Shown: positions 1 through 64,000 of the stretch, in pieces
Numbering within the stretch: position 1 is the stretch's first letter
Layout: every line of letters begins with the position of its first letter
NCBI RefSeq assembly: GCF_032884065.1
Contig: NC_088872.1
Coordinates: 11,226,609-11,290,608, forward strand
DNA from: Artemia franciscana
Taxonomy: Eukaryota; Arthropoda; Branchiopoda; Anostraca; Artemiidae
DNA length: 64,000 nt
Reading direction: 5' to 3'
Program-made: the position numbers and the translations under genes
The notes under the pieces: generated by a model
Told to the model about the DNA's origin: nothing
What the model saw: the letters and a program-made list of their open reading frames with translations, nothing else
Databases searched by the model: none

Positions 1-563
1 AGGCCAAAGCTATCAAGAGAGTAGACAAACTTCGTCTTTTGAGAATTCGTTTCTCCTCAGACCTCTCCTATAACACACACCTCAATTGGGTCTGAGCCTT
101 TTCTGAGAGAAGACGGTGTGACTCTTCGCTTTAAGATCGTGTTACCCTCCAGTTCGATTCTCCCTGTGTACAGGCCATACATCAGGCCTATTACCAAATA
201 TGGATGCACACTTTTTGGAAATCTTAAAATCCTAGCGGCATCGCTTCAGAGATCCAAGGTAGCTCAAAGACAAGATGTTCTAAAATAGGGTGCTTTTACA
301 CTCTCTAAGTAAAACAGTTGACCTGGAACCAATGACAGTTCTCTACAAGTATATCCTATGTCCTCCCTCCGATGAGCTATCTACTTTTACCGCCGTTCGT
401 CAATACAGTATGGCAAATATGCCAAAACATGGTGCAGTCGGGTTACCTACCAGAAAAGACACCCTGCACCGAGTACTTGAGGAACAGCTTTGTGAGACGC
501 TGCACGTCCATTTGGAATGGTTTTCCGAACTATTTTTGGCAAACCTAGGCTTAACTGATTGAG
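1..563 (+). pseudogene. Decayed LINE reverse transcriptase C-terminal end
   Basis: Two frames together read like the region after the RT core of a non-LTR retrotransposon. Around 172-288 one frame gives RPYIRPITKYGCTLFGN, which resembles the 'IRPILEYG..W' motif of LINE C-termini. It then hits a TAG at 286-288. From 290 the reading continues in another frame for 90 codons to a TGA at 560-562 (RQYSMANMPKHGAVGLP and onward), in the position where LINE proteins end. The frameshift and stop show it is dead. The upstream part lies outside the window. Assignment to LINEs is by pattern only and the clade is not determined. Confidence 0.45.
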
Positions 564-1067
564 AAGGAGTTTAAATTTTAATCTATTTTTTTAAGAACAG
601 CATTGGCACCTACAGATGGCGCACCTACGTTTGGAGTAATTTTCTGAGACATTACTGAAAACTTTTCCGTTGATTGCTGTGAAAGGAAATTCAACGGACA
701 CAACGCAAGGGAAAAAAAATGGTAAATAATTGACTAGTGACATATATGGCCGTAAGTTTTTCAGTGGCCTGGCTTCACGAATTAATTACAAAGAAAAATA
801 ATATTCTGTTCGCTTTTGTTTTAAATCTGAGTTTTAAAAAAATGTCTTTTTTTTTGCGGGGCGAAAAAAAAGCCATCTAAAATGAACTTCTTATTTATGC
901 AGTAGTAAGAACTTATTGTTGTTCTTCTTTTTAGATATATGTGTTCAAAGGAGTTTTCTGTTTTTTTTTTTTGTTAGAAACTCTTAAAAAAATACAAGAA
1001 AAAAACGGGTAAATCTTTTTAGACAAATGTATCCAATGGAGTTCTTTCTTTGCTAGAAACTCTTAAA
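564..1067. other. AT-rich stretch, no gene seen
   Basis: This stretch holds homopolymer A and T runs and no coding signal that I can support. Two copies of a short motif (GGAGTT near TTGCTAGAAAC or TTGTTAGAAACTCTTAAA, around 950-990 and 1035-1067) show a small local duplication just before the TA tract. Confidence 0.5.
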
Positions 1068-1195
<128 letters not shown>

Positions 1196-1390
1196 GGGTA
1201 ATTTTTTAGCAAGGCAGTGATTTCCTTTGAATTCTGCATATTCCTTTACGACATTTTTTACTGTCTTATTGAAAAAAAAAATCAATTATAAAGCGAAAAG
1301 CAGTGTTGTCTAAGAAATTATTTTTTAGAAACTCTCTGGGGAAATTTTTGAAATGATTCCTTTAGCTAAGACGTGGCGACCAAAACTTAC

Positions 1391-1507
1391 TTTAAGAAAT
1401 CCCTTGATCAGTTCGACAAAATTTACGGTCTTCTTCAGAACTTCTTCAGAATAGAGATCGTTACATTTTGTACATTTCGTCGGGAATGCTGTCACACCAT
1501 ATGACAT
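1391..1507 (-). CDS. Candidate internal coding exon, 39 codons, weakly OS-D/CSP-like
   Basis: On the minus strand a strong acceptor (polypyrimidine run ending TTTTTTTAG, AG at 1508-1509) precedes 39 open codons. They are followed exactly by a consensus donor, AAA|GTAAGT (GTAAGT at 1385-1390). The exon is 117 nt, phase 0 at both ends. It reads MSYGVTAFPTKCTKCNDLYS, followed by a charged helix-like EEVLKKTVNFVELIKGFLK. The CxxC followed by an amphipathic helix recalls the second half of arthropod chemosensory (OS-D) proteins, where the second cysteine pair is CxxC. That match is loose: the usual Gln after CxxC is missing. I see no partner exons nearby. The splice framing is the main support; the family is a guess. 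Confidence 0.4.
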
Positions 1508-1735
1508 CTAAAAAAAGAAGAAAAACTGAAAAAGACTGAAAAAAACGAAAAAAAATATATGCAGACTCTTGTGTCATTCTCTATTGCTCATCTAGGGTTG
1601 AAAGTTTAAAGTGTTTTAATAAAAAAGACAACAAAACGATTTTGAAAGTCAAATATGTCAGCTAAGCCAAATATGGATGGATGGGAATGTTAGTAAGAAT
1701 ATTCGTCTTTAGGAACAGAAAATAACAGTACTATC

Positions 1736-1855
1736 CTCACGCACAAGAGTGACTGATTCAATTCAAGAGAGGGAGTCGCGCACAAGAAGCGTGAGGATTC
1801 CAGAGGGAATCCTCACGCACAAGAGTGACTGATTCAATTCAAGAGAGGGAGTCTC
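1736..1855. repeat. 73-bp direct duplication enclosing a 13-bp perfect hairpin
   Basis: A 42-nt segment starting CTCACGCACAAGAGTGACTG at 1736 recurs at 1809. Between them, 1789-1801 (GCGTGAGGATTCC) and 1806-1818 (GGAATCCTCACGC) are exact reverse complements separated by AGAG. No coding frame here is convincing. Confidence 0.85.
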
Positions 1856-2869
1856 AGAAAATTTGTTCGACAAACGCTTTGAATGCGTTTTTCTTTTCTT
1901 TTTCAATTTCTGTGTGCCCTTTCCTGGGACATTGTTTCGTGTGTGAATTTTCATTACATTTGCGAACGGAGTGTCCAAGAAATATCTTCGCAAGGAGGAA
2001 TTGAATGCTGAGGTAGTTTGCCCGAAAAATGGAACGCTGATAAGAAATGTGGCTGGAGAAAGCAATCCATATATGCTCAGCGCAGGGATACCTTTCATCC
2101 CCTTTACTCCGAGGAATGATGGAAAATAGTCGCTTGAAGTTGCAGTTTTATCCCCCCCCCCTGCCTTGGGTCAGCCTCTCGTCCTTTCTTGATTGTTGTT
2201 TGTCGCCGTTGTTTTGTGTATTTATTGTTATTTTTCTACCTTTCTTTGCTTTTCATCCTAAGCCTTCGTTTTTTTCCCTTTCTTTTATTAGTATGTTATT
2301 TTTCTTTTTATTTCGAAGATTTTTGAGTCACCGTCTAAGGACCCTTTTGAGCGTTACCTGACCAAACAAAGAGGCTCTTTATCTGGAAGGTAAAATTCTA
2401 TATTCTTTATTAAAGGTGCTTTACTAGGGATCAGATTCTTTAGATATTATGATTTACACACTTTATTATATGCTTTAGATACTTTATTAGAGATTGTTTA
2501 CATAACTTAATGAAGATTAGAGACACTTTACTAGATTAGGTAAGTTAGAGACGTTTCCAAAATATTATTTTCTCAGAGTTTGTTTTTCTAAGTAGCTTTA
2601 AGTCATGATTATGTTAAAAAAAAATCACGTGAAATACCGTTTGGAGTTTCGGAGTCTAGACATTATTTTTGAAACGATAATGTTGCACAGATAATATATA
2701 CTCTATTTACTTCAATTCATTTTTAAATTTTTAATCAAACTCATATAGGAAACAAAAATAATAACTGGGACAAACTTTATACATATGTGTGTTTATGCTG
2801 CCCTGATTCTGACTTATGATCATTGAGAAATTGATCTTGTTGATAAACCAAGTTAAAATATAAAATTGT
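1856..2869. other. Unassigned stretch, no supported gene
   Basis: A minus-strand frame of 111 codons (1763-2098) and a plus-strand frame at about 1930-2130 (contains KYLRKEELNAEVVCPKNGTL) overlap each other. The second reads somewhat like protein but has no start codon or clean splice frame. From 2150 the plus strand becomes C- and T-rich, and 2400-2560 carries several loose repeats of TTTATTAG/TTTACTAG. Nothing is recognised. Confidence 0.4.
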
Positions 2870-3260
2870 AGGGAATTTGGCTTTACAGAAACCAACATCC
2901 AACCAAGGGTGGTTTTAGGTGGGACAGAAGGGGCACTTGCCCCGGATGCAGAAGTTTTAGGGATGCAAAATTTCAAATAAATGATTTAACGATTATAATC
3001 ATTTTGTTATTTTCGAATTTTATTTTATTAAAGTACAGTTGAGGGTGCAGTTGGCAGTAAGTATAAGCAAATTAAATCCGGAATATATCTTTCTCATATC
3101 TTCATCACAGTTCCTTGAAAATAAAAGTAAGTAGACCGAATTTTATTAAAAAACGAAAATTTTGTTAAAATTTGGCATGAAAATTTTTGGGAGACAGGGA
3201 ACAGGGGCGCTAATGAAGGTTTCGCCCCGGGCGCAGAAGAGACTAAAACCTCCACTGCAT
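2870..3260 (+). repeat. Dispersed repeat family F, plus copy
   Basis: This copy matches 53930-54170 in the opposite orientation. Shared landmarks in order are GGTTTTAGG, GCACTTGCCCCGGA, GCAGAA, TTAGGG, ATTATAATCATTTTGT, TTTATTTTATTAAA and GTATAAGCAAATT. A partial repeat of the CGCCCCGGGCGCAGAAG motif appears at about 3220. There is no coding capacity; it is probably a short non-autonomous element or a fragment of a longer one. Confidence 0.65.
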
Positions 3261-4069
3261 TGAACTGACAGAAAACGTTTCCTTTGCAGCAAGAATTCAG
3301 ACCTACTGCTACTATTACTCGTGCCACGATGCTGCTAGTAGTTCTATGGCACGGCCTCTTCTAGTTGTAATAGTACACCTATACTCGCTGCTTCTAGTTC
3401 CTACCACTACTATTCATGCCACAATTATTAGTATTAATGCAAGGATTGGTAGTCTTTATAATTACAGGGTCAAAAGTGGGAGTCTGACCCCCGTTTCTCC
3501 TAGTTTCATATATATAAACATTTCGCACCATTTAGGAAATTATTATAAATAAACTAATTTTTATGTTCAGTTGAAATTATTTTTAAAGCTAAATTAAAAT
3601 AACGCTTTTTATTTTGTTATGCTAACAAGGTAATATTCTTAAGCCGAATGATCCATCGCTTAGCAGTCCATTGTTTGTGGTAGCTGGTCACCCAGTCAAA
3701 ATCGTTAGATCATGTACGTATACTTTACTGCATTATAGCCTCAGACGGTTTGATCGAGAAAGAACTCCAATCACGTCAGGCAAAGGCATCGTCAGTCATG
3801 GCTTGCCTGAGTCACATAGTGTGGTCAAAGCCGAGCATCAGCCATAAAACCAAATGAGGATCTACAGTGTGTCTGTGGTATCAGCCCTTTTTTTGTGGAA
3901 GTGACACTTGACATGAGCTTCGTCAATCATTAAATTGATATAGTGTAAAGTAAAAAATCAGGAGAACTGAGAGGCTGAAGTGGTATGACTTCTTGTCAAA
4001 CGCCGAACTCCTATCTCTGACTAGTTGGCTACCGCTCTTGGCAACTGGCTAATCGGCTGGTTTTGCCAT
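3261..4069. other. Unassigned, trinucleotide-rich then unique sequence
   Basis: 3290-3440 is rich in CTACTA/CTGCTA/TTATTA triplets, similar in texture to family E at 15.1 kb. It gives a spurious 68-codon frame at 3346-3552. The rest shows nothing recognisable. Confidence 0.4.
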
Positions 4070-4290
4070 TTGGATAAAAGGATAAAGATCCTCCAGAGCC
4101 ATTGTTGGTAGATAGTGCATAAGGTGTCAAATCGACGTTTCAGTCTCTGGGTCTTTTACTCCTTTTGACAGGACAGGTAGCAAGCCTTACACCCAACCTT
4201 GCATTAGCGGAGATCGATCCCTAGGCCCTGTATTGCCAAGCAGAAAATCAATCTACTGTGCTACTACACTGATCACCTGAGATATATGTT
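4070..4290 (-). repeat. tRNA-derived SINE-like relic
   Basis: On the minus strand, TAGTAGCACAGTAGATTGA (about 4244-4268) resembles a tRNA A box. GGGATCGATCTCC, about 35 nt further on, resembles a degenerate B box (GGTTCGANTCC). After the tRNA-like part comes GTTGGGTGTAAGGCTTGCTA and a body running to about 4070. This is the layout of a tRNA-derived SINE with a Pol III internal promoter. The boxes are imperfect, so it is probably an old inactive copy. Its 3' end was not located. Confidence 0.45.
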
Positions 4291-4399
4291 TCGAAAAATC
4301 CCTATCACAAGCTCTGAAGAGCCGAGTTCGTTTTTCGAGATCAAGAAACAAGAAAAAAGGACAAAAGCACAAAAAAAGTAAAAAAAAAAGATATTGGAG

Positions 4400-4830
4400 T
4401 TATATAGGGTGAACGCCTTCAAAACAAGGCTCTGCATCTTTATTTTTAAAGGGGGCTATGAAACCCCGCTTCCATAATTGTGGAAATTGCTCAACCTCGG
4501 TAATCTCATTGAAAATGAGAAACAAGGGCTTTGAAAGGAAATCACTGATCAGAGGAAATGGAATACAAAGGGCAGGTGCTTGTTTTCTTAGTTTCTTGTT
4601 TTCTTTTGATCTCCCAAAGGAATACAGGGGAAAAAAGGGGAATATCATCAGTGGTGATTGAAGACACAATGTTGGAAGGCCTTGCAAGGAATCTGTGAAG
4701 GTTATTGGCAGCAACTTTGAGGAGTTCGGATAGGTTGACATTAACCTGGTCAAGTCTCCTGCCACACAACTTTTTAACCTCGGAAATCAATTTTATGGGT
4801 TCATTATTAGCAATTTTTCGACCTTAGTTT
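4400..4830 (-). pseudogene. LINE reverse transcriptase fragment (fingers region)
   Basis: Two overlapping minus-strand frames complement each other. The upstream one (4542-4790) reads through LSELLKVAANNLHRF and TTDDIPLFSPVF to KKTSTCP. The other (from about 4555 down to 4400) reads PFPLISDFLSKPLFLIFNEI then FPQLWKRGFIAPFKNKD and FEGVHPI. The last two match the conserved 'FP..WK.g.i.PipKk' and 'yRPIsl' motifs before the RT catalytic core. A frameshift separates the parts and the frame stops right after the RPI-like motif, so catalytic motifs A to C are absent. It is a dead fragment and the clade is not determined. Confidence 0.65.
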
Positions 4831-5787
4831 TGTAGTAGAATCTTGTAGATTTGCGAATTTCCCTTTTCAGTTTCTTCTTAATTGACTAGCTTCATCCGGC
4901 TTACCTTTTCTTGGAAGCTTTAATTTATTTCTATTTAGTATTTTATGGGTTGTAATTTGCTCCGAATGTCAGCAGAAACTCCTGCGAAAATTACACTCGA
5001 CTTTGATCCTCCAGCCAACGGATTAAAGCGACCGCAAAGGGAAACCTTGTTCTAAATGGAAGGACAGCTTCAACTGGGTTTTGACCCTGGTTAACGTGCT
5101 CCTAGATAACGCCCTCACACTGGCTCAAGACTGAAAAACCGAGGCAGCGAATAGAGTCTATCTATGCTGATTAATCAGCAGGAGACTTAAGTGAAAATGA
5201 GTTTCAAGAATCAACCAGTGCTACTGCCACTGTCATTGCTAATCTTTTGCGGCATGTCCCGCTGTAACTACTTGTTTAATAGAAGAGTAGATATGTTACG
5301 CTTTTTGAAACTTGAATCGTGCAAGGATTTTGGGTCTCTGTAGCTGGGTCCAAAGTTGAGCCTTCACTCTACTTGGTGCTAATAGGTATGCTGCACCTCT
5401 ATTGAATTGTGATTATTCGTGGATCAATTAGGTAGTGGTCTTAATTATGATTAACTCTTAATTTTTAAAATTAGATTCATCATCAGATTAACTAGTTGAT
5501 CGATTAATTAAGTTACTGTACGAAATTGAAGGAGATTTTGCTATGCACAGAGCATCAACCCTGCTATTACCACAAACAATTTCTACCATAATTACTGCTA
5601 CTACTACCCCTACTCCTACCATAGGACTCCTCGGATATTAATATTACTACTTATACCATGAATACTCCTAGCGCAAATTATACTTTAGCCCATAGGGGGT
5701 TGTATATGGGGTTACATATGACAATGTAGAGTCCTACTCTTATTTCTGGTAATTTTGTTCTTTTTAACTTTGAATTTTATCGTTAAT
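4831..5787. other. Unassigned stretch, no gene seen
   Basis: No frame, RNA or repeat boundary is convincing. 5570-5640 is rich in CTACTA/CCTACC triplets like those in family E. Confidence 0.4.
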
Positions 5788-6092
5788 TATAATTTCATTT
5801 CGTTTCGGGTTTGGCGCCTGTAGTAATAATAATTTTTATTTGTTTTTATTATTGTTTTCTTTAATCTTCGTCAGGTTCAATTTCTGTTCGTTGCATTATT
5901 TTTTGTAATGTCTCTCTTCATTGTCTGTCGAAAAACTTTTTTTTAACTTAACTTAACTTTTTTTTAACTTTTTTTTAATTCGTATGAAATATAATTTCAT
6001 TTCGTTTCGGGTTTGGCTCCTGTAGTAATAATAATTTTTATTTGTTTTTGTTAATATTTTCTTTAATCTTTGTCAGGTTTAATTTCTGTTCG
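5788..6092 (+). repeat. Direct duplication of about 100 bp in front of family A copy
   Basis: The segment at about 5788-5890 (TATAATTTCATTTCGTTTCG ... GTCAGGTTCAATTTCTGTTCG) recurs at 5990-6092 with few changes. The second copy joins directly to the family A body at CTGTTCG|TAAGGAGCGACC, replacing that element's usual start hairpin. The spacer has repeated TTAACTT motifs. Confidence 0.75.
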
Positions 6093-7796
6093 TAAGGAGC
6101 GACCCGGTTCAATAGTAACCAAAACTCTAAAAAACGGGATTTTGTTAGCAATAGCTACTTCAAAAGAATCGCATTTAAATGCTGATTTTAAATATATAAA
6201 ATTAATCAAGTTTAGTCTTACCCATCAAAAGTTACGAGCCTGAGAAAATTTGCCTTATTTTAGGAAATAGGGGAAAACATCCCCTAAAAGTCATAGAATA
6301 TTAACGAAAATCACACCATCAGATTCAGCGTATCAGAGAACCATACTGTAGAAGTTTCAAGCTCCTATCTACAAAAATGTGGAATTTTGTATTTTTTGCC
6401 AGAAGGCAGATCACGGATGCGTGTTTATTTGTTTGTTAGTTTTTTTTTTTGTTTTTTTTTTTTGTTGTTTTTTTTTCGAGGGGTGATCATATCGACCCAG
6501 TGGTCCTAGAATGTTGCAAGAGGGCTCATTCTAACGGAAATAAAAAGTTCTAGAGCCCTTTTTAAGTGACCAAAAAAATTGGAGGGCACCTAGGCCCCCT
6601 CCCACGCTAATCATTTTCCCAAAGTTATCGGATCAAAATTCTGAGATTGCCATTTTATTCAGTATAGTTGAAAAAGCTTATAACTATGTCTTTGAGGACG
6701 ACTTACTCCCCCACAGTCCCCGTGGGAGGGGCTACAAGTTACGAACTTTGACCTGTGCTTACATATAGTAATGGTTATAGGGAAGTGTACAGACGTTCAG
6801 AGGGATTTTTTTGGTTGGGGGGAGAGTTGTTGAGAAGAGGGGGATATGTTGGGGGAACTTTCCATGAAGTAATTTGTCATGGGGGAAGTAAATTTCCATG
6901 AAGGGAGCGCAGGATTTTCTAGCATTATTAAAAAAAACAATAAAAAAATAAATATAAAAAAGTTTTTTCATCTGAAAGTAAGGAGCAGCATTAAAACGAA
7001 CAAAAATTACTATGCATATGAGGGTATTCGTCCCCTCCTCAATACCTCACTCTTTACGCTAAAGTATTTTTAGTAATTTCAACTATTTATTCTACGGCCT
7101 TTGTGATTCACGGGTCATTCTTAAGGAATTGGGACAAAACTTAAGCTTTGTTGTAAAGAGCGAGGTATTGCTGAGGGGGGTAAACCCCCTCATATACGTA
7201 ATAAAAACATACGAATACAAAAGTTCGTTACGTAAGCTAATTCGTAAGTTACGTATATCTTTTACTAATAAAAACGTTTGTAAAAAATTAAATGTTCTAG
7301 TTGCCTTTTTAAGTAACCAAAAAACTGGGGGGGGGGACTAGGCCTCCTCCACCGCTCCTTTTTCCCCAAAATCATTCGATCAAAACTATGAGAAAGCCAT
7401 TTAGCCAAAAAAATAAATATGCAAATTTCGTTTTAATTATTCATCTGCGGAGAGCCAAAATCAAAACGTGCATTAATTCAAAACGTTCAGAAATTAAATA
7501 AAAAAAACAAGTTTTTTTAAGTGAAAGTAAGGAGCGACATTAAAACTTAAAACGAACAGAAATTACTTCGTATATGAAAGGGGCTGGTCCCTCCTCAACG
7601 CCCCGCTCTTTACGCTAAAGTTTTTTACTGTTTTAAAAAGTAGAGCTGAGAGAAAGTGTCAAACTTTAGCGTAAAGAGTGGGGCGTTGAGGAGGGACCAG
7701 CCCCTTTCATAAACGAAGTAATTTCTGTTCGTTTTAAGTTTTAATGTCGCTCCTTACTTTCAGTTAAAAAAAAACTTGTTTTTTTTATTTAATATC
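5991..7796 (+). mobile_element. Repeat family A, copy a (about 1.7 kb, start hairpin missing)
   Basis: The body begins TAAGGAGCGACCCGGTTCAA at 6093 and ends in a palindrome at 7493-7793. The left arm (7493-7620) and right arm (7664 on) flank a 43-nt loop, 7621-7663. An inner inverted pair, ATACCTCACTCTTTACGCT at 7042-7060 and TTGTAAAGAGCGAGGTATTG at about 7150-7170, forms a second hairpin. An 18-bp direct repeat, TTTTAATTCGTATGAAAT, lies at 5973-5990 and 7797-7814 and brackets the copy plus the 100-bp unit before it. No protein is encoded, so the element is non-autonomous. Whether it is a foldback-type DNA transposon or rolling-circle element is not settled by the sequence. Confidence 0.8.
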
Positions 7797-8319
7797 TTTT
7801 AATTCGTATGAAATCCCTCGGAAAAATTCAGTCAACTAGAAAATATAATGGCTTGTACCTTTGATTAACACAACTGCATGGTTAAATAGGTTTGATTCAT
7901 TGCGTTTAGTTTCCTTCCCTGGTTGATCTTTCAGGAGTAAGGGGGTCACTCCACTAATTCCTAAATATTGCAATTTTATGACTAGTGATATGAAAAAAAA
8001 ATATATTTAGTTTCAAGAACATAAATGCTGTTTTCATTAAGGTTTTTTTTTCTGATCACCTGTTCCAAAAATATTCTAACAGATTGTGATTGGGACTCGT
8101 CTGGGTAGCAGTATTAGCAAAGATAGTGGATGCATCCAAGCTGTAAAAAGTGAAAAAGATATAAAAAGTTTGACTGACCATATATTAAGCAATAGGTTGT
8201 ACGAAAAATCTGGTCAGCCAATAATTCACTTTTCAGGCCTATAGGCTTAGATAGTTTATAGGCCACTATAAATTTTGTAGACCACTATTAACTTTCTTGG
8301 TCTATAATTAAAGAAAATT
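7797..8319. other. Unassigned, no gene seen
   Basis: AT-rich sequence after family A copy a. No supported feature. Confidence 0.4.
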
Positions 8320-8570
8320 TTGAAAAGGCGGCCTTTTATGGATGAAGAGTGATAGATTGCCGAAGATCGTACTTTTTTTTACCATAAATCTGGAACCAAG
8401 TGAAAACCAGGCTGCCCCCCTAATGGAATAAGAAGAGATTATTAGAAAGAGTTGAAAAGAACTGGGAACTTCGGGGAGCGATATAGTGAAACTTTGAATC
8501 ATTGGGGTTGAGAAAGAGTGTTCGTCTCCGGTGGCTTAGTGCTGCGATACCTTGTTAATAGTTGTTATTC
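8320..8570 (+). pseudogene. LINE C-terminal relic, endonuclease/RT type
   Basis: One plus frame reads MKSDRLPKIVLF (from about 8340), then LEPSENQAAPLME, then EEIIRKS*KELGTSGSDIVK, with several stops. In order and spacing this matches the C-terminal tail of a large LINE protein group (RM..DRLP..vLF ... WED.i.kDL.elG.sw ... A.dR..WR). The copy at 10239-10510 has the same string of motifs (MKTDKLLKTVLF, WEDVKKKYL, EMGTF), so the two are relatives. It is truncated at the 5' side and dead. Confidence 0.6.
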
Positions 8571-9512
8571 GTTGTATTAGATTGTGATAATTCAATCTCT
8601 GCGATTAGTTAGCAAAAGAATATTTAAAATGATACATTAAATGGGCCAGTGTTGACCACGTCCTTAAAACAAACAGTGTTGAAAATACGGGAGACAAGTA
8701 ATTCTACTTTTTTGTTTTTGCTTTAATCTTCGTTTATTAATTACTTAAAATTTTACCTTATTACCTTGTCTTTTTTTTTCTCTGATCTTTTTTGTAGCAT
8801 TGCGTAAGGATGATAATCGATGTGAAATATTTGCCTTTTTTCTACCATTCACTTTTATTGCCTTTTTTTACTTAAAAACTACTTTCTCTTTTTTTTATTT
8901 TGTTGTTGTTTTTTTGTTTTTTTTTTTTTAGTGCGAAGAGATCTTTTTCGCGCTCAAAAACGTCAACCAAGATGGCAGAAGACGAACAACCGATTTTGGG
9001 TACCGAAATGTTCTATGGATCACTTTAATGCAATGATATTAGTGATATTGGTATAGTCTGTGATGCATGCGGTACCTAATTTTTCTATCCGAATTTGACG
9101 TGATTGCTTGTTTTCATTTTATTTTCTTTTTTAGTTGTATTTGTTTTTTAGCTTTTTAAATACAAATTTTAAATTTTTGGAAGGATTCAATTCAAAGGCA
9201 AAAACTAAAAACAACGATGTTTTTTTAAATAAGAGAAAAGGTCATGAAGAGAAAAATTTACTCAGACAGTGTTGCCATAGCTGGTACAAATACATAGATC
9301 TGGTAAGCTTCTTTTGTCTGCACAACTGTATGGCAAGCCGGAAAAAGATCAGACCTGGTAGATTTTCGATACTAAGTGCATTTCGTATCTATTAGGATAT
9401 CTCAATTTGTTGGAATAAGCCGATTCGGATTCAAAATAAAACGGTAAGGAGAGGGATGGTTTGGGTACGTATGATAAGACTTTGACCAAAAGTGGAATGT
9501 CTAAGTAAGCAC
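8571..9512. other. AT-rich stretch, no gene seen
   Basis: Many T runs; no supported gene. A frame at 9135-9395 (86 codons) lacks splice or family support. Confidence 0.4.
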
Positions 9513-9607
9513 TTCGGAATCTCTCACTGCAATCTCTCACTTCATGGAATCTCTCACTGCAATCTATCACTTCACTGCAATCTCTCACTTCATGGAATTT
9601 CTCACTG
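9513..9607. repeat. Minisatellite, about 32-bp period
   Basis: GGAATCTCTCACTGCAATCT and CTCACTTCAT alternate for about three units. A minus-strand frame across it gives a repeated RDCSE peptide, an artefact of the repeat. Confidence 0.8.
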
Positions 9608-10238
9608 CAAGGACTTCAAATAACAGGTGACAGACGGAAGTGAAGGGCTGAAAGCAGATTTCAGATGCATTAGTGAAGTTACAGGGAAGGATGGATCGCT
9701 TCTGATTTTAGCAGCCATTAAAGCATGTATATGACGACTTTGACGAGAAGCAGAATCTCTGAAACTTTCTGCAATATTCAAGTCTCCAAGTAATAAAGCA
9801 GTAGAACCAGATGAAAAAAGTTTTCAGGAATCAGCTCAAATGTCAAATCCTGAACATATCTAAAGTTTTCAATTACCTAGCTTGCCAAATTGTCTTAAGA
9901 ATATGAGAGAACCTTTGTCTGGAAAGCAAATATTTGCCGTAGTCGAATTGTTTTCGATATCATTATTATGTTTCATGGTTGCAGCGTTAGATGCAACCTA
10001 GTAACGAACGAACCTTAAAGTAACCGAAAATTTAAAAATGTGTTTAGAACAAAAAAACAGTCAAGTGAAGAGGAACTGTAATTTGAAGCTAAATCAGGAA
10101 TAGTGACTATTATTTCGGTTAATCTTAATTGCTAAGGTTTATGGAGATTTGCTAGACCTTTTCCATAGAAATTGCCTGTGGATCATTCTGGGTACCCAGC
10201 TTACTGACCGTATTCCAAACAATAGGCTGTACTAAAAG
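9608..10238. other. Possible upstream remnant of the next LINE fragment
   Basis: No frame is open for long and no motif is certain. Proximity and orientation leave room for decayed LINE sequence leading into 10239. Confidence 0.25.
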
Positions 10239-10510
10239 TGTGATTCATTCCCGAAAGTGTGATTCATTCCCGCTTTCTAGGACTATAATGAGAGGAAGGT
10301 TGAGAAGGCTAGGGCACGTTCTGCGGATGAAGACTGACAAATTGTTGAAGACTGTCCTTTTTAGCCAACTATCTAGGGCTAAACAGAAAGCATATCGTCC
10401 GCGGTTGGGGTGGGAGGATGTCAAAAAGAAATATTTATAGGAAATGGGAACTTTCTAGGAGTGTGTAAAGAGGGAGGCTCTGAATAGCTTCGGATGGAGG
10501 AGACCTGAAA
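10239..10510 (+). pseudogene. LINE C-terminal fragment, endonuclease/RT type
   Basis: The frame from 10240 to 10440 reads MRGRLRRLGHVLRMKTDKLL, then LSRAKQKAYRPRLGWEDVKK, and a TAG; the next codons continue the family pattern (EMGTF*ECVKREALNSFGWR). This is the recognisable end of LINE proteins with the 'RRLRWLGHVLRM' and 'GRPRlRWeDvv..Dl' motifs. The RT and endonuclease domains are missing and at least two stops interrupt it. The start carries a tandem duplication of GTGTGATTCATTCCCG (about 10239 and 10258). Confidence 0.75.
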
Positions 10511-10775
10511 CATCATAGATTGATGTTTAAGGGCTTACTTGAAAGGAAATTGCCATATCTAGTGCATTCTGTAAGTAACGTAAGATAATATTAAAATAAG
10601 ATGCAATTTTGACAAAAAAAAAACTATCTTCATGAACAAAATGATGTAGCACAGGTATTTTTTGACAAGAGACGATGCAACTCATGTATCTTTTTAAAAA
10701 TTGCTTTCCTGGGGTACGGTGCAACATTTTAGTGACTCTACTACCGGATTCCCTGTGGTTTGGTCTCTACTAGCT

Positions 10776-11066
10776 TCAACTAAGAAAAAAAGAAGGGCTG
10801 TTTTTTTCTGCATGTAACATATTTACACGCAGGAATATGTTTTTTTTTGTTTTTTTTCCTGCAGGAATATGTTTTTTTCCTGCAGCATCAGATATAGCAG
10901 AAGAACTTATCTTAAACTCAGTGTTTTCTGGCAAATTATTCTGTTTTGAAATGTTTCCTAATCTTTTAACTTTAACATGGCGTCGTACTGGGTAATGGCA
11001 AGTATGAATCTTGGAAGACTCATTATTTTGGTCCATATCAGTATTATCCGACCATTTGTGAATATC
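10776..11066 (-). CDS. Candidate exon of unknown protein (low confidence)
   Basis: A minus-strand acceptor (CCTCTTTTATAG, AG at 11067-11068) opens a frame reading DIHKWSDNTDMDQNNESSKI, then HTCHYPVRRHVKVKRLG and SSSAISDAAGKK. The composition is protein-like for about 65 residues. It then enters an A-rich stretch with a duplicated CATATTCCTGCAGG unit (10830-10885), and the frame ends at 10776. No clear GT donor follows the protein-like part, so the exon end is unknown. No family is recognised. It may be chance. Confidence 0.25.
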   Translation of the reverse strand, partial: DIHKWSDNTDMDQNNESSKIHTCHYPVRRHVKVKRLGNISKQNNLPENTEFKISSSAISDAAGKKHIPAGKKTKKNIFLRVNMLHAEKNSPSFFLS

Positions 11067-11689
11067 CTATAAAAGAGGCTATTACACCCACAATTCATTT
11101 TACCTACTTCATGGCTCAGACACAAAATTGATTTTTTTTTTTCTCATGCACAACGTGTGATTTTAATTTCAAAACCGTGTATTATCTTAAAAAAACTACA
11201 TGCTGTGTTAAACGACCAAGGAATAACAAAAATAGCAGATATGAAGTTACAATCACTGCTCAAAGAGGACAATATGATAGTGAAACCTGTATCATCCGAG
11301 GAGAATAAATTTCATTTGAGCTACGGTAATTCAAAAGGCGTTAAGTGACGTTTCTAAAATGATCACCCCCCCGCTTCGGCATTTCAGAAGGCAGTGTGTT
11401 TCACTGCATAAATTCTACATAACAGTGAATAAACTTGACGAAAAAGTCATTTATTTTTCAGTTTTGTTACCAAAAGCTGTTGTGCTACGAAGGTTTTTAT
11501 CTAGTCTTCCAGATAAGAAAAGAAGATTTTTATATCAAAAGCTCCAAATTCCTCCTATTTCTGCATTCGATATTTAACATATATTGAAAAGTTCTCATTA
11601 TCCTGACTACCTAGGAAGGCAAATTGAGCAAATAGATTGAGTTTTTTACCCTTTAATAGATTAGTCATCAAATTAGTCTTGTTACCTAT
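11067..11689. other. Two short plus frames, no supported gene
   Basis: Frames at 11157-11348 (63 codons) and 11359-11577 (72 codons) read fairly protein-like (ADMKLQSLLKEDNM; LPKAVVLRRFLSSLPDKKRR). They are in different frames with no splice signal or known motif. Left unassigned. Confidence 0.3.
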
Positions 11690-12900
11690 AGAATTACCTA
11701 TTACAGAATTACCCTAGCCGACCTCAGATATGGCATTTCAAAATCTGTCAAGGATGTCAGCCGTATAGTTAGCTATCGAAACGTCAATACCTTTAAATAT
11801 ACATGTAGTTAGAACATTTCGTTGTGGCACAATGACAGTGCCATTAAACAGGTACGGAGAAGTAACAGCGCCCTATCTAATACCCTTTTTTACTGGAATT
11901 GAAGGAGTAAGGTCCATCGTACCAGGTGAGATCGTGACCTTAATTCTCGCATTTAACTTTTTATACATGTAACGTATCTATTTGATGACAGAAATATTAA
12001 CTCCACGCTTATAAGCAGTCAATAAGATATGCGGATGTACACCGTGTCGAAAGCTCTAGATACGTCTAACCGAGCAAAATATACTACCTCGTTATTTTCA
12101 TGAGTATGTAGAGGTAAACTAGCAATCAAACGGTGAGCTGCCTCCTCCTTTCTTGAACCTGAATTGGTTATCCTGTGTATAACACTTACCAGAAATCTCT
12201 TCAATAATCAGTAACTCAAAAATTGTGTACAAAGCCGATGACACCGTATTTGACCTAAAAGAAGAACATTAGTCCAAGGGCTTTCCCCTTTTTAATACCG
12301 GGGTTATTACTCTAGTACTGAAGAAATCAGGAACTATACCACAACAGAATATCATCTGAAAGAGTAAGGTCAGATGCTTTATCAGGAGAGGGGACTCACA
12401 TCTTAAAAGTTTTGCACAGATGCCATCAACATCACGAGAGTTTTCTTTTGTAGCTTAGAAATGTACTCAGTAACCGCAGATAGAGTAACAATAAAACTGA
12501 TCTCATCAATTGATTGGCCTAAGTAATCATCAAGCTCCCTTTCATATTGATTTGACAATGATGGATCAGGCTCGGAAAACTCACTTTTAAAATAAGCATA
12601 TCACTGGTCACTGGTAATTTTGGTAGCATTATAGGTTTTTAAATTATCTCTTGTGAGACACTTTCCATTCGAAATTAGGATCACCTGTGGTGTTCATAGT
12701 TCAGCTACTGATTTAGCCTGGTGTTGCCTAAGCACTTTCGCGAAACTTTGCTTTGTTTTCAGACGAATTTCATTTACCAAACCTTGCCGTAGCATACCAC
12801 ACTCCTTCCAGGCACGAAACCAGAATTTCAATTTAGCATAAGAATCAACGAGGTCAGGGTTAGCTGACCAACCATGCCTCTCAGTTCTAAGATGTACTCT
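11690..12900 (-). pseudogene. Decayed LINE reverse transcriptase, linker to motif C
   Basis: Pieces appear in the right order on the minus strand. At 12700-12880 is a linker reading NPDLVDSYAKLKFWFRAWKE then RLKTKQSFAKVLRQHQAKS. At about 12540-12600 it reads SLSNQYERELDDYLGQS. At about 12280-12440, DGICAKLLRCESPLLIKHLT then FFSTRVITPVLKKG match the RT fingers. At 12040-12090, FARLDVSRAFDTV is RT motif A with its Asp kept. At about 11850-11890, VKKGIR*GAVTSPYLFN is motif B. At about 11760, IDVSIANYTADIL is a decayed motif C (YADD lost). Stops and frameshifts separate the pieces. The GIRQGAVTSP pattern differs from the LINE at 18-20 kb, so it is a distinct clade. Confidence 0.75.
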
Positions 12901-12959
12901 TCGTATGGGTACACTAGCAGTCTCAGCAGCTATATTTTAACTTTGGTTAAACTTGCATA

Positions 12960-13420
12960 AATTATAACTCTTGCCCTGGGGGCTGTGGGGGATTTGTACA
13001 CCCCTGAGATATAGTTATTTGACCTTTCAAAGGGGGTTGGCTATCCTCACTATCAACTCTTAAAAAGCGTATTAAAACTTTTGATATTCAATCGAACGAG
13101 CCCCCTCAAAAACTTATACGACCACTCCTTCCGTGAAAACCTTATGTGGAACTAGCACAAATTATAACCCCAGGTCCCGAGACCTGTGGGGGGTAAAAAA
13201 CCAGGAACCATAGCTATTTGAGCTTTGGACTGTTTTGAACAAAATAGCTATCTAAAAATTTTGAATGGATGCATTTGGGGAAAGAGAGCGTGTGGGTGAA
13301 GCTAAATACCCTGCGGGAACGTACTTTTGACTCTGAAATAGGGCCCTAGAACTTTCTACTCCCAATCAAATGATCCCCCTCCGAAGTTGTGCGATCACTC
13401 TTTCCAAATGAAGTGCCTCC
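12960..13420 (-). repeat. Family B units, inverted
   Basis: Read on the minus strand, two units carry the family B landmarks: the GGGGCTCGTTCGATTG region, 'ctagtgccct', 'ATCCATTCAAAATTTT', and a CCCACAG/GGCAAGAGTTATAATTT end (around 12960-13040 and 13160-13200). They point away from the plus-oriented array that follows. Confidence 0.6.
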
Positions 13421-13519
13421 TGGAAAAAAATTAAATAATCACGAAGTGCAATAACTCTGCCTAAGTAATGAGTGACTTGGGCTCAATGTATAATTTTTTC
13501 TTTTGTTTTGAACCAGGGT

Positions 13520-14510
13520 ACTCCGTATAGAATGATCTGTCGTAGAAAATTTGAAAGGGGCTCGTTCGATTAAAAATTGCAAATTCTAGTGCCCTTTATA
13601 AAAGTCAAAAGTGATTGGAGGGCAACTAGCCTCTCCCCCCACGCCCATCATTTCCCGAAATATGTCCAATCAAAATTTTCTGATAGCTATTTTATTCTGT
13701 GCATATGAAAGGTCGAATAATTATGTTTTTTGTGATGATAACCCAACCCCTACATACCTCAGGGCAAGGGCTGTAAGTTATGTCCCTGGCAGATATAAGG
13801 TTTTATGGAAGGGTGATTGTGTAAACTTCTGAGAGGGCTCATTGGCTTGGAAATCAGGAGTTCTAGTGCCCTGTTTAAGAGTCAAAGTGATCGAAAGGCA
13901 ACCAGCCCCCCCCCCTCACTGACTGTCTTTCCCAAATACATCCGATAGAAATTTTGACATAGTTGTTTGTTCAAATTCAGTCAAAAGATCACATACCAAG
14001 GCTTTTGGGGTTGACACACCTCCCACCCCTCAGAGTCTGGGGGCAAGGGTTGTAAGCTATGCCATGGGGGCATATAAGGTTTTTCATGAAAAGGGTGGTT
14101 TTAAGAACTTTAGAAGAGGCTGCTATTTTTTCACAATAGTCCAAAGAGCATATAACAATGCCTTCAGGGTGGACACATTCCCCCAGATCCCAGTGGCAAG
14201 GGTTGTAAGTTATGCCCCTGGGCATATAAGACTTTTATTGAACAAGCGGTCGTATAAACTTCGCATCGGATGGGGCTCATTTGATTGGAAGTTGGAAGCT
14301 CTAGTGCCCTTTCTAAGTGTCAGAATTGAATGGAGGGAAACCATTCCATCCCCCACAAGTCTATCATTTCCCAAAATGCATCCAATCAAAATTTTAAGAT
14401 AGTTATTTTGATCAGTATTGTTGAAGGTTCTAGTAATTATGTCTTTGTGGATCTCAACCTCTCCACAGTCCTCAGGGCAAGGGCTGTAAGTTAAGCAATT
14501 CGTTCATTGT
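13520..14510 (+). repeat. Family B tandem array, about 280-bp units
   Basis: Three to three and a half units. Each has GGGGCTCATTxGATTGGAA, TTCTAGTGCCCTTT, a GGAGGGCAACxAGCC segment, CATCATTTCCCAAA, CAATCAAAATTTT, and ends GGCAAGGGCTGTAAGTTATG, often with CCCCTGGGCATATAAG. Unit ends fall near 13790, 14060, 14220 and 14490. The same landmarks occur once inside every full family A element, so the two families share this module. Short frames here (for example 14064-14402) follow the repeat and are not genes. Confidence 0.75.
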
Positions 14511-14534
14511 TTACATACAGTAACATGCTCTTAA

Positions 14535-14566
14535 GCCGACCAAAGGTAAGAGAACCCTTGGTCGGC
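14535..14566. repeat. Small hairpin GCCGACCAA/TTGGTCGGC
   Basis: A 9-bp perfect inverted repeat with a short loop. It sits in a block of about 260 bp (14521-14785) that is absent from the matching place in the copy at 43310-43330. Confidence 0.6.
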
Positions 14567-14785
14567 TATATAACGTATTTTTTGTACCACATGTCACCGT
14601 TTTGGAAATTTTTCTCTGCATTTGATAAAAAGCAAATCCGATCACTGTTTTTTAGGCTCTGCAAGTATTTTCTTAGTATCCCCGTTTGGAGTCATTGTCA
14701 CATTTCCCGACGGTACGGTGTTTTTAAGATTTGTCATCAAATGGACGAGTTGTCACGTAGGTTTGCTATAGTAGGCTACATTTTA

Positions 14786-15600
14786 TTGAGAAAGGTGAGC
14801 ATGTTTGAACTTTACTTTCCAAAAAGACGAAGAGCATTCAGGTGAGCCTTTCAGGAAATGTTGAGAGGAGTGTTGAGCTTAATCAAGACACGTCACGTTT
14901 GAATGGATTGTCGAAAAGGCGTAAATTAGGAATGACTGGGTATACTAAACTATGCCTAGGGGTATGATGGTGAAATCTTGAGGGGGTAAAGTGAACTGAA
15001 TCACAGCAGCACGATGTCCATATATAGGTTGTCCAAAGGGGTGTAACAGCAATATCTTAGGAACAGTTCGGTGTGTAAAGTTGAAACCAATTGGGCTTTT
15101 TGTGGGGGATTTTGAATAAACCAAGAGAAAACATTTGCATCCTAATGCTACTGCATCTACTCATGCTACTGCTACTGTTGCTACTATTACTACCACTAAA
15201 GCTAAGGCTAGATTGATTCTACTTCTACTACTGCTGCTATTAAAACTAAGGGTATTAAGGCAAAAAATTAGGAAATATTCAATCTGTACGAAACACACTA
15301 TTCCCACAAAGATTATCAAGAGGACGTATCAGCAATGCTTCAAGAACGGTTGGTGGTATTAAGTTGAAATTTTCAGGCTGTTTTGAATGGGAAGCTGATA
15401 AAACCAAAGGGGATATGCCCATACTGCTACTAACGATACTACAACTATTGCTACCATGCAAGCTAAGAGTATAGAGGTGAAGCTTTCAAGGAACATTTTG
15501 GCGGATGTTGAACTAAACCAAAACGAACTACAAGCGAATAGATTTTCAGTATGTTGTGGAGGATTTTGGACTGACCAGAAGGCACTATGCGTATTGTTAT
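14786..15600 (+). repeat. Dispersed repeat family E, plus copy
   Basis: GTTTGAACTTTACTTTCCAA, AAAGACGAAGAGCATTCAGG and GTTGAGAGGAGTGTTGAGCT correspond to the minus-strand copy at 42640-43315. Stretches rich in GCTACTGCTACTATTACTAC occur at 15140-15250 and 15425-15460. It ends near 15600 with two copies of GTATTGTTATAACAAA. No protein is supported. Confidence 0.6.
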
Positions 15601-16319
15601 AACAAATGTATAACATGTGTATTGTTATAACAAAGTTATAAATTAGCAGTAAATGAAATAGATAAATGTAAACATAAAATATTGAAATAAAATTTTATCT
15701 TATACCAGCTGCCGAACTTATAATGAAAATCAATACGAAAAAAAAACCTAAGAATTTAAACAAATTTATGCTGTATTACTTCGATGTCGAAACAAATTTG
15801 TAAAAGAAAAATGAATATTGCCTTTTGTACTGAAAGCGTGTAAAATGTAATTTTCCATATGCAGAGCAAAAACGAAAATTCACAGAAAAACTTCTGTTCT
15901 GCTTTTTGAACCAGTTGACAGAAGCGTATTTTATGTCTTTAGCCAAATATAAAACACATATACAATAAACAGAAGAGAAAGACATATGAAATTAATTTAG
16001 AAATAACCTAAATTATGAAAGGCATTGTAACTGCACACTCCACTATAGAGCCCGACGCCGTGCCAATTTATCAGCGGCGCACCACCGATGAAGGATGTGC
16101 CGGCGTGGAGAAAATTTTTGGCGGTGCACTGCCGTGCTACCGCCACCATCAGTATGCCACCAGTCTGTCTATATTTAGCCTTATACTTTTGCGGAGATTT
16201 GTTGCTTTCGGCATGTTAAGTAAGCTAACGTTCTAAGTTACTTTCTCGAAATCTACCGACATTGAGTTCTATCCTGAATGGCTATCGCAAATTTCTGATT
16301 GAATTTGCTTAAGGACATG
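15601..16319. other. Unassigned, includes a GC-richer patch
   Basis: Mostly AT-rich. 16045-16160 is locally GC-rich (CCGACGCCGTGCC ... GGCGGTGCACTGCCGTGCTA) and lies in a 73-codon plus frame (16015-16236), but I see no family motif. It may be a foreign repeat fragment. Confidence 0.35.
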
Positions 16320-16460
16320 ATGGGCGTGGGGGAGGGGTACCCTCCGATCGCTTTCGACAATTAAAAAGGCACTAGCCCTTTCAATTTCTAATCAAATGAG
16401 TCCCTTTCGAAGTTTCTACGACAACTTCTATGTAAAGTTTCTTTGTCTAAAAAAAACAAA
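16320..16460 (-). repeat. Family A/B core fragment
   Basis: GGGCGTGGGGGAGGGG, TACCCTCCGAT, AAAAAGGCACTAGCCCTTTC and AATCAAATGAGTCCCTTTCG match the core module of families A and B in reverse. Confidence 0.5.
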
Positions 16461-16688
16461 AAGACAAATAAATAACACATTGTGACAAAATTGTTCTTTT
16501 CTTAGGCAGCACCATTGCATTATCAATGATAAATCAACCTTACAATGTCATGTATTTAATAAAAGATTTGAACTGCTGGAATACCACTGCTTGATAGTGC
16601 TAAAACACTAAAAACAACAGTCAATATGTTTCGAACTTAACATGCTAAAAACTGGCTAAAAATGCCTTCAGTTGCTATTTTCTTTAAC

Positions 16689-16797
16689 ATAGATGGAAAC
16701 TTTGGCTCAGATCAACCATTCCAAGAGAGTCGTGATTCTTGAACTCTTGCAACTGAGGCCATACTTTGCTTGTTTTAGTGCATTGCTCGCTGGTCAA
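16689..16797 (-). CDS. Possible globin-like exon (A-B helix), low confidence
   Basis: A minus-strand acceptor-like sequence (TTTTTTCGCCTAAG, AAG at 16798-16800) precedes LTSEQCTKTSKVW, then PQLQEFKNHDSLGMVDLSQSF. Trp at the 13th position and the G-x3-L-x2-S-F spacing fit the A and B helices of invertebrate globins. The exon would end near the ancient globin B12 intron, but the donor (T|GTTAAAG) is weak, the usual Pro after the B helix is missing, and no E or F helix exon was found. It may equally be a chance frame. Confidence 0.2.
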
Positions 16798-16879
16798 CTT
16801 AGGCGAAAAAATATTAAAAATAAAATAGATTAAACCAATGCAAAAGCAATAAATTCGGTAAGTAAATAACTTCTTCAAT

Positions 16880-18129
16880 GTCAGAACTAAATTTTACTTT
16901 CTTAGCTGAAATTCGGTCAATTTGGCGAAACTACGAAAATATGAAGTTAACGAATTTTGTATTTTACCATACCATTCGTATCATACCATTCCAGGGAATT
17001 CAATTGGATTTTGGAAAAAAAGGAATAAGGTTGAAGTTTCGTGCGACTTCAACCAAATCCTCAACTTTTTTTAAAATTTTTACCGAAAACAAAGGCTGCT
17101 TCACTATTGCGACACACACTGGGCAGAAAAATATGATACTGTCATTGCTGGGCTTTATTGCGTACAAGGAGAGGTTATCACGAAAACACAAATACGGAGA
17201 GAAGCGAGTGCTAACGTTTATTGGAAAGTAAAAGATTAAAAAGTCTGAAAAAGACATGTGATCCAAAGAATTTATTAGTCTGTTTGTTTGTGTCGTGTTT
17301 TCCTCGAATTTCTGTAAGTTATTGTGTAGTGAGCAACCTCAAAATTCTAGAGGACTTAAACAAACTTTCTGTTTATTCAGATTAAAACGATATGTCACCC
17401 GGGATGTTTTAAATAGATTTGGATATCCTTCCTATTAAGAAAAATCGGGGTTTAGTGGCTTTTTCCTTTAAAAATCAGCCATTCGACAACGATAAGAAAA
17501 AAGATGCGGCGTTTGGGTCCACTGCGCAAATTCCAATTTTATCGAGAATTTTGAAGAGGGTAAAAAAGTTAAAATAAAAAATTAACTGTTACAGTGAAAA
17601 TTTTAGAAAACTAACTATCATCCTTATTTTTCACAAGGTTACTCTTGTCAATGATTTTACTTCTTTTTATTTCATTAGCAGAATTTTTTTGTTCGCTTCT
17701 GCCTAAAAGATTCACCGTCAATTCCGATTCAAAGTTATTTCGGCGATTCAATTCACTGTGAAAATTCAAGAAGAAGCAGCGAAAATCCACAAATTCTATT
17801 TAATTTATGTTTTTCTATGAAACTTTACCTATATATTTCTTCAAAGGTAAATAGCAGTAACATTTGCATTAAAATAAGACTTTTTTATATGCTATTTGAA
17901 ATTTCATGAAATTGACCGTTAGTTTTGTGTAGAACATGGAAATTGTTTTAAACAGTGTCAAAGCTATAGCCTAGTGTAAATAATTAAAAATGAAATAGCT
18001 GAATTTTCGATATTTTGACTACTGTGGAAAGCTTTTTACGCTAGCCTAGGAGAACCTAACTACTATGCATTTACATAAAGCCCAAATTAGGGCATGGAAA
18101 TGTGTGTTAATAAAATCCTGGAGTTATTA
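16880..18129. other. Unassigned stretch
   Basis: A 117-codon plus frame (16878-17231) overlaps an 88-codon minus frame (17000-17266). Neither has a recognised motif or splice support. The rest is AT-rich with nothing visible. Confidence 0.4.
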
Positions 18130-20240
18130 CCTTAAATTCCATTTACAGTAAGATAAGGTGGACTGCATCCTCCTGTAGAACATCTTGCTGCTGAATTGAT
18201 GAGGTGACATGATTAGTGGGTGTGATTGGGTGTGGCCTCCCACTGGTACTTCCATTCCGTGTTAGTCCACTCCAAATCAACTGCATTTTTGAAATAATTA
18301 ATTGATTCACCAGAGATAGTCTCATTGGAAAGACTGTTTCAAGTTGAGACAGCACATACTGAGGAAAGTTTGTCCTCTCTCTGCATCTAGAGTGCTCCTG
18401 CTGCAGCTTCATTGAGTAGCCTTGTGTCATGGTGGCAAGAGAGGGAGTAAAAATGGAGTTAGCCATGTTGTTTTGGTACGTTTTCTTGACAAAAATGACA
18501 TCTCCTCTGTGCTGCCAGTAAACCAATGTGAGTATCTTCAGGCAATGCAGATGTTCAGGGTAGGGAAGTTGTTGGTGTGGGGCACAAAGCTTAGTTGCTC
18601 TTCTCTGTATGCTCTCTAGGGCTGCCACATCTCCCTTATATTGAGGATTTGTAACAGTGCAGCCAAACTCCAAATGCAGTCTTACAAGAGCATTATATAA
18701 TTTTCTTATTATCAGAGGATGGTGTGATGATATGGTTTGTTTAATTAGTCCCAGGGCTCTGTTGGCCTTAGTAACTTGTTGCATAGTGTGCTCATGGAAC
18801 TTAAACTTCCTGTCAAAGATCACCCCTAAGTCTCATTCACTCTCAACAGCCTCAACTTGGATATGTGTGCCAGATTTATCCAGCATAAAATATGAAATCT
18901 GATTGTTGTGGGGACCCATATGAAGGACTTTGCATTTTGATGGGTTGAACTCCATCATCCAGGTGGAAGCCCATAAGGAGAGACTATTCAAGTCATTTTG
19001 CAGGGTTCCATTGGCAATTCCAATTAGTTTGCTGTCATCAGCATAGAGATTGATGGGGTTTTGTAGAACATCCTTACAGTTATTAATATATATAGAGAAG
19101 AGGGTGGGACCAAGGATGCTTCCCTGGGGTACCCTGCTTATAACTGGTGCAGGCTCTGAAAATATGGGGTCTCCATTGTCAGAATAGACCATGACCTTCT
19201 GGATTTGGCCAATCAGAAACAATCTTATCCACTCCACAGTGTCAGCATGGACTCCATATGCCTGGAGCTTATGTAAAAGATATTTGTGGACAACTTTATT
19301 GAAGGCCTTGGCTTGGTTGAGTAACAGGACATAAACTGCTTTACCTTCCTCAATTAATTTAGTGACTATATCATAAGAGTGGATCAGGTTTGTCTCAATG
19401 GAATGACTCCTTCTGAAACCATGTTGAGATTTCAACAATAAACCATTTTGTTCAAGGTGGTTAATAATAGCATCATTGAAAATACTTTCAAGCAGTTTAG
19501 AAATGACTGATATTAGACTAATAGGCCAGTAATTTTCAGGGTTATTTTTATCTCCCTTCTTGAAAATTGACACTATATTGGCCGATTTCCAATCAGCTGG
19601 TACCATCATCATCCTTATGGACATCTTAAAAATATCAGCCAGTGGAATGGCAACAAGAGCTGCAGCTTCTTTCAGCAAATGTGGATGAATGCCATCAGGG
19701 CCCTGGGCCTTGTTTGGATCCAACTTATTCAGGTGCTTGAGAACATCATCCACATCAATCACAACAGATGGCATTTTGTGGACATGGTTTCTTTTTGGGA
19801 AAGGGGGAGGAGGAGATACTAAAACTGAATGAGAGAAATTAGTGGCAAATATGGCATTTAAACAATTTGCAATGTCTGTAGGGGAATCAAACACAGTAGC
19901 ATCAGAATGTATAAGCTGGCATATTCTATGTCTATTAGGATTAGAGCTGGAAACATACTTCCAAAACTTTTTAGGGTTTGTTTTTGCACTAAGGGCTATA
20001 TTTACTTCATAATCACTTATGATTTTACGTGTGAGATTTCTCAGCTTGTTACAGCATTTCTTGAAATCAGCAAGATGATTCTCCCGTTTTGATTTCTTGT
20101 ATTTCTTCCATGCCTTATTCTTACTCTTAATGCCTTCTCTTACCTCTTTAGTGAGAAATGGCACTGTTTTATGCATCTTCTAAAGCAAATGCTATAACAA
20201 AAAGCTTTTTGAACTGCTTGAATAAAACCCCCAGACATCA
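18130..20240 (-). pseudogene. Jockey/CR1-like LINE, RT domain nearly complete, inactivated
   Basis: Two minus-strand open blocks, 20176-18833 (447 codons) and 18830-18143, are in the same frame, split by one TGA at 18833-18835. In the first, residues 1-60 are a basic linker, then come GPDGIHP (159-165), GFRRSHSIETNLI (253-265), motif A VYVLLLNQAKAFNKV (281-295), motif B VPQGSILGPTLF (349-360) and motif C YADD (378-381). In motif A both usual Asp residues are Asn (287 and 293), so polymerisation should be lost even if the TGA were read through. The C-terminal block ends with a frameshift near 18350-18400, after which the right frame (ESINYFKNAVDLEWTN) also shows a Trp-to-stop change. An in-frame TAG at 20180-20182 and no endonuclease upstream indicate 5' truncation. 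The superfamily is clear; the exact clade is not. Confidence 0.9.
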
Positions 20241-20640
20241 GTAAAAAGCTCAAATTAGGGAAAAAATATTCAAGCTAAAAAATAAGAAAAGTTAGGCAAA
20301 TACAATGGTGAGACCATTCACTTTAGGTAGGGTAATTGGGACTTTACAGTGATTTAATTGTTGGAGTGGCAATTGGGTGCCTGACTGCTGGGTATCTTAC
20401 CATGTTTCATAATAGTCTATGTACAAAACTTGTTGTCAACAGATTTTCTATTTGCCTCCACTGTTAATCACTTTTTTGTACATAGATTAATTACCCTAAT
20501 TTGCACTTCAGAGCAAATTAAGATCATCTTGGTCTGTGAATTGCTCCATACTTGATGATGTGAATGATTAAATATCAATTGAGTCTCACTAATTCTTCCA
20601 GGGAACACCATTCTATTCAAAATCTAGTAACTACTTGAAA

Positions 20641-21530
20641 GCTTCATTGTTGGGTGTTGAGACCATTGCACCCAAGAGACTATTCCAGTGGTTACTAAAC
20701 AACAGGAGGAAAACTGTCGTCAGTATTGAGTTTTGACACATGTCTTGAACAGCTTCTTTGAATGTCCCCTCCTGTCAGTGCCAATATTTTGGGAAGTTGA
20801 TAAGTGAATTAAGGGGGTTTCTTGTGTAGTAAGCTTATAGGTCATGAGCATGTCAGCTCTTTGTTGTCAGTAAACTAGTGTAGATAATCTCAGATTCTTC
20901 AATATGGCTTGTCTCTCATCTTTGTTACATCCTTAGTAGCTCTGCTTTGCACCTGTTCCAAGAGCTGTAGATCACCCCTGTATCCTGGTGAAGCTATGCA
21001 CATTCCAAAATCAAGTACTGGTTTGACAAGGGCCTTGTGTAACCTCATGAAAACATAAGAAGACCTACTGGAGATAGTGCAAGGAAAGAGTTTGTATGAG
21101 ACACAGTCTTCTTGCAGTTTGAATTGAATTTATGCTGGTTGCCAACAACAGTTCCAATACCCCTTTCTTTATCCACAGCTTGTAGCTTTTGAATGTTGTT
21201 TACAGCTGGATTGACCATAGTATACTTAAAACTTGAGTTGGACTTGCCAAAATGTATAACACTACTTTTGCCAGTATTGAAACTCATGTACCATGATCTT
21301 GTCCAGTTTTGAATATGGTCAGAATCTGCTTGTAGTGACTCATGGTTGACTGCACCAAACAACTTTGAGTTCTCAGCATAGAGAGTGAGGTGATTTGTAG
21401 CTATGTGAATAATATTTTTTATATAGATATTGAACAGGGTAGGTCCTAAGACAATACCCTGCAGGACACCACTGATGACTCCATATTTCTCAGAGAGAAT
21501 TTGTTTTTGTTTTTTTGAAATTGCATGCAT
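20641..21530 (-). pseudogene. Second LINE reverse transcriptase fragment
   Basis: The open part at 21530-21045 reads ISGVLQGIVLGPTLFNIYI (motif B with Pro changed to Leu), then YAENSKLFGAV (motif C; YADD decayed to YAEN, residues 51-54), then MSFNTGKSSVIHFGKSN. The latter aligns with MEFNPSKCKVLHMGPHN of the neighbouring LINE. Decayed C-terminal sequence continues to about 20640 with frame changes (LVKPVLDFGMCIASPGY at about 20960-21030). It is related to, but clearly diverged from, the copy at 18.1-20.2 kb and lies on the same strand. It starts inside the RT domain, so it is 5' truncated. Confidence 0.8.
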
Positions 21531-22087
21531 TCATATTTGAAATATGCATTATAACAATACTACCTGTCATTGTGGTAACATTTTAGGCTTATTTCTGGAT
21601 GCATATTACAATTCTATAATTAAGCTACTTAACATAAGAATTTGAAATGGTCTATGATTGGTCTGTTAAAAATTGTTCACATTATGAAGTAAGAATTCAT
21701 GTATTAACATGTTTCCTTCTGCAAAGTAGAAATAAAAGGGTTGTTTAAAAATTTTTGTATCTGAATCTCAAACTCCATTGCTATTCCTTTCTGAATTCTA
21801 TTATGAGATCATTCCTAGGGGGGGCAACCAGGGCAGTTGCCCTGAGTGTTGTGGTTGGGGAGTGGGGCATGACTGGGAAATTGTCCATTTTTACAGTTTT
21901 TCTTTTAATTCAGCTATTTTTTCTTATGTTTGAGTCAAGAGAGGGTGTTGTAATTAATCTTGCTCCAGGTGCCAGCTGAACAGTTCCAGGTGGAACAGCT
22001 CTCAATATGACATGAGGATGAAAAAAAGAGACTCAACAGAAAAATGGTTCTATAAGTATTCACCATAATTTCTTTTCAACTGTGTCT
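21531..22087. other. Unassigned; short family F-like motif
   Basis: At about 21812-21850 is GGGGGGGCAACCAGGGCAGT, like the family F 'GCACTTGCCCC' region, and near 21960 CTTGCTCCAGGTGCCAGC. Nothing else is seen. Confidence 0.35.
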
Positions 22088-22690
22088 GTGGACACCTTTG
22101 AAAAGTTCAAGATTGGGGTTAATGGAGACTGGCCTCTGGCCAATTTTTCTTCTAGTACAAGGGATTCCTACAAGAAACCCGCTTGTTCCTGAACCCTATC
22201 TCACAGACAAGAAATTTAAAATATTTAAGGTAAAGTTTCATTCTCATAACATGGCCATTTTATAATATGGGAAAAAGCCTCAGATCTATAATTTTACCAT
22301 CAAAAATTTATTATTGCACTTAGTGTAGACGTTTTACCTTAAATTGCAGCTAGGAGTAATCTAAGGATTTCAATCTAAGCTATCTATCAGCTATCTCTGT
22401 TATTAGCTTGAAGGATTTCAAGCTAAGCTATCTCTGTGTATACCTTTGAAAAATTCAAGATTGGGGTTAATGGAGACTGGCCTTTGGCCAATTTTTCTTC
22501 TAGTACAAGGGATTCCTACAAGAATCTGCTTGTTCCTGAACCCTATCTCACAGACAAGAAATCTAAAATATTTAAGGTAAAGTTTCATTCTCATAACATG
22601 GTCATTTTATAAGATGGCACTTAGTGTAGACTTTTTACCTTAAATTGCAGCTAGAAGCAACTTATGGATTTGAATCTAAGCAATCTAAAG
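22088..22690 (+). repeat. Tandem duplication, 348-bp period
   Basis: 22088-22266 and 22436-22612 match closely (GATTGGGGTTAATGGAGACT, CTTCTAGTACAAGGGATTCC, TCATTCTCATAACATGG). The tails 22316-22385 and 22612-22684 (GCACTTAGTGTAGAC, CCTTAAATTGCAGCTAG) match as well. The second unit lacks about 50 bp between these parts. Confidence 0.85.
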
Positions 22691-23343
22691 AGTTTCGATG
22701 GTTTCTTGCATGGAAATCATACATTTCATGGTCTAGGCTGTCTTAAAGTAGCATATCATGATTACTTATAGTTCCACTTAGGCTAAGTTGCCTTACTTAT
22801 GCTATTATGTTATGTGTTTTTAAATTTTCATATGCCTATTTTGCATGAGTTCCATAAACCATACATAGAATTCAAATCAGGGCATGTTGAACAAAATTAA
22901 GTTTTGAAACATTCCACAAAATGAACAAGGATATTAAGAATGTTAATTATATGAATGTAAAATTTTTCTATTGTAAATGAGAATGGATTAGTATAAACTA
23001 GGAATTGGTTAGCAGTAGATATAAAGTTGTCTTTTTGAAGCATTCTGGCAAAAATGGTTGCTATTTGTCAAGGTCTGACTGTAAATGCTACCCCCTCCTG
23101 CATTAATGAGAACTTTCTTGAGAATACCTTGTGAAAATGAGCGGCCTTGTTTAGTATAATAAAACTCTGAGGTCTCTTAGTTTGGGATTTTAATCATTCA
23201 AACTTGGAGTGGTAACTTATCAATTGATTTTTTTTGATTTTTTTTGTAAACATAGGCATATAAAAATAATGCTTGAATTTACTGTGTCTTTTGAATACTA
23301 TCTTATTTTTCAGGTGTGAAAAAATAGTAACAAATAGTTAGAA
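22691..23343. other. Unassigned stretch, possible intron or 5' UTR
   Basis: AT-rich. Ends in an acceptor-like run (TCTTATTTTTCAG, AG at about 23312) just before the candidate start exon. Confidence 0.3.
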
Positions 23344-23424
23344 ATGAATTGGAATAATTCAGGTGCAAGGCATGATTTTGACTTACCCGAGATACAGGAC
23401 ATGAAGTCATATAATACTAGAGTG
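23344..23424 (+). CDS. Candidate first coding exon, 27 codons
   Basis: An ATG with G at -3 (GAAATGA) follows an in-frame TAG six nucleotides upstream, so reading starts here. Twenty-seven codons (MNWNNSGARHDFDLPEIQDM, then KSYNTRV) run to AGTG|GTGAGT, a good splice donor (GTGAGT at 23425-23430). A polypyrimidine acceptor, TTATTTTTCAG, sits about 30 nt upstream, as expected for an exon that is partly 5' UTR. The peptide is acidic and hydrophilic and matches no family that I know. The next exon was not found; the long exon at 54.6 kb on the same strand starts with its own ATG, so a link is speculative. Confidence 0.35.
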
Positions 23425-23430
23425 GTGAGT

Positions 23431-25710
23431 TGAACATATTTGGCTTTGACTCTTATGTTTGTATGACGAAACTTCACAACCTTCTTTTGTAAGTGTTGGG
23501 ATCTAATTGTAAAAAAAATATGTTCATTTGAGGTACTGTCGTTTGAATGCAATTGCATTGAATCAGAATCTGGGGAAGGGTGTCATTGGTGTGGGTTTGT
23601 TTTAATTTTGTTGAAACACAAAAGCCCTTACTTCTAATTACATCTCAACTCTTACACCTTACATTAGTTTATTTTTATTACTTGATTTCTGACTGTTTTA
23701 ATATTATGTTCATATTTACCCAAAATAGGATGGTCATTACTACCTTCCCCCTTCCATCTTCTCGTTAAAGTTAAATTTTGCACAATAATGCTTCAAAAAT
23801 AATGATTAAACAATGAAAAATATGTCTTCTTACATTGGTTTTGCAGGGGTAGATCTGAAACGCCAAAAATAATATTTCTTTGTTGTACTGTGTAAATTTT
23901 TCAGAGAGGGGGCTCATTGGAAATATTGTACATGGGGGAATATATCTTCCTCCCAGCTTTTCACATGTGCAGACAAAAATATGAATTTGATCTTTTATGT
24001 CATACTAAAAATAGTTCTGCAATAAAAGGAAATTTACCAGTCCTTTACTGTTCATATTGAACAAGTTGTATAAATATATTCTACCAATCAAAAGAGGCTA
24101 TGGGATGAGCAACCCCCCCCCCCTCATCCCGCGATATTGAGCTGAAGAACTTCTTTTGAACCTAATTTGACACACAAAAGCCCTTACATCCAGTAAATAT
24201 ATATTCCTTCTTTTTTCTAATTTAATTCCTTGACAGTTTTTGAGCATGCTGTTCTCACAAAGGGTCATAATATTGAGGCTGATCAACTGCAAAGTAATGG
24301 AAATTAAGGCAAGGGAACATTATCTTTGGTATTGGTTTATTTTATTTCTGTTAATAATACACCAAATAAATATAAGTCTTTCTTTTAATTTTTGCTTATT
24401 TTTTCAAGTTGCAGTCAATGCAGATTTATCATGAATGCAGTCAAATCTCGTTAATTGCTAAAAGGCAAGAAGGGCCTGTGCTCCCTCCCCTAGATTTTGA
24501 AATAATCTTGAATTTTTGTTGTTGGTATTTTCTTTAAACAAATGACCAATTCGCCCCCCCTAGATAATGAAAAATACATTTTGTCGTCTCCCCTACATTT
24601 TCTTGAATTTCCTGGAACTGCTTTAGTTCGAGACTCTTGCATTTGTGTGCACTGTTTCATGGTGATAATCCTAAAGATGTTTGCTGACCTCTTTTATTTT
24701 GTTTTTCGGGTTGTTCTCACATTTTAATTCCTCAGAGGATCATTCAGGGATATTGGAGGATTTTACCTAGGGTTCAAAAATTGAAAGTTCATTTCTCTTG
24801 GGGGCTGTCTTTTAGATCACTCTATTAGGGGATCTTCCCTCTGTAAACAGGAATATAAGGAGAATTCCTTTGGTTTATCACATATAACAAGGATTATTTC
24901 ATCAAATTTTAGTTTATACCCCAATTCCCCCCAAAAATGTTTTTTAATTTCTTGGGGAGGGAAATCTAGAGGAGGGAAGCATAGAATACAGGCCCCCCTT
25001 GTATCTCTCCAGTTAACGCGACTTGACTGCAATCTTTCATTAAAAGAGTGCAAGTGAGAATAAGGATTGCCAAAATACATGTTCGCTATTACTTCCAGTT
25101 CCTGTTATTTTAATCTACAAGAATATATTTTTATTGACAATTTTGATTTTGATTAGAAATGTAACCAAAAGCTTAATGGCAAATTGTGCAAAGACACAGC
25201 TTTAGAAGGAGGAAAAGGGTCGCAGTAGAAAAAGAAGCAATAACTATATTTGTTTATTATTTAAGCTCTCCTGACCTCTTTTGCTAGCCTCTCGCTCCCT
25301 AGACGTATATTGAGCTCTTTATAGTTTGGAACTTATGGGGAGTCAGGGTTGCCATTGACATTGAAAATATCCCAAGATTTACTTGCAGAAAAGCCAAGGT
25401 CTTAAAAAACCGAAGGTATAATATATGCTCAATACACTCTTTCTGTGTAATGTTCAGCATAATAAATCTTTGGAAAAATTTCGAGGTGTAACAATCTTGA
25501 TAGTAATGAGGGACAAGTGAAAATTAAATTTTTTTTTGTCCTGGGACGAAAAACTTAGTAAATAGAGGTTAAAGTGGTCATCAAATGCTTTTGGATCATA
25601 GCTATATAAAATAAGTATTTGGCTCACCACTAAATGTTCCAATTATTATAAATTGATACATATCAGGTAGGTAGCACTAGCTAGCATCTAATATGTACAA
25701 TATTCATCAT
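23431..25710. other. Unassigned; contains a small dispersed repeat (G)
   Basis: 24475-24620 (CTCCCTCCCCTAGATTTTGAAATAAT ... shortened here to its start CTCCCTCCCCTAGATTTTG) has the same layout as 33030-33245: C-rich blocks each followed by TAGA.TTTGAAAAATAC-like sequence. No gene is supported. Frames of 60-90 codons on both strands lack motifs. Confidence 0.35.
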
Positions 25711-27374
25711 ACAGTTCGTGGTAACGAACTGTAGTAAGGAGCGACCCGGCTCAATAGTAACCAAAACTCTAAAAAATGGAATTTTGATACCAATACCTAC
25801 ATCAAAAGAATCGCATTTTAATGCTGATTTTGAATATATAAGTTTCATAAAGTTCAGTCTTACCCATCAAAAGTTACGAGCCTGAGAAAATTTGCGTTAT
25901 TTTAGAAAATAGGGGGAAACGCCCACTAGAAGTCATAGAATCTTGACGAAAATCACACCATCAGATTCAGCGTATCAGAGAACCCTACTGTAGAAGTTTC
26001 AAGCTCCTATCTACAAAAATGTGGAATTTTTTTTTGCCAGAAGGCAGATCACTGATGCGTGTTTATTTGTTTTCTTGTTTTTTTGTTTTTTTTTCCCAGG
26101 GGTGATCGTATCGGCCCAGTTGTCCTAGAATTTTGCAAGAGGGCTCATTCTAACGGAAATGAAAAGTTCTAGTGCCCTTTTTAAGTGACTAAAAAAATTG
26201 GAGGGCACCTAGGCCCCCTCCCACGCTAATCATTTTACCAAAGTCAACGGATCAAAATTCTGAGATAGCCATTTTGTTCAGCATAGTCAAAGAACCTTAT
26301 AACTATGTCTTTGGGGACGACTTACTCCCCCACAGTCCCCGTGGGAGGGTAACAAGTTACAAACTTTGACCAGTGCTTACATATAGCAATGGTTATTGGG
26401 AAGTGTACAGGCGTTTTCAGGAGGATTTTTTTGGTTGGGGGAGGGGTTGAGAAGAGGGGGATATGCTGGGGGAACTTTCCATCGATAATTTGTCATGGGG
26501 GAAGAAAATCTCCATGAAGGGAGCCCAGGATTTACTAGCATTATTTAAAAAAAAAAACAATGAAAAAATAAATATGAAAAAGTTCTTTCAGCTGGAAGTA
26601 AGGAGCAGCATTAAAACTTAAAACAAACAGAAATTATTACCCATTTGAGGGGCTCACCTCCTCCTAATACCTCGCTCTTTACGCTAAAGTATTTTTAGTA
26701 ATTTCAACTATTTATTCTACGGCTTTTGTGATTCTGGGGTCATTCTTAATGAATTGGGACAAAATTTAATCTTTATTGTAAAGAGCGAGGATCTGACAAG
26801 GGGGCGAGCCCCCTCATATATGTAATAAAAATATGAGAATACAAAAGTTCTTTACGTAAGCTAATTTATAAGTTACGTAAATCTTTTACTAATAAAAATA
26901 TTCGTAAAAAATTAAAAATTCTACTTGCCTTTTTAATTAACCAAAAAATCGGAGGGCAACTAGGCTTCCTCCCCCGCTCTTTTTTTCTCAAAATCATTTG
27001 ATCAAAATTATGAGAAAGCCATTTAGCCAAAAAAAAAAAAAAAAAAAATGCAAATTTTGTTTTAATTATTCCTCTGCGGAGAGCCAAAATTAAAACATGC
27101 ATTGATTCAAAAACGTTCAGAAATTAAAAACTTAAAACGACCAGAAATTACTTCGTATATGAAAGAGGCTGCTTCCTCATCAACGCCCCGCTCTTTACGC
27201 TAAAGTTTTTTACTGTTTTAAAAAGAAGAATTGAGAGAAAGAGTCAAACTTTAGCGTAAAGAGCGGGGCGTTGATGAGGAAGCAGCCTCTTTCATATACG
27301 AAGTAATTTCTGGTCGTTTTAAGTTTTAATGTCGCTCCTTACTTTCAGTTAAAAAAACTTGTTTTTTTTTTTAA
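25711..27374 (+). mobile_element. Repeat family A, copy b
   Basis: Starts with the hairpin CAGTTCGTGGTAACGAACTG (25712-25731; stem CAGTTCGT/ACGAACTG) then TAGTAAGGAGCGACCCGGCT. The body follows the family order, and the inner hairpin pair is at about 26670 and 26780. The terminal palindrome lies at 27129-27374. Its left arm lacks its first 40 or so bases, but what remains pairs exactly with the right arm (GAAAGAGGCTGCTTCCTCAT and its complement). Both arms share a private change, ACCAG/CTGGT, where other copies have AACAG/CTGTT. Confidence 0.85.
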
Positions 27375-27455
27375 TATAACTCAGGAGCTGAAAAAAACCT
27401 CTCTGTTTCCTTGTGAAAATCTTATGGTGGCGCAGTAGATCGATCTCTGCTGGCA

Positions 27456-29160
27456 ATTAAATAAAAAAAAAGTTTTTTTTAACTGCTAGCAAGGAGCAAC
27501 ATTAAAGCTTAAAAGAACATAAATTGATCCGTATATGAAAGGGGTTGCCCCCTCCTTAACGCCTCGCTCTTTACGCTAAAGTTTGACTCTTTGTCACAAC
27601 TCTATTTTTTCAAACAATAAAAACTTTAGTGTAAAGAGTGAGGCGGTGAGGAGGGGACAACCCCTTTAATATACGGAACAATTTCTGTTCATTTTAAGTT
27701 TTAATGTCGCTCCTTTCTTGCACTTAAAAAAAACTTGTTTTGTTAATTTAATTTCTGGACGTTTTTGAATTAATGCATGTTTTAATTTTGGCTCACCGCA
27801 TATGAATAATTAAAACGAAATTTGCACTTTAATTTTTTTGCTAAATAACTTTCTCATAGTTTTGATCTGAAGATTTTTATAAGACAAAGGGGTGGAGGAG
27901 GAGGTCTATTTTTCCTCCAATTGTTGGTTACTTAAAAATGCAACTAGAATTTTTATTTTTTTAACGAACGTTTTTGTTGGTGATAAATATACGTAACTTA
28001 CGAATTAACTTACGTAATGAACCTCTATATTTATGTATTTTTATTACGTATCTGAGGGGGTTCGCATCCTACTCAATACCTCGCTCTTTACACTAGAGCT
28101 TCAATTTTGTCCCAATTCTTTGAGAATGACCCCTGAATCACAAAGACCGTAGAATAAATAGTTGAAATTACTAAAAATACTTTAGCTTAAAGAGCAAGGT
28201 ATTGTGGAGGAGACGAACCCCCTTATATACGTAGTATTTTCAGTTCGTTTCAAGTTTTAATGCTGCTCGTTACTTTCAGTTGAAATTTTTTTTTATTTAT
28301 TTTCTCATTGCTTTTTTTTAATAATACTAAAAAACCCTGCGCCCCTTCATGGAAATTCTCTTCCCTCATGATAAATTCCTCCACGGAAAGATCCTCCCAT
28401 GTAACACCCTCCGCCGACCCACCCCCACCCCAACGGAAAAAAGTCCCCCTGAAAACGTCTGTACACTTCATAATAACCATTACTGTATGTAAAATGGTCA
28501 AAGTTTGTAACTTGCAGCCTCTCCCCCGGGAACTGTGGGGGATGAACTAGTCGCCAAAGACACAGTTATTGAGTTTTCGACTAAGCTTAACAGAATGGCT
28601 ATCTCAAAATTTTGATCCGGTGACTTTGGTGAAAAAATGTGCGTGGGAGGGGGCCTAGGTGCCCTACAATTTTTTTGGTCACTTAAAAAGGGCACTAGAA
28701 CTTTTAATTTCCGTTAGAATGAGCCCTCTCGCGACGTTCTAGGACTACTGGGTCGATACGATCACCCCTGGGAAAAAAAAAACAAAAAAAAAAACAAACA
28801 AACACGCATTCGTGATCTGTCTTCTGGCCAAAAAAATGCAAAATTCCACATTTTTGTAGATAGGAGCTTCAAACGTCTACAGTAGGGTTTACGCTGAATC
28901 TCGTGCTGTGATTTTCGTTAAGATTCTATGACTTTTATGGGGTGTTTCCCCCTATTTTCTAAAATAAGACACATTTTCGTAGGCTCGTAACTTTTGATGG
29001 GTAAGACTAAACTTGATGAAACTTATATATTTAAAATCAGCATTAAAATGCGATTCTTTTCATGTAACTATTGGTATCAAAATTTCGTTTTTTTAGAGTT
29101 TCGGTTACTATTCAGCTGGGAAGCTTCTTACTACAGTTCGTTACCATGAACTGTTTGATA
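27456..29160 (-). mobile_element. Repeat family A, copy c
   Basis: Inverted relative to copy b, with only about 80 bp between the two palindromic ends. The palindrome is 27456-27753; its arms differ from each other at several sites, so it is an older or less homogenised copy. The start hairpin is at the right end (CAGTTCGTTACCATGAACTG, about 29135-29154) followed by TTTGATA. The family body is recognisable throughout and encodes no protein. Confidence 0.85.
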
Positions 29161-32100
29161 CTGAGCCCGGTGTTTGTTCTTAGTTGCCGCAAAGCTGGGC
29201 GACAGGCTTGCTACCTGTAAAAAGAAAAAAAAAACAGCTGAAGCGTTATAAGAGTAAAGTCGCTGTTTCTATCTAAAATAAGAAACAAAATGGTAGCCTT
29301 GCTGGAAAAGAAGCTTTGAAAGTACGTAGTTTTGAAGTCAATTTTCAAGTTTTTCAACTTGGAAGCTCGAGTTGAATTTTGGATGCTGCGATGTTTGAAT
29401 ATGAGCTGATTTAGAGCGCACATATCATTAAAAATTAGAAGATTGTCGGCTTTCATTCGACTTTTTGGTACACAGAAAATGTGGGATCATCCAGGGATCT
29501 CCTGAAGAACTGCAAGCTTAAATATACAATTCTGGTTTAGCCATGAGTTAAGACCGGCTAAAAGGTAAACTTGGTTATTAAAAATGATTACTGATTGATT
29601 ACTAAAGAGCAAATACTTGAAAAATTGCCTTGTTTCGTGCTGCACATGATTGAGATGGGAAAAGGACAGCAGTGCACCAAATGATATTGAATTGCTCGGC
29701 ATTTTCTACTGCTGCTAACAATTCACTTTAGCACAAAACCGCCTGCGTCCAACTAGCAGCGCACACTCTCAGTCTATTCAAAGCCTTGCTCTTGATCCCT
29801 CCCAAGAACTTCCAATTTCCTATAAATCTTTACTTATAACCCCTTCCCACTCTATTCGGGGACGACGACTGCTTGTCAGTTGGCCCTAGATGGATGGCCA
29901 GAAAGAACGGCGCAATCTGTCATCCTCAAAACCAACTCTAGCAAAATTAACATTTCTAAATAACTTTGAAATTGCGTAAATATTAAGTGTAATTTAAAAA
30001 TTTTCTAGAACTTGTGAAATGGTTGGAAGTTTTATTCCTTAATTATTATTCCCCTTTTCTATGACAGTGCCTACTCTCACGTCCTACGTATTTACTATAT
30101 TCATAGTTTTTTCTGCTTACGTTTGAAGTCATAACTTAATTTTTGCAAGCTAGTGTTTCTTTTCACTTGAATGACTGATATTAGCCATTAGCTGTTATTC
30201 CTATGATAAGCGGAATGGAAGCAATTTGTGGTTGCAAAGGATTTTTTTGTTAGGCTAATGTTGACGCATAGGTTTCACACTGAGTTTAAGGCCAATTGCT
30301 CAAATGAATTCTGTTTAGTAACAATGAAATTTCATATCTGTTTGTGTTTGTCAAGAAAAGAAAAGATAACTGATATATCCTTTCGTTACACGGTAAGATC
30401 TGTCAGCTACCTGGTTGGATTTGTAGTACTGACCATGTTTTACTCAATAGTTTTTAAAGCCAATTGTTTGAATGCATTCTATTTAGTAGTAATTATGTTA
30501 GTAATTGAAGGGGTCGTATCCCCTTCTTGTCAGGGGTCCCATTTTTTCTTAGAGGATGTTAGCAAAAGAAGCAGCACAGTAAATGTGTTCCCCTTCGGAT
30601 AAAAATGCATGTAATTTGTGCCATAAATCAAAAAAGTTATTGAAAGTGAAGTACAAGTATTTGTTTCAAGTGTCGGTCGAGAAAAGAAAATGCACAGTAA
30701 GGACCTGTAGGTACTATGCAGGATCTGTTGCGGCGCTGACGCGTGTGTTTTTCTTTGATTTTAAGGCACACTTTTGGGAACGAATTATTTTCGGTCAGAG
30801 CTCTGTTGTAATTTCGGACATAGCCTCTCCAGGAACTTAGGCCCCCTCTTGAAGTAAAATCTAGTATATTGTCTGAGCATCTGATTCCCAATCCGATTTT
30901 GTTTATGGTATCTGTGAATGCTTATTGGACTTGGATTCCCACTGTAGTTATTCTATAGTGGGAGCTGTCCTGCAGATTCTTTGTCGAAGATTTTATGCTG
31001 GTCAAAAGGAGAGCAAAGGGTTCAATGGCGATACTTACTGGGAGGTTAAAAAGTCTCTTCCTCAAGTTCTCCTGAGTCCATTGAATATTCCCTTAAATAG
31101 CTGGGATTGGTAAACAAAACAAAATACTTTATCAATTCGCCCCATTCTCTCAAATATAATCTGGTTTTAATATGAATCACAGGGAAAACTTTATCGGGGA
31201 TTTTTGTTCGGGGCAGGGGTTACCAAGGAATTTTGTTTAGTAGAAAGGGGGCTAAGTTTTTTTTTATCTGTAATTTTAAAACTAATTTATGAATCAGAGA
31301 AACATTTTTGTTTTGTTCTGTAAGGAGAATTAATCTTCTTGCCTGTACTTAGTGACAAATTTACGATTTGGTGAGACATTTTGGGAGAGGAGGGTTCAAA
31401 TCCGGTGACCAGTCCCCCTGGATATACCTCTGCTCACAGGATTACTCTTTATTCATTAAATTCCATAATTAACTTGAAAATACAACAGATGATGCAATTA
31501 TGAAAATCAAGCATGGAATGTTGTTAATTCTGCCATAGCAAATGCCATTTGAGATAAGATAAGATTTATTCATCATGAAATAGACATACAATGTTACATT
31601 TTGCTATTCCTCTAAAGACCCTTTGGCCTATAAAGAAGGGGGAAGATAAACAAGTCACTTACTCAATTTAAAAGTGAGTATTCAAAAGACTGAAAAGTGG
31701 GTTGCCGTACTTTCGACGTTTACATTGATGCAACCCTGCCAATGTGGATTTAATGATATTCTGAGTTCTGCTCGCGAAAATTCCCAAAATTTGAAAAAGT
31801 ATTAAACAATTATGATGCACTTTTCAAGAGAGGATTGTTTGTGAAACAAATCAAACGGCAAAATTCTTTGTTGCGTGGAGTGATATGCTATACAAACGAG
31901 GTTTTCATTCTTTGGGTAACCGTCTTCTTATAAGTTTTAATTTTTTGATGAGCCAGAAGGTACATTATTTCCGCTCCATAAAGCAAGCTAAAAAGTTTTA
32001 AAGAAGAAAAAAAGTAGTGCTTTTTGGATTCCACGGCTTGTGAACATACAAAATTACAATTTATGTGTTTTTCTGATGTAAATGTTACTTGCAATCCTTG

Positions 32101-32271
32101 AATTTTCGCTCGGTTCGTTGACTTCTTAAAAAGTTCGCTTCACGAACCTTTGCTTCAGTTCCCTCAGTCAGAATTCTTCGAAGAAAATCGGTTTAAATTT
32201 CCCGAAGCTGCAAATTACTTAAAAAATTTGTGAAAAATAGAGGAATGTTCCTTTATACGACCACCCCTCTA
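29161..32271. other. Unassigned stretch with short frames only
   Basis: Plus frames at 30228-30602 and 30583-30840 have no motif. Within them AAGGCCAATTGCTCAAATGAATTCTG-like sequence at about 30287 recurs as AAGCCAATTGTTTGAATGC at about 30458, a weak 170-bp-period duplication. 31553-31575 has GATAAGATAAGATTTATT, which in reverse looks like the short tandem tail of some LINE 3' ends. No gene is supported. Confidence 0.35.
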
Positions 32272-32385
32272 AATAGTTCGATACGACCACCCCTGGGAAA
32301 AACAGTAAATTAACACGCATCCGTGATATTTCATCCGACAAAAATACAAAATTCTATATTTTGTAGATAGGAGCTTGAAATATCT
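32272..32385 (-). repeat. Family A fragment
   Basis: GATACGACCACCCCTGGGAA, AACACGCATCCGTGAT and TTTGTAGATAGGAGCTTGAA match the left-centre part of family A in reverse. Confidence 0.65.
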
Positions 32386-33640
32386 TTTCTTTGTTTTGTT
32401 AAAAATATTTAGGGGCAGTCGAATAATAAGATATAACTATATAGTAAAATGCATTATAATGAAAGTGTAGGAGCTAGAGATTTTTTTCGAACGGCCTTAA
32501 ACTTTGTAGGGGGGGGGGGAATTTGATTATTACCCAAAGTCTAAAAAAATATAACTAAAAAATATATATAGCCTAAAACTAAAATAGACTAACATAAATA
32601 TAATATACAGAATATGTAATTGTAAATGTAAGTCATTGTATATTGTATATCTTATGTTATTCTATTATAGTTTTAAATGTATTTTTTAGTTCTAGTTTCT
32701 GGTTTGTTTTCTTGTCGTTTCCTTGTGTCCTTGTTGTATACGTGTGAAATATTCGTTTGATTTTTTTTTTGTTTCTGTTCGTTTTCATTTACTGGCCATT
32801 GACCCGTTTGTCGTCTTTATATTCATTTCTTTGTTTTTTTTTTCTCGGCAATTCCACTTGCAATTGCAATTTTCTCACCGGGATTAACCTGTCATACGCT
32901 CAACATAATAGACTTCAAGCAAATATTTTTAAGTTGACTGTTCAGAATCAAAGCAAGAATTCTATATAAATTAGCCCCGAGATTCCCCTTTTTGATTTTT
33001 CCAGTACCTGCAGCATCAGATTCTACCAACCAGTGACGTCAATTAAAGGGGGGGGGGTAATTGCCCCCATGCTTTTTTGCCACCTCTAGACTTTGAAAAA
33101 TACCTACTTTCGTTGTGTCCTTTTAAAAAAGTTAGTTTTTTGGTACTTTCATTGAAAAAGCAACAAAATGCCCCACCCCCTGAATAGTGTAAAATACATA
33201 TTTGCTGCACCCCCCTTCAATTTCCACGAATTGACGCCACTGAGAATGACCCAAAAATTGTTTTAAAATATAATATAATATAATGCCTTTTCTCTGATAC
33301 ATATGATAACTGAGACCCTGGACTATCTGTTCAGGACTAACACACACCATACATTTCACATTTCAAATAACAAGCTGTCTAAGTGAAGTGTTGGAACTAA
33401 TTGAGATACAATGATGAATAGCAATCCATATTAATGTTTGCAGGCTCACGGTTATCCCCATTTACTTCAATCAGCCTTTTCTATTCGCAATGCATATTTA
33501 GCATGGTTTGTATTGAAGCTTCTCACAAAGAGAGAAAGGGAGATTACTTTCCTATAATTCCTTGATAAAATGCGTTCTTTAATTTCATTGGTTCGTGGTT
33601 GTGACGTATTTCGCAAGCTAATCATATTATGACCCAAGTG
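32386..33640. other. Unassigned; contains repeat G copy at 33030-33245
   Basis: 33030-33245 carries GGGGGGGGGTAATTGCCCCC, CTCTAGACTTTGAAAAATAC, CCCCACCCCCTGAATAGTG and ends ACGAATTGACGCCACTGAG. The layout is shared with 24475-24620. No gene seen. Confidence 0.35.
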
Positions 33641-34080
33641 TAACTCATCAAAATTTTGGATTTCCATAGAGGAATTTGTCATGGGGAAGTGAATATTCCA
33701 TGGAGGGGAAGCCAGACTTCTCAGCATCATTTAAAAACAATCAGAAACTGAATAAAAAAGTACGTTTTTTTTAACTGCAAGTAAAAAGCAACGTTAAAAC
33801 TTCAAACGGACAAAAATTATTACTTATATGAGGGGGGTCGTCCCTAAAAAATGCCTCGCTCTTTACGCTAAATATTTTAGTACTTTTAAAAGAGCTATTT
33901 ATTCTAATTAAACGACCCTTGTGATTCATGAGTGATTCTTAAAAAATTTGGACAAAATTCGAACTTTAGCGTAAAGAGTGAGCTATTGACGAATATGCGT
34001 AATAATTTCTGTTCGTTTAAGTTCTAATGTTGCTCCTTACTTTAAGTTGGAAAAGCTTTTTTCTTATATTTAATACTTTA
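33641..34080 (+). repeat. Family A variant, inner hairpin at the end
   Basis: TAGAGGAATTTGTCATGGGG, GTAAAAAGCAACGTTAAAAC, then the inner pair CCTCGCTCTTTACGCTAAA (33864 on) and CTTTAGCGTAAAGAGTGAG (33963 on), then TGTTGCTCCTTACTTTAAG and a T-rich end. The separate terminal palindrome of full copies is absent; the inner hairpin takes its place. Confidence 0.7.
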
Positions 34081-35640
<1,560 letters not shown>

Positions 35641-35810
35641 TAGTTGTGTCCCTGTGTCCCGGTCGTAATTTATATTCCCTGTGTCCCGGTCGTCATTTGT
35701 GTCCCGGTGTCCCAGTCTGTAATTTCTCTTTGAGTGTCCCGGTCGTCATTTATATTCCTTGTGCCCCGGTGTCCCGGTCGTCATGTGTGTCCCGGTCTGT
35801 ATATACATTC
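35641..35810. repeat. GTCCCGG minisatellite
   Basis: Irregular tandem units built from GTGTCCCGGTCGTCATTTGT and GTGTCCCGGTCTGTAATTTC. The same units recur at 36315-36600 and 36995-37070. It lies immediately upstream (minus strand) of the helicase end and may be expanded sequence within the former coding or flanking part of the Helitron. Confidence 0.85.
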
Positions 35811-35843
35811 GTGTTGGGGTGGCGCTTCGCGCCACCCCAACAC
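35811..35843. repeat. Perfect 15-bp hairpin with 3-nt loop
   Basis: GTGTTGGGGTGGCGC (35811-35825), loop TTC, then GCGCCACCCCAACAC (35829-35843). It lies where Helitrons carry their 3' terminal hairpin, but the CTRR end expected for classical Helitrons is not seen right after it. Confidence 0.9.
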
Positions 35844-36314
<471 letters not shown>

Positions 36315-36600
36315 TGTCCCCGTCGGCATTTATATATCCCCCTGTGCCCCCGGCATCCCCCTTGTAGTTGTGTTCCTGTGTCCCGGTCGTCATTTATATT
36401 CCCAGTATCTCGGTCGTCATTTGTGTCTCAGTGTCCCAGTCTGTAATTTCTCTTTGAGCGTTCCAGTCGTCATTTATATTCCCCGTGTCCCGGTCGTCAT
36501 TTGTGTCCCGGTGTCCCGGCCTGTAATTTATCTTTGAGTGTCCCAGTCTGTAATTTCTCTTTGAGTGTCCCGGTCGTCATTTATATTTCCTGTGTCCCGG
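36315..36600. repeat. GTCCCGG minisatellite, second block
   Basis: Units of GTGTCCCGGTCGTCATTTAT and CAGTCTGTAATTTCTCTTTG, irregularly arranged. Confidence 0.85.
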
Positions 36601-36885
36601 TTTTTAGTTTTCTTTTTCTCCTTTATTTTTCAGTTTTTTTCCTTTTTTTAGTTATTTTTATTTTTCAGTTTTTAGTTTTTTTTAGTTTCTTTTTATTAGT
36701 TTTTGTTTTTTTCTTTTTTTTTTTTTTAGGTTTTACCTTTTTTTTTAGCTTTTTTTAGTTTTTTTCTTTTTTAATATTTTGTTTTTTACCTTTTTTTAGT
36801 TTTTTAGCTTTTTTAGTTTTTTTAGTATTTTCTTTTTAGTCTTTTTTGTAGTTTTTACCTTTTTTAGTTTTTTTCTTCTTTTGTA
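36601..36885. repeat. T-rich low-complexity tract, TTTTTAG units
   Basis: Runs of T broken by AG, CC or CTT in a loose TTTTTTAGTTTTT pattern. Confidence 0.9.
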
Positions 36886-36889
36886 TTAA

Positions 36890-36963
36890 TGCTAAAACCA
36901 AGGTTCGAACCTGGAACCTCTCGGACCTGGAACATAACGCTTTACCAACTCAGCTACTTCGGC
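36890..36963 (-). tRNA. tRNA-like sequence, probably a pseudogene
   Basis: Minus strand starts GCCGAAGTAGCTGAGTTGGT (A box TAGCTGAGTTGG) and carries GGTTCGAACC (B box) in a good T arm (CCAGG/CTTGG). The acceptor stem GCCGAAG pairs with TTTTAGC at six of seven positions including two G-U, and A follows as discriminator. The D stem has three pairs. The anticodon arm region does not form a convincing five-pair stem, so I assign no anticodon. It lies between Helitron-associated minisatellite blocks and was probably carried by that element. Confidence 0.5.
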
Positions 36964-36994
36964 TTGAATACATTCGTTTTTGAATTGGTATATG

Positions 36995-37070
36995 ATGTGT
37001 TCCGGTCGTCATTTATATTCCCTGTGTCCCGGTCGTCATTTGTGTCCCGGTGTCCCGGTCTGTAATTTCG
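36995..37070. repeat. GTCCCGG minisatellite, third block
   Basis: Three further units (GTTCCGGTCGTCATTTATAT, CCGGTCGTCATTTGTGTCCC) after the tRNA-like sequence. Confidence 0.8.
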
Positions 37071-37083
37071 TCAGTCACAAACA

Positions 37084-37166
37084 TGACGTCAGACGACCAA
37101 CAACTTCATGACGACATGCAGCTCAACCCTTATAATGACGTCAGTCGACACACAAACATGACGTCA
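37084..37166. repeat. Three TGACGTCA palindromes in short direct repeats
   Basis: TGACGTCA occurs at 37084-37091, 37136-37143 and 37159-37166, the last two inside ATGACGTCAGTCGACA repeats. The octamer equals the CREB/ATF site, but here it sits in repeat DNA and a regulatory role is not implied. Confidence 0.7.
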
Positions 37167-37197
37167 GTCGACAGACCCACAGACAAACAACTTATTT

Positions 37198-38759
<1,562 letters not shown>

Positions 38760-40235
38760 AACAGCTCATATGGCGCTTGTGACGAGGTTGGAAGAGCCAA
38801 GAGCTCATATTGCACTTGTGATGAGGGTGGAATCTAAAATTAGACTCAGTACTAGAGTTATCGATTTCATCGTCCTTGCACGTCAAGAAGCACCAAACTC
38901 GCCAAAGCACTAGAAATCCCTCCAATTCCCCTAGAGATCAGATTCGGTCCACTTATGTCTATCACGTGTCTATAACTTGTGGTTCTTATCGAACTCGCCA
39001 AAGTACTAGAAATCCCCTCAACTCCCCCAAAAAGAGCAAATCCGGTCCTGTTATGTCAATCGCGTATCAATGACTTATGCTTATTCTTCCCATCAAGTTT
39101 CATCACGATCTCCGCACTCTAAGAGTTTTCCAAGCTTTTTGATTTCCATGATTTCTGTTCCCCCCCTCCACCCTCTATGTCTCGGATTGAAAATGAAGCA
39201 TCGGGGCATGAGATCTTCCTATATATCAAGTTTCATTAAGATCTGATCACCCATTCGTAAGGTAAACATACCTCCATTGTCAAAATTCTCCCTCCCTCCA
39301 GCCCCCTCCCGTGATGGTCGAATCGGGGAAACGACTGTTATCAAGTCAAATTGTGCTGGTCACTGACACATTTACCAATTTTCATCGTCCTAGCACGTCC
39401 AGGAGCACCGAACTCGTCAAAGTACTGGGAATCTACCCCCCCTCCAACTCCCCAATAGCCCCGATCCCGTCCGGTTATGTCAATTACGTATCTAGGACTT
39501 GTGTTTGTTCTTCCCACCAACTTTCATCCCGATTTCTCCACAGTAAGCGTTTTCAAAGATTTCCGGTTTCTCCCTCTAACTCCCCCCAATGTCACCGGGT
39601 CCAGTCGGGATATAAAATAAGAGCTCTGAGACTTGAGGTATTTCTAAATATCAAATTTTGTTATGATCTGATAACCCGTTCGTTATGTCAATCAAGTATC
39701 TAAGACTTTCGCTTATTCTTCTTACCAAGTATCATCACGATCTCTCCACTCTAAGGGTTTTCCAAGATTCCTGGTTTCCTCCTCAAACTTCCCCCAATGT
39801 CACCAGACCCTGTCAATATTTAAAATAAGAGCTCTGAGACAGGAGGTCTTTCTAAATATCGTATTTCATTAAGATCCAGTTACCACTTCATAAGTTAAAA
39901 ATACCTCACTTCTCTAATTTTTCCGATTTACCAAATTATGTCTCCCCCCACCAACTCCCCAAAGCGAGTGGATCCGGTGCGGCTATGTCAATTACGTATC
40001 TAGAACTTGTGCTTATTCTTTCCACCAAGTTCTCAATCTCTCCACTCTTAAGTGTTTCCCAAGATTTCAGGTTTACGCCTCCAACTCCCCCCAGTGTCAC
40101 TGGATTCGGTCGGGATTTAAAATAAGAGCTCTGAGACATGATATCCTTCTAAATATTATATTTCATTAAAATCCGAATCACCTGTTCGTAAGTTAAAAAT
40201 ACCTCATTTTTCCTAATTTTTCCGAGGATGTAGGT
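38760..40235 (-). repeat. Dispersed repeat family C, inverted copy
   Basis: In reverse this copy matches 59860-61860: units with TTTTTAACTTACGAACGGGT, GATCGGATC, ATGAAATTTGAT, TAGAGCTCTTATTTTAAATC, CCGACCGGATC, AGACTTGGAAAACACTTAGAG and GTCCTAGATACGTAATTGAC. The units repeat about every 290-300 bp. Its left end has the CTCATATGGCGCTTGTGACG and GAAGAGCCAAGAGCTCATAT units also seen at 61670-61860. It ends close to family A copy d. Confidence 0.75.
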
Positions 40236-40259
40236 GCGGTCTCGATACACGGAACCAAT

Positions 40260-41985
40260 TATCAAACAGTTCGTGGTAACGAACTGTAGTAAGGAGCGAC
40301 CCGGCTCAATAGTAACCAAAACTCTAAAAAATGGAATTCTGATACCAATAGTTACATCAAAAGAATCGCATTTTAATGCTGGTTTTAAATATATAAGTTT
40401 CATCAAGTTTAGTTTTACCCATCAAAAGTTACGAGCCTGAGAAAATTTGCGTTATTTTAGAAAATAGGGGGAAACGCCCCCTAAAAGTCATAGAATCTTA
40501 ACGAAAATGACACCATCAGATTCAGCGTATCAGAGAACCCTACTGTAGAAGTTTCAAGCGCCTATCTACAAAAATGTGGAATTTTGCATTTTTTGCCAGA
40601 AGGCAGATCACGGATGCGTGTTTATTTGTTTTTTTGTTTTTTTGTTTTGTTTTTTTTTCTTTTTCCCAGGGGTGATCGTATCGACCCAGTTGTCCTAGAA
40701 TGTTGCAAGAGGGCTCATTCTAACGGAAATGAAAAGTTCTAGTGCCCTTTTTAAGTGACCAAAAAAATTGGAGGGCAACTAGGCCCCCTCCCACGCTAAT
40801 TATTTTCCAAAAGTCAACGGATCAAAATTCTGAGATAGCCATTTTATTCAGCGTAGTCGAAAAACCCTATAACTATGTCTTTGGGGACGACTTACTCCCC
40901 CACAGTCCCCGTGGGAGGGGCAACAAGTTACAAACTTTGACCTGTGCTTACATATAGTAATGGTTATTGGGAAGTATACAGGCGTTTTCAGGAGGATTTT
41001 TTTGGTTTGGGGGAGGGGTTGAGAAGAGGGGGATATGCTGGGGGAACTTTCCTTAGAGAATTTGTAATGGGAGAAGAAAATTTCCATGAAGGGAGAGCAG
41101 GATATAGGCTACTAGCATTATTGAAAAAAAAAAATTAAAAAATAAAAGTGAAAAAGCTTTTTCAGCTGGAAGTAAGGAACAGCAATAAAACTTAAAACAA
41201 ACAGAAATTATTACCCATATGAGGGGCTCACCTCCTTCTAATACCTCGCTCTTTACGCTAAAGTATTTTCAGTAATTTCAACTACTTATTCTACGGCTTT
41301 TGTGATTCAGGGGGTCATTCTTAATGAATTGGGATAAAATTTAAGCTTTAGTGTAAAGAGCGAGGTACTGACGATGGGGCGAATCCCCTCATATATGTAA
41401 TAAAAACATGAGAATACAAAAGTTCTTTACGTAAGCTAATTTATAAGTTACGTAAATCTTTTACCAATAAAAAGATTCGTAAAAAATTAAAAGTTCTAGT
41501 TGCCTTTTTAATTAACCAAAAAATCGGGGGGCAACTAGGTTTCGTCCCCCGCTCTTTTTTTCTCAAAATCATTCGATCAAAATTATGAGAAAGCCATTAA
41601 GCCAAAAAAAAAATATGTAAATTTCGTTTTGATTATTCCTCTGCGGAGAGCCAAAATAAAAAAATGCATTGATTCAAAAACGTTCAGAAATTAAATAAAA
41701 AAAACAAGTTTTTTTAACTGAAAGTAAGGAGCGACATTAAAACTTGAAACGCACAGAAATTACTTCGTATATGAAAGAAGCTGCTTCCTCATCAACGCCC
41801 GCTCTTTACGCTAAAGTTTTTTACTGTTTTAAAAAGAAGAATTGAGAGAAAGAGTCAAACTTTAGCGTAAAGAGCGGGGCGTTGATGAGGAAGCAGCCTC
41901 TTTCATATACGAAGTAATTTCTTTGCGTTTTAAGTTTTAATGTCGCTCCTTACTTTCAGTTAAAAAACTTGTTTTTTTATTTAAT
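40260..41985 (+). mobile_element. Repeat family A, copy d (full length)
   Basis: Begins ATCAAACAGTTCGTGGTAAC with the CAGTTCGT/ACGAACTG hairpin, then GTAAGGAGCGACCCGG. The inner hairpin pair is 41240-41263 and 41346-41367. A second GTAAGG word precedes it near 41171. The palindrome is 41690-41985; its arms differ only slightly, one being a missing C in CGCCCG. It ends AAACTTGTTTTTTTATTTAAT. There is no protein-coding content. This is the best reference copy in the window, about 1,725 bp. Confidence 0.9.
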
Positions 41986-42639
41986 AGTTATTAGAGGCAA
42001 AATGTTTGACAGCAGACATAGCATGAGGCTAGAATCTATGGTTCAATCGAAGAAGTTTTGATTCTGTGTTCCATGTTTTGCGTACTTTTCATTGACTTCT
42101 TAAAGAGAAGAGTTCTCAGACATTTTGTGGTCAAAGTTGGGCAAATAAGGCTTCTTGCTTCTCTGTGCAGTTATGAATAAGCCCGGTCCTTTTTATTTCT
42201 TGGGAAAATAGATAATATTTAAAACAGTTGGCATAAAATCAAAATGCTTGTCACTGTTGTTCAGAAAAAAACGGAGAAAAATGCTTAGATGATAACAGTT
42301 AATCTTTTTCTCTTTTCTGGTCTGTGCTTTGGAAGAAACATAACATCCTTTAAAAAAAAAAGAAAATTAATAAGTCATATGTGTATAATCAGTCTTGTAC
42401 TGCTGAATAATTAAATGTTATTCTAATAAAATAAACAAAGGGAAAACAGTTTTTCGGAAGAATGCTCTTAATTCCTTAGTTAGCTCCAGGAAACATGTCT
42501 GCTAAACTTTTTTAATTCAATCTTCGTTTAAGTTTATTTTAGTTGGGGACTAAAGAAGAAAAACATTAGAGGCCCTTTTTTTATTATGACACCCCAAACT
42601 CATAGCATAAGCCGAGTGGTTTGGACTTGTAATACTGTG
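41986..42639. other. Unassigned, no gene seen
   Basis: No supported feature. Confidence 0.4.
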
Positions 42640-43480
42640 TCCATTAGGGCAACTGGGATGCCGTAGTAGCAATAGTAGCATTAACATATTGCCTTTTGGC
42701 CAGTAGAAGATCCCTCTCATCAAGTCCTGGAAGTTTCAACTTAATACAATTAGCAATTGCTATGGCACTACTTATATGACATTTTGCTAACCTGTATGTT
42801 CATATACTTTTTGAAATTTCCATCATAATGATCTTAGCCATATAAATAGTTGCAATAGAAGTAGTAGTAGTAGATGTAGCAGTATTAGTAGTAGCGTACA
42901 CGTATCGCCTTTTGGTTAGATGGCTTCCCCTTCAAGTATTCTCTGAAAGTTCCAACTTTATACCCAATTTATTCTTGAGATACGCTCTTTTGGCAATGTA
43001 CATGCACTAAGCGTCTTTTGATTTTGTTCGAATTTCTCTTCAATACTATAGATGGAGTAGTGTGGTAGTAGTAATGGTGAAAGTTGTATTAACAGTGGTA
43101 GCATGCAAACATTGCATCTTTGATCGTTTCCCTTGTCATATCCTGAAAGTTCTAAATTAATAATCTCAGTCATTCCTGAGTTATGCCCTTTTGACAATCT
43201 GTATACGTATAACGTGTTTTGATATAGTTCAACACTCCACTCTACATTCTCTGAAAAGCTGACTGTTCTTCTTTTTAAAAAGTAAAGTTCAAATATGCAT
43301 ACCTGATTCAATAACATATACTATATGTAAACAATGAGTGAATTCCTTAACTTACAGCCCTTGCTCTGAGGACTGTGGGGAGGTTGACATCAAGACATAA
43401 TCAATGAACTTTTCAAAATTTGTGAAGAAAATAGCTCTGTTAAAATTTTGACTTGATGTGTTTCGGGGAATGATAGACGT
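42640..43480 (-). repeat. Families E and B joined, inverted copy
   Basis: 43320-43480 in reverse has the last family B unit (TAATTATGTCTTGATGTCAA-like, CCACAGTCCTCAGAGCAAGG, GCTGTAAGTTAAGGAATTCA, CATTGTTTACATA). 42640-43315 in reverse is family E (TTTGAACTTTACTTTTTAAA, GAGTGGAGTGTTGAAC, then CTACTACTACTTCTATTGC). Compared with 14400-15600 it lacks a block of about 260 bp at the junction. The 119-codon frame at 43317-42958 is part of the repeat. Confidence 0.65.
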
Positions 43481-43642
43481 GGGGGGTGTGTGGTTACATA
43501 AGAGTGGACTAAGTCAAATGGATCCGTATACATACTACCACTTGTGAGAGTATTAAATGGGTCCCCTAACTCAGCCCTAAAAACATAAATATTGCGCAAA
43601 GCAGAATCGGCTAAATAAAAATAAGGTAAAACAGGGAGTGAA

Positions 43643-45600
43643 TCACTTCCACGTTGTCCTACTCCCCCTCATCATTGTCACTTTGCGGGGTGGTAACTTC
43701 TCGAACTCGCTTGCTGGTAGTTGGTCAAGCCATTCATAGTCCTTATCGAGACTGAGATCCCTCACAAACGAATCTAAATCAAAGATAGGGGTCTATATTA
43801 ACCGGATTCACCCGCATAAACTCCCCCTCACCTTCACTTTTCTCTGGGACCTGTTTCAAGTCCAGTAATGACTCGATATTCTCATAGAGGTTGTAGGCCT
43901 CTTGAAATGTTGTTATGTGAACCTAAAAAATAATAAGAGCTTATTAGCCCATTGAAACACTTGATTTCATCCTGAAAGAAAAAATTATATTTGTCTGAAA
44001 AAGAATACAATATTAGTCTGAAAATGTTTTAGGGATGCGCTTGCTTATACCTAAGAGTGTGCGTTCAGAGCTAGAAGGACCTCTCTACCACCTAAAAAGA
44101 TGTAATGACCAGAAAGTATATCATACATGGACCCCCAGAAAGATACGACGGATGTGTTGAGACCCTGCTACTACCTACTGCTGTAAAGATCAGAAATTAT
44201 TCCACACAGGACCCCCCGAAGTTAGCTTTCCCATCCATAGACACCCTACTACGAGCAAAGAATTTAAAAGCCAGAAATTACAAAATGCACCATGGCAAAT
44301 TGTTCCCCTCTTTACACTTCAGCTATTATAATGTTCTAAAGAGTCTTAAAACACATACGGACGGGGTGTTGGTTTACATTTTTGTTGTTTGCTCTAGTGT
44401 GCTCCCAAACAAATCCACCAACAAATCCTCGATTCACTCCTGTTCGTTATTGACGGCGTGGAAAAAGAGTGACAATTATCCCCTTGAAGCATTTATGATT
44501 TTAAGCTCTGAAAAAGGATTTATATTAAGCTGAAAAATAGAATTCTTTTTTCTAGGACTTGAGGACTAGGATCCTTAACTCCACTTTTTAGAGGCATAGC
44601 CTCCTTCTAAAAGTAAAACGCTACTAAAATACTGTTCGGTAATTCACATAGATAGGCTTCTTTGAAAAATAACGGCCGAAATTTCTAGCTAATTATACCA
44701 TTTTAAAGCAGGATTGGTCAACAAAAATGTTTCTGGATGAAGCACCTTATTTTCAAAACGGTACTAATCGCTAGAATAATGGATTCACCATAGTGAAATA
44801 TGTCAAGTTTCTAGCGTTAGAGCATGATGAAAAGTCCATTTCCTTTTGGACCAAGGAGCTCTTCAAAAACTATGAGGAGGGATCCTGTATTAGGATGAAT
44901 AGAATATACATTAGGTAGAAAAAATGAAAAGTTTTTACCACCAATATAAGCTTTTCGACCAATATCAAATAATTTTACTTACGTAAGAATTGCCATCTCC
45001 ATCTTGTATTTTAGGCTTACAAGGGCAGGCAACTTCATTGTCATCGGTCTGGGGAAACCTAAAAGGGGTGGCAACTCCATCTTCACCAACCGTAGGCGGC
45101 AAAAGTCTTGACGACGCCGCAGCTTCTCTGCCTTGGGTATTGGGAGCTGAAGGGGTAGCATTTTCGCCCTGTAATGGGACTGCATCTTGGCGTTCGGCAC
45201 GTGCGGGTCAGCTTTCGTCTTCGCCCTCTTACTGGGAGATTCATCTCAGAATTTGTCCTAGAAGAAATACAATTTTAGTTTTTCATAAATTTAAAAAAAT
45301 ACATCTTATTTTCAACATGCCCCTGCTTAAATTTAACTCTCCCATATTGTGTCTCCGCTATTGTGACCCATCCCTTCCATATCAGCGTTAGAAACATCTC
45401 CCCTTCTCCAAATTAAATTGTTAATTTTTGAAGTTGTTTTCACGCCCCACGACGACAAAAGAAACTTACTTGTTAAAAGAATAAGTCCTTCTGATGTCAG
45501 AGAATTTTAGTGCATCAATTCCAGGCCAAGGATTTGAAATCCAGACCGCAATGCAACAATCAATTGAGAATACAGAGCTTCGGTTAGACCCGAGTACACC
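43643..45600 (-). pseudogene. Decayed gene with three splice-bounded exons, unrecognised
   Basis: Three minus-strand exons fit together. Exon i (about 45600-45470) reads SIDCCIAVWISNPWPGIDAL then KFSDIRRTYSFN and ends CAA|GTAAGT. Exon ii (45257-44983) follows a strong acceptor (TGTATTTCTTCTAG). It starts in phase with exon i (TNSEMNLP), has basic SPSKRAKTKADPHVP in another frame, then RQDAVPLQGENATPSAPN ... KPKIQDGDGNSY in a third, ending TAC|GTAAGT. Exon iii (43922-43643) follows TTATTTTTTAG, continues in phase as VHITTFQEAYNLYENIESLL, shifts frame near 43785, then reads SFVRDLSLDKDYEWLDQLPA and ends RTTWK with TGA at 43643-43645. Phases agree at both introns, so the exon model is sound, but at least two frameshifts in exon ii and one in exon iii break the gene. 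It resembles no family that I can name; a domesticated-transposase tail is one thought. The 5' side is cut by a family A insertion at 45611. Confidence 0.6.
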
Positions 45601-45610
45601 GATTCGCAGT

Positions 45611-46438
45611 TATCAAACAGTTCGTGGTAACGAACTGTAGTAAGGAGTGATCCGGCTCAATAGTAACCAAAACTCTAAAAAATTGAATTTTGATATCAAT
45701 AGCTACATCAAATGAATAGCATTTTAATGCTGATTTTAAATATATAAGTTTGATCAAGTTTAGTCTTAGCCATCAAAAGTTACGAGCCTGAGAAAATTTG
45801 CCTTATTTAGGAAAATAGGGGGAAACACCCCCCAAAAGTCGTAGGATCTTAACGAAAATGACACCATCAGATTCAGAGTATCAGAGAACCCTACTGTAGA
45901 AGTTTCAAGCTCCTATCTACAAAAATGTGGAATTTTGCATTTTTTGCCAGAAGACACATCACGGGTGCGTGTTTATTTGTTTTTTTTTTTTTGTTTTTTT
46001 TCCCAGGGGTCATCGTATCGACCAAGTGGTCCTAGAATGTCGCAAGAGGGCTCATTCTAACGGAAATGAAAAGTTCTAGTGCCCTTTTTAAGTGACCAAA
46101 AAAATTGGAGGGCATCTAGGCCCCCTCCTACGCTCATTTTTTCCCAAAGTCAACGGATCAAAATTTTGAGATAACCATTTTGTTCAGCATAGTCGAAAAT
46201 CATAATAACTATGTATTTGGGGATGACTTACTCCCCCACAGTCCCTGGGGGAGGGGCTGCAAGTTACAAACTTCAACCAGTGTTTACATATAATAATGGT
46301 TATTGGGAAGTGTACAGACGTTTTCAGGGGGATTTTTTTGGTTTTGGGGGTAGGGTTGAGGAAGGGGGCTATGTGGGAGGATCTTTCCTTGGAGAAATAT
46401 GCCATGGGGGGAAAAATTCAATGAAAAGGGCGCAGGAC
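45611..46438 (+). mobile_element. Repeat family A, left-half copy
   Basis: Starts TATCAAACAGTTCGTGGTAA with the start hairpin and follows the family to GAAAAGGGCGCAGGA, where it stops. The palindromic half is absent. It lies directly upstream (minus sense) of the decayed gene's first visible exon. Confidence 0.85.
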
Positions 46439-46771
46439 GAATCTGATCACGTTAGAAAAAAAACGTCAAATTCAGAGCTTAATATACAATGCTGGGTGTT
46501 CGGAGCCTCTCCATTATGGAGTATAATTTGAAAATAACACAACTATACGAGCGATAAAACATATATACCACAACCATAACTCAACTAACGAAAGAACTGC
46601 TAAGAGATAACACAACTATAAAGCGAAAACAGGTGAAAACTAACGGGAAAATAAACGAACTAAGAGGTGGAAGGGGCCCAGAGAAAAAATATAATCCTTT
46701 TTCAATTTTGAGCCTAACTTCCGCAAAGGAGTAATAATGTCAGAAGCCCCGAAATACCGAATTATTTTCTT
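46439..46771. other. Spacer between two family A copies
   Basis: No gene or repeat identified. Confidence 0.4.
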
Positions 46772-48513
46772 TTCAAACAGTTCGTGGTAAAGAACTGTAG
46801 TAAGGGGCGACCCGGCTCGATAGTACACGGAACTCTAAAAAACGAAATTTTGATGCTAAAAGATACATCAAAAGAATCTAATTTTCACGCTGATTCTAAA
46901 TATATAAGTTTCAATTAATTTAGTCGTTGTCATCAAAAGTTACGAGCCTGAGAAAATTTGCCCTATTTTGGAAAAAAGGGGGAAACATCCCCTAGAAGTC
47001 ATAGAATCTTAACGAAAATCACACTATCGCATTCGGCATATCAGAGAACTCCATAGCAAAAATTTCAAGCTCCTATCTAAAAAATGTGGAATTTCATATT
47101 TTTTGCCAGAAGACAAATCACGGGTGCGTGTTTATTTGTTTGTTTGTTGTTTTTTTTTCCCCAGGGGTCATCGTATCGACCAGGTGGTCTTAGAGTGTCG
47201 CAAGAGGGCTCATTCTTACGGAAATGAAAAGTTCTAGTGCCCTTTTTAAGTGATAAAAAAATTGGAGGGCAAATAGGCCCCCTCCCACGCTAATTTTTTC
47301 CAAAAGTCAACAGATTAAAATTTTAAGATAGCCATTTTGTTCCGCATAGTCGAAGACCATAGTAACTATGTCCTTTGGAATGACTTACTCCCCCACAATC
47401 CCTGGGGGAGGGGCTGCAAGTTACAAACTTTGACCAGTGCTTCCATATAGTAATGGTTATTGGGAAGTGTACAGACGTTTTCATGGGGATTTTTTGGTTT
47501 GGGGGGTGGGGTTGATGGGAGAGGGCTTTGTGGGAGGATCTTTCTTTTGAGGAATATGTCATGGGGGAAGAAAAATTCAATGAAAAGGGCGCAGGATTTT
47601 CTAGCATTACTATAAAAAAAACAATGAAAAAATAAACATGAAAACGTTTTTTCAAATGAAAGTAAGGAATAGCATTGAAATTTAAAACGAACAGAGATTA
47701 TTACGCATGTGAGGGGTTCTAAAAATACTTTAGCATAAAGAGCGAGGTATTTAGGAGGAGATAAATACCTCGCTCTTTATGCTAAAATATTTTTAGTAAT
47801 TTCAACTATTTATTCTACGGCCTTTTTGATTCAGGGGTCATTCTTAAAGAATTGGGGCAAAACTTACGATTTAGTGTAAAGAGCGAGGTATTAACGAGGG
47901 TACAAACCCCCTCGTACACATAATAAAAATATAAGAATATAAAAGTTTGTTACGTAAGTTAATTCTTAAGTTACGTATATTTTTTACTAATAAAAACGTT
48001 CGTTGAAAATTAAAAGTTCTAGTAGCCTTTTTAAGTAACCGAAAAATTCGAGGGCAGCTAGGCCTCCTTCCCCACCCCTTATTTCTCAAAATCGTCTGAT
48101 CAAAACTAAGAGAAAGCCATTTAGCCAAAAAAAAAATTACACTAATTTCAATTCAATAATTCGTGTGCGGAGAGCCAAAATCAAACATGCATTAATTCAA
48201 AAACGTTCAGAAATTAAATAAAAAAAACCAGTTTTTTTATCTGAAAGTAAGGAGCGACATTAAAACTTAAAAAGAAACGAAAATAACTTCGTATATGAAA
48301 TGGGTTGTCCCCTCCGCAGTCCCTCGCTCTTTACGCTAAAGTTTGACTCTTTGCCACAATTCTACCTTTTAAAACAATTAAAAACTTTAGCGTAAAGAGC
48401 GAGGGACTGCGGAGGGGACAACCCATTTCATATACGAAGTTATTTTCGTTTCATTTTAAGTTTTAATGTCGCTCCTTACTTTCAGATAAAAAAACTAGTT
48501 TTTTTTATTTAAT
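46772..48513 (+). mobile_element. Repeat family A, copy e (inverted loop)
   Basis: Starts TCAAACAGTTCGTGGTAAAG; one stem base differs. The palindrome is 48213-48513 with arms that match each other almost completely over the inner half, including private sequence (GGGTTGTCCCCTCCGCAGTC and its complement; ATCTGAAAG/CTTTCAGAT; AACGAAAATAACTTCG and its complement). The 43-nt loop, 48342-48384, reads TTTGACTCTTTGCCACAATT onward, the reverse complement of the loop in the other plus-oriented copies. A further inverted duplication of about 33 bp sits at 47720-47753/47762-47795. Confidence 0.9.
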
Positions 48514-49689
48514 TTCCTTAGAGGATGATAAAATATGCCTGCTATATGCTTCAAAATACCTTCTTAGGACATACTTTAGTCTGTAAACCCAGCTCTGAAA
48601 GTCCTTATCTTTTCCCCAACGTAACCCCTTTTCAACAAAGCAATAAGTAGCTAATCTAGAATTTTACCGATTTTGTTGATTTTAGGGGGATTTAGGGCAC
48701 TTTGTTTACAAAAGGCAACTTTTTTATGAGAAACATGTATAATAATTGGACAAAGCTAGAGGAAAAAGCCAAACAATCAGCATACATTCAGTTTGTAGCC
48801 TAGGGTTGCTTCTGGTCCTTTTAAGGAGGGTGGGTTTTTCTTAAAATGATTCATTATTATAGTCAAAATGTTCCTTGTTTACCTTTCTGTTCATTTACTA
48901 TTGGGAGAAATATTACCCGCACCTTCATTTAACGCATATATAAGTTATATTTATTGAACCATTTCACGCAAAAAATCCATTTGTTTCACCATAGAATGCA
49001 GCTGTTATAAAAGTGCCCGTTTTTCGGTAATTAACTAACAAATAATAAGTTGTTCGCCCTCCTTAGTGAATAGATTTTGACATCTTGAAATGAAACTAGC
49101 AAAAAATTTAGCTCAACCCTATAAAAATCAGGGGTCTAGTGTAAATATAACTTGCCTTTTTACATCATTTTACGCAAAGATTTAACTAGTTAAAGTCGTC
49201 AATTTTGCAGACGAATGACTCAGCTTTTGGGATCTTTTGAACATATCCGTTTTCAAATTCCAGTTTTATCTTCAAAGTCTAATACAAGATTAATGAAATT
49301 TCCATTCTAGCTCCTGGTTTTATACCCCCCGGGTTCAATCGAAAATTACTTGGTCGTGCTAGAAGAACAGTGGATTGCGTGACGCTTCTGTTCCTGGAAA
49401 TAGCGGATCGCTCTTTTTTGGTCCTGATAGTAAAATAACATGCCATTTCTGCTAGAAAATTAATAGACGCCTATACTGTTTAAGCGTTCTGCTCATAAAA
49501 ATGACGGAAACTCCCTTGCTTGTAGATAGCAAAAGGCTATGTGTGTGTGAAGCATAAAAACATTAGGCTATGATCAGTTTGGGCCATGTCCTTACTTTAG
49601 GGGTCCTGAAAGTTTTTTCCTGGCTCTCTTGTGGTTTTTTAAACAAACAAAGAAACTATGATGTAATATCTACGTTTGTATCTTGACTA
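48514..49689. other. Unassigned stretch, no gene seen
   Basis: No frame over 60 codons with a motif, no RNA or repeat boundary seen. Confidence 0.4.
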
Positions 49690-49945
49690 GTGGACTTTAA
49701 TAAATTCCATTACGTAACAAGCATCTACATCTTGAAATAAACAATACCCTATTGCGTAACAATCAAAGAAATCACTTGTAGTAATCACCCCCTATTACAC
49801 AACAAGCAAAGAAATGCTCAAGTAAACAATACCCTATTACGTAACAAGCAAAGAAATACTGAAGTAAACAATACCCTATTACGTAATAAGCATCTGTATC
49901 TTTTAGGAAATACTCCCTATTACTTAACAAGTGCCTGCGTCATAA
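49690..49945 (+). repeat. Minisatellite, about 45-50-bp units
   Basis: Five irregular units around CCCTATTACGTAACAAGCAA, separated by AGAAATACTGAAGTAAACAA-like sequence; the outer units are more diverged. Confidence 0.8.
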
Positions 49946-50089
49946 AGAAAATTAATAGCACCTGTGTCCTGAAAAAGTTTATAAGAAATTTTTCGGGACT
50001 GGGATTCGAAGGGGGTACTGGCAACTTAAAGCTATTGAGGGTATACTACTTGTATTCAACCTCAGCAAGCAGAGCTGTATTGTATAGTA

Positions 50090-50400
50090 CGTAGAGACCA
50101 AGCAGTCTCGGTTTTCTTCCCAAGCAGCCAAGCGTACCCTACGATGGTTTGGACGCCTACTTTGAATGCTCATCCACTTACCCGCTAAGCCGATCTTTGA
50201 CTCTTAACCTATGAATTCTGGTTGGAAATGACCTCACGGCCGACCGAAGTAACGATGATCTGACAGCACAACCGACCTCCTGGCAATTGGCAAACACAAG
50301 ACCGAGCGAAGCGCAAACGCCCGCAAGGGACCGAAGCGGATGGAGGAGGCAGATATCACTCTACCCTGAGCAGCGCCCGGCAAGATACCTAAGTAACGAT
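50090..50400 (+). pseudogene. LINE C-terminal fragment, endonuclease/RT type
   Basis: One plus frame reads AKRTLRWFGRLL*MLIHLPA then MNSGWK*PHGRPK. After a frameshift, another reads PSEAQTPARDRSGWRRQISL. In order these are 'RWfGHllRMp..RLP', 'WkRPRGRPk.RW.D' and 'A.dR..Wr', the tail of the same broad LINE protein group as at 8.3 and 10.2 kb, but a different subfamily. Stops and the frameshift make it dead. Confidence 0.65.
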
Positions 50401-50823
50401 GCACTTTTGCCAATTCAAAATGTTTCTAAGAGACGAAACTAGTTGAGGACATGCGGAATCAAGACGGATACTAAACTGATGCAGACCATTAACATAAAAT
50501 TTATACAAAATAATCATTGCTATGATTATAATGAAGTATGTGATACCAATTAGTTTAGTCAAATTTGTTTCTTACCTTTTATGTGATTTCGTAAGTTTTT
50601 ACCATTCATATTTGAAGAATTGCTTTACAAAATATTTCTGAACTCTAGGTGACCGACGCGACGGGTAAGTCACGCAGCTACTTTTTCCGAAGAACTAAAG
50701 ACAGACTGTTTGGTTGAAAGTAGATTCCACTACGTTTTGCGCTTAATTTTCTTGTCACGCATGTCAAGTTAGATTGGAAACGACTCTCCTATTTTTATTA
50801 TTATTATTTAAGCATTATTATTA

Positions 50824-51092
50824 TAAGTAAGGAGCGACATTGAAGCTTAAAACGAACAGAAATTACTCCGTAAATGTAGAGGACTTTTCCTCCTCAACGC
50901 CCCGCTCTTTATGCTTAAGTTTTTTACTGTTTTAAAAAGTAGAGTAAAGAGAAAGAGTCAAACTTTAGTTTAAAGAGCGGGGCGTTGAGGAGGAAAAACC
51001 CTTTTCATTTAGGGAGTATTTTCTGTTCGTTTTTAAGCTTTAATGTCGCTCCTTACTTTCAGTTAAAAAAAAAACTTTTTTTTTTATTTAAT
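50824..51092 (+). mobile_element. Family A, solo terminal palindrome (copy f)
   Basis: TAAGTAAGGAGCGACATTGA begins a left arm that pairs with the right arm ending GTCGCTCCTTACTTTCAG, then the T-rich family end. The family body is absent. The arms share GAGGA/TCCTC variants but have several mismatches. It is flanked on the left by (TTA)n. Confidence 0.85.
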
Positions 51093-51444
51093 AGGTATTT
51101 GAAAAGTAGTGGGGCTAGATATGCAAATTAAGATATACCAAACTGTAACATAATATACCATATTGTAATAATAATAATAAAATCATCAAACTCCTTTTAA
51201 TTTTCATTTCAAATGGAATAACTCAGTTTATTTTTATTTCACTTTTTACATAAAAATTTGAAAGTCACTTGATTGTTGTACATTATTAATAGTGCCCGAG
51301 AGGCTAAGCTTTGGAATTAGCTTAGCCCTAATGTCTTGGAGCTAAACGTTAATCAGTTTAAATCTGATATCTTCCAAACAGATTGCGAATGAATGGGAAA
51401 AATTAATAGTAATGTATTGAATTTGAGCTTCGTTTTTTATCTAA

Positions 51445-53130
51445 ATTAAATAAAAAAACAAGTTTTTTTAACTGAAAGGGAGGAGCAACATTAAAACTTA
51501 AAACGAACAGAAATTACTTCGTATATGAAAGGGGCTGCTTCCTCATCAACACCCCGCTCTTTACGCTAAAGTTTGACTCTTTCTCTCAACTGTTCTTTTT
51601 AAAACAGTAAAAAACTTTAGCGTAAAGAGCGGGACGTTGATGAGGAAGCAGCCCCTTTCATATACGAAGTAATTTCTGTTCATTTTAAGTTTTAATGTCG
51701 CTCCTTACTTTCAGTTAAAAAACTTGTTTTTTTTTATTTAAATTCTGAACGTTTTCGAATCAATGCATATTTTGATTTTGGCTCTCCTCAGAGGAATAAT
51801 TAAAACGAAATTTGCATATTTGTTTTTTTTTTTGGCTAAATGCCTTTCTCATAATTTTGATTGAATGATTTTGAGAAAAAAAGAGCGGGGGAGGAAGCCT
51901 AGTTGCCCTCCGATTTTTTGGTTAATTAAAAAGGCAACTAGAACTTTTAATTTTTTACGAATCCTTTTATTAGTAAAAGATATACGTAACTTATAAATTA
52001 GCTTAAGTAAAGAACTTTTTTATTCTCATGTTTTTATTACATAGGCTATATAAGGGGATTCGCCCCCTCGTCAGCACCTCGTTCTTTACACTAAAGCTTA
52101 AATTTTGTCCCAATTCATTAAGAATGACCCCTGAATCACAAAAGCCGTAGAATAAATAGTTGAAATTACTAAAAATACTTTAGCGTAAAGAGCGAGGTAT
52201 TAGGAGGAGGTGAGCTCCTCATATGGGTAATAATTTCTGTTCGTTTTCAAGTTTTAATGCTGCTCCTTACTTCCAGCTGAAAAAAACTTTTTCATATTTA
52301 TTATTTCATTGTTTTTTTTAATAATGCTAGTAAATCCTGCGCTCCCTTAATGGAAATTTTCTTCCCCCATGACCAATTTCTCGATGGAAAGTTCCCCCAG
52401 CATATCCCCCTCTTCTCAACCCCTCCCCCAACCAAAAAATCCTCCTGAAAACGCCTGTACACTTTCCAATAACCATTACTATATGTAAGCTCTGGTCAAA
52501 GTTTGTAACTTGTAGCCCCTCCCACGGGGACTGTGGGGGAGTAAGTCGTCCCCAAAGACATAGTTATAAGGTTTTTCGACTACGTTAAATAAAATGGCTA
52601 TCGCAGAATTTCGATCTGTTGACTTTGGGAAAATAATTAGCGTGGGAGGAGGCCTAGGTGCCCTCCAATTTATTTGGTCACTTAAAAAGGGCACTAGAAC
52701 TTTTCATTTCCGTTAGAATGAGCCCTCTCGCAACATTCTAGGACAACTGGGTCGATACAATCACCCCTGGGAAAAAAAAACAACAAAAAAACAAACAAAC
52801 AAAATAAACACGTATCCGTGATCTGCCTTCTGGCAAAAAATACAAAATTCCACATTTTTGTTTCTATGACTTTTAGGGGTTGTTTCTCCCTATTTTGTAA
52901 AATAACGCAAATTTTCTCAGGCTTGTAACTTTTGGTAAGGACTAAAATTTTGATACCAATATTGTAACATTGATAGGACTAAACTTGATGAAACTTATAT
53001 ATTTAAAATCAACATTAAAATGCTATTCTTTTGATGTATCTATTGATATCAAAATTCCATTTTTTAGAGTTTTGGTTACTATTGAGCCGGGTCGCTCCTT
53101 ACTACAGTTCGTTACCACGAACTGTTTGAT
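51445..53130 (-). mobile_element. Repeat family A, copy g
   Basis: The palindrome is at the left, 51445-51740, with matching arms (GGGGCTGCTTCCTCATCAAC and its complement). The start hairpin is at the right end, CAGTTCGTTACCACGAACTG followed by TTTGAT. About 75 bp are missing near 52861, and a local duplication lies at about 52935-52985. The loop orientation agrees with the normal type when read along the element. Confidence 0.9.
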
Positions 53131-53929
53131 GATTATAATTATCATTAAAATTATGGATATTTTTCTCCGGGATCATGATATTATGTAGTTTAACTGTGTG
53201 TGACATATTTATTATAATCTATATTTATTATAATATAAGCAAGTATTTCTCAGCACATGATTCCACCCCCCGGCTCCTTATGCCTTATATTGGTTGTTAT
53301 TTTTTTGTTATTGACACACCCTCGCAAGCGATGCTTTTGGTGCGGCGCAGTTATCATTTTAATAATTGTTATTTTAATAATAACTAGTTATTATTGTTGT
53401 TTGTTGTTATATTTGTGATGTTTGAAAATAAATTGTTACTGCTACTACTAAAATATAATGACTACTCGTGTTGAGCAATATAGAAAAAACTTATTATTTA
53501 TTTAAATTTGTTCTAATGCCTTAACGATATAGGCCCTTTATTCATAATGACTCATCTTAAATTCAATCATTTGAATTTCTTTTTTTTTTACAATGGCCAG
53601 GTTACAGCAAAATGAAATTTCAATGACCCTCTAAGAACTGTTCATGGATCCCGCATACCCCCCCCCCCAATTGAAAAATCCTATGATATTCCCCTCTCAG
53701 GGGTGGTTCATGGCCTTATGTCCCAACAATTGTCAGGGCGAATTTTAACAAAATTTTCATTTATTAACACAATTATCACTTATAAATTTTTTTTTTTATG
53801 TATTTAAATCTGACTTTTCTTACTTTAGCCTTCGGAAAATTTTACTTGTTTCGTTCCAATTGATTGATTATAATTCCTGAATTCTGTCTACTTACTTTTT
53901 GTTTAAAATTTAATTTAAAATTGATTAAA
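53131..53929. other. Unassigned, no gene seen
   Basis: AT-rich with TTATTATT patches; nothing supported. Confidence 0.4.
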
Positions 53930-54170
53930 TTTGGGGTACTTGCTTTGTCTAAGGAATGGTGATGAAGATTTGAGAAAAAATGAAAAATTTGGATTCAATT
54001 TACTTATACGTACTGCCAAATGCGCCCTCTACTTTATTTTAATAAAATTAAAATTTCAAAAATTACAAAATGATTATAACTGTTAGATTATTTATTTAAA
54101 ATTTTGCGCCCCTAAGATTTCTGCGTCCGGGGCAAGTGCCTCCTCTGTCCCCCCTAAAAACCGCCTCTAC
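53930..54170 (-). repeat. Dispersed repeat family F, inverted copy
   Basis: In reverse: GGTTTTTAGGGGGGACAGAG, GGCACTTGCCCCGGACGCAG, AATAATCTAACAGTTATAAT and GTACGTATAAGTAAATTG, matching 2870-3260. Confidence 0.65.
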
Positions 54171-54600
54171 CCCCTCTGAAGTTTTGGCTGTGTATTCTAT
54201 GCATGCTTCCTTCTGATTTTGCAAAATTACCATGGTCTCCCCTGGGTTTGTGAGATAGCATCACTAGATTCCATTTAAAAACAGAAATAACTAATGTTTT
54301 TGAAATCGTCATATTTTGAGGTAAAATGCGGCATGGTAGACTGGATTTAGCCTATAAAAATTGTATATAACGATATTAACGAAAACCGGTCTTAGCTTAT
54401 CAACATATTTTGTTAAATGAGGGGCTATTGTGGATAGTTCAAGCGTTGAATGACAATAGCTTTTTCCTTTGATATTTGAGCACCTAAAAACCATCTTAAT
54501 TAAGTTGTGTTGACCGTTATAAAGATGCAGCTGCTGCGCTTATTCTTGAGATATCAGCACAGTGAACAATCAGTTGATCTCTTTCGCACCAGTTGATTAC
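54171..54600 (+). other. Upstream region of the long open gene
   Basis: No TATA box or initiator is obvious. Several acceptor-like ends occur, the best being GATCTCTTTCGCACCAG ending at about 54591, so the following exon may begin there rather than at a transcription start. Confidence 0.35.
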
Positions 54601-54615
54601 ATGAAAAATGCCTAA
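54601..54615 (+). promoter_or_regulatory. Four-codon upstream ORF overlapping the main start
   Basis: ATG AAA AAT GCC TAA begins 7 nt before the main ATG and ends just after it, in another frame. If this is the transcript 5' end, scanning ribosomes meet this ATG first (its -3 base is T, weak context), which could reduce main-frame initiation. Effect is inferred only. Confidence 0.5.
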
Positions 54616-57600
54616 GAAGAAAGTGAAAGGAAACGAGAAAAACATACGGAGAAACAGAAAAAAGGATATAGAATACGGTGACAAGGATGATGACATCTTT
54701 GACAGTTGGTCATCACAACAAGGTGCAAAATTATTCAAAGCCAAAGTGTGTGGTTCTTTAAGGAAAATTAGAAAAACAGGACCTGTGAAAGAGATGCTTG
54801 AGAGTTTTCCTAAGGAAATTGTCAAAGAAGAATCACCTTACCAATCAAGGCGTCTGCTGATAAGGCAGGTAATGAATTTGGAACTACAGAAAAAAGAGGA
54901 GGAATTGAATTCATTGAGTGAAACTGACTCTTGGGCTGCTGCTGAGGAAAAGTTTTCTCAAATTTATGAACCTATACCGTTTTCCATCCGTATGTCTGAA
55001 CTTCGTAAAATGACCAGGGATGCTTTATTGAAGGAAGTGAAAAGTGATCGGCTGAGAACAGAATTTCGCCAATTGAGTCGGTCTGATATCCTTCGTCGAA
55101 TGGAGTCGATGAAACGAGATCGTGGTGGTGAGTCTGATTATTCAGTTGTTTCAAGGGATAATAGAAATGAAAATATATATCAGAGTGTTTCAGTAACTTC
55201 GTCAGTATCTAAAAAGGTGACTAATTTAATATCCCCTATTTATGAAAATGCCAATGTCCCAAAAAGGAGTAATTCGTTTATAACGAGACTAAAAGGGAAT
55301 GAGACAAGAAAATCTAATAAGATGAACGAAGACCAGATGTCATCTCTTACCGGATCTAATAGTAATTACAACTCATCAAAAGACATTAAGGACCCACCGT
55401 ATATATCTAGATCTGAAATTGTTAGAAGAGCGAGCCTGATGGAATCGGAGGGGAAGAAACCTAGTATTGTAAAGAAGCCTAATATACCACCAAAAATAGA
55501 AAAAAAGGTAACAGTAAAAAACGAACCTACTTATATATCCCGCTCTTCTATTGTGAGCAATATTCAGAATGAAGACAAACATTTAAAAGATTCTGAATGT
55601 TGTGACTCGTGTTCAGAGTGCTCTTGTGACAGTTGTGATAGTTATGAAACGGTTAAAGATGTCAAAACTAGTTCTTTAGCAACATCTTTGAGAAGCACCC
55701 CTGAGCCAGTACCTTTAACCGAAGTGAAATTACGGAAATTGGAATTTGAAAAACAGAAACTCTTAAAGATGCAATCATCTAAAAAAGGTACATGGAGTAG
55801 GTCTGAATTAGAGACGATTTATGAGCCTGTGCCAGCAACCATATTTAGAACAGAAATGGAAATCAAAGAACTTCGAAAACATCTGGGAAACTCAGAAAAA
55901 CTTATTGAAGTAATAGCAAAAATTGAAACCATAAAACGTAAAAAGTTAATACGGCAATTGCGCGCTAAGTTACTTGAATCGCTTGAAGCTAAAGGTGACC
56001 CATTACTTATGGCGAAGAAACAAACGGAACTGAGGGACTTGCTAAAAAAGGCGTTGGATAATGCAACTGAAACTGTGAGTAATGTTAGTTTAGGGCTAAT
56101 TTACGTGCCAATGGAAGAAAATACTGAGTTCAGCCTATCTTCAGTGCCATCTAGTGTAGACCCGATAGAATCGGATACTTTTGGTAGCATTGATTCCCTG
56201 ATATTTGAACCTAAGCAAGGGCAGCAAGTCGCTATAGACAGAGTAAACAAAGTTATTGATAATCAATTTCAGTATTTAGATGCTCACGGGGTTACTGGTA
56301 GTGAGTCAGAAAAATATTCGTTGACTAGTCAGAAATCGAAAAATGGTTCTGATCAGTCCGATTCAGAAAGTATTACAAGCTTTAATAGCGTCATTGATCA
56401 AGGCGAAAAAATGTTAAAGGAGGTTGAATTTGCAAGAAGTGAGGCAGTACAGAATAATGAAAGTTCATATAGATTAGTGGAGAAAGGAGACAACAGTGAG
56501 CTCAATCCAACTGCCAATGCTAAGTCTAGTCAAATTGTAGTTGCTGAGATACACTGCACAAGTCAGGAAGGAGATATTCCAAATCCGGGAAGTCATTCTG
56601 CTCCGAATCTCCAAACTATAAATATCGAAAATGATTCTAGTTTTTGTAGCCTTAAAGTAGAAGAGATGATCCGAGTCTCCAACGTCTCTACGTCCTCCAG
56701 TAAACATGATGCATTTATAGGTCTTGGAACAGATGAAAACGAAGAAAGACAAGACAATGACAGTGCTGCAACTGGAACAGACTGTAGAGAAAGTGACACT
56801 AGCTGGGACTTTCAAAAAGGAAAGCCATATTCAGAAGAGGATGAATCATCAGTGTCAGATTATATAAGTCTTTCTGAACAATATCGCGAAAATCTTAAAA
56901 AGTATTCAGTGGGAAACTTGAGGAAAAAACATTCTACCTCAAATTCAGACCCTTTGGGTAGTGTTTTGAATTTACTACCAACTTCCTCTGATTTAGGAAC
57001 TATTAGTACAGTGAAACAGTCTGGCTTAACTACTTTTCGGGAAATGAGTGAAACTCTATATTCTGGAAATGCTTGTAAACTGCTAATTCATAGCACTGAG
57101 TCAGTGTCATCCAGCAAAACTATTACGAGTTCTGGAACAGGAAACATGAGTGGGACTGAGACACCTATTGACCTAAAAAAGGGCGAATTGCATATATACT
57201 GTTCTAAGAACGGTGAGACAATATATGGTGCTCATAACTCTAGCTTTTTGTATGGTGAGTATTCGAGAAAAACTTCTCTTGTGGATTCAAAAGTTGAAAC
57301 GTATGTATTTCGGAACGGAAAATCAGAAACTTTAACAGAAGAAACTTTTTGTGACACATTGAAGCGAAGTTCTAATGCTACGACACCTTCAGATGATTCT
57401 GTAGTTGAATCCAATTCTGTGCCTCCGCCACCTCCTTGTATCCCTCCTGTGTTAGAGGATGTAAGCGCAAACAGTTGTGGTGGATTTCCTAAGAGAAAAG
57501 CACCAATGTTTGGTAGTGGTAAAAGAGAGTCAGTGATACAAGAACTGAAGCAAAAATTGAAGCTTAAGTTTCAAGAAACAGATTCGATTTCTGATTGCCA

Positions 57601-58735
57601 TCATGTTCCCACACATCATGAAGCTGAGATAACAAAAGAGCTTGCTAACCTTGAAATTGCTTCAAAAGTATCATCCATGAGAGGGGAGTTGATGCATAAA
57701 TTGCAAACTAAACCATACTCAGAAGAAGCCAAAATTCCTACTAGTTCCTGTAAAGCCTCTAATAATAACTTAGAAAAAATCCAAACTAAACTAGAGGAAA
57801 TTTCAGATAGTAAAACATCAAACTCACCTACTCAGAATCGTCAAAGCTTTTATAATTTGGCTTCCTCTCCAAGTCACAGACCATCCGTTCTTTTAAAGGA
57901 CACTGGTGTACAGGATAAAACACATAAACTACAAACTGAAGCAAAATTAGAAGTTAACAAAGTTCCTAGCTGGGTCAAACCTTATAAAACTGACTTAGAA
58001 CAACAAAAGAATATGACAGATGGTAAAATATTTAATACAGCTACTCAGACTAGCGAAAGCTTGTATACTTCTTCTTGTTCGGCATACGACACACATGAAT
58101 CATCAGATACTTTCGATGATGTCGTTATACCTGCCCCCCTATCAGGTACCTATGACGTGCCTCAAGCTAGCATTCAAATGATGCAACGATTCAGTCCTGA
58201 CGGTCAAAGTGTACCCGCCAGTTGGCCTACTGGATACGATATGCCTGGGTCTTCAGCTTTTCCGAATATCCTGATACAGGATCCACAGAGTCTGGACATA
58301 ACAGATTATCAGCTCATTGCAGCGAATCCATACCAATATTTGTCTCCATTGGAGCTTCATCACTATCGGCGCTTGATGAGACAGCAGCAAGAAGCAGCTT
58401 TGAGGACAAAAATTTACCCCAAAGGAAAGCGCGATAGGAGAAAGGTTGACCCGAACTTGTCGTGGAGTGACATCGAAAGCATTATTTTTGCGGAGGAAGA
58501 GCATAACCGAATGCTTGCGTCTGGTATTTTACCCCCTCCTCAATCTACACGCATGATGGCATATAAAGATGACTGGATACTATGGGATCAACTTCAACGA
58601 AGGAAGGCTTTAGCTCTACCAAGTGACAAAAAACGCTGGGAAGATGAGAAAACGAAAAGGATGCTGCTATGGATACATCAGAACCAAAGTATTCAGCAAG
58701 ATGATCAACCCATCTGGTGGCTAGTAAGTAGTTGA
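54608..58735 (+). CDS. Large, mostly disordered protein, unrecognised; 1,375-codon open exon
   Basis: The ATG has A at -3, and an in-frame TGA lies at 54602-54604, so reading starts here. The N-terminus is highly basic (MPKKKVKGNEKNIRRNRKK), suitable for nuclear targeting or nucleic acid/actin binding. IYEP[IV]P occurs at residues 119 and 404 and IYVP at 498, each near a charged helix. SRS[DES]I repeats occur at about 157, 267 and 311 (LSRSDILRRM, YISRSEIVRR, YISRSSIV). A Cys-rich patch (CCDSCSECSCDSC, 331-343) may bind metal. A proline stretch (VPPPPPCIPP, 938-947) precedes a basic helix, ESVIQELKQKLKLKF (974-988), faintly WH2-like. The C-terminus from about 1270 is rich in Trp and charge (LSWSDIESIIFAEEEHNRML, KDDWILWDQLQRRKAL) and looks folded. 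Ser, Lys and Glu dominate the rest. CTA|GTAAGT near the end suggests the exon really ends at 58723 in phase 0 and the last three codons are intron. No family is recognised; a cytoskeletal adaptor is one guess. Confidence 0.85.
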   Translation: MPKKKVKGNEKNIRRNRKKDIEYGDKDDDIFDSWSSQQGAKLFKAKVCGSLRKIRKTGPVKEMLESFPKEIVKEESPYQSRRLLIRQVMNLELQKKEEELNSLSETDSWAAAEEKFSQIYEPIPFSIRMSELRKMTRDALLKEVKSDRLRTEFRQLSRSDILRRMESMKRDRGGESDYSVVSRDNRNENIYQSVSVTSSVSKKVTNLISPIYENANVPKRSNSFITRLKGNETRKSNKMNEDQMSSLTGSNSNYNSSKDIKDPPYISRSEIVRRASLMESEGKKPSIVKKPNIPPKIEKKVTVKNEPTYISRSSIVSNIQNEDKHLKDSECCDSCSECSCDSCDSYETVKDVKTSSLATSLRSTPEPVPLTEVKLRKLEFEKQKLLKMQSSKKGTWSRSELETIYEPVPATIFRTEMEIKELRKHLGNSEKLIEVIAKIETIKRKKLIRQLRAKLLESLEAKGDPLLMAKKQTELRDLLKKALDNATETVSNVSLGLIYVPMEENTEFSLSSVPSSVDPIESDTFGSIDSLIFEPKQGQQVAIDRVNKVIDNQFQYLDAHGVTGSESEKYSLTSQKSKNGSDQSDSESITSFNSVIDQGEKMLKEVEFARSEAVQNNESSYRLVEKGDNSELNPTANAKSSQIVVAEIHCTSQEGDIPNPGSHSAPNLQTINIENDSSFCSLKVEEMIRVSNVSTSSSKHDAFIGLGTDENEERQDNDSAATGTDCRESDTSWDFQKGKPYSEEDESSVSDYISLSEQYRENLKKYSVGNLRKKHSTSNSDPLGSVLNLLPTSSDLGTISTVKQSGLTTFREMSETLYSGNACKLLIHSTESVSSSKTITSSGTGNMSGTETPIDLKKGELHIYCSKNGETIYGAHNSSFLYGEYSRKTSLVDSKVETYVFRNGKSETLTEETFCDTLKRSSNATTPSDDSVVESNSVPPPPPCIPPVLEDVSANSCGGFPKRKAPMFGSGKRESVIQELKQKLKLKFQETDSISDCHHVPTHHEAEITKELANLEIASKVSSMRGELMHKLQTKPYSEEAKIPTSSCKASNNNLEKIQTKLEEISDSKTSNSPTQNRQSFYNLASSPSHRPSVLLKDTGVQDKTHKLQTEAKLEVNKVPSWVKPYKTDLEQQKNMTDGKIFNTATQTSESLYTSSCSAYDTHESSDTFDDVVIPAPLSGTYDVPQASIQMMQRFSPDGQSVPASWPTGYDMPGSSAFPNILIQDPQSLDITDYQLIAANPYQYLSPLELHHYRRLMRQQQEAALRTKIYPKGKRDRRKVDPNLSWSDIESIIFAEEEHNRMLASGILPPPQSTRMMAYKDDWILWDQLQRRKALALPSDKKRWEDEKTKRMLLWIHQNQSIQQDDQPIWWLVSS
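58724..58729 (+). other. Consensus splice donor inside the apparent C-terminus
   Basis: GTAAGT follows the codons for IWWL exactly in phase 0, nine nucleotides before the stop at 58733-58735. No AATAAA-type signal closely follows the stop. This favours a continuing gene. Confidence 0.55.
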
Positions 58736-59455
58736 GCCTATTAGTAATTTTTGGAGACATTGACTAAGTTTTCACCCGATCTTTAGACAAGACCTTTAGG
58801 AGTTTGACACCCTCTGTTAAATACAGCTTTGTCTTCTTAGGTCAAAATGTTAACTATTTATTAAAGGATTTCAAAATCTGATCGTTCTGACCTAGAGTCG
58901 CCAGGTTTCTCTTCGAATTCTGAAAGCACCGGTTAATCGAATTATCGCCCAACACTACTTGGGAGAAAATTCAGCGAATCATCGGATTAACCAATAGTAG
59001 TTTCAACCGTCAAAAACTGTTTACAACATAGAACAAGTGAACAACGCAAAATTCTTCTAAACACAGTATTTTCGTGGGTTAATGAATTGGATTCTGAGGA
59101 GACTAAATAGTCAAATTAAAATTTTCAAATTGAAGTACAAAAAAAGGCAGTAAAGAATTTTTATATAAAATTTTCAGTTTGTCGTTATATATATATATAT
59201 ATTTGAAAATATTTGCCATAGAAAAATATCTTAGTAAAGAATTAGTCATAACTGGGCTTCAAAAACCAAAAACTACTTCAAATTATACCATTGACAGCCT
59301 TTCTATTTTCCCATATTAAACCCTTCAAGATGTCTCTTTTTGTGGGAACTATTTTATTTAAATGCAAGATTGGTATTGTTGTTGAGTAAAAAGGTTTTTC
59401 TTATCGTAGGCCAAAGAATAAATGACATATTTATTCATTAATATAAATACAAGAA
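58736..59455. other. Downstream region, probable intron
   Basis: AT-rich, with a short (TA)n at about 59186-59203. No exon identified. Confidence 0.4.
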
Positions 59456-59590
59456 GGTTTTCCAAATAAAAGTAAAGAGCAATACTATAACTTTAAAACG
59501 AACGTAAATTATTCCCTAAATGTAAGAGGCGATCGTTTTCTCAGCCCCTCCCCCTCACCGTTTGCGCTACGGTTCGACTTATCGTCCATG
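59456..59590 (+). repeat. Degenerate family A arm
   Basis: AAAAGTAAAGAGCAATACTA, CTTTAAAACGAACGTAAATT and the following GC-rich piece match the family A left arm; the right arm is absent. Confidence 0.55.
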
Positions 59591-59859
59591 ACTGTGAAGG
59601 ATGGACATGAAGGGGGAATTCAATTCACGTCGGAATATCTTAATTCAATTGAAATTGCTAGCTACGCTTATCCATAATTCAAAAATCGTTTAGACGCGTG
59701 CCTGTATACAGCCCACTGCGTGCTAAGTGCCGCAGGCCGAGCAAAGGCTTCGTTTCCTGGCTCTATTTATTTAAACAATTTCCTTAGACCCTTAATTCAA
59801 TCATTTGCAACCGAAAGTATTAAAATTTCCATCCAATGGGTAACGTCGCTGAAAAACGA
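59591..59859. other. Unassigned, no gene seen
   Basis: Nothing supported. An 89-codon frame (59720-59989) runs into family C. Confidence 0.4.
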
Positions 59860-61660
59860 TATGCTTTCCGTATTGCCAGTTTTTATGGCACTTGGTATTA
59901 ACCAAGTGACATATAGCAGTCGCCAATTCTGTCGGTCTGTCTGTCTGTCGGTCTGTCCCGGTTTTGCTACTTTAGGCACTTCCAGGTAAGCTAAGACGAT
60001 GAAATTTGGCAAGCGTATCAGGGACCGCACCAGATTAAATTAGAAATAGTCGTTTTCCCGATTTGACCATCTGGGGGGGAGTGGGGGCCCGGTTAATTCG
60101 CAAAAAATAGAAAAAATGAAGTATTTTTAACTTATCAGCGGGTATTTGGATCTTAATGAAATTTCATGTTTGGAATGATATTGTGTCTTAGAGCTCTTAT
60201 TTTAAATCCCGACCGGATCTGATGACATTGGGGGGAGTCGGAGGGGGAAAACCTAAAGTCCCGGTTTTGCTACTTTAGGCACTTCCAGGTAAGCTAGGAC
60301 GATGAAATTTGGCAAGCGTATCAGGGACCGGACCAGATTAAATTAGAAATAGTCGTTTTCCCGATTTGACCATCTGGGGGGGGGAGTAGGGGCCGGTTAA
60401 TTCGGAAAAATAGAAAAAATGAAGTATTTTTAACTTATGAGCGGGTGATTGGATCTTAATGAAATTTGATGTTTGGAATGATATTGTGTCTCAGAGCTCT
60501 AATTTTAAATCCCGACTGGGTCTGATGACATTGGGGGGAGTTGGAGGGGGGAAACCTAAAATCTTGGAAAACACTTAGAGTAGAGGGATCGGGATGAAAC
60601 TTGATGGGAAAAATAAGCGCAAGTCCTAGATACATGATTGACATAATCGGAACTTATTTGTTCTCTTTGGGGTAGTTGGGGGGGGGAGTAAGTCTTAAAA
60701 ATTAGAAAAATGAGGTATTTTCAACTTGCGAACGGGTGATCGGATCTCAATGAAATTTGATGTTTAGAAGGATATCGTGTCTTAGAGCTCTTATTTTAAA
60801 TCCCGACCAGATCTTGTGATGGGGGCGGGGAGTTGGGAGGGGGAACCTAAAACTTGGAAAACACTTAGAGTGGAGGGATCGGGATGAAACATGGTGGGAA
60901 AAATAAACACAAGTCCTAGATAGATGATTGACATAAACGGAACGGATCCGCTCTCTTTTGGGTAGTTGGGGGGGGGGGGGTTAATTCTGAAAAATTAGAA
61001 AAAATGAGGTATTTTTAACTTACGAACGGGTGATTGGATCTCCATGAAATTTGATTTTTAGAAGGATATCGTGGCTCAAAGCTCTTATTTTAAATCCTGA
61101 CCGGATCTGGTGACATTGGGGGAAGTTTGGGGTGGGGAGACCTAAAATGATGGGAAACGCTTAGATTGGAGGGATTGGGATGAAACTTGGTTGGAAAAAT
61201 AAGCAAAAGTCTTGCATACGTAATTTACATAATTGGAACGGATCCGCTCAATTGCGGGGGGGGGGGTAATTCTGAAAAATAAGAAAAATAACGTATTTTT
61301 AACTTACGAAGGAGTGATCGGATCTTCATGAAACTTCATATTTAGAAGGACCTCGTAACTCTGATATCTTATTTTAAATCTCAACCGGATCAAACGTAAT
61401 TGGGGGAGGGGCAGTTGGGGGGACCGGAAATCTTAGAAAATACTTAAAGCGGTGAGATCAGGATGAAACTGGATGGGAAGAATAGAAACCTGTCTAAGAT
61501 ACGTGACTGACATAACTGGACCGGATCTGCTCTCTTTGGTGGAATTGGGAGGGGGGAGGTAATTTTGAAAATTGAGGTATTTGTAACTTACGAAAGGGTG
61601 ACCAGATCTTAATGAAATTTGATATTTAGAAGGATCTTGTGCTATAAAGTTTAACTTTAG
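59860..61660 (+). repeat. Dispersed repeat family C, plus copy
   Basis: Begins near a short inverted repeat (CACTTGG TATTAA CCAAGTG) and a GTCTGTCTGTCGGTCTGTC run. A unit starting CCCGGTTTTGCTACTTTAGG is directly repeated at 59957 and 60260. Then come about five units of 290-300 bp with TTTTTAACTTACGAACGGGT, TTAGAGCTCTTATTTTAAAT, CTTGGAAAACACTTAGAG, GATGAAACTTGATGGG and a G-run end. No protein is encoded. Confidence 0.8.
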
Positions 61661-61669
61661 GTTCTGACC

Positions 61670-61860
61670 TTCTCACAAGTGCCAAATGAGCTCTTGGCTC
61701 TTGGCTCTTCCGACCTCGTACCATATGAGCTCTCGGCTCTTCCGACCTCGTCCAAATGAGCTCTTGGCTCTTCCGACCTCGTACCATATGAGCTCTCGGC
61801 TCTTCCGACCTCGTCACAAGTGCCATATGAGCTCTTAGCTCTTGTTTTTTTTCTAGGACA
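61670..61860 (+). repeat. Minisatellite, 31-33-bp units, at the end of family C
   Basis: About five units of AAATGAGCTCTTGGCTCTTC and CGACCTCGT, alternating ACCATATGAG and CCAAATGAG. On the minus strand it stays open in two frames and gives a repeated RSEEPRAHMVRG-like peptide. The same motif marks the end of the inverted copy at 38760. Confidence 0.8.
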
Positions 61861-62169
61861 GATCCATGCACTAAACAGTGCAGTTTTTTTCAATGCAAGG
61901 TTTTCCACGTCGTGTGCCTGCACCATTATCACTGAATGCGGATCTCACAGTGAAATTCCTCTTCTTTCTAGATTGTGTTCGGACCTTAAACTTCAGTTGA
62001 CTGTAACTAAACTACAAAAAATCAAGCGTATTGCCCTTCGTAGTCACAACTACTCAGACTGTTTTATCCTCAGACTTTAGTTGATTTTTTTCGAACAATA
62101 TTATTATTACAAGTATTATTATATTTTAATGTTAAATATCATTATTTAATAATCAATATGATAACAATA
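61861..62169. other. Unassigned, no gene seen
   Basis: No supported feature; ends in AT-rich sequence at 62095-62170. Confidence 0.4.
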
Positions 62170-62920
62170 TAATAGAAAATTCTCCCCCTAGAAATTCCCC
62201 TCCCTCCAGCAGATAATTCGTCCCCTCTTCACCCGAAAAAAATATATGCATTCTTCCCAATAACAGATACTATATGTAAACAATGGACAAATCGTATAAA
62301 TTAAAGATCTTTCCTCAGGGGCTGTTGGAGAACATGTTATCTCCAAAGGCATAGTTATTAGACCTTTCAACTATGCTGAGCAAAATGGCTATCTCAAAAT
62401 TTTGATCGAATGATTTTGGAAAAAAGGGGACGTGGGAGGGGGCCTGGTTGCCCTCCCATCTTTTTAATCACCTAAGAAGGGAACTATAAATTTTAATTTC
62501 CAATCGAATGAGCCCTCTCCCGATGTTCTAGGACCAATAGGTCGATACTATCACCTTTTGAAAAAAATAAACAAATAAATAGGCATCTGTGATGTTTCTT
62601 GTGGCCAAAAATTTGCAGATAGGAGCTTGTACCCTCCACAGTAGGGTTTTCTAATACGCTGAATCTGATTGTGTGATTTTCATTAAAATTATTTGACTTT
62701 TGGGAGTGTTTCCCTTTTTTCAAAAATTATGTAAATTTTCCCAGGCTTGTAGTGTAGTATTGATAATACTAAACTTACTGAAACTTATATATTTGGAATC
62801 AGCATAATAAATAATTTCTTGGTATATCTATCGGTATCAAAATTCTGCTTTTTAGACTTTCGGTTACCATTGAGCTGCGTTGCTGCTTACTTACAGTTTG
62901 TTACCACAAACTGTTTGATC
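62170..62920 (-). mobile_element. Repeat family A, left-half copy (h)
   Basis: In reverse it begins GATCAAACAGTTTGTGGTAA; the hairpin is CAGTTTGT/ACAAACTG, still perfectly paired but changed on both sides relative to other copies. The body is diverged and stops before the inner hairpin; the palindromic half is missing. Confidence 0.8.
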
Positions 62921-64000
62921 AGTCTTCTGATTAATGATGAATCTGATTACCTTGGAAAGCACTGTTGGAAGAGAAATAGTCTTTAATGATTAGCTTTGTA
63001 GCTTTTTTTTATCTATATCAAATTAATGCTGTCCTTATAAAAATATTAACCGTTTTTAATGCTTATAATTCGTTTTATCTGTTTACATGTTCGAATATAG
63101 CTTACTTGATACCATATTTAGTCCTTGTTTTGGGCGTCACCTGTCGCTTTTTGCTGCCACGTCTCTTTGATTGATCGGTTTAAACTTGATTTGGGCTTAA
63201 CACAATCTAATGTATTTTACTGTCCCCGTCTCTAAATTGGTGGTTTTAGGACGATGCCCTGGACAGTTTCCAGAAGAAAAGAAAAAAACACCAGTTTTTT
63301 TTTTTTTTTTTTTTTTGTTCCCGAAGTTGCTCCTCATATTTACTAGTTCTGTTATACTTGCTGCTCTTGATCTATTATCTTTTGCTATTTTATAGGCACT
63401 TTTTTCAAGATTATTGTCTATCAGGGTCACTAGTATAAAATTGGGGGGGGGGTAGATTGGATGTTTTTTTTCTTGCTTTATTTGAGGAAATCACATGTAC
63501 TCGTACCTATAATTTCAAACATATCTTTAGCCCTTGCAATGGTAATGAATCTATCTTCAAAAACCTCCAAGACAAAAAATCTTAGTGAAAGTTTTTGCCG
63601 CCCGATCCCAATTTAAATTTAACGTCTTCAAAAATCTTGTCAAAGCTAAGAGAGGCCTATATAGTTCAAGAGTCGACAGAAACAGATCAGTTTTCTTTGG
63701 TAAACCTTTGCCTTTATAGTATTATATGGCTCATCTTTCACTGTCATTTTCAATTGACTTGGGAAAATCGGCTTTAACTTAGCCCTCCCCACTCCCTCCA
63801 TGAATTGTGACGAAATTACACCACTGGTGTTGATGTGGGCTTTTCAGACCTAGTTCTTGGCATCTCAATTTTCCGCTTTTGTCGCAGAAGTCTGACGTTT
63901 AAATCTGCGGAGAACATGGATCATTCCCCAATCTCGTTTTTCTTTATCTATAGGTGTAACTGTAGCGTTTCTTGCGCATTAAACATCGTATGCATCACTG
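62921..64000. other. Unassigned stretch to the window end
   Basis: A 23-T run at about 63295-63317 and a G run at about 63443. 63430-63830 ends with TGTGACGAAATTACACCACTGG, similar in style to repeat G. No gene supported. Confidence 0.35.

What the first reader, a model, noticed from the sequence alone, without database searches (positions are those of the whole stretch)
7493..51740. Family A: palindrome arms co-vary within copies but differ between copies
Six copies end in, or consist of, a palindrome of about 300 bp: 7493-7793, 27129-27374, 41690-41985, 48213-48513, 50824-51092 and 51445-51740. The arm segment just outside CTCTTTACGC differs between copies (GGTCCCTCCTCAACGCC, GCTTCCTCATCAACGCC, GTCCCCTCCGCAGTCCC), and each version is mirrored in its partner arm. 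Private changes such as ACCAG/CTGGT at 27.1 kb and ATCTGAAAG/CTTTCAGAT at 48.2 kb are mirrored as well. Independent point mutation would not do this. Fold-back copying during transposition or repair, or arm-to-arm gene conversion, would. Transcripts would form long hairpins and could feed small-RNA pathways.
Basis: partly seen in the sequence, partly recalled or inferred. Interest (0 to 1): 0.85.

Follow-up and report, generated by a model that had tools for sequence, protein, structure and literature searches.

The report
Self-matching ends of rolling-circle-like transposons
Each palindrome is the right end of a roughly 1.7-kb brine-shrimp mobile element that looks like a rolling-circle transposon; its two halves change together in the lineages that give rise to new copies but drift apart in many copies that have landed, which points to one half being copied onto the other before or during jumping.

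Summary
The mirrored-arm pattern is real, but mostly not made copy by copy. There are seven palindromes in the window, not six; six end a ~1.7-kb non-autonomous element (5'-TC hairpin, 13-bp inverted repeats about 31 nt from each end, no target-site duplication at the one site resolved), Helitron2/Helentron-like. Scaffold lengths point to Artemia franciscana. In the window, arms differ by 5.3% within copies and 13.8-14.8% between; the true pairing is the best of 5040. With 67 genomic palindromes only 11 of 134 arms have their own partner as unique nearest relative, because relatives share the mirrored variants. Differences between subfamilies are mirrored (13 of 14 site comparisons), whereas inside the p7493-like subfamily changes hit one arm (120 against 4 mirrored in 29 independent insertions). 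In the younger 48213-like group the split is less clean (6 private mirrored, 8 private one-arm). The loop is inverted in 12 of 65 oriented copies, in at least four subfamilies. Template switching between arms predicts both marks. Equalisation is not automatic at each jump: one arm difference is shared by 8 of 9 forward-loop 48213 relatives. Best reading: arm-templated copying in source elements, or symmetry kept by selection. Small RNAs were not testable.

The parts
6092..7793 (+). element copy, 5' hairpin lost; right-terminal palindrome 7493-7793 (inner arm 7493-7619, loop 7620-7664, outer arm 7665-7793)
25706..27375 (+). element with both ends; palindrome 27127-27375 (inner arm shortened to 78 nt, 27127-27204; loop 27205-27249; outer arm 27250-27375)
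40257..41985 (+). element with both ends; palindrome 41690-41985 (inner 41690-41815, loop 41816-41860, outer 41861-41985)
46770..48513 (+). element with both ends; palindrome 48213-48513 with INVERTED loop 48341-48385 (inner 48213-48340, outer 48386-48513)
51445..53134 (-). element with both ends, inverted; palindrome 51445-51741 (outer 51445-51570, loop 51571-51615, inner 51616-51741)
50825..51092 (+). palindrome alone, without element body; starts at the inner-arm copy of the 13-bp subterminal repeat (inner 50825-50918, loop 50919-50963, outer 50964-51092)
45611..46437 (+). left-end fragment of the same element, no palindrome
62247..62919 (-). diverged left-end fragment (about 23-27% from the others)
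33661..34074 (+). related element with one arm pair around a longer loop
40288..40300 (+). 5' subterminal inverted repeat AGTAAGGAGCGAC of copy 40257 (also at 25733 and 53091)
41942..41954 (-). 3' copy of the same 13-bp repeat, inverted, in the outer arm
40261..40287 (+). 5' terminus TCAAACAGTTCGTGGTAACGAACTGT: starts with TC and forms a terminal hairpin (coordinates to within a base)

Best explanation
The palindrome is the right-terminal structure of a non-autonomous, Helitron2/Helentron-like element. Shown: (1) differences between three subfamilies are mirrored in both arms at nearly every site; (2) changes inside the p7493-like subfamily are almost all in one arm; (3) the loop has been inverted repeatedly; (4) the one resolved insertion made no target-site duplication. 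Inferred: in the lineage of transposing copies, one arm is from time to time used as template for the other. This could be polymerase template switching at the hairpin or cruciform, or hairpin-templated synthesis or repair in a single-stranded transposition intermediate. It equalises the arms and sometimes inverts the loop. After insertion the copy is copied only by ordinary replication and the arms drift apart. Whether copying is really more frequent in transposing copies, or symmetric copies are merely the ones that keep transposing, is not settled.
For: Window: within-copy 5.3% against 13.8-14.8% between; true pairing best of 5040. Control: the left-unit arm, ~500 bp away, is no closer to its own copy's right arms than to those of other copies (0.275/0.264 against 0.261/0.254). 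Six copies show 26 arm mismatches against 64.8 expected from their body branch lengths. 67 palindromes: within-copy 4.5% against 9.4% for random pairings, 0 of 20,000 as low. Subfamily majority differences, mirrored against one-arm: 9:1, 4:0 and 12:1 for the three pairs of groups. Within the p7493-like subfamily 4 mirrored against 145 one-arm changes in 35 copies (Fisher p = 5e-11 with 9:1), or 4 against 120 in 29 independent insertions; private changes 0 against 51. Loop inverted in 12 of 65 oriented copies; nearest relatives are forward-loop for L055, L058_677, L088, L099, L107, L123, L124. 6 of the 13 mirrored differences used are transversions, which cannot pass through G-U pairs. Copies sharing a flank can keep arm mismatches (L067/L068 share 8, L061-L063 share 4, L060 shares 3 with them). 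Template switching is reported to cause both arm homogenisation and spacer inversion (PMC8604942, passages; PMC8794818, passages).
Against: In the 48213-like group mirrored changes also arise within the subfamily: 15 mirrored against 15 one-arm in all, 6 private mirrored against 8 private one-arm; own arms are closer than random pairings there (4 of 20,000 as low). I read these as source-lineage changes in a younger group, but cannot show it. Four of the six are a cluster in 48213 itself. No transposition intermediate was seen and no autonomous partner with these ends was found; the one autonomous Helitron looked at has none of them. The column-137 asymmetry (A inner/T outer) is shared by 8 of 9 forward-loop 48213 relatives with different right flanks, so equalisation does not happen in every transposition. 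The p7493-like subfamily may descend from one symmetric master, in which case absence of inherited asymmetry there says little. Flank-sharing copies L053/L057/L092/L103 share no arm mismatch and L065/L066 share one. Both groups were chosen by similarity, which disfavours mirrored changes because each counts twice. Arm singletons (35 of 2800) are rarer than body singletons (338 of 16829; p = 0.006), which could be that bias or some in-place equalisation. Confidence was lowered from 0.55 to 0.5 after the recount.
Confidence: 0.5

Rival explanations
1. Selection for a perfect terminal hairpin: arms are copied rarely everywhere, but only copies whose palindrome is symmetric can transpose, so source lineages look equalised.
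For: Explains the contrast between mirrored differences among subfamilies and one-arm changes inside the p7493-like one without a higher copying rate in transposing copies; 48213 shows a clustered mirrored change not seen in the other 14 copies of its group.
Against: Still needs arm-to-arm copying: loop inversions, clustered multi-base mirrored changes and transversions are not made by stepwise compensation. Copies with an arm difference at column 137 were found at many sites.
Confidence: 0.25
2. Continuous arm-to-arm gene conversion in every resident copy.
For: In the 48213-like group 6 private mirrored against 8 private one-arm changes; L071 has two mirrored changes; arm singletons are somewhat fewer than body singletons. 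The closeness of own arms in the 40-copy p7493-like set (2 of 20,000) disappears when 41690-like and flank-sharing copies are removed (1653 of 20,000).
Against: 0 of 35 arm singletons mirrored in 14 copies; 4 mirrored against 120 one-arm in 29 independent insertions. A rough in-place rate from this (kappa*t about 0.11 at about 2% divergence) would leave source arms tens of percent different, yet group majorities differ between arms at 0-1 of ~100 sites. Arms of seven copies not picked by similarity differ by 5-17% (leaving aside the truncated L083_9466).
Confidence: 0.12
3. Obligatory fold-back copying at each transposition, so every new insertion starts perfectly symmetric (first reader's first option; the fold-back model recalled for zebrafish Angel elements).
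For: No fixed arm difference in the p7493-like group in the region tested; shared one-arm changes there are about as often in opposite arms as in the same arm (27 and 30 pairs, 28.5 same-arm pairs expected at random, P = 0.38), i.e. recurrent mutation rather than inherited asymmetry.
Against: The column-137 asymmetry is present in the same arms in 8 of 9 forward-loop 48213 relatives with different right flanks.
Confidence: 0.08
4. Assembly or polishing artefact that mirrors one arm onto the other.
For: Short palindromes are difficult to sequence; one assembly was examined.
Against: 72 palindromes of this structure were found, one-arm differences are abundant, and mirrored alleles are shared by copies at unrelated sites.
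Confidence: 0.02

Closest known systems
Helitron2 / Helentron elements and their non-autonomous HINEs (DINE-1)
   Same: Hairpin at the 5' end, start TC (in some, e.g. FoHeli1/2), short inverted repeats near the 5' end and some tens of nt inside the 3' end, a short palindrome near the 3' end, no target-site duplication (PMC4067079 and PMC5148889, passages; PMC7492417, passages).
   Different: Carries an extra ~300-bp palindrome made of the 3' end and its inverted copy; 3' end TTTAA(T); autonomous partner not identified.
Template-switch (quasipalindrome) mutation
   Same: Equalises inverted-repeat arms and inverts the spacer (PMC8604942, PMC8794818, passages).
   Different: The yeast cases in the passages of PMC8604942 have arms of 7-16 bp and inverted spacers of a few bases; here arms are ~125 nt with a 45-nt loop, in a dispersed element.
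Concerted evolution of palindrome arms (mitochondria of Nematomorpha; human X and Y)
   Same: Arms change in step (PMC6649704, passages).
   Different: Those are particular loci; here the coupling follows the transposing lineage and is weak or absent among resident copies of one subfamily.
Angel and other fold-back MITEs
   Same: Near-perfect hairpin elements with mirrored changes (recalled, not read).
   Different: Here the palindrome is only the end of a longer element, no TSD was seen, and asymmetry can be inherited.

Membership tests
Helitron2/Helentron non-autonomous element (HINE) | no target-site duplication on insertion | tested here: met
   One insertion resolved: joined flanks of L053 match 40 scored places (of 396 candidates) across the junction; the four fetched align there without gap
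Helitron2/Helentron non-autonomous element (HINE) | hairpin at the 5' end, start TC | tested here: met
   TC in 15 of 16 rows with a readable 5' end; of the 25 rows printed 7 had none in the stretch and 2 were dropped as duplicates; hairpin ACAGTTCG/CGAACTGT
Helitron2/Helentron non-autonomous element (HINE) | short subterminal inverted repeats, asymmetric with respect to the ends | tested here: inconclusive
   13-bp AGTAAGGAGCGAC exact in both orientations, but about 31 nt from each end, so not clearly asymmetric
Helitron2/Helentron non-autonomous element (HINE) | short palindrome near the 3' end | tested here: met
   AAAAAACTTGTTTTTT about 8 nt from the 3' end of copy 40257; low-complexity, so weak
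Helitron2/Helentron non-autonomous element (HINE) | T-rich (TT) target for Helentrons | tested here: inconclusive
   base before TC is A in 11 and T in 4 of 15; the one resolved empty site is GATTATTGTT, where one T cannot be assigned to element or target
Helitron2/Helentron non-autonomous element (HINE) | autonomous Rep/helicase partner with the same ends | tested here: inconclusive
   Helitron_like_N is abundant (7436 first-look candidates, 150 scored), but the stretches read around a single copy hold none of these ends
canonical Helitron (Helitron1) | 3' CTRR with hairpin 10-12 nt upstream | tested here: not met
   3' end reads TTTAA(T); 22 of 25 rows end in TTAAT as printed
MITE (TIR transposon derivative) | terminal inverted repeats flanked by TSD | tested here: not met
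   no TSD at the resolved site; none apparent by eye at the window copies
template-switch mutation | arm equalisation together with spacer inversion | tested here: met
   both marks present in the family; that one event made both was not shown

The most novel reading that the evidence does not exclude
The terminal palindrome folds in a single-stranded rolling-circle intermediate, where one arm templates the other, so arm symmetry and loop orientation record passage through that intermediate. Mirrored changes would then track rounds of transposition and one-arm changes the time since landing.
Probability: 0.28. Interest if true: 0.75.

Novelty: new variant of a known kind. Interest (0 to 1): 0.55.

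Why it matters
Arm equalisation in palindromes is usually studied at single loci. Here a family with thousands of first-look candidates (3855 and 2700 for two queries) offers many replicates, with one-arm decay as an internal clock, loop orientation as a second marker, and at least one insertion with 40 scored empty sites. It would make the question whether rolling-circle transposons pass through a foldable single strand open to a purely genomic test.

Tried and rejected
Chance palindromes: rejected. Arm coupling as a mere same-copy effect: the left-unit arm shows none. Left arms grouping with left arms: not seen. TSD-type transposon: rejected for the one resolved site. Obligatory fold-back at each jump: contradicted. 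Viral contigs: 41 pattern matches, none similar to the palindromes at E 1e-4. Pfam scan of ten of the 28 listed window ORFs found only reverse transcriptase, plus a sub-threshold poxvirus hit; a peptide from the L053 flanks matched no family. Literature searches showed no paper on mirrored arms in Helitron-like palindromes in their listings; most subscription journals are not held. Genome searches for relatives of 27456, 41690 and 50825 were asked for but did not complete; for 27127 and 51445 none was asked for. Five of 72 palindromes were dropped for loop length; L083_9466, with a truncated arm (33% divergence), was kept and inflates the within-copy mean. The 48213-like set is 14 of 39 listed relatives plus 48213. 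The apparent own-arm closeness in the 40-copy p7493-like set proved to come from mixed subfamilies and duplicates.
Full report
What is there. The window holds seven palindromes of 249-301 bp, not six; 27456-27752 (minus strand) was missed. Six are the right end of a repeat of about 1.7 kb: 25706-27375, 27456-29160 (minus), 40257-41985, 46770-48513 and 51445-53134 (minus) have both ends, 6092-7793 lacks the 5' hairpin. 50825-51092 is a palindrome alone; 45611-46437 and 62247-62919 are left-end pieces. The genome is 1,270,528,402 bases in 6468 contigs, the window being C10:11226609-11290608. C2 (67,337,973) and C17 (45,252,357; both in the listing) have the lengths given as longest scaffold and N50 for the female Artemia franciscana assembly in PMC11492255 (passages). 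C1 (71,465,782) is longer than that paper's longest scaffold and the totals differ slightly, so this is probably a related version. That paper assigns 8.81% of the genome to Helitrons.

What kind of element. The left end reads TCAAACAGTTCGTGGTAACGAACTGTAGTAAGGAGCGAC: a terminal hairpin, then a 13-bp repeat found inverted about 31 nt from the right end. TC stands at the start in 15 of 16 rows with a readable 5' end. The joined flanks of copy L053 match 40 scored places of 396 candidates across the junction, at lengths within a few bases of the query's. Four fetched ones show an uninterrupted GATTATT(G/T)TT there, so no target-site duplication. This agrees with Helitron2/Helentron ends (PMC5148889, PMC4067079, passages). 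The 3' CTRR of canonical Helitrons is absent. Rep domains of Helitrons are abundant, but the stretches I read around one autonomous copy hold none of these ends. Membership is therefore likely but not proved.

Arm coupling in the window. Within-copy divergence is 36/676; between copies it is 14.8% (inner-inner), 13.8% (outer-outer) and 14.3% (inner-outer); no other pairing of the 5040 is lower. The ML tree pairs own arms in five of seven copies. The left-unit arm ~500 bp away shows no same-copy closeness, so coupling belongs to the adjacent arms. Arm mismatches in six copies total 26 against 64.8 expected from their body branches; the smallest of 20,000 simulations gave 36. Taken copy by copy, the deficit is clear for 48213, 7493 and 27127 and not for 27456, 41690 and 51445.

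Arm coupling in the genome. I gathered 72 palindromes: 7 of the window, 39 p7493-like, 14 relatives of 48213, 11 in 20 spaced 10-kb stretches and one neighbour. 67 had loops of 40-50 nt. Within-copy divergence is 4.5% against 9.4% for random pairings. Yet the own partner is the unique nearest arm for only 11 of 134 arms and tied for 19. Close relatives share the same mirrored variants, so much of the mirroring is inherited.

When arms are equalised. Group majority states differ at 10 sites between the p7493-like and 48213-like groups, 9 of them mirrored; at 4 of 4 mirrored sites between p7493-like and 41690-like; and at 13 sites, 12 mirrored, between 48213-like and 41690-like. Inside the p7493-like group there are 145 one-arm and 4 mirrored changes in 35 copies, or 120 and 4 in 29 independent insertions. 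Two of the four mirrored ones are the 41690-like allele. Private changes there are 51 in one arm and none mirrored, and own arms are not closer than random pairings (4.15% against 4.28%). In 14 copies with a comparable body, 35 arm singletons include no mirrored one; arm singletons run at 1.25% and body singletons at 2.0%, a difference that selection by arm similarity may cause. Among copies sharing a flank, some keep common arm mismatches (8, 4 and 3), others share none or one. The 48213-like group is less clean: 15 mirrored and 15 one-arm changes, 6 and 8 if only private ones count, and own arms closer than random. Eight of the 15 are two alleles shared by L111, L112, L119 and 48213, so they were probably inherited; four of the private ones lie within 12 columns of 48213. 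I read this as a younger group in which source-lineage changes still show, but equalisation on single-copy branches is not excluded.

Loop inversion. The loop of 48213 is reversed relative to the six others. Genome-wide it is reversed in 12 of 65 oriented copies: 3 of 40 p7493-like and 6 of 15 48213-like, plus L058_677, L072_3468 and L088_7903. L111, L112, L119 and 48213 are nearest to one another and probably share one reversal; L055, L099, L107, L058_677, L088, L123 and L124 have forward nearest relatives. That makes at least four subfamilies (p7493-like, 41690-like, 48213-like, L088). In L123 the loop is reversed and the A/T pair at column 137 is swapped to T/A, as a reciprocal exchange between arms would do; this rests on one site.

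Limits. Eight of nine forward-loop 48213 relatives share the column-137 asymmetry at sites with different right flanks, so jumping does not force symmetry. In the p7493-like group shared one-arm changes fall in opposite arms about as often as in the same arm (27 and 30 pairs), which fits recurrent mutation but also a single symmetric master. Two columns of the A-rich end tract, outside the region tested, have different inner and outer majorities there.

Mechanism. Template switching between inverted-repeat arms is reported to equalise arms and invert spacers. It fits both marks here, as does recombination between arms. The contrast between subfamily differences and p7493-like resident copies needs either more frequent copying in transposing copies, for example in a folded single strand of a rolling-circle cycle, or selection for symmetric ends. 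I favour the former without excluding the latter.

Small RNAs. The strand folds into a very stable hairpin. No expression or small-RNA data were at hand; that part of the finding remains untested.

Noticed in passing
34990-37400: (TA)n tracts and GTCCCGGTCGTCATTT tandem repeats; similar GGGACACCGGGACACAAATGACGACC repeats lie beside a Rep-bearing Helitron (L129), so this stretch is probably Helitron-derived.
   Followed up: partly
G000: 7436 first-look candidates for Helitron_like_N, 150 scored, many with almost the same score and open frames up to 2091 aa: apparently a recently active autonomous Helitron family; the one copy looked at lacks the ends of the element studied.
   Followed up: partly
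L053, L057, L092, L103: Four copies of the element share the same right flank (the left flank was compared for L053 and L057 only); the host sequence is itself a repeat with at least 40 scored empty sites.
   Followed up: partly
L072, near 3468: Three nt beyond the 3' end of one element (palindrome 3468-3766, minus strand) the 5' end TCAAACAG of another begins, a head-to-tail pair.
   Followed up: no
54605-58735 (+): Open frame of 1376 codons, stop to stop, without a Pfam match at E 0.01; possibly a host gene exon.
   Followed up: no
18143-21530 (-): Reverse transcriptase open frames of a retroelement (RVT_1, E 3.5e-28 and 5.4e-08).
   Followed up: no
39466-39860 and 59955-61635: Related tandem arrays with units of about 208-303 bp.
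   Followed up: no
27376-27455 and 29161 onward: The copy 27456-29160 interrupts a sequence that looks like a tRNA-derived SINE by eye; not verified.
   Followed up: no
40257-41985: The element is built like a tandem dimer: a 117-bp direct repeat (471-587 and 1228-1342 of the copy) and a left stem-loop whose arm is about 25% from the right palindrome arms.
   Followed up: partly
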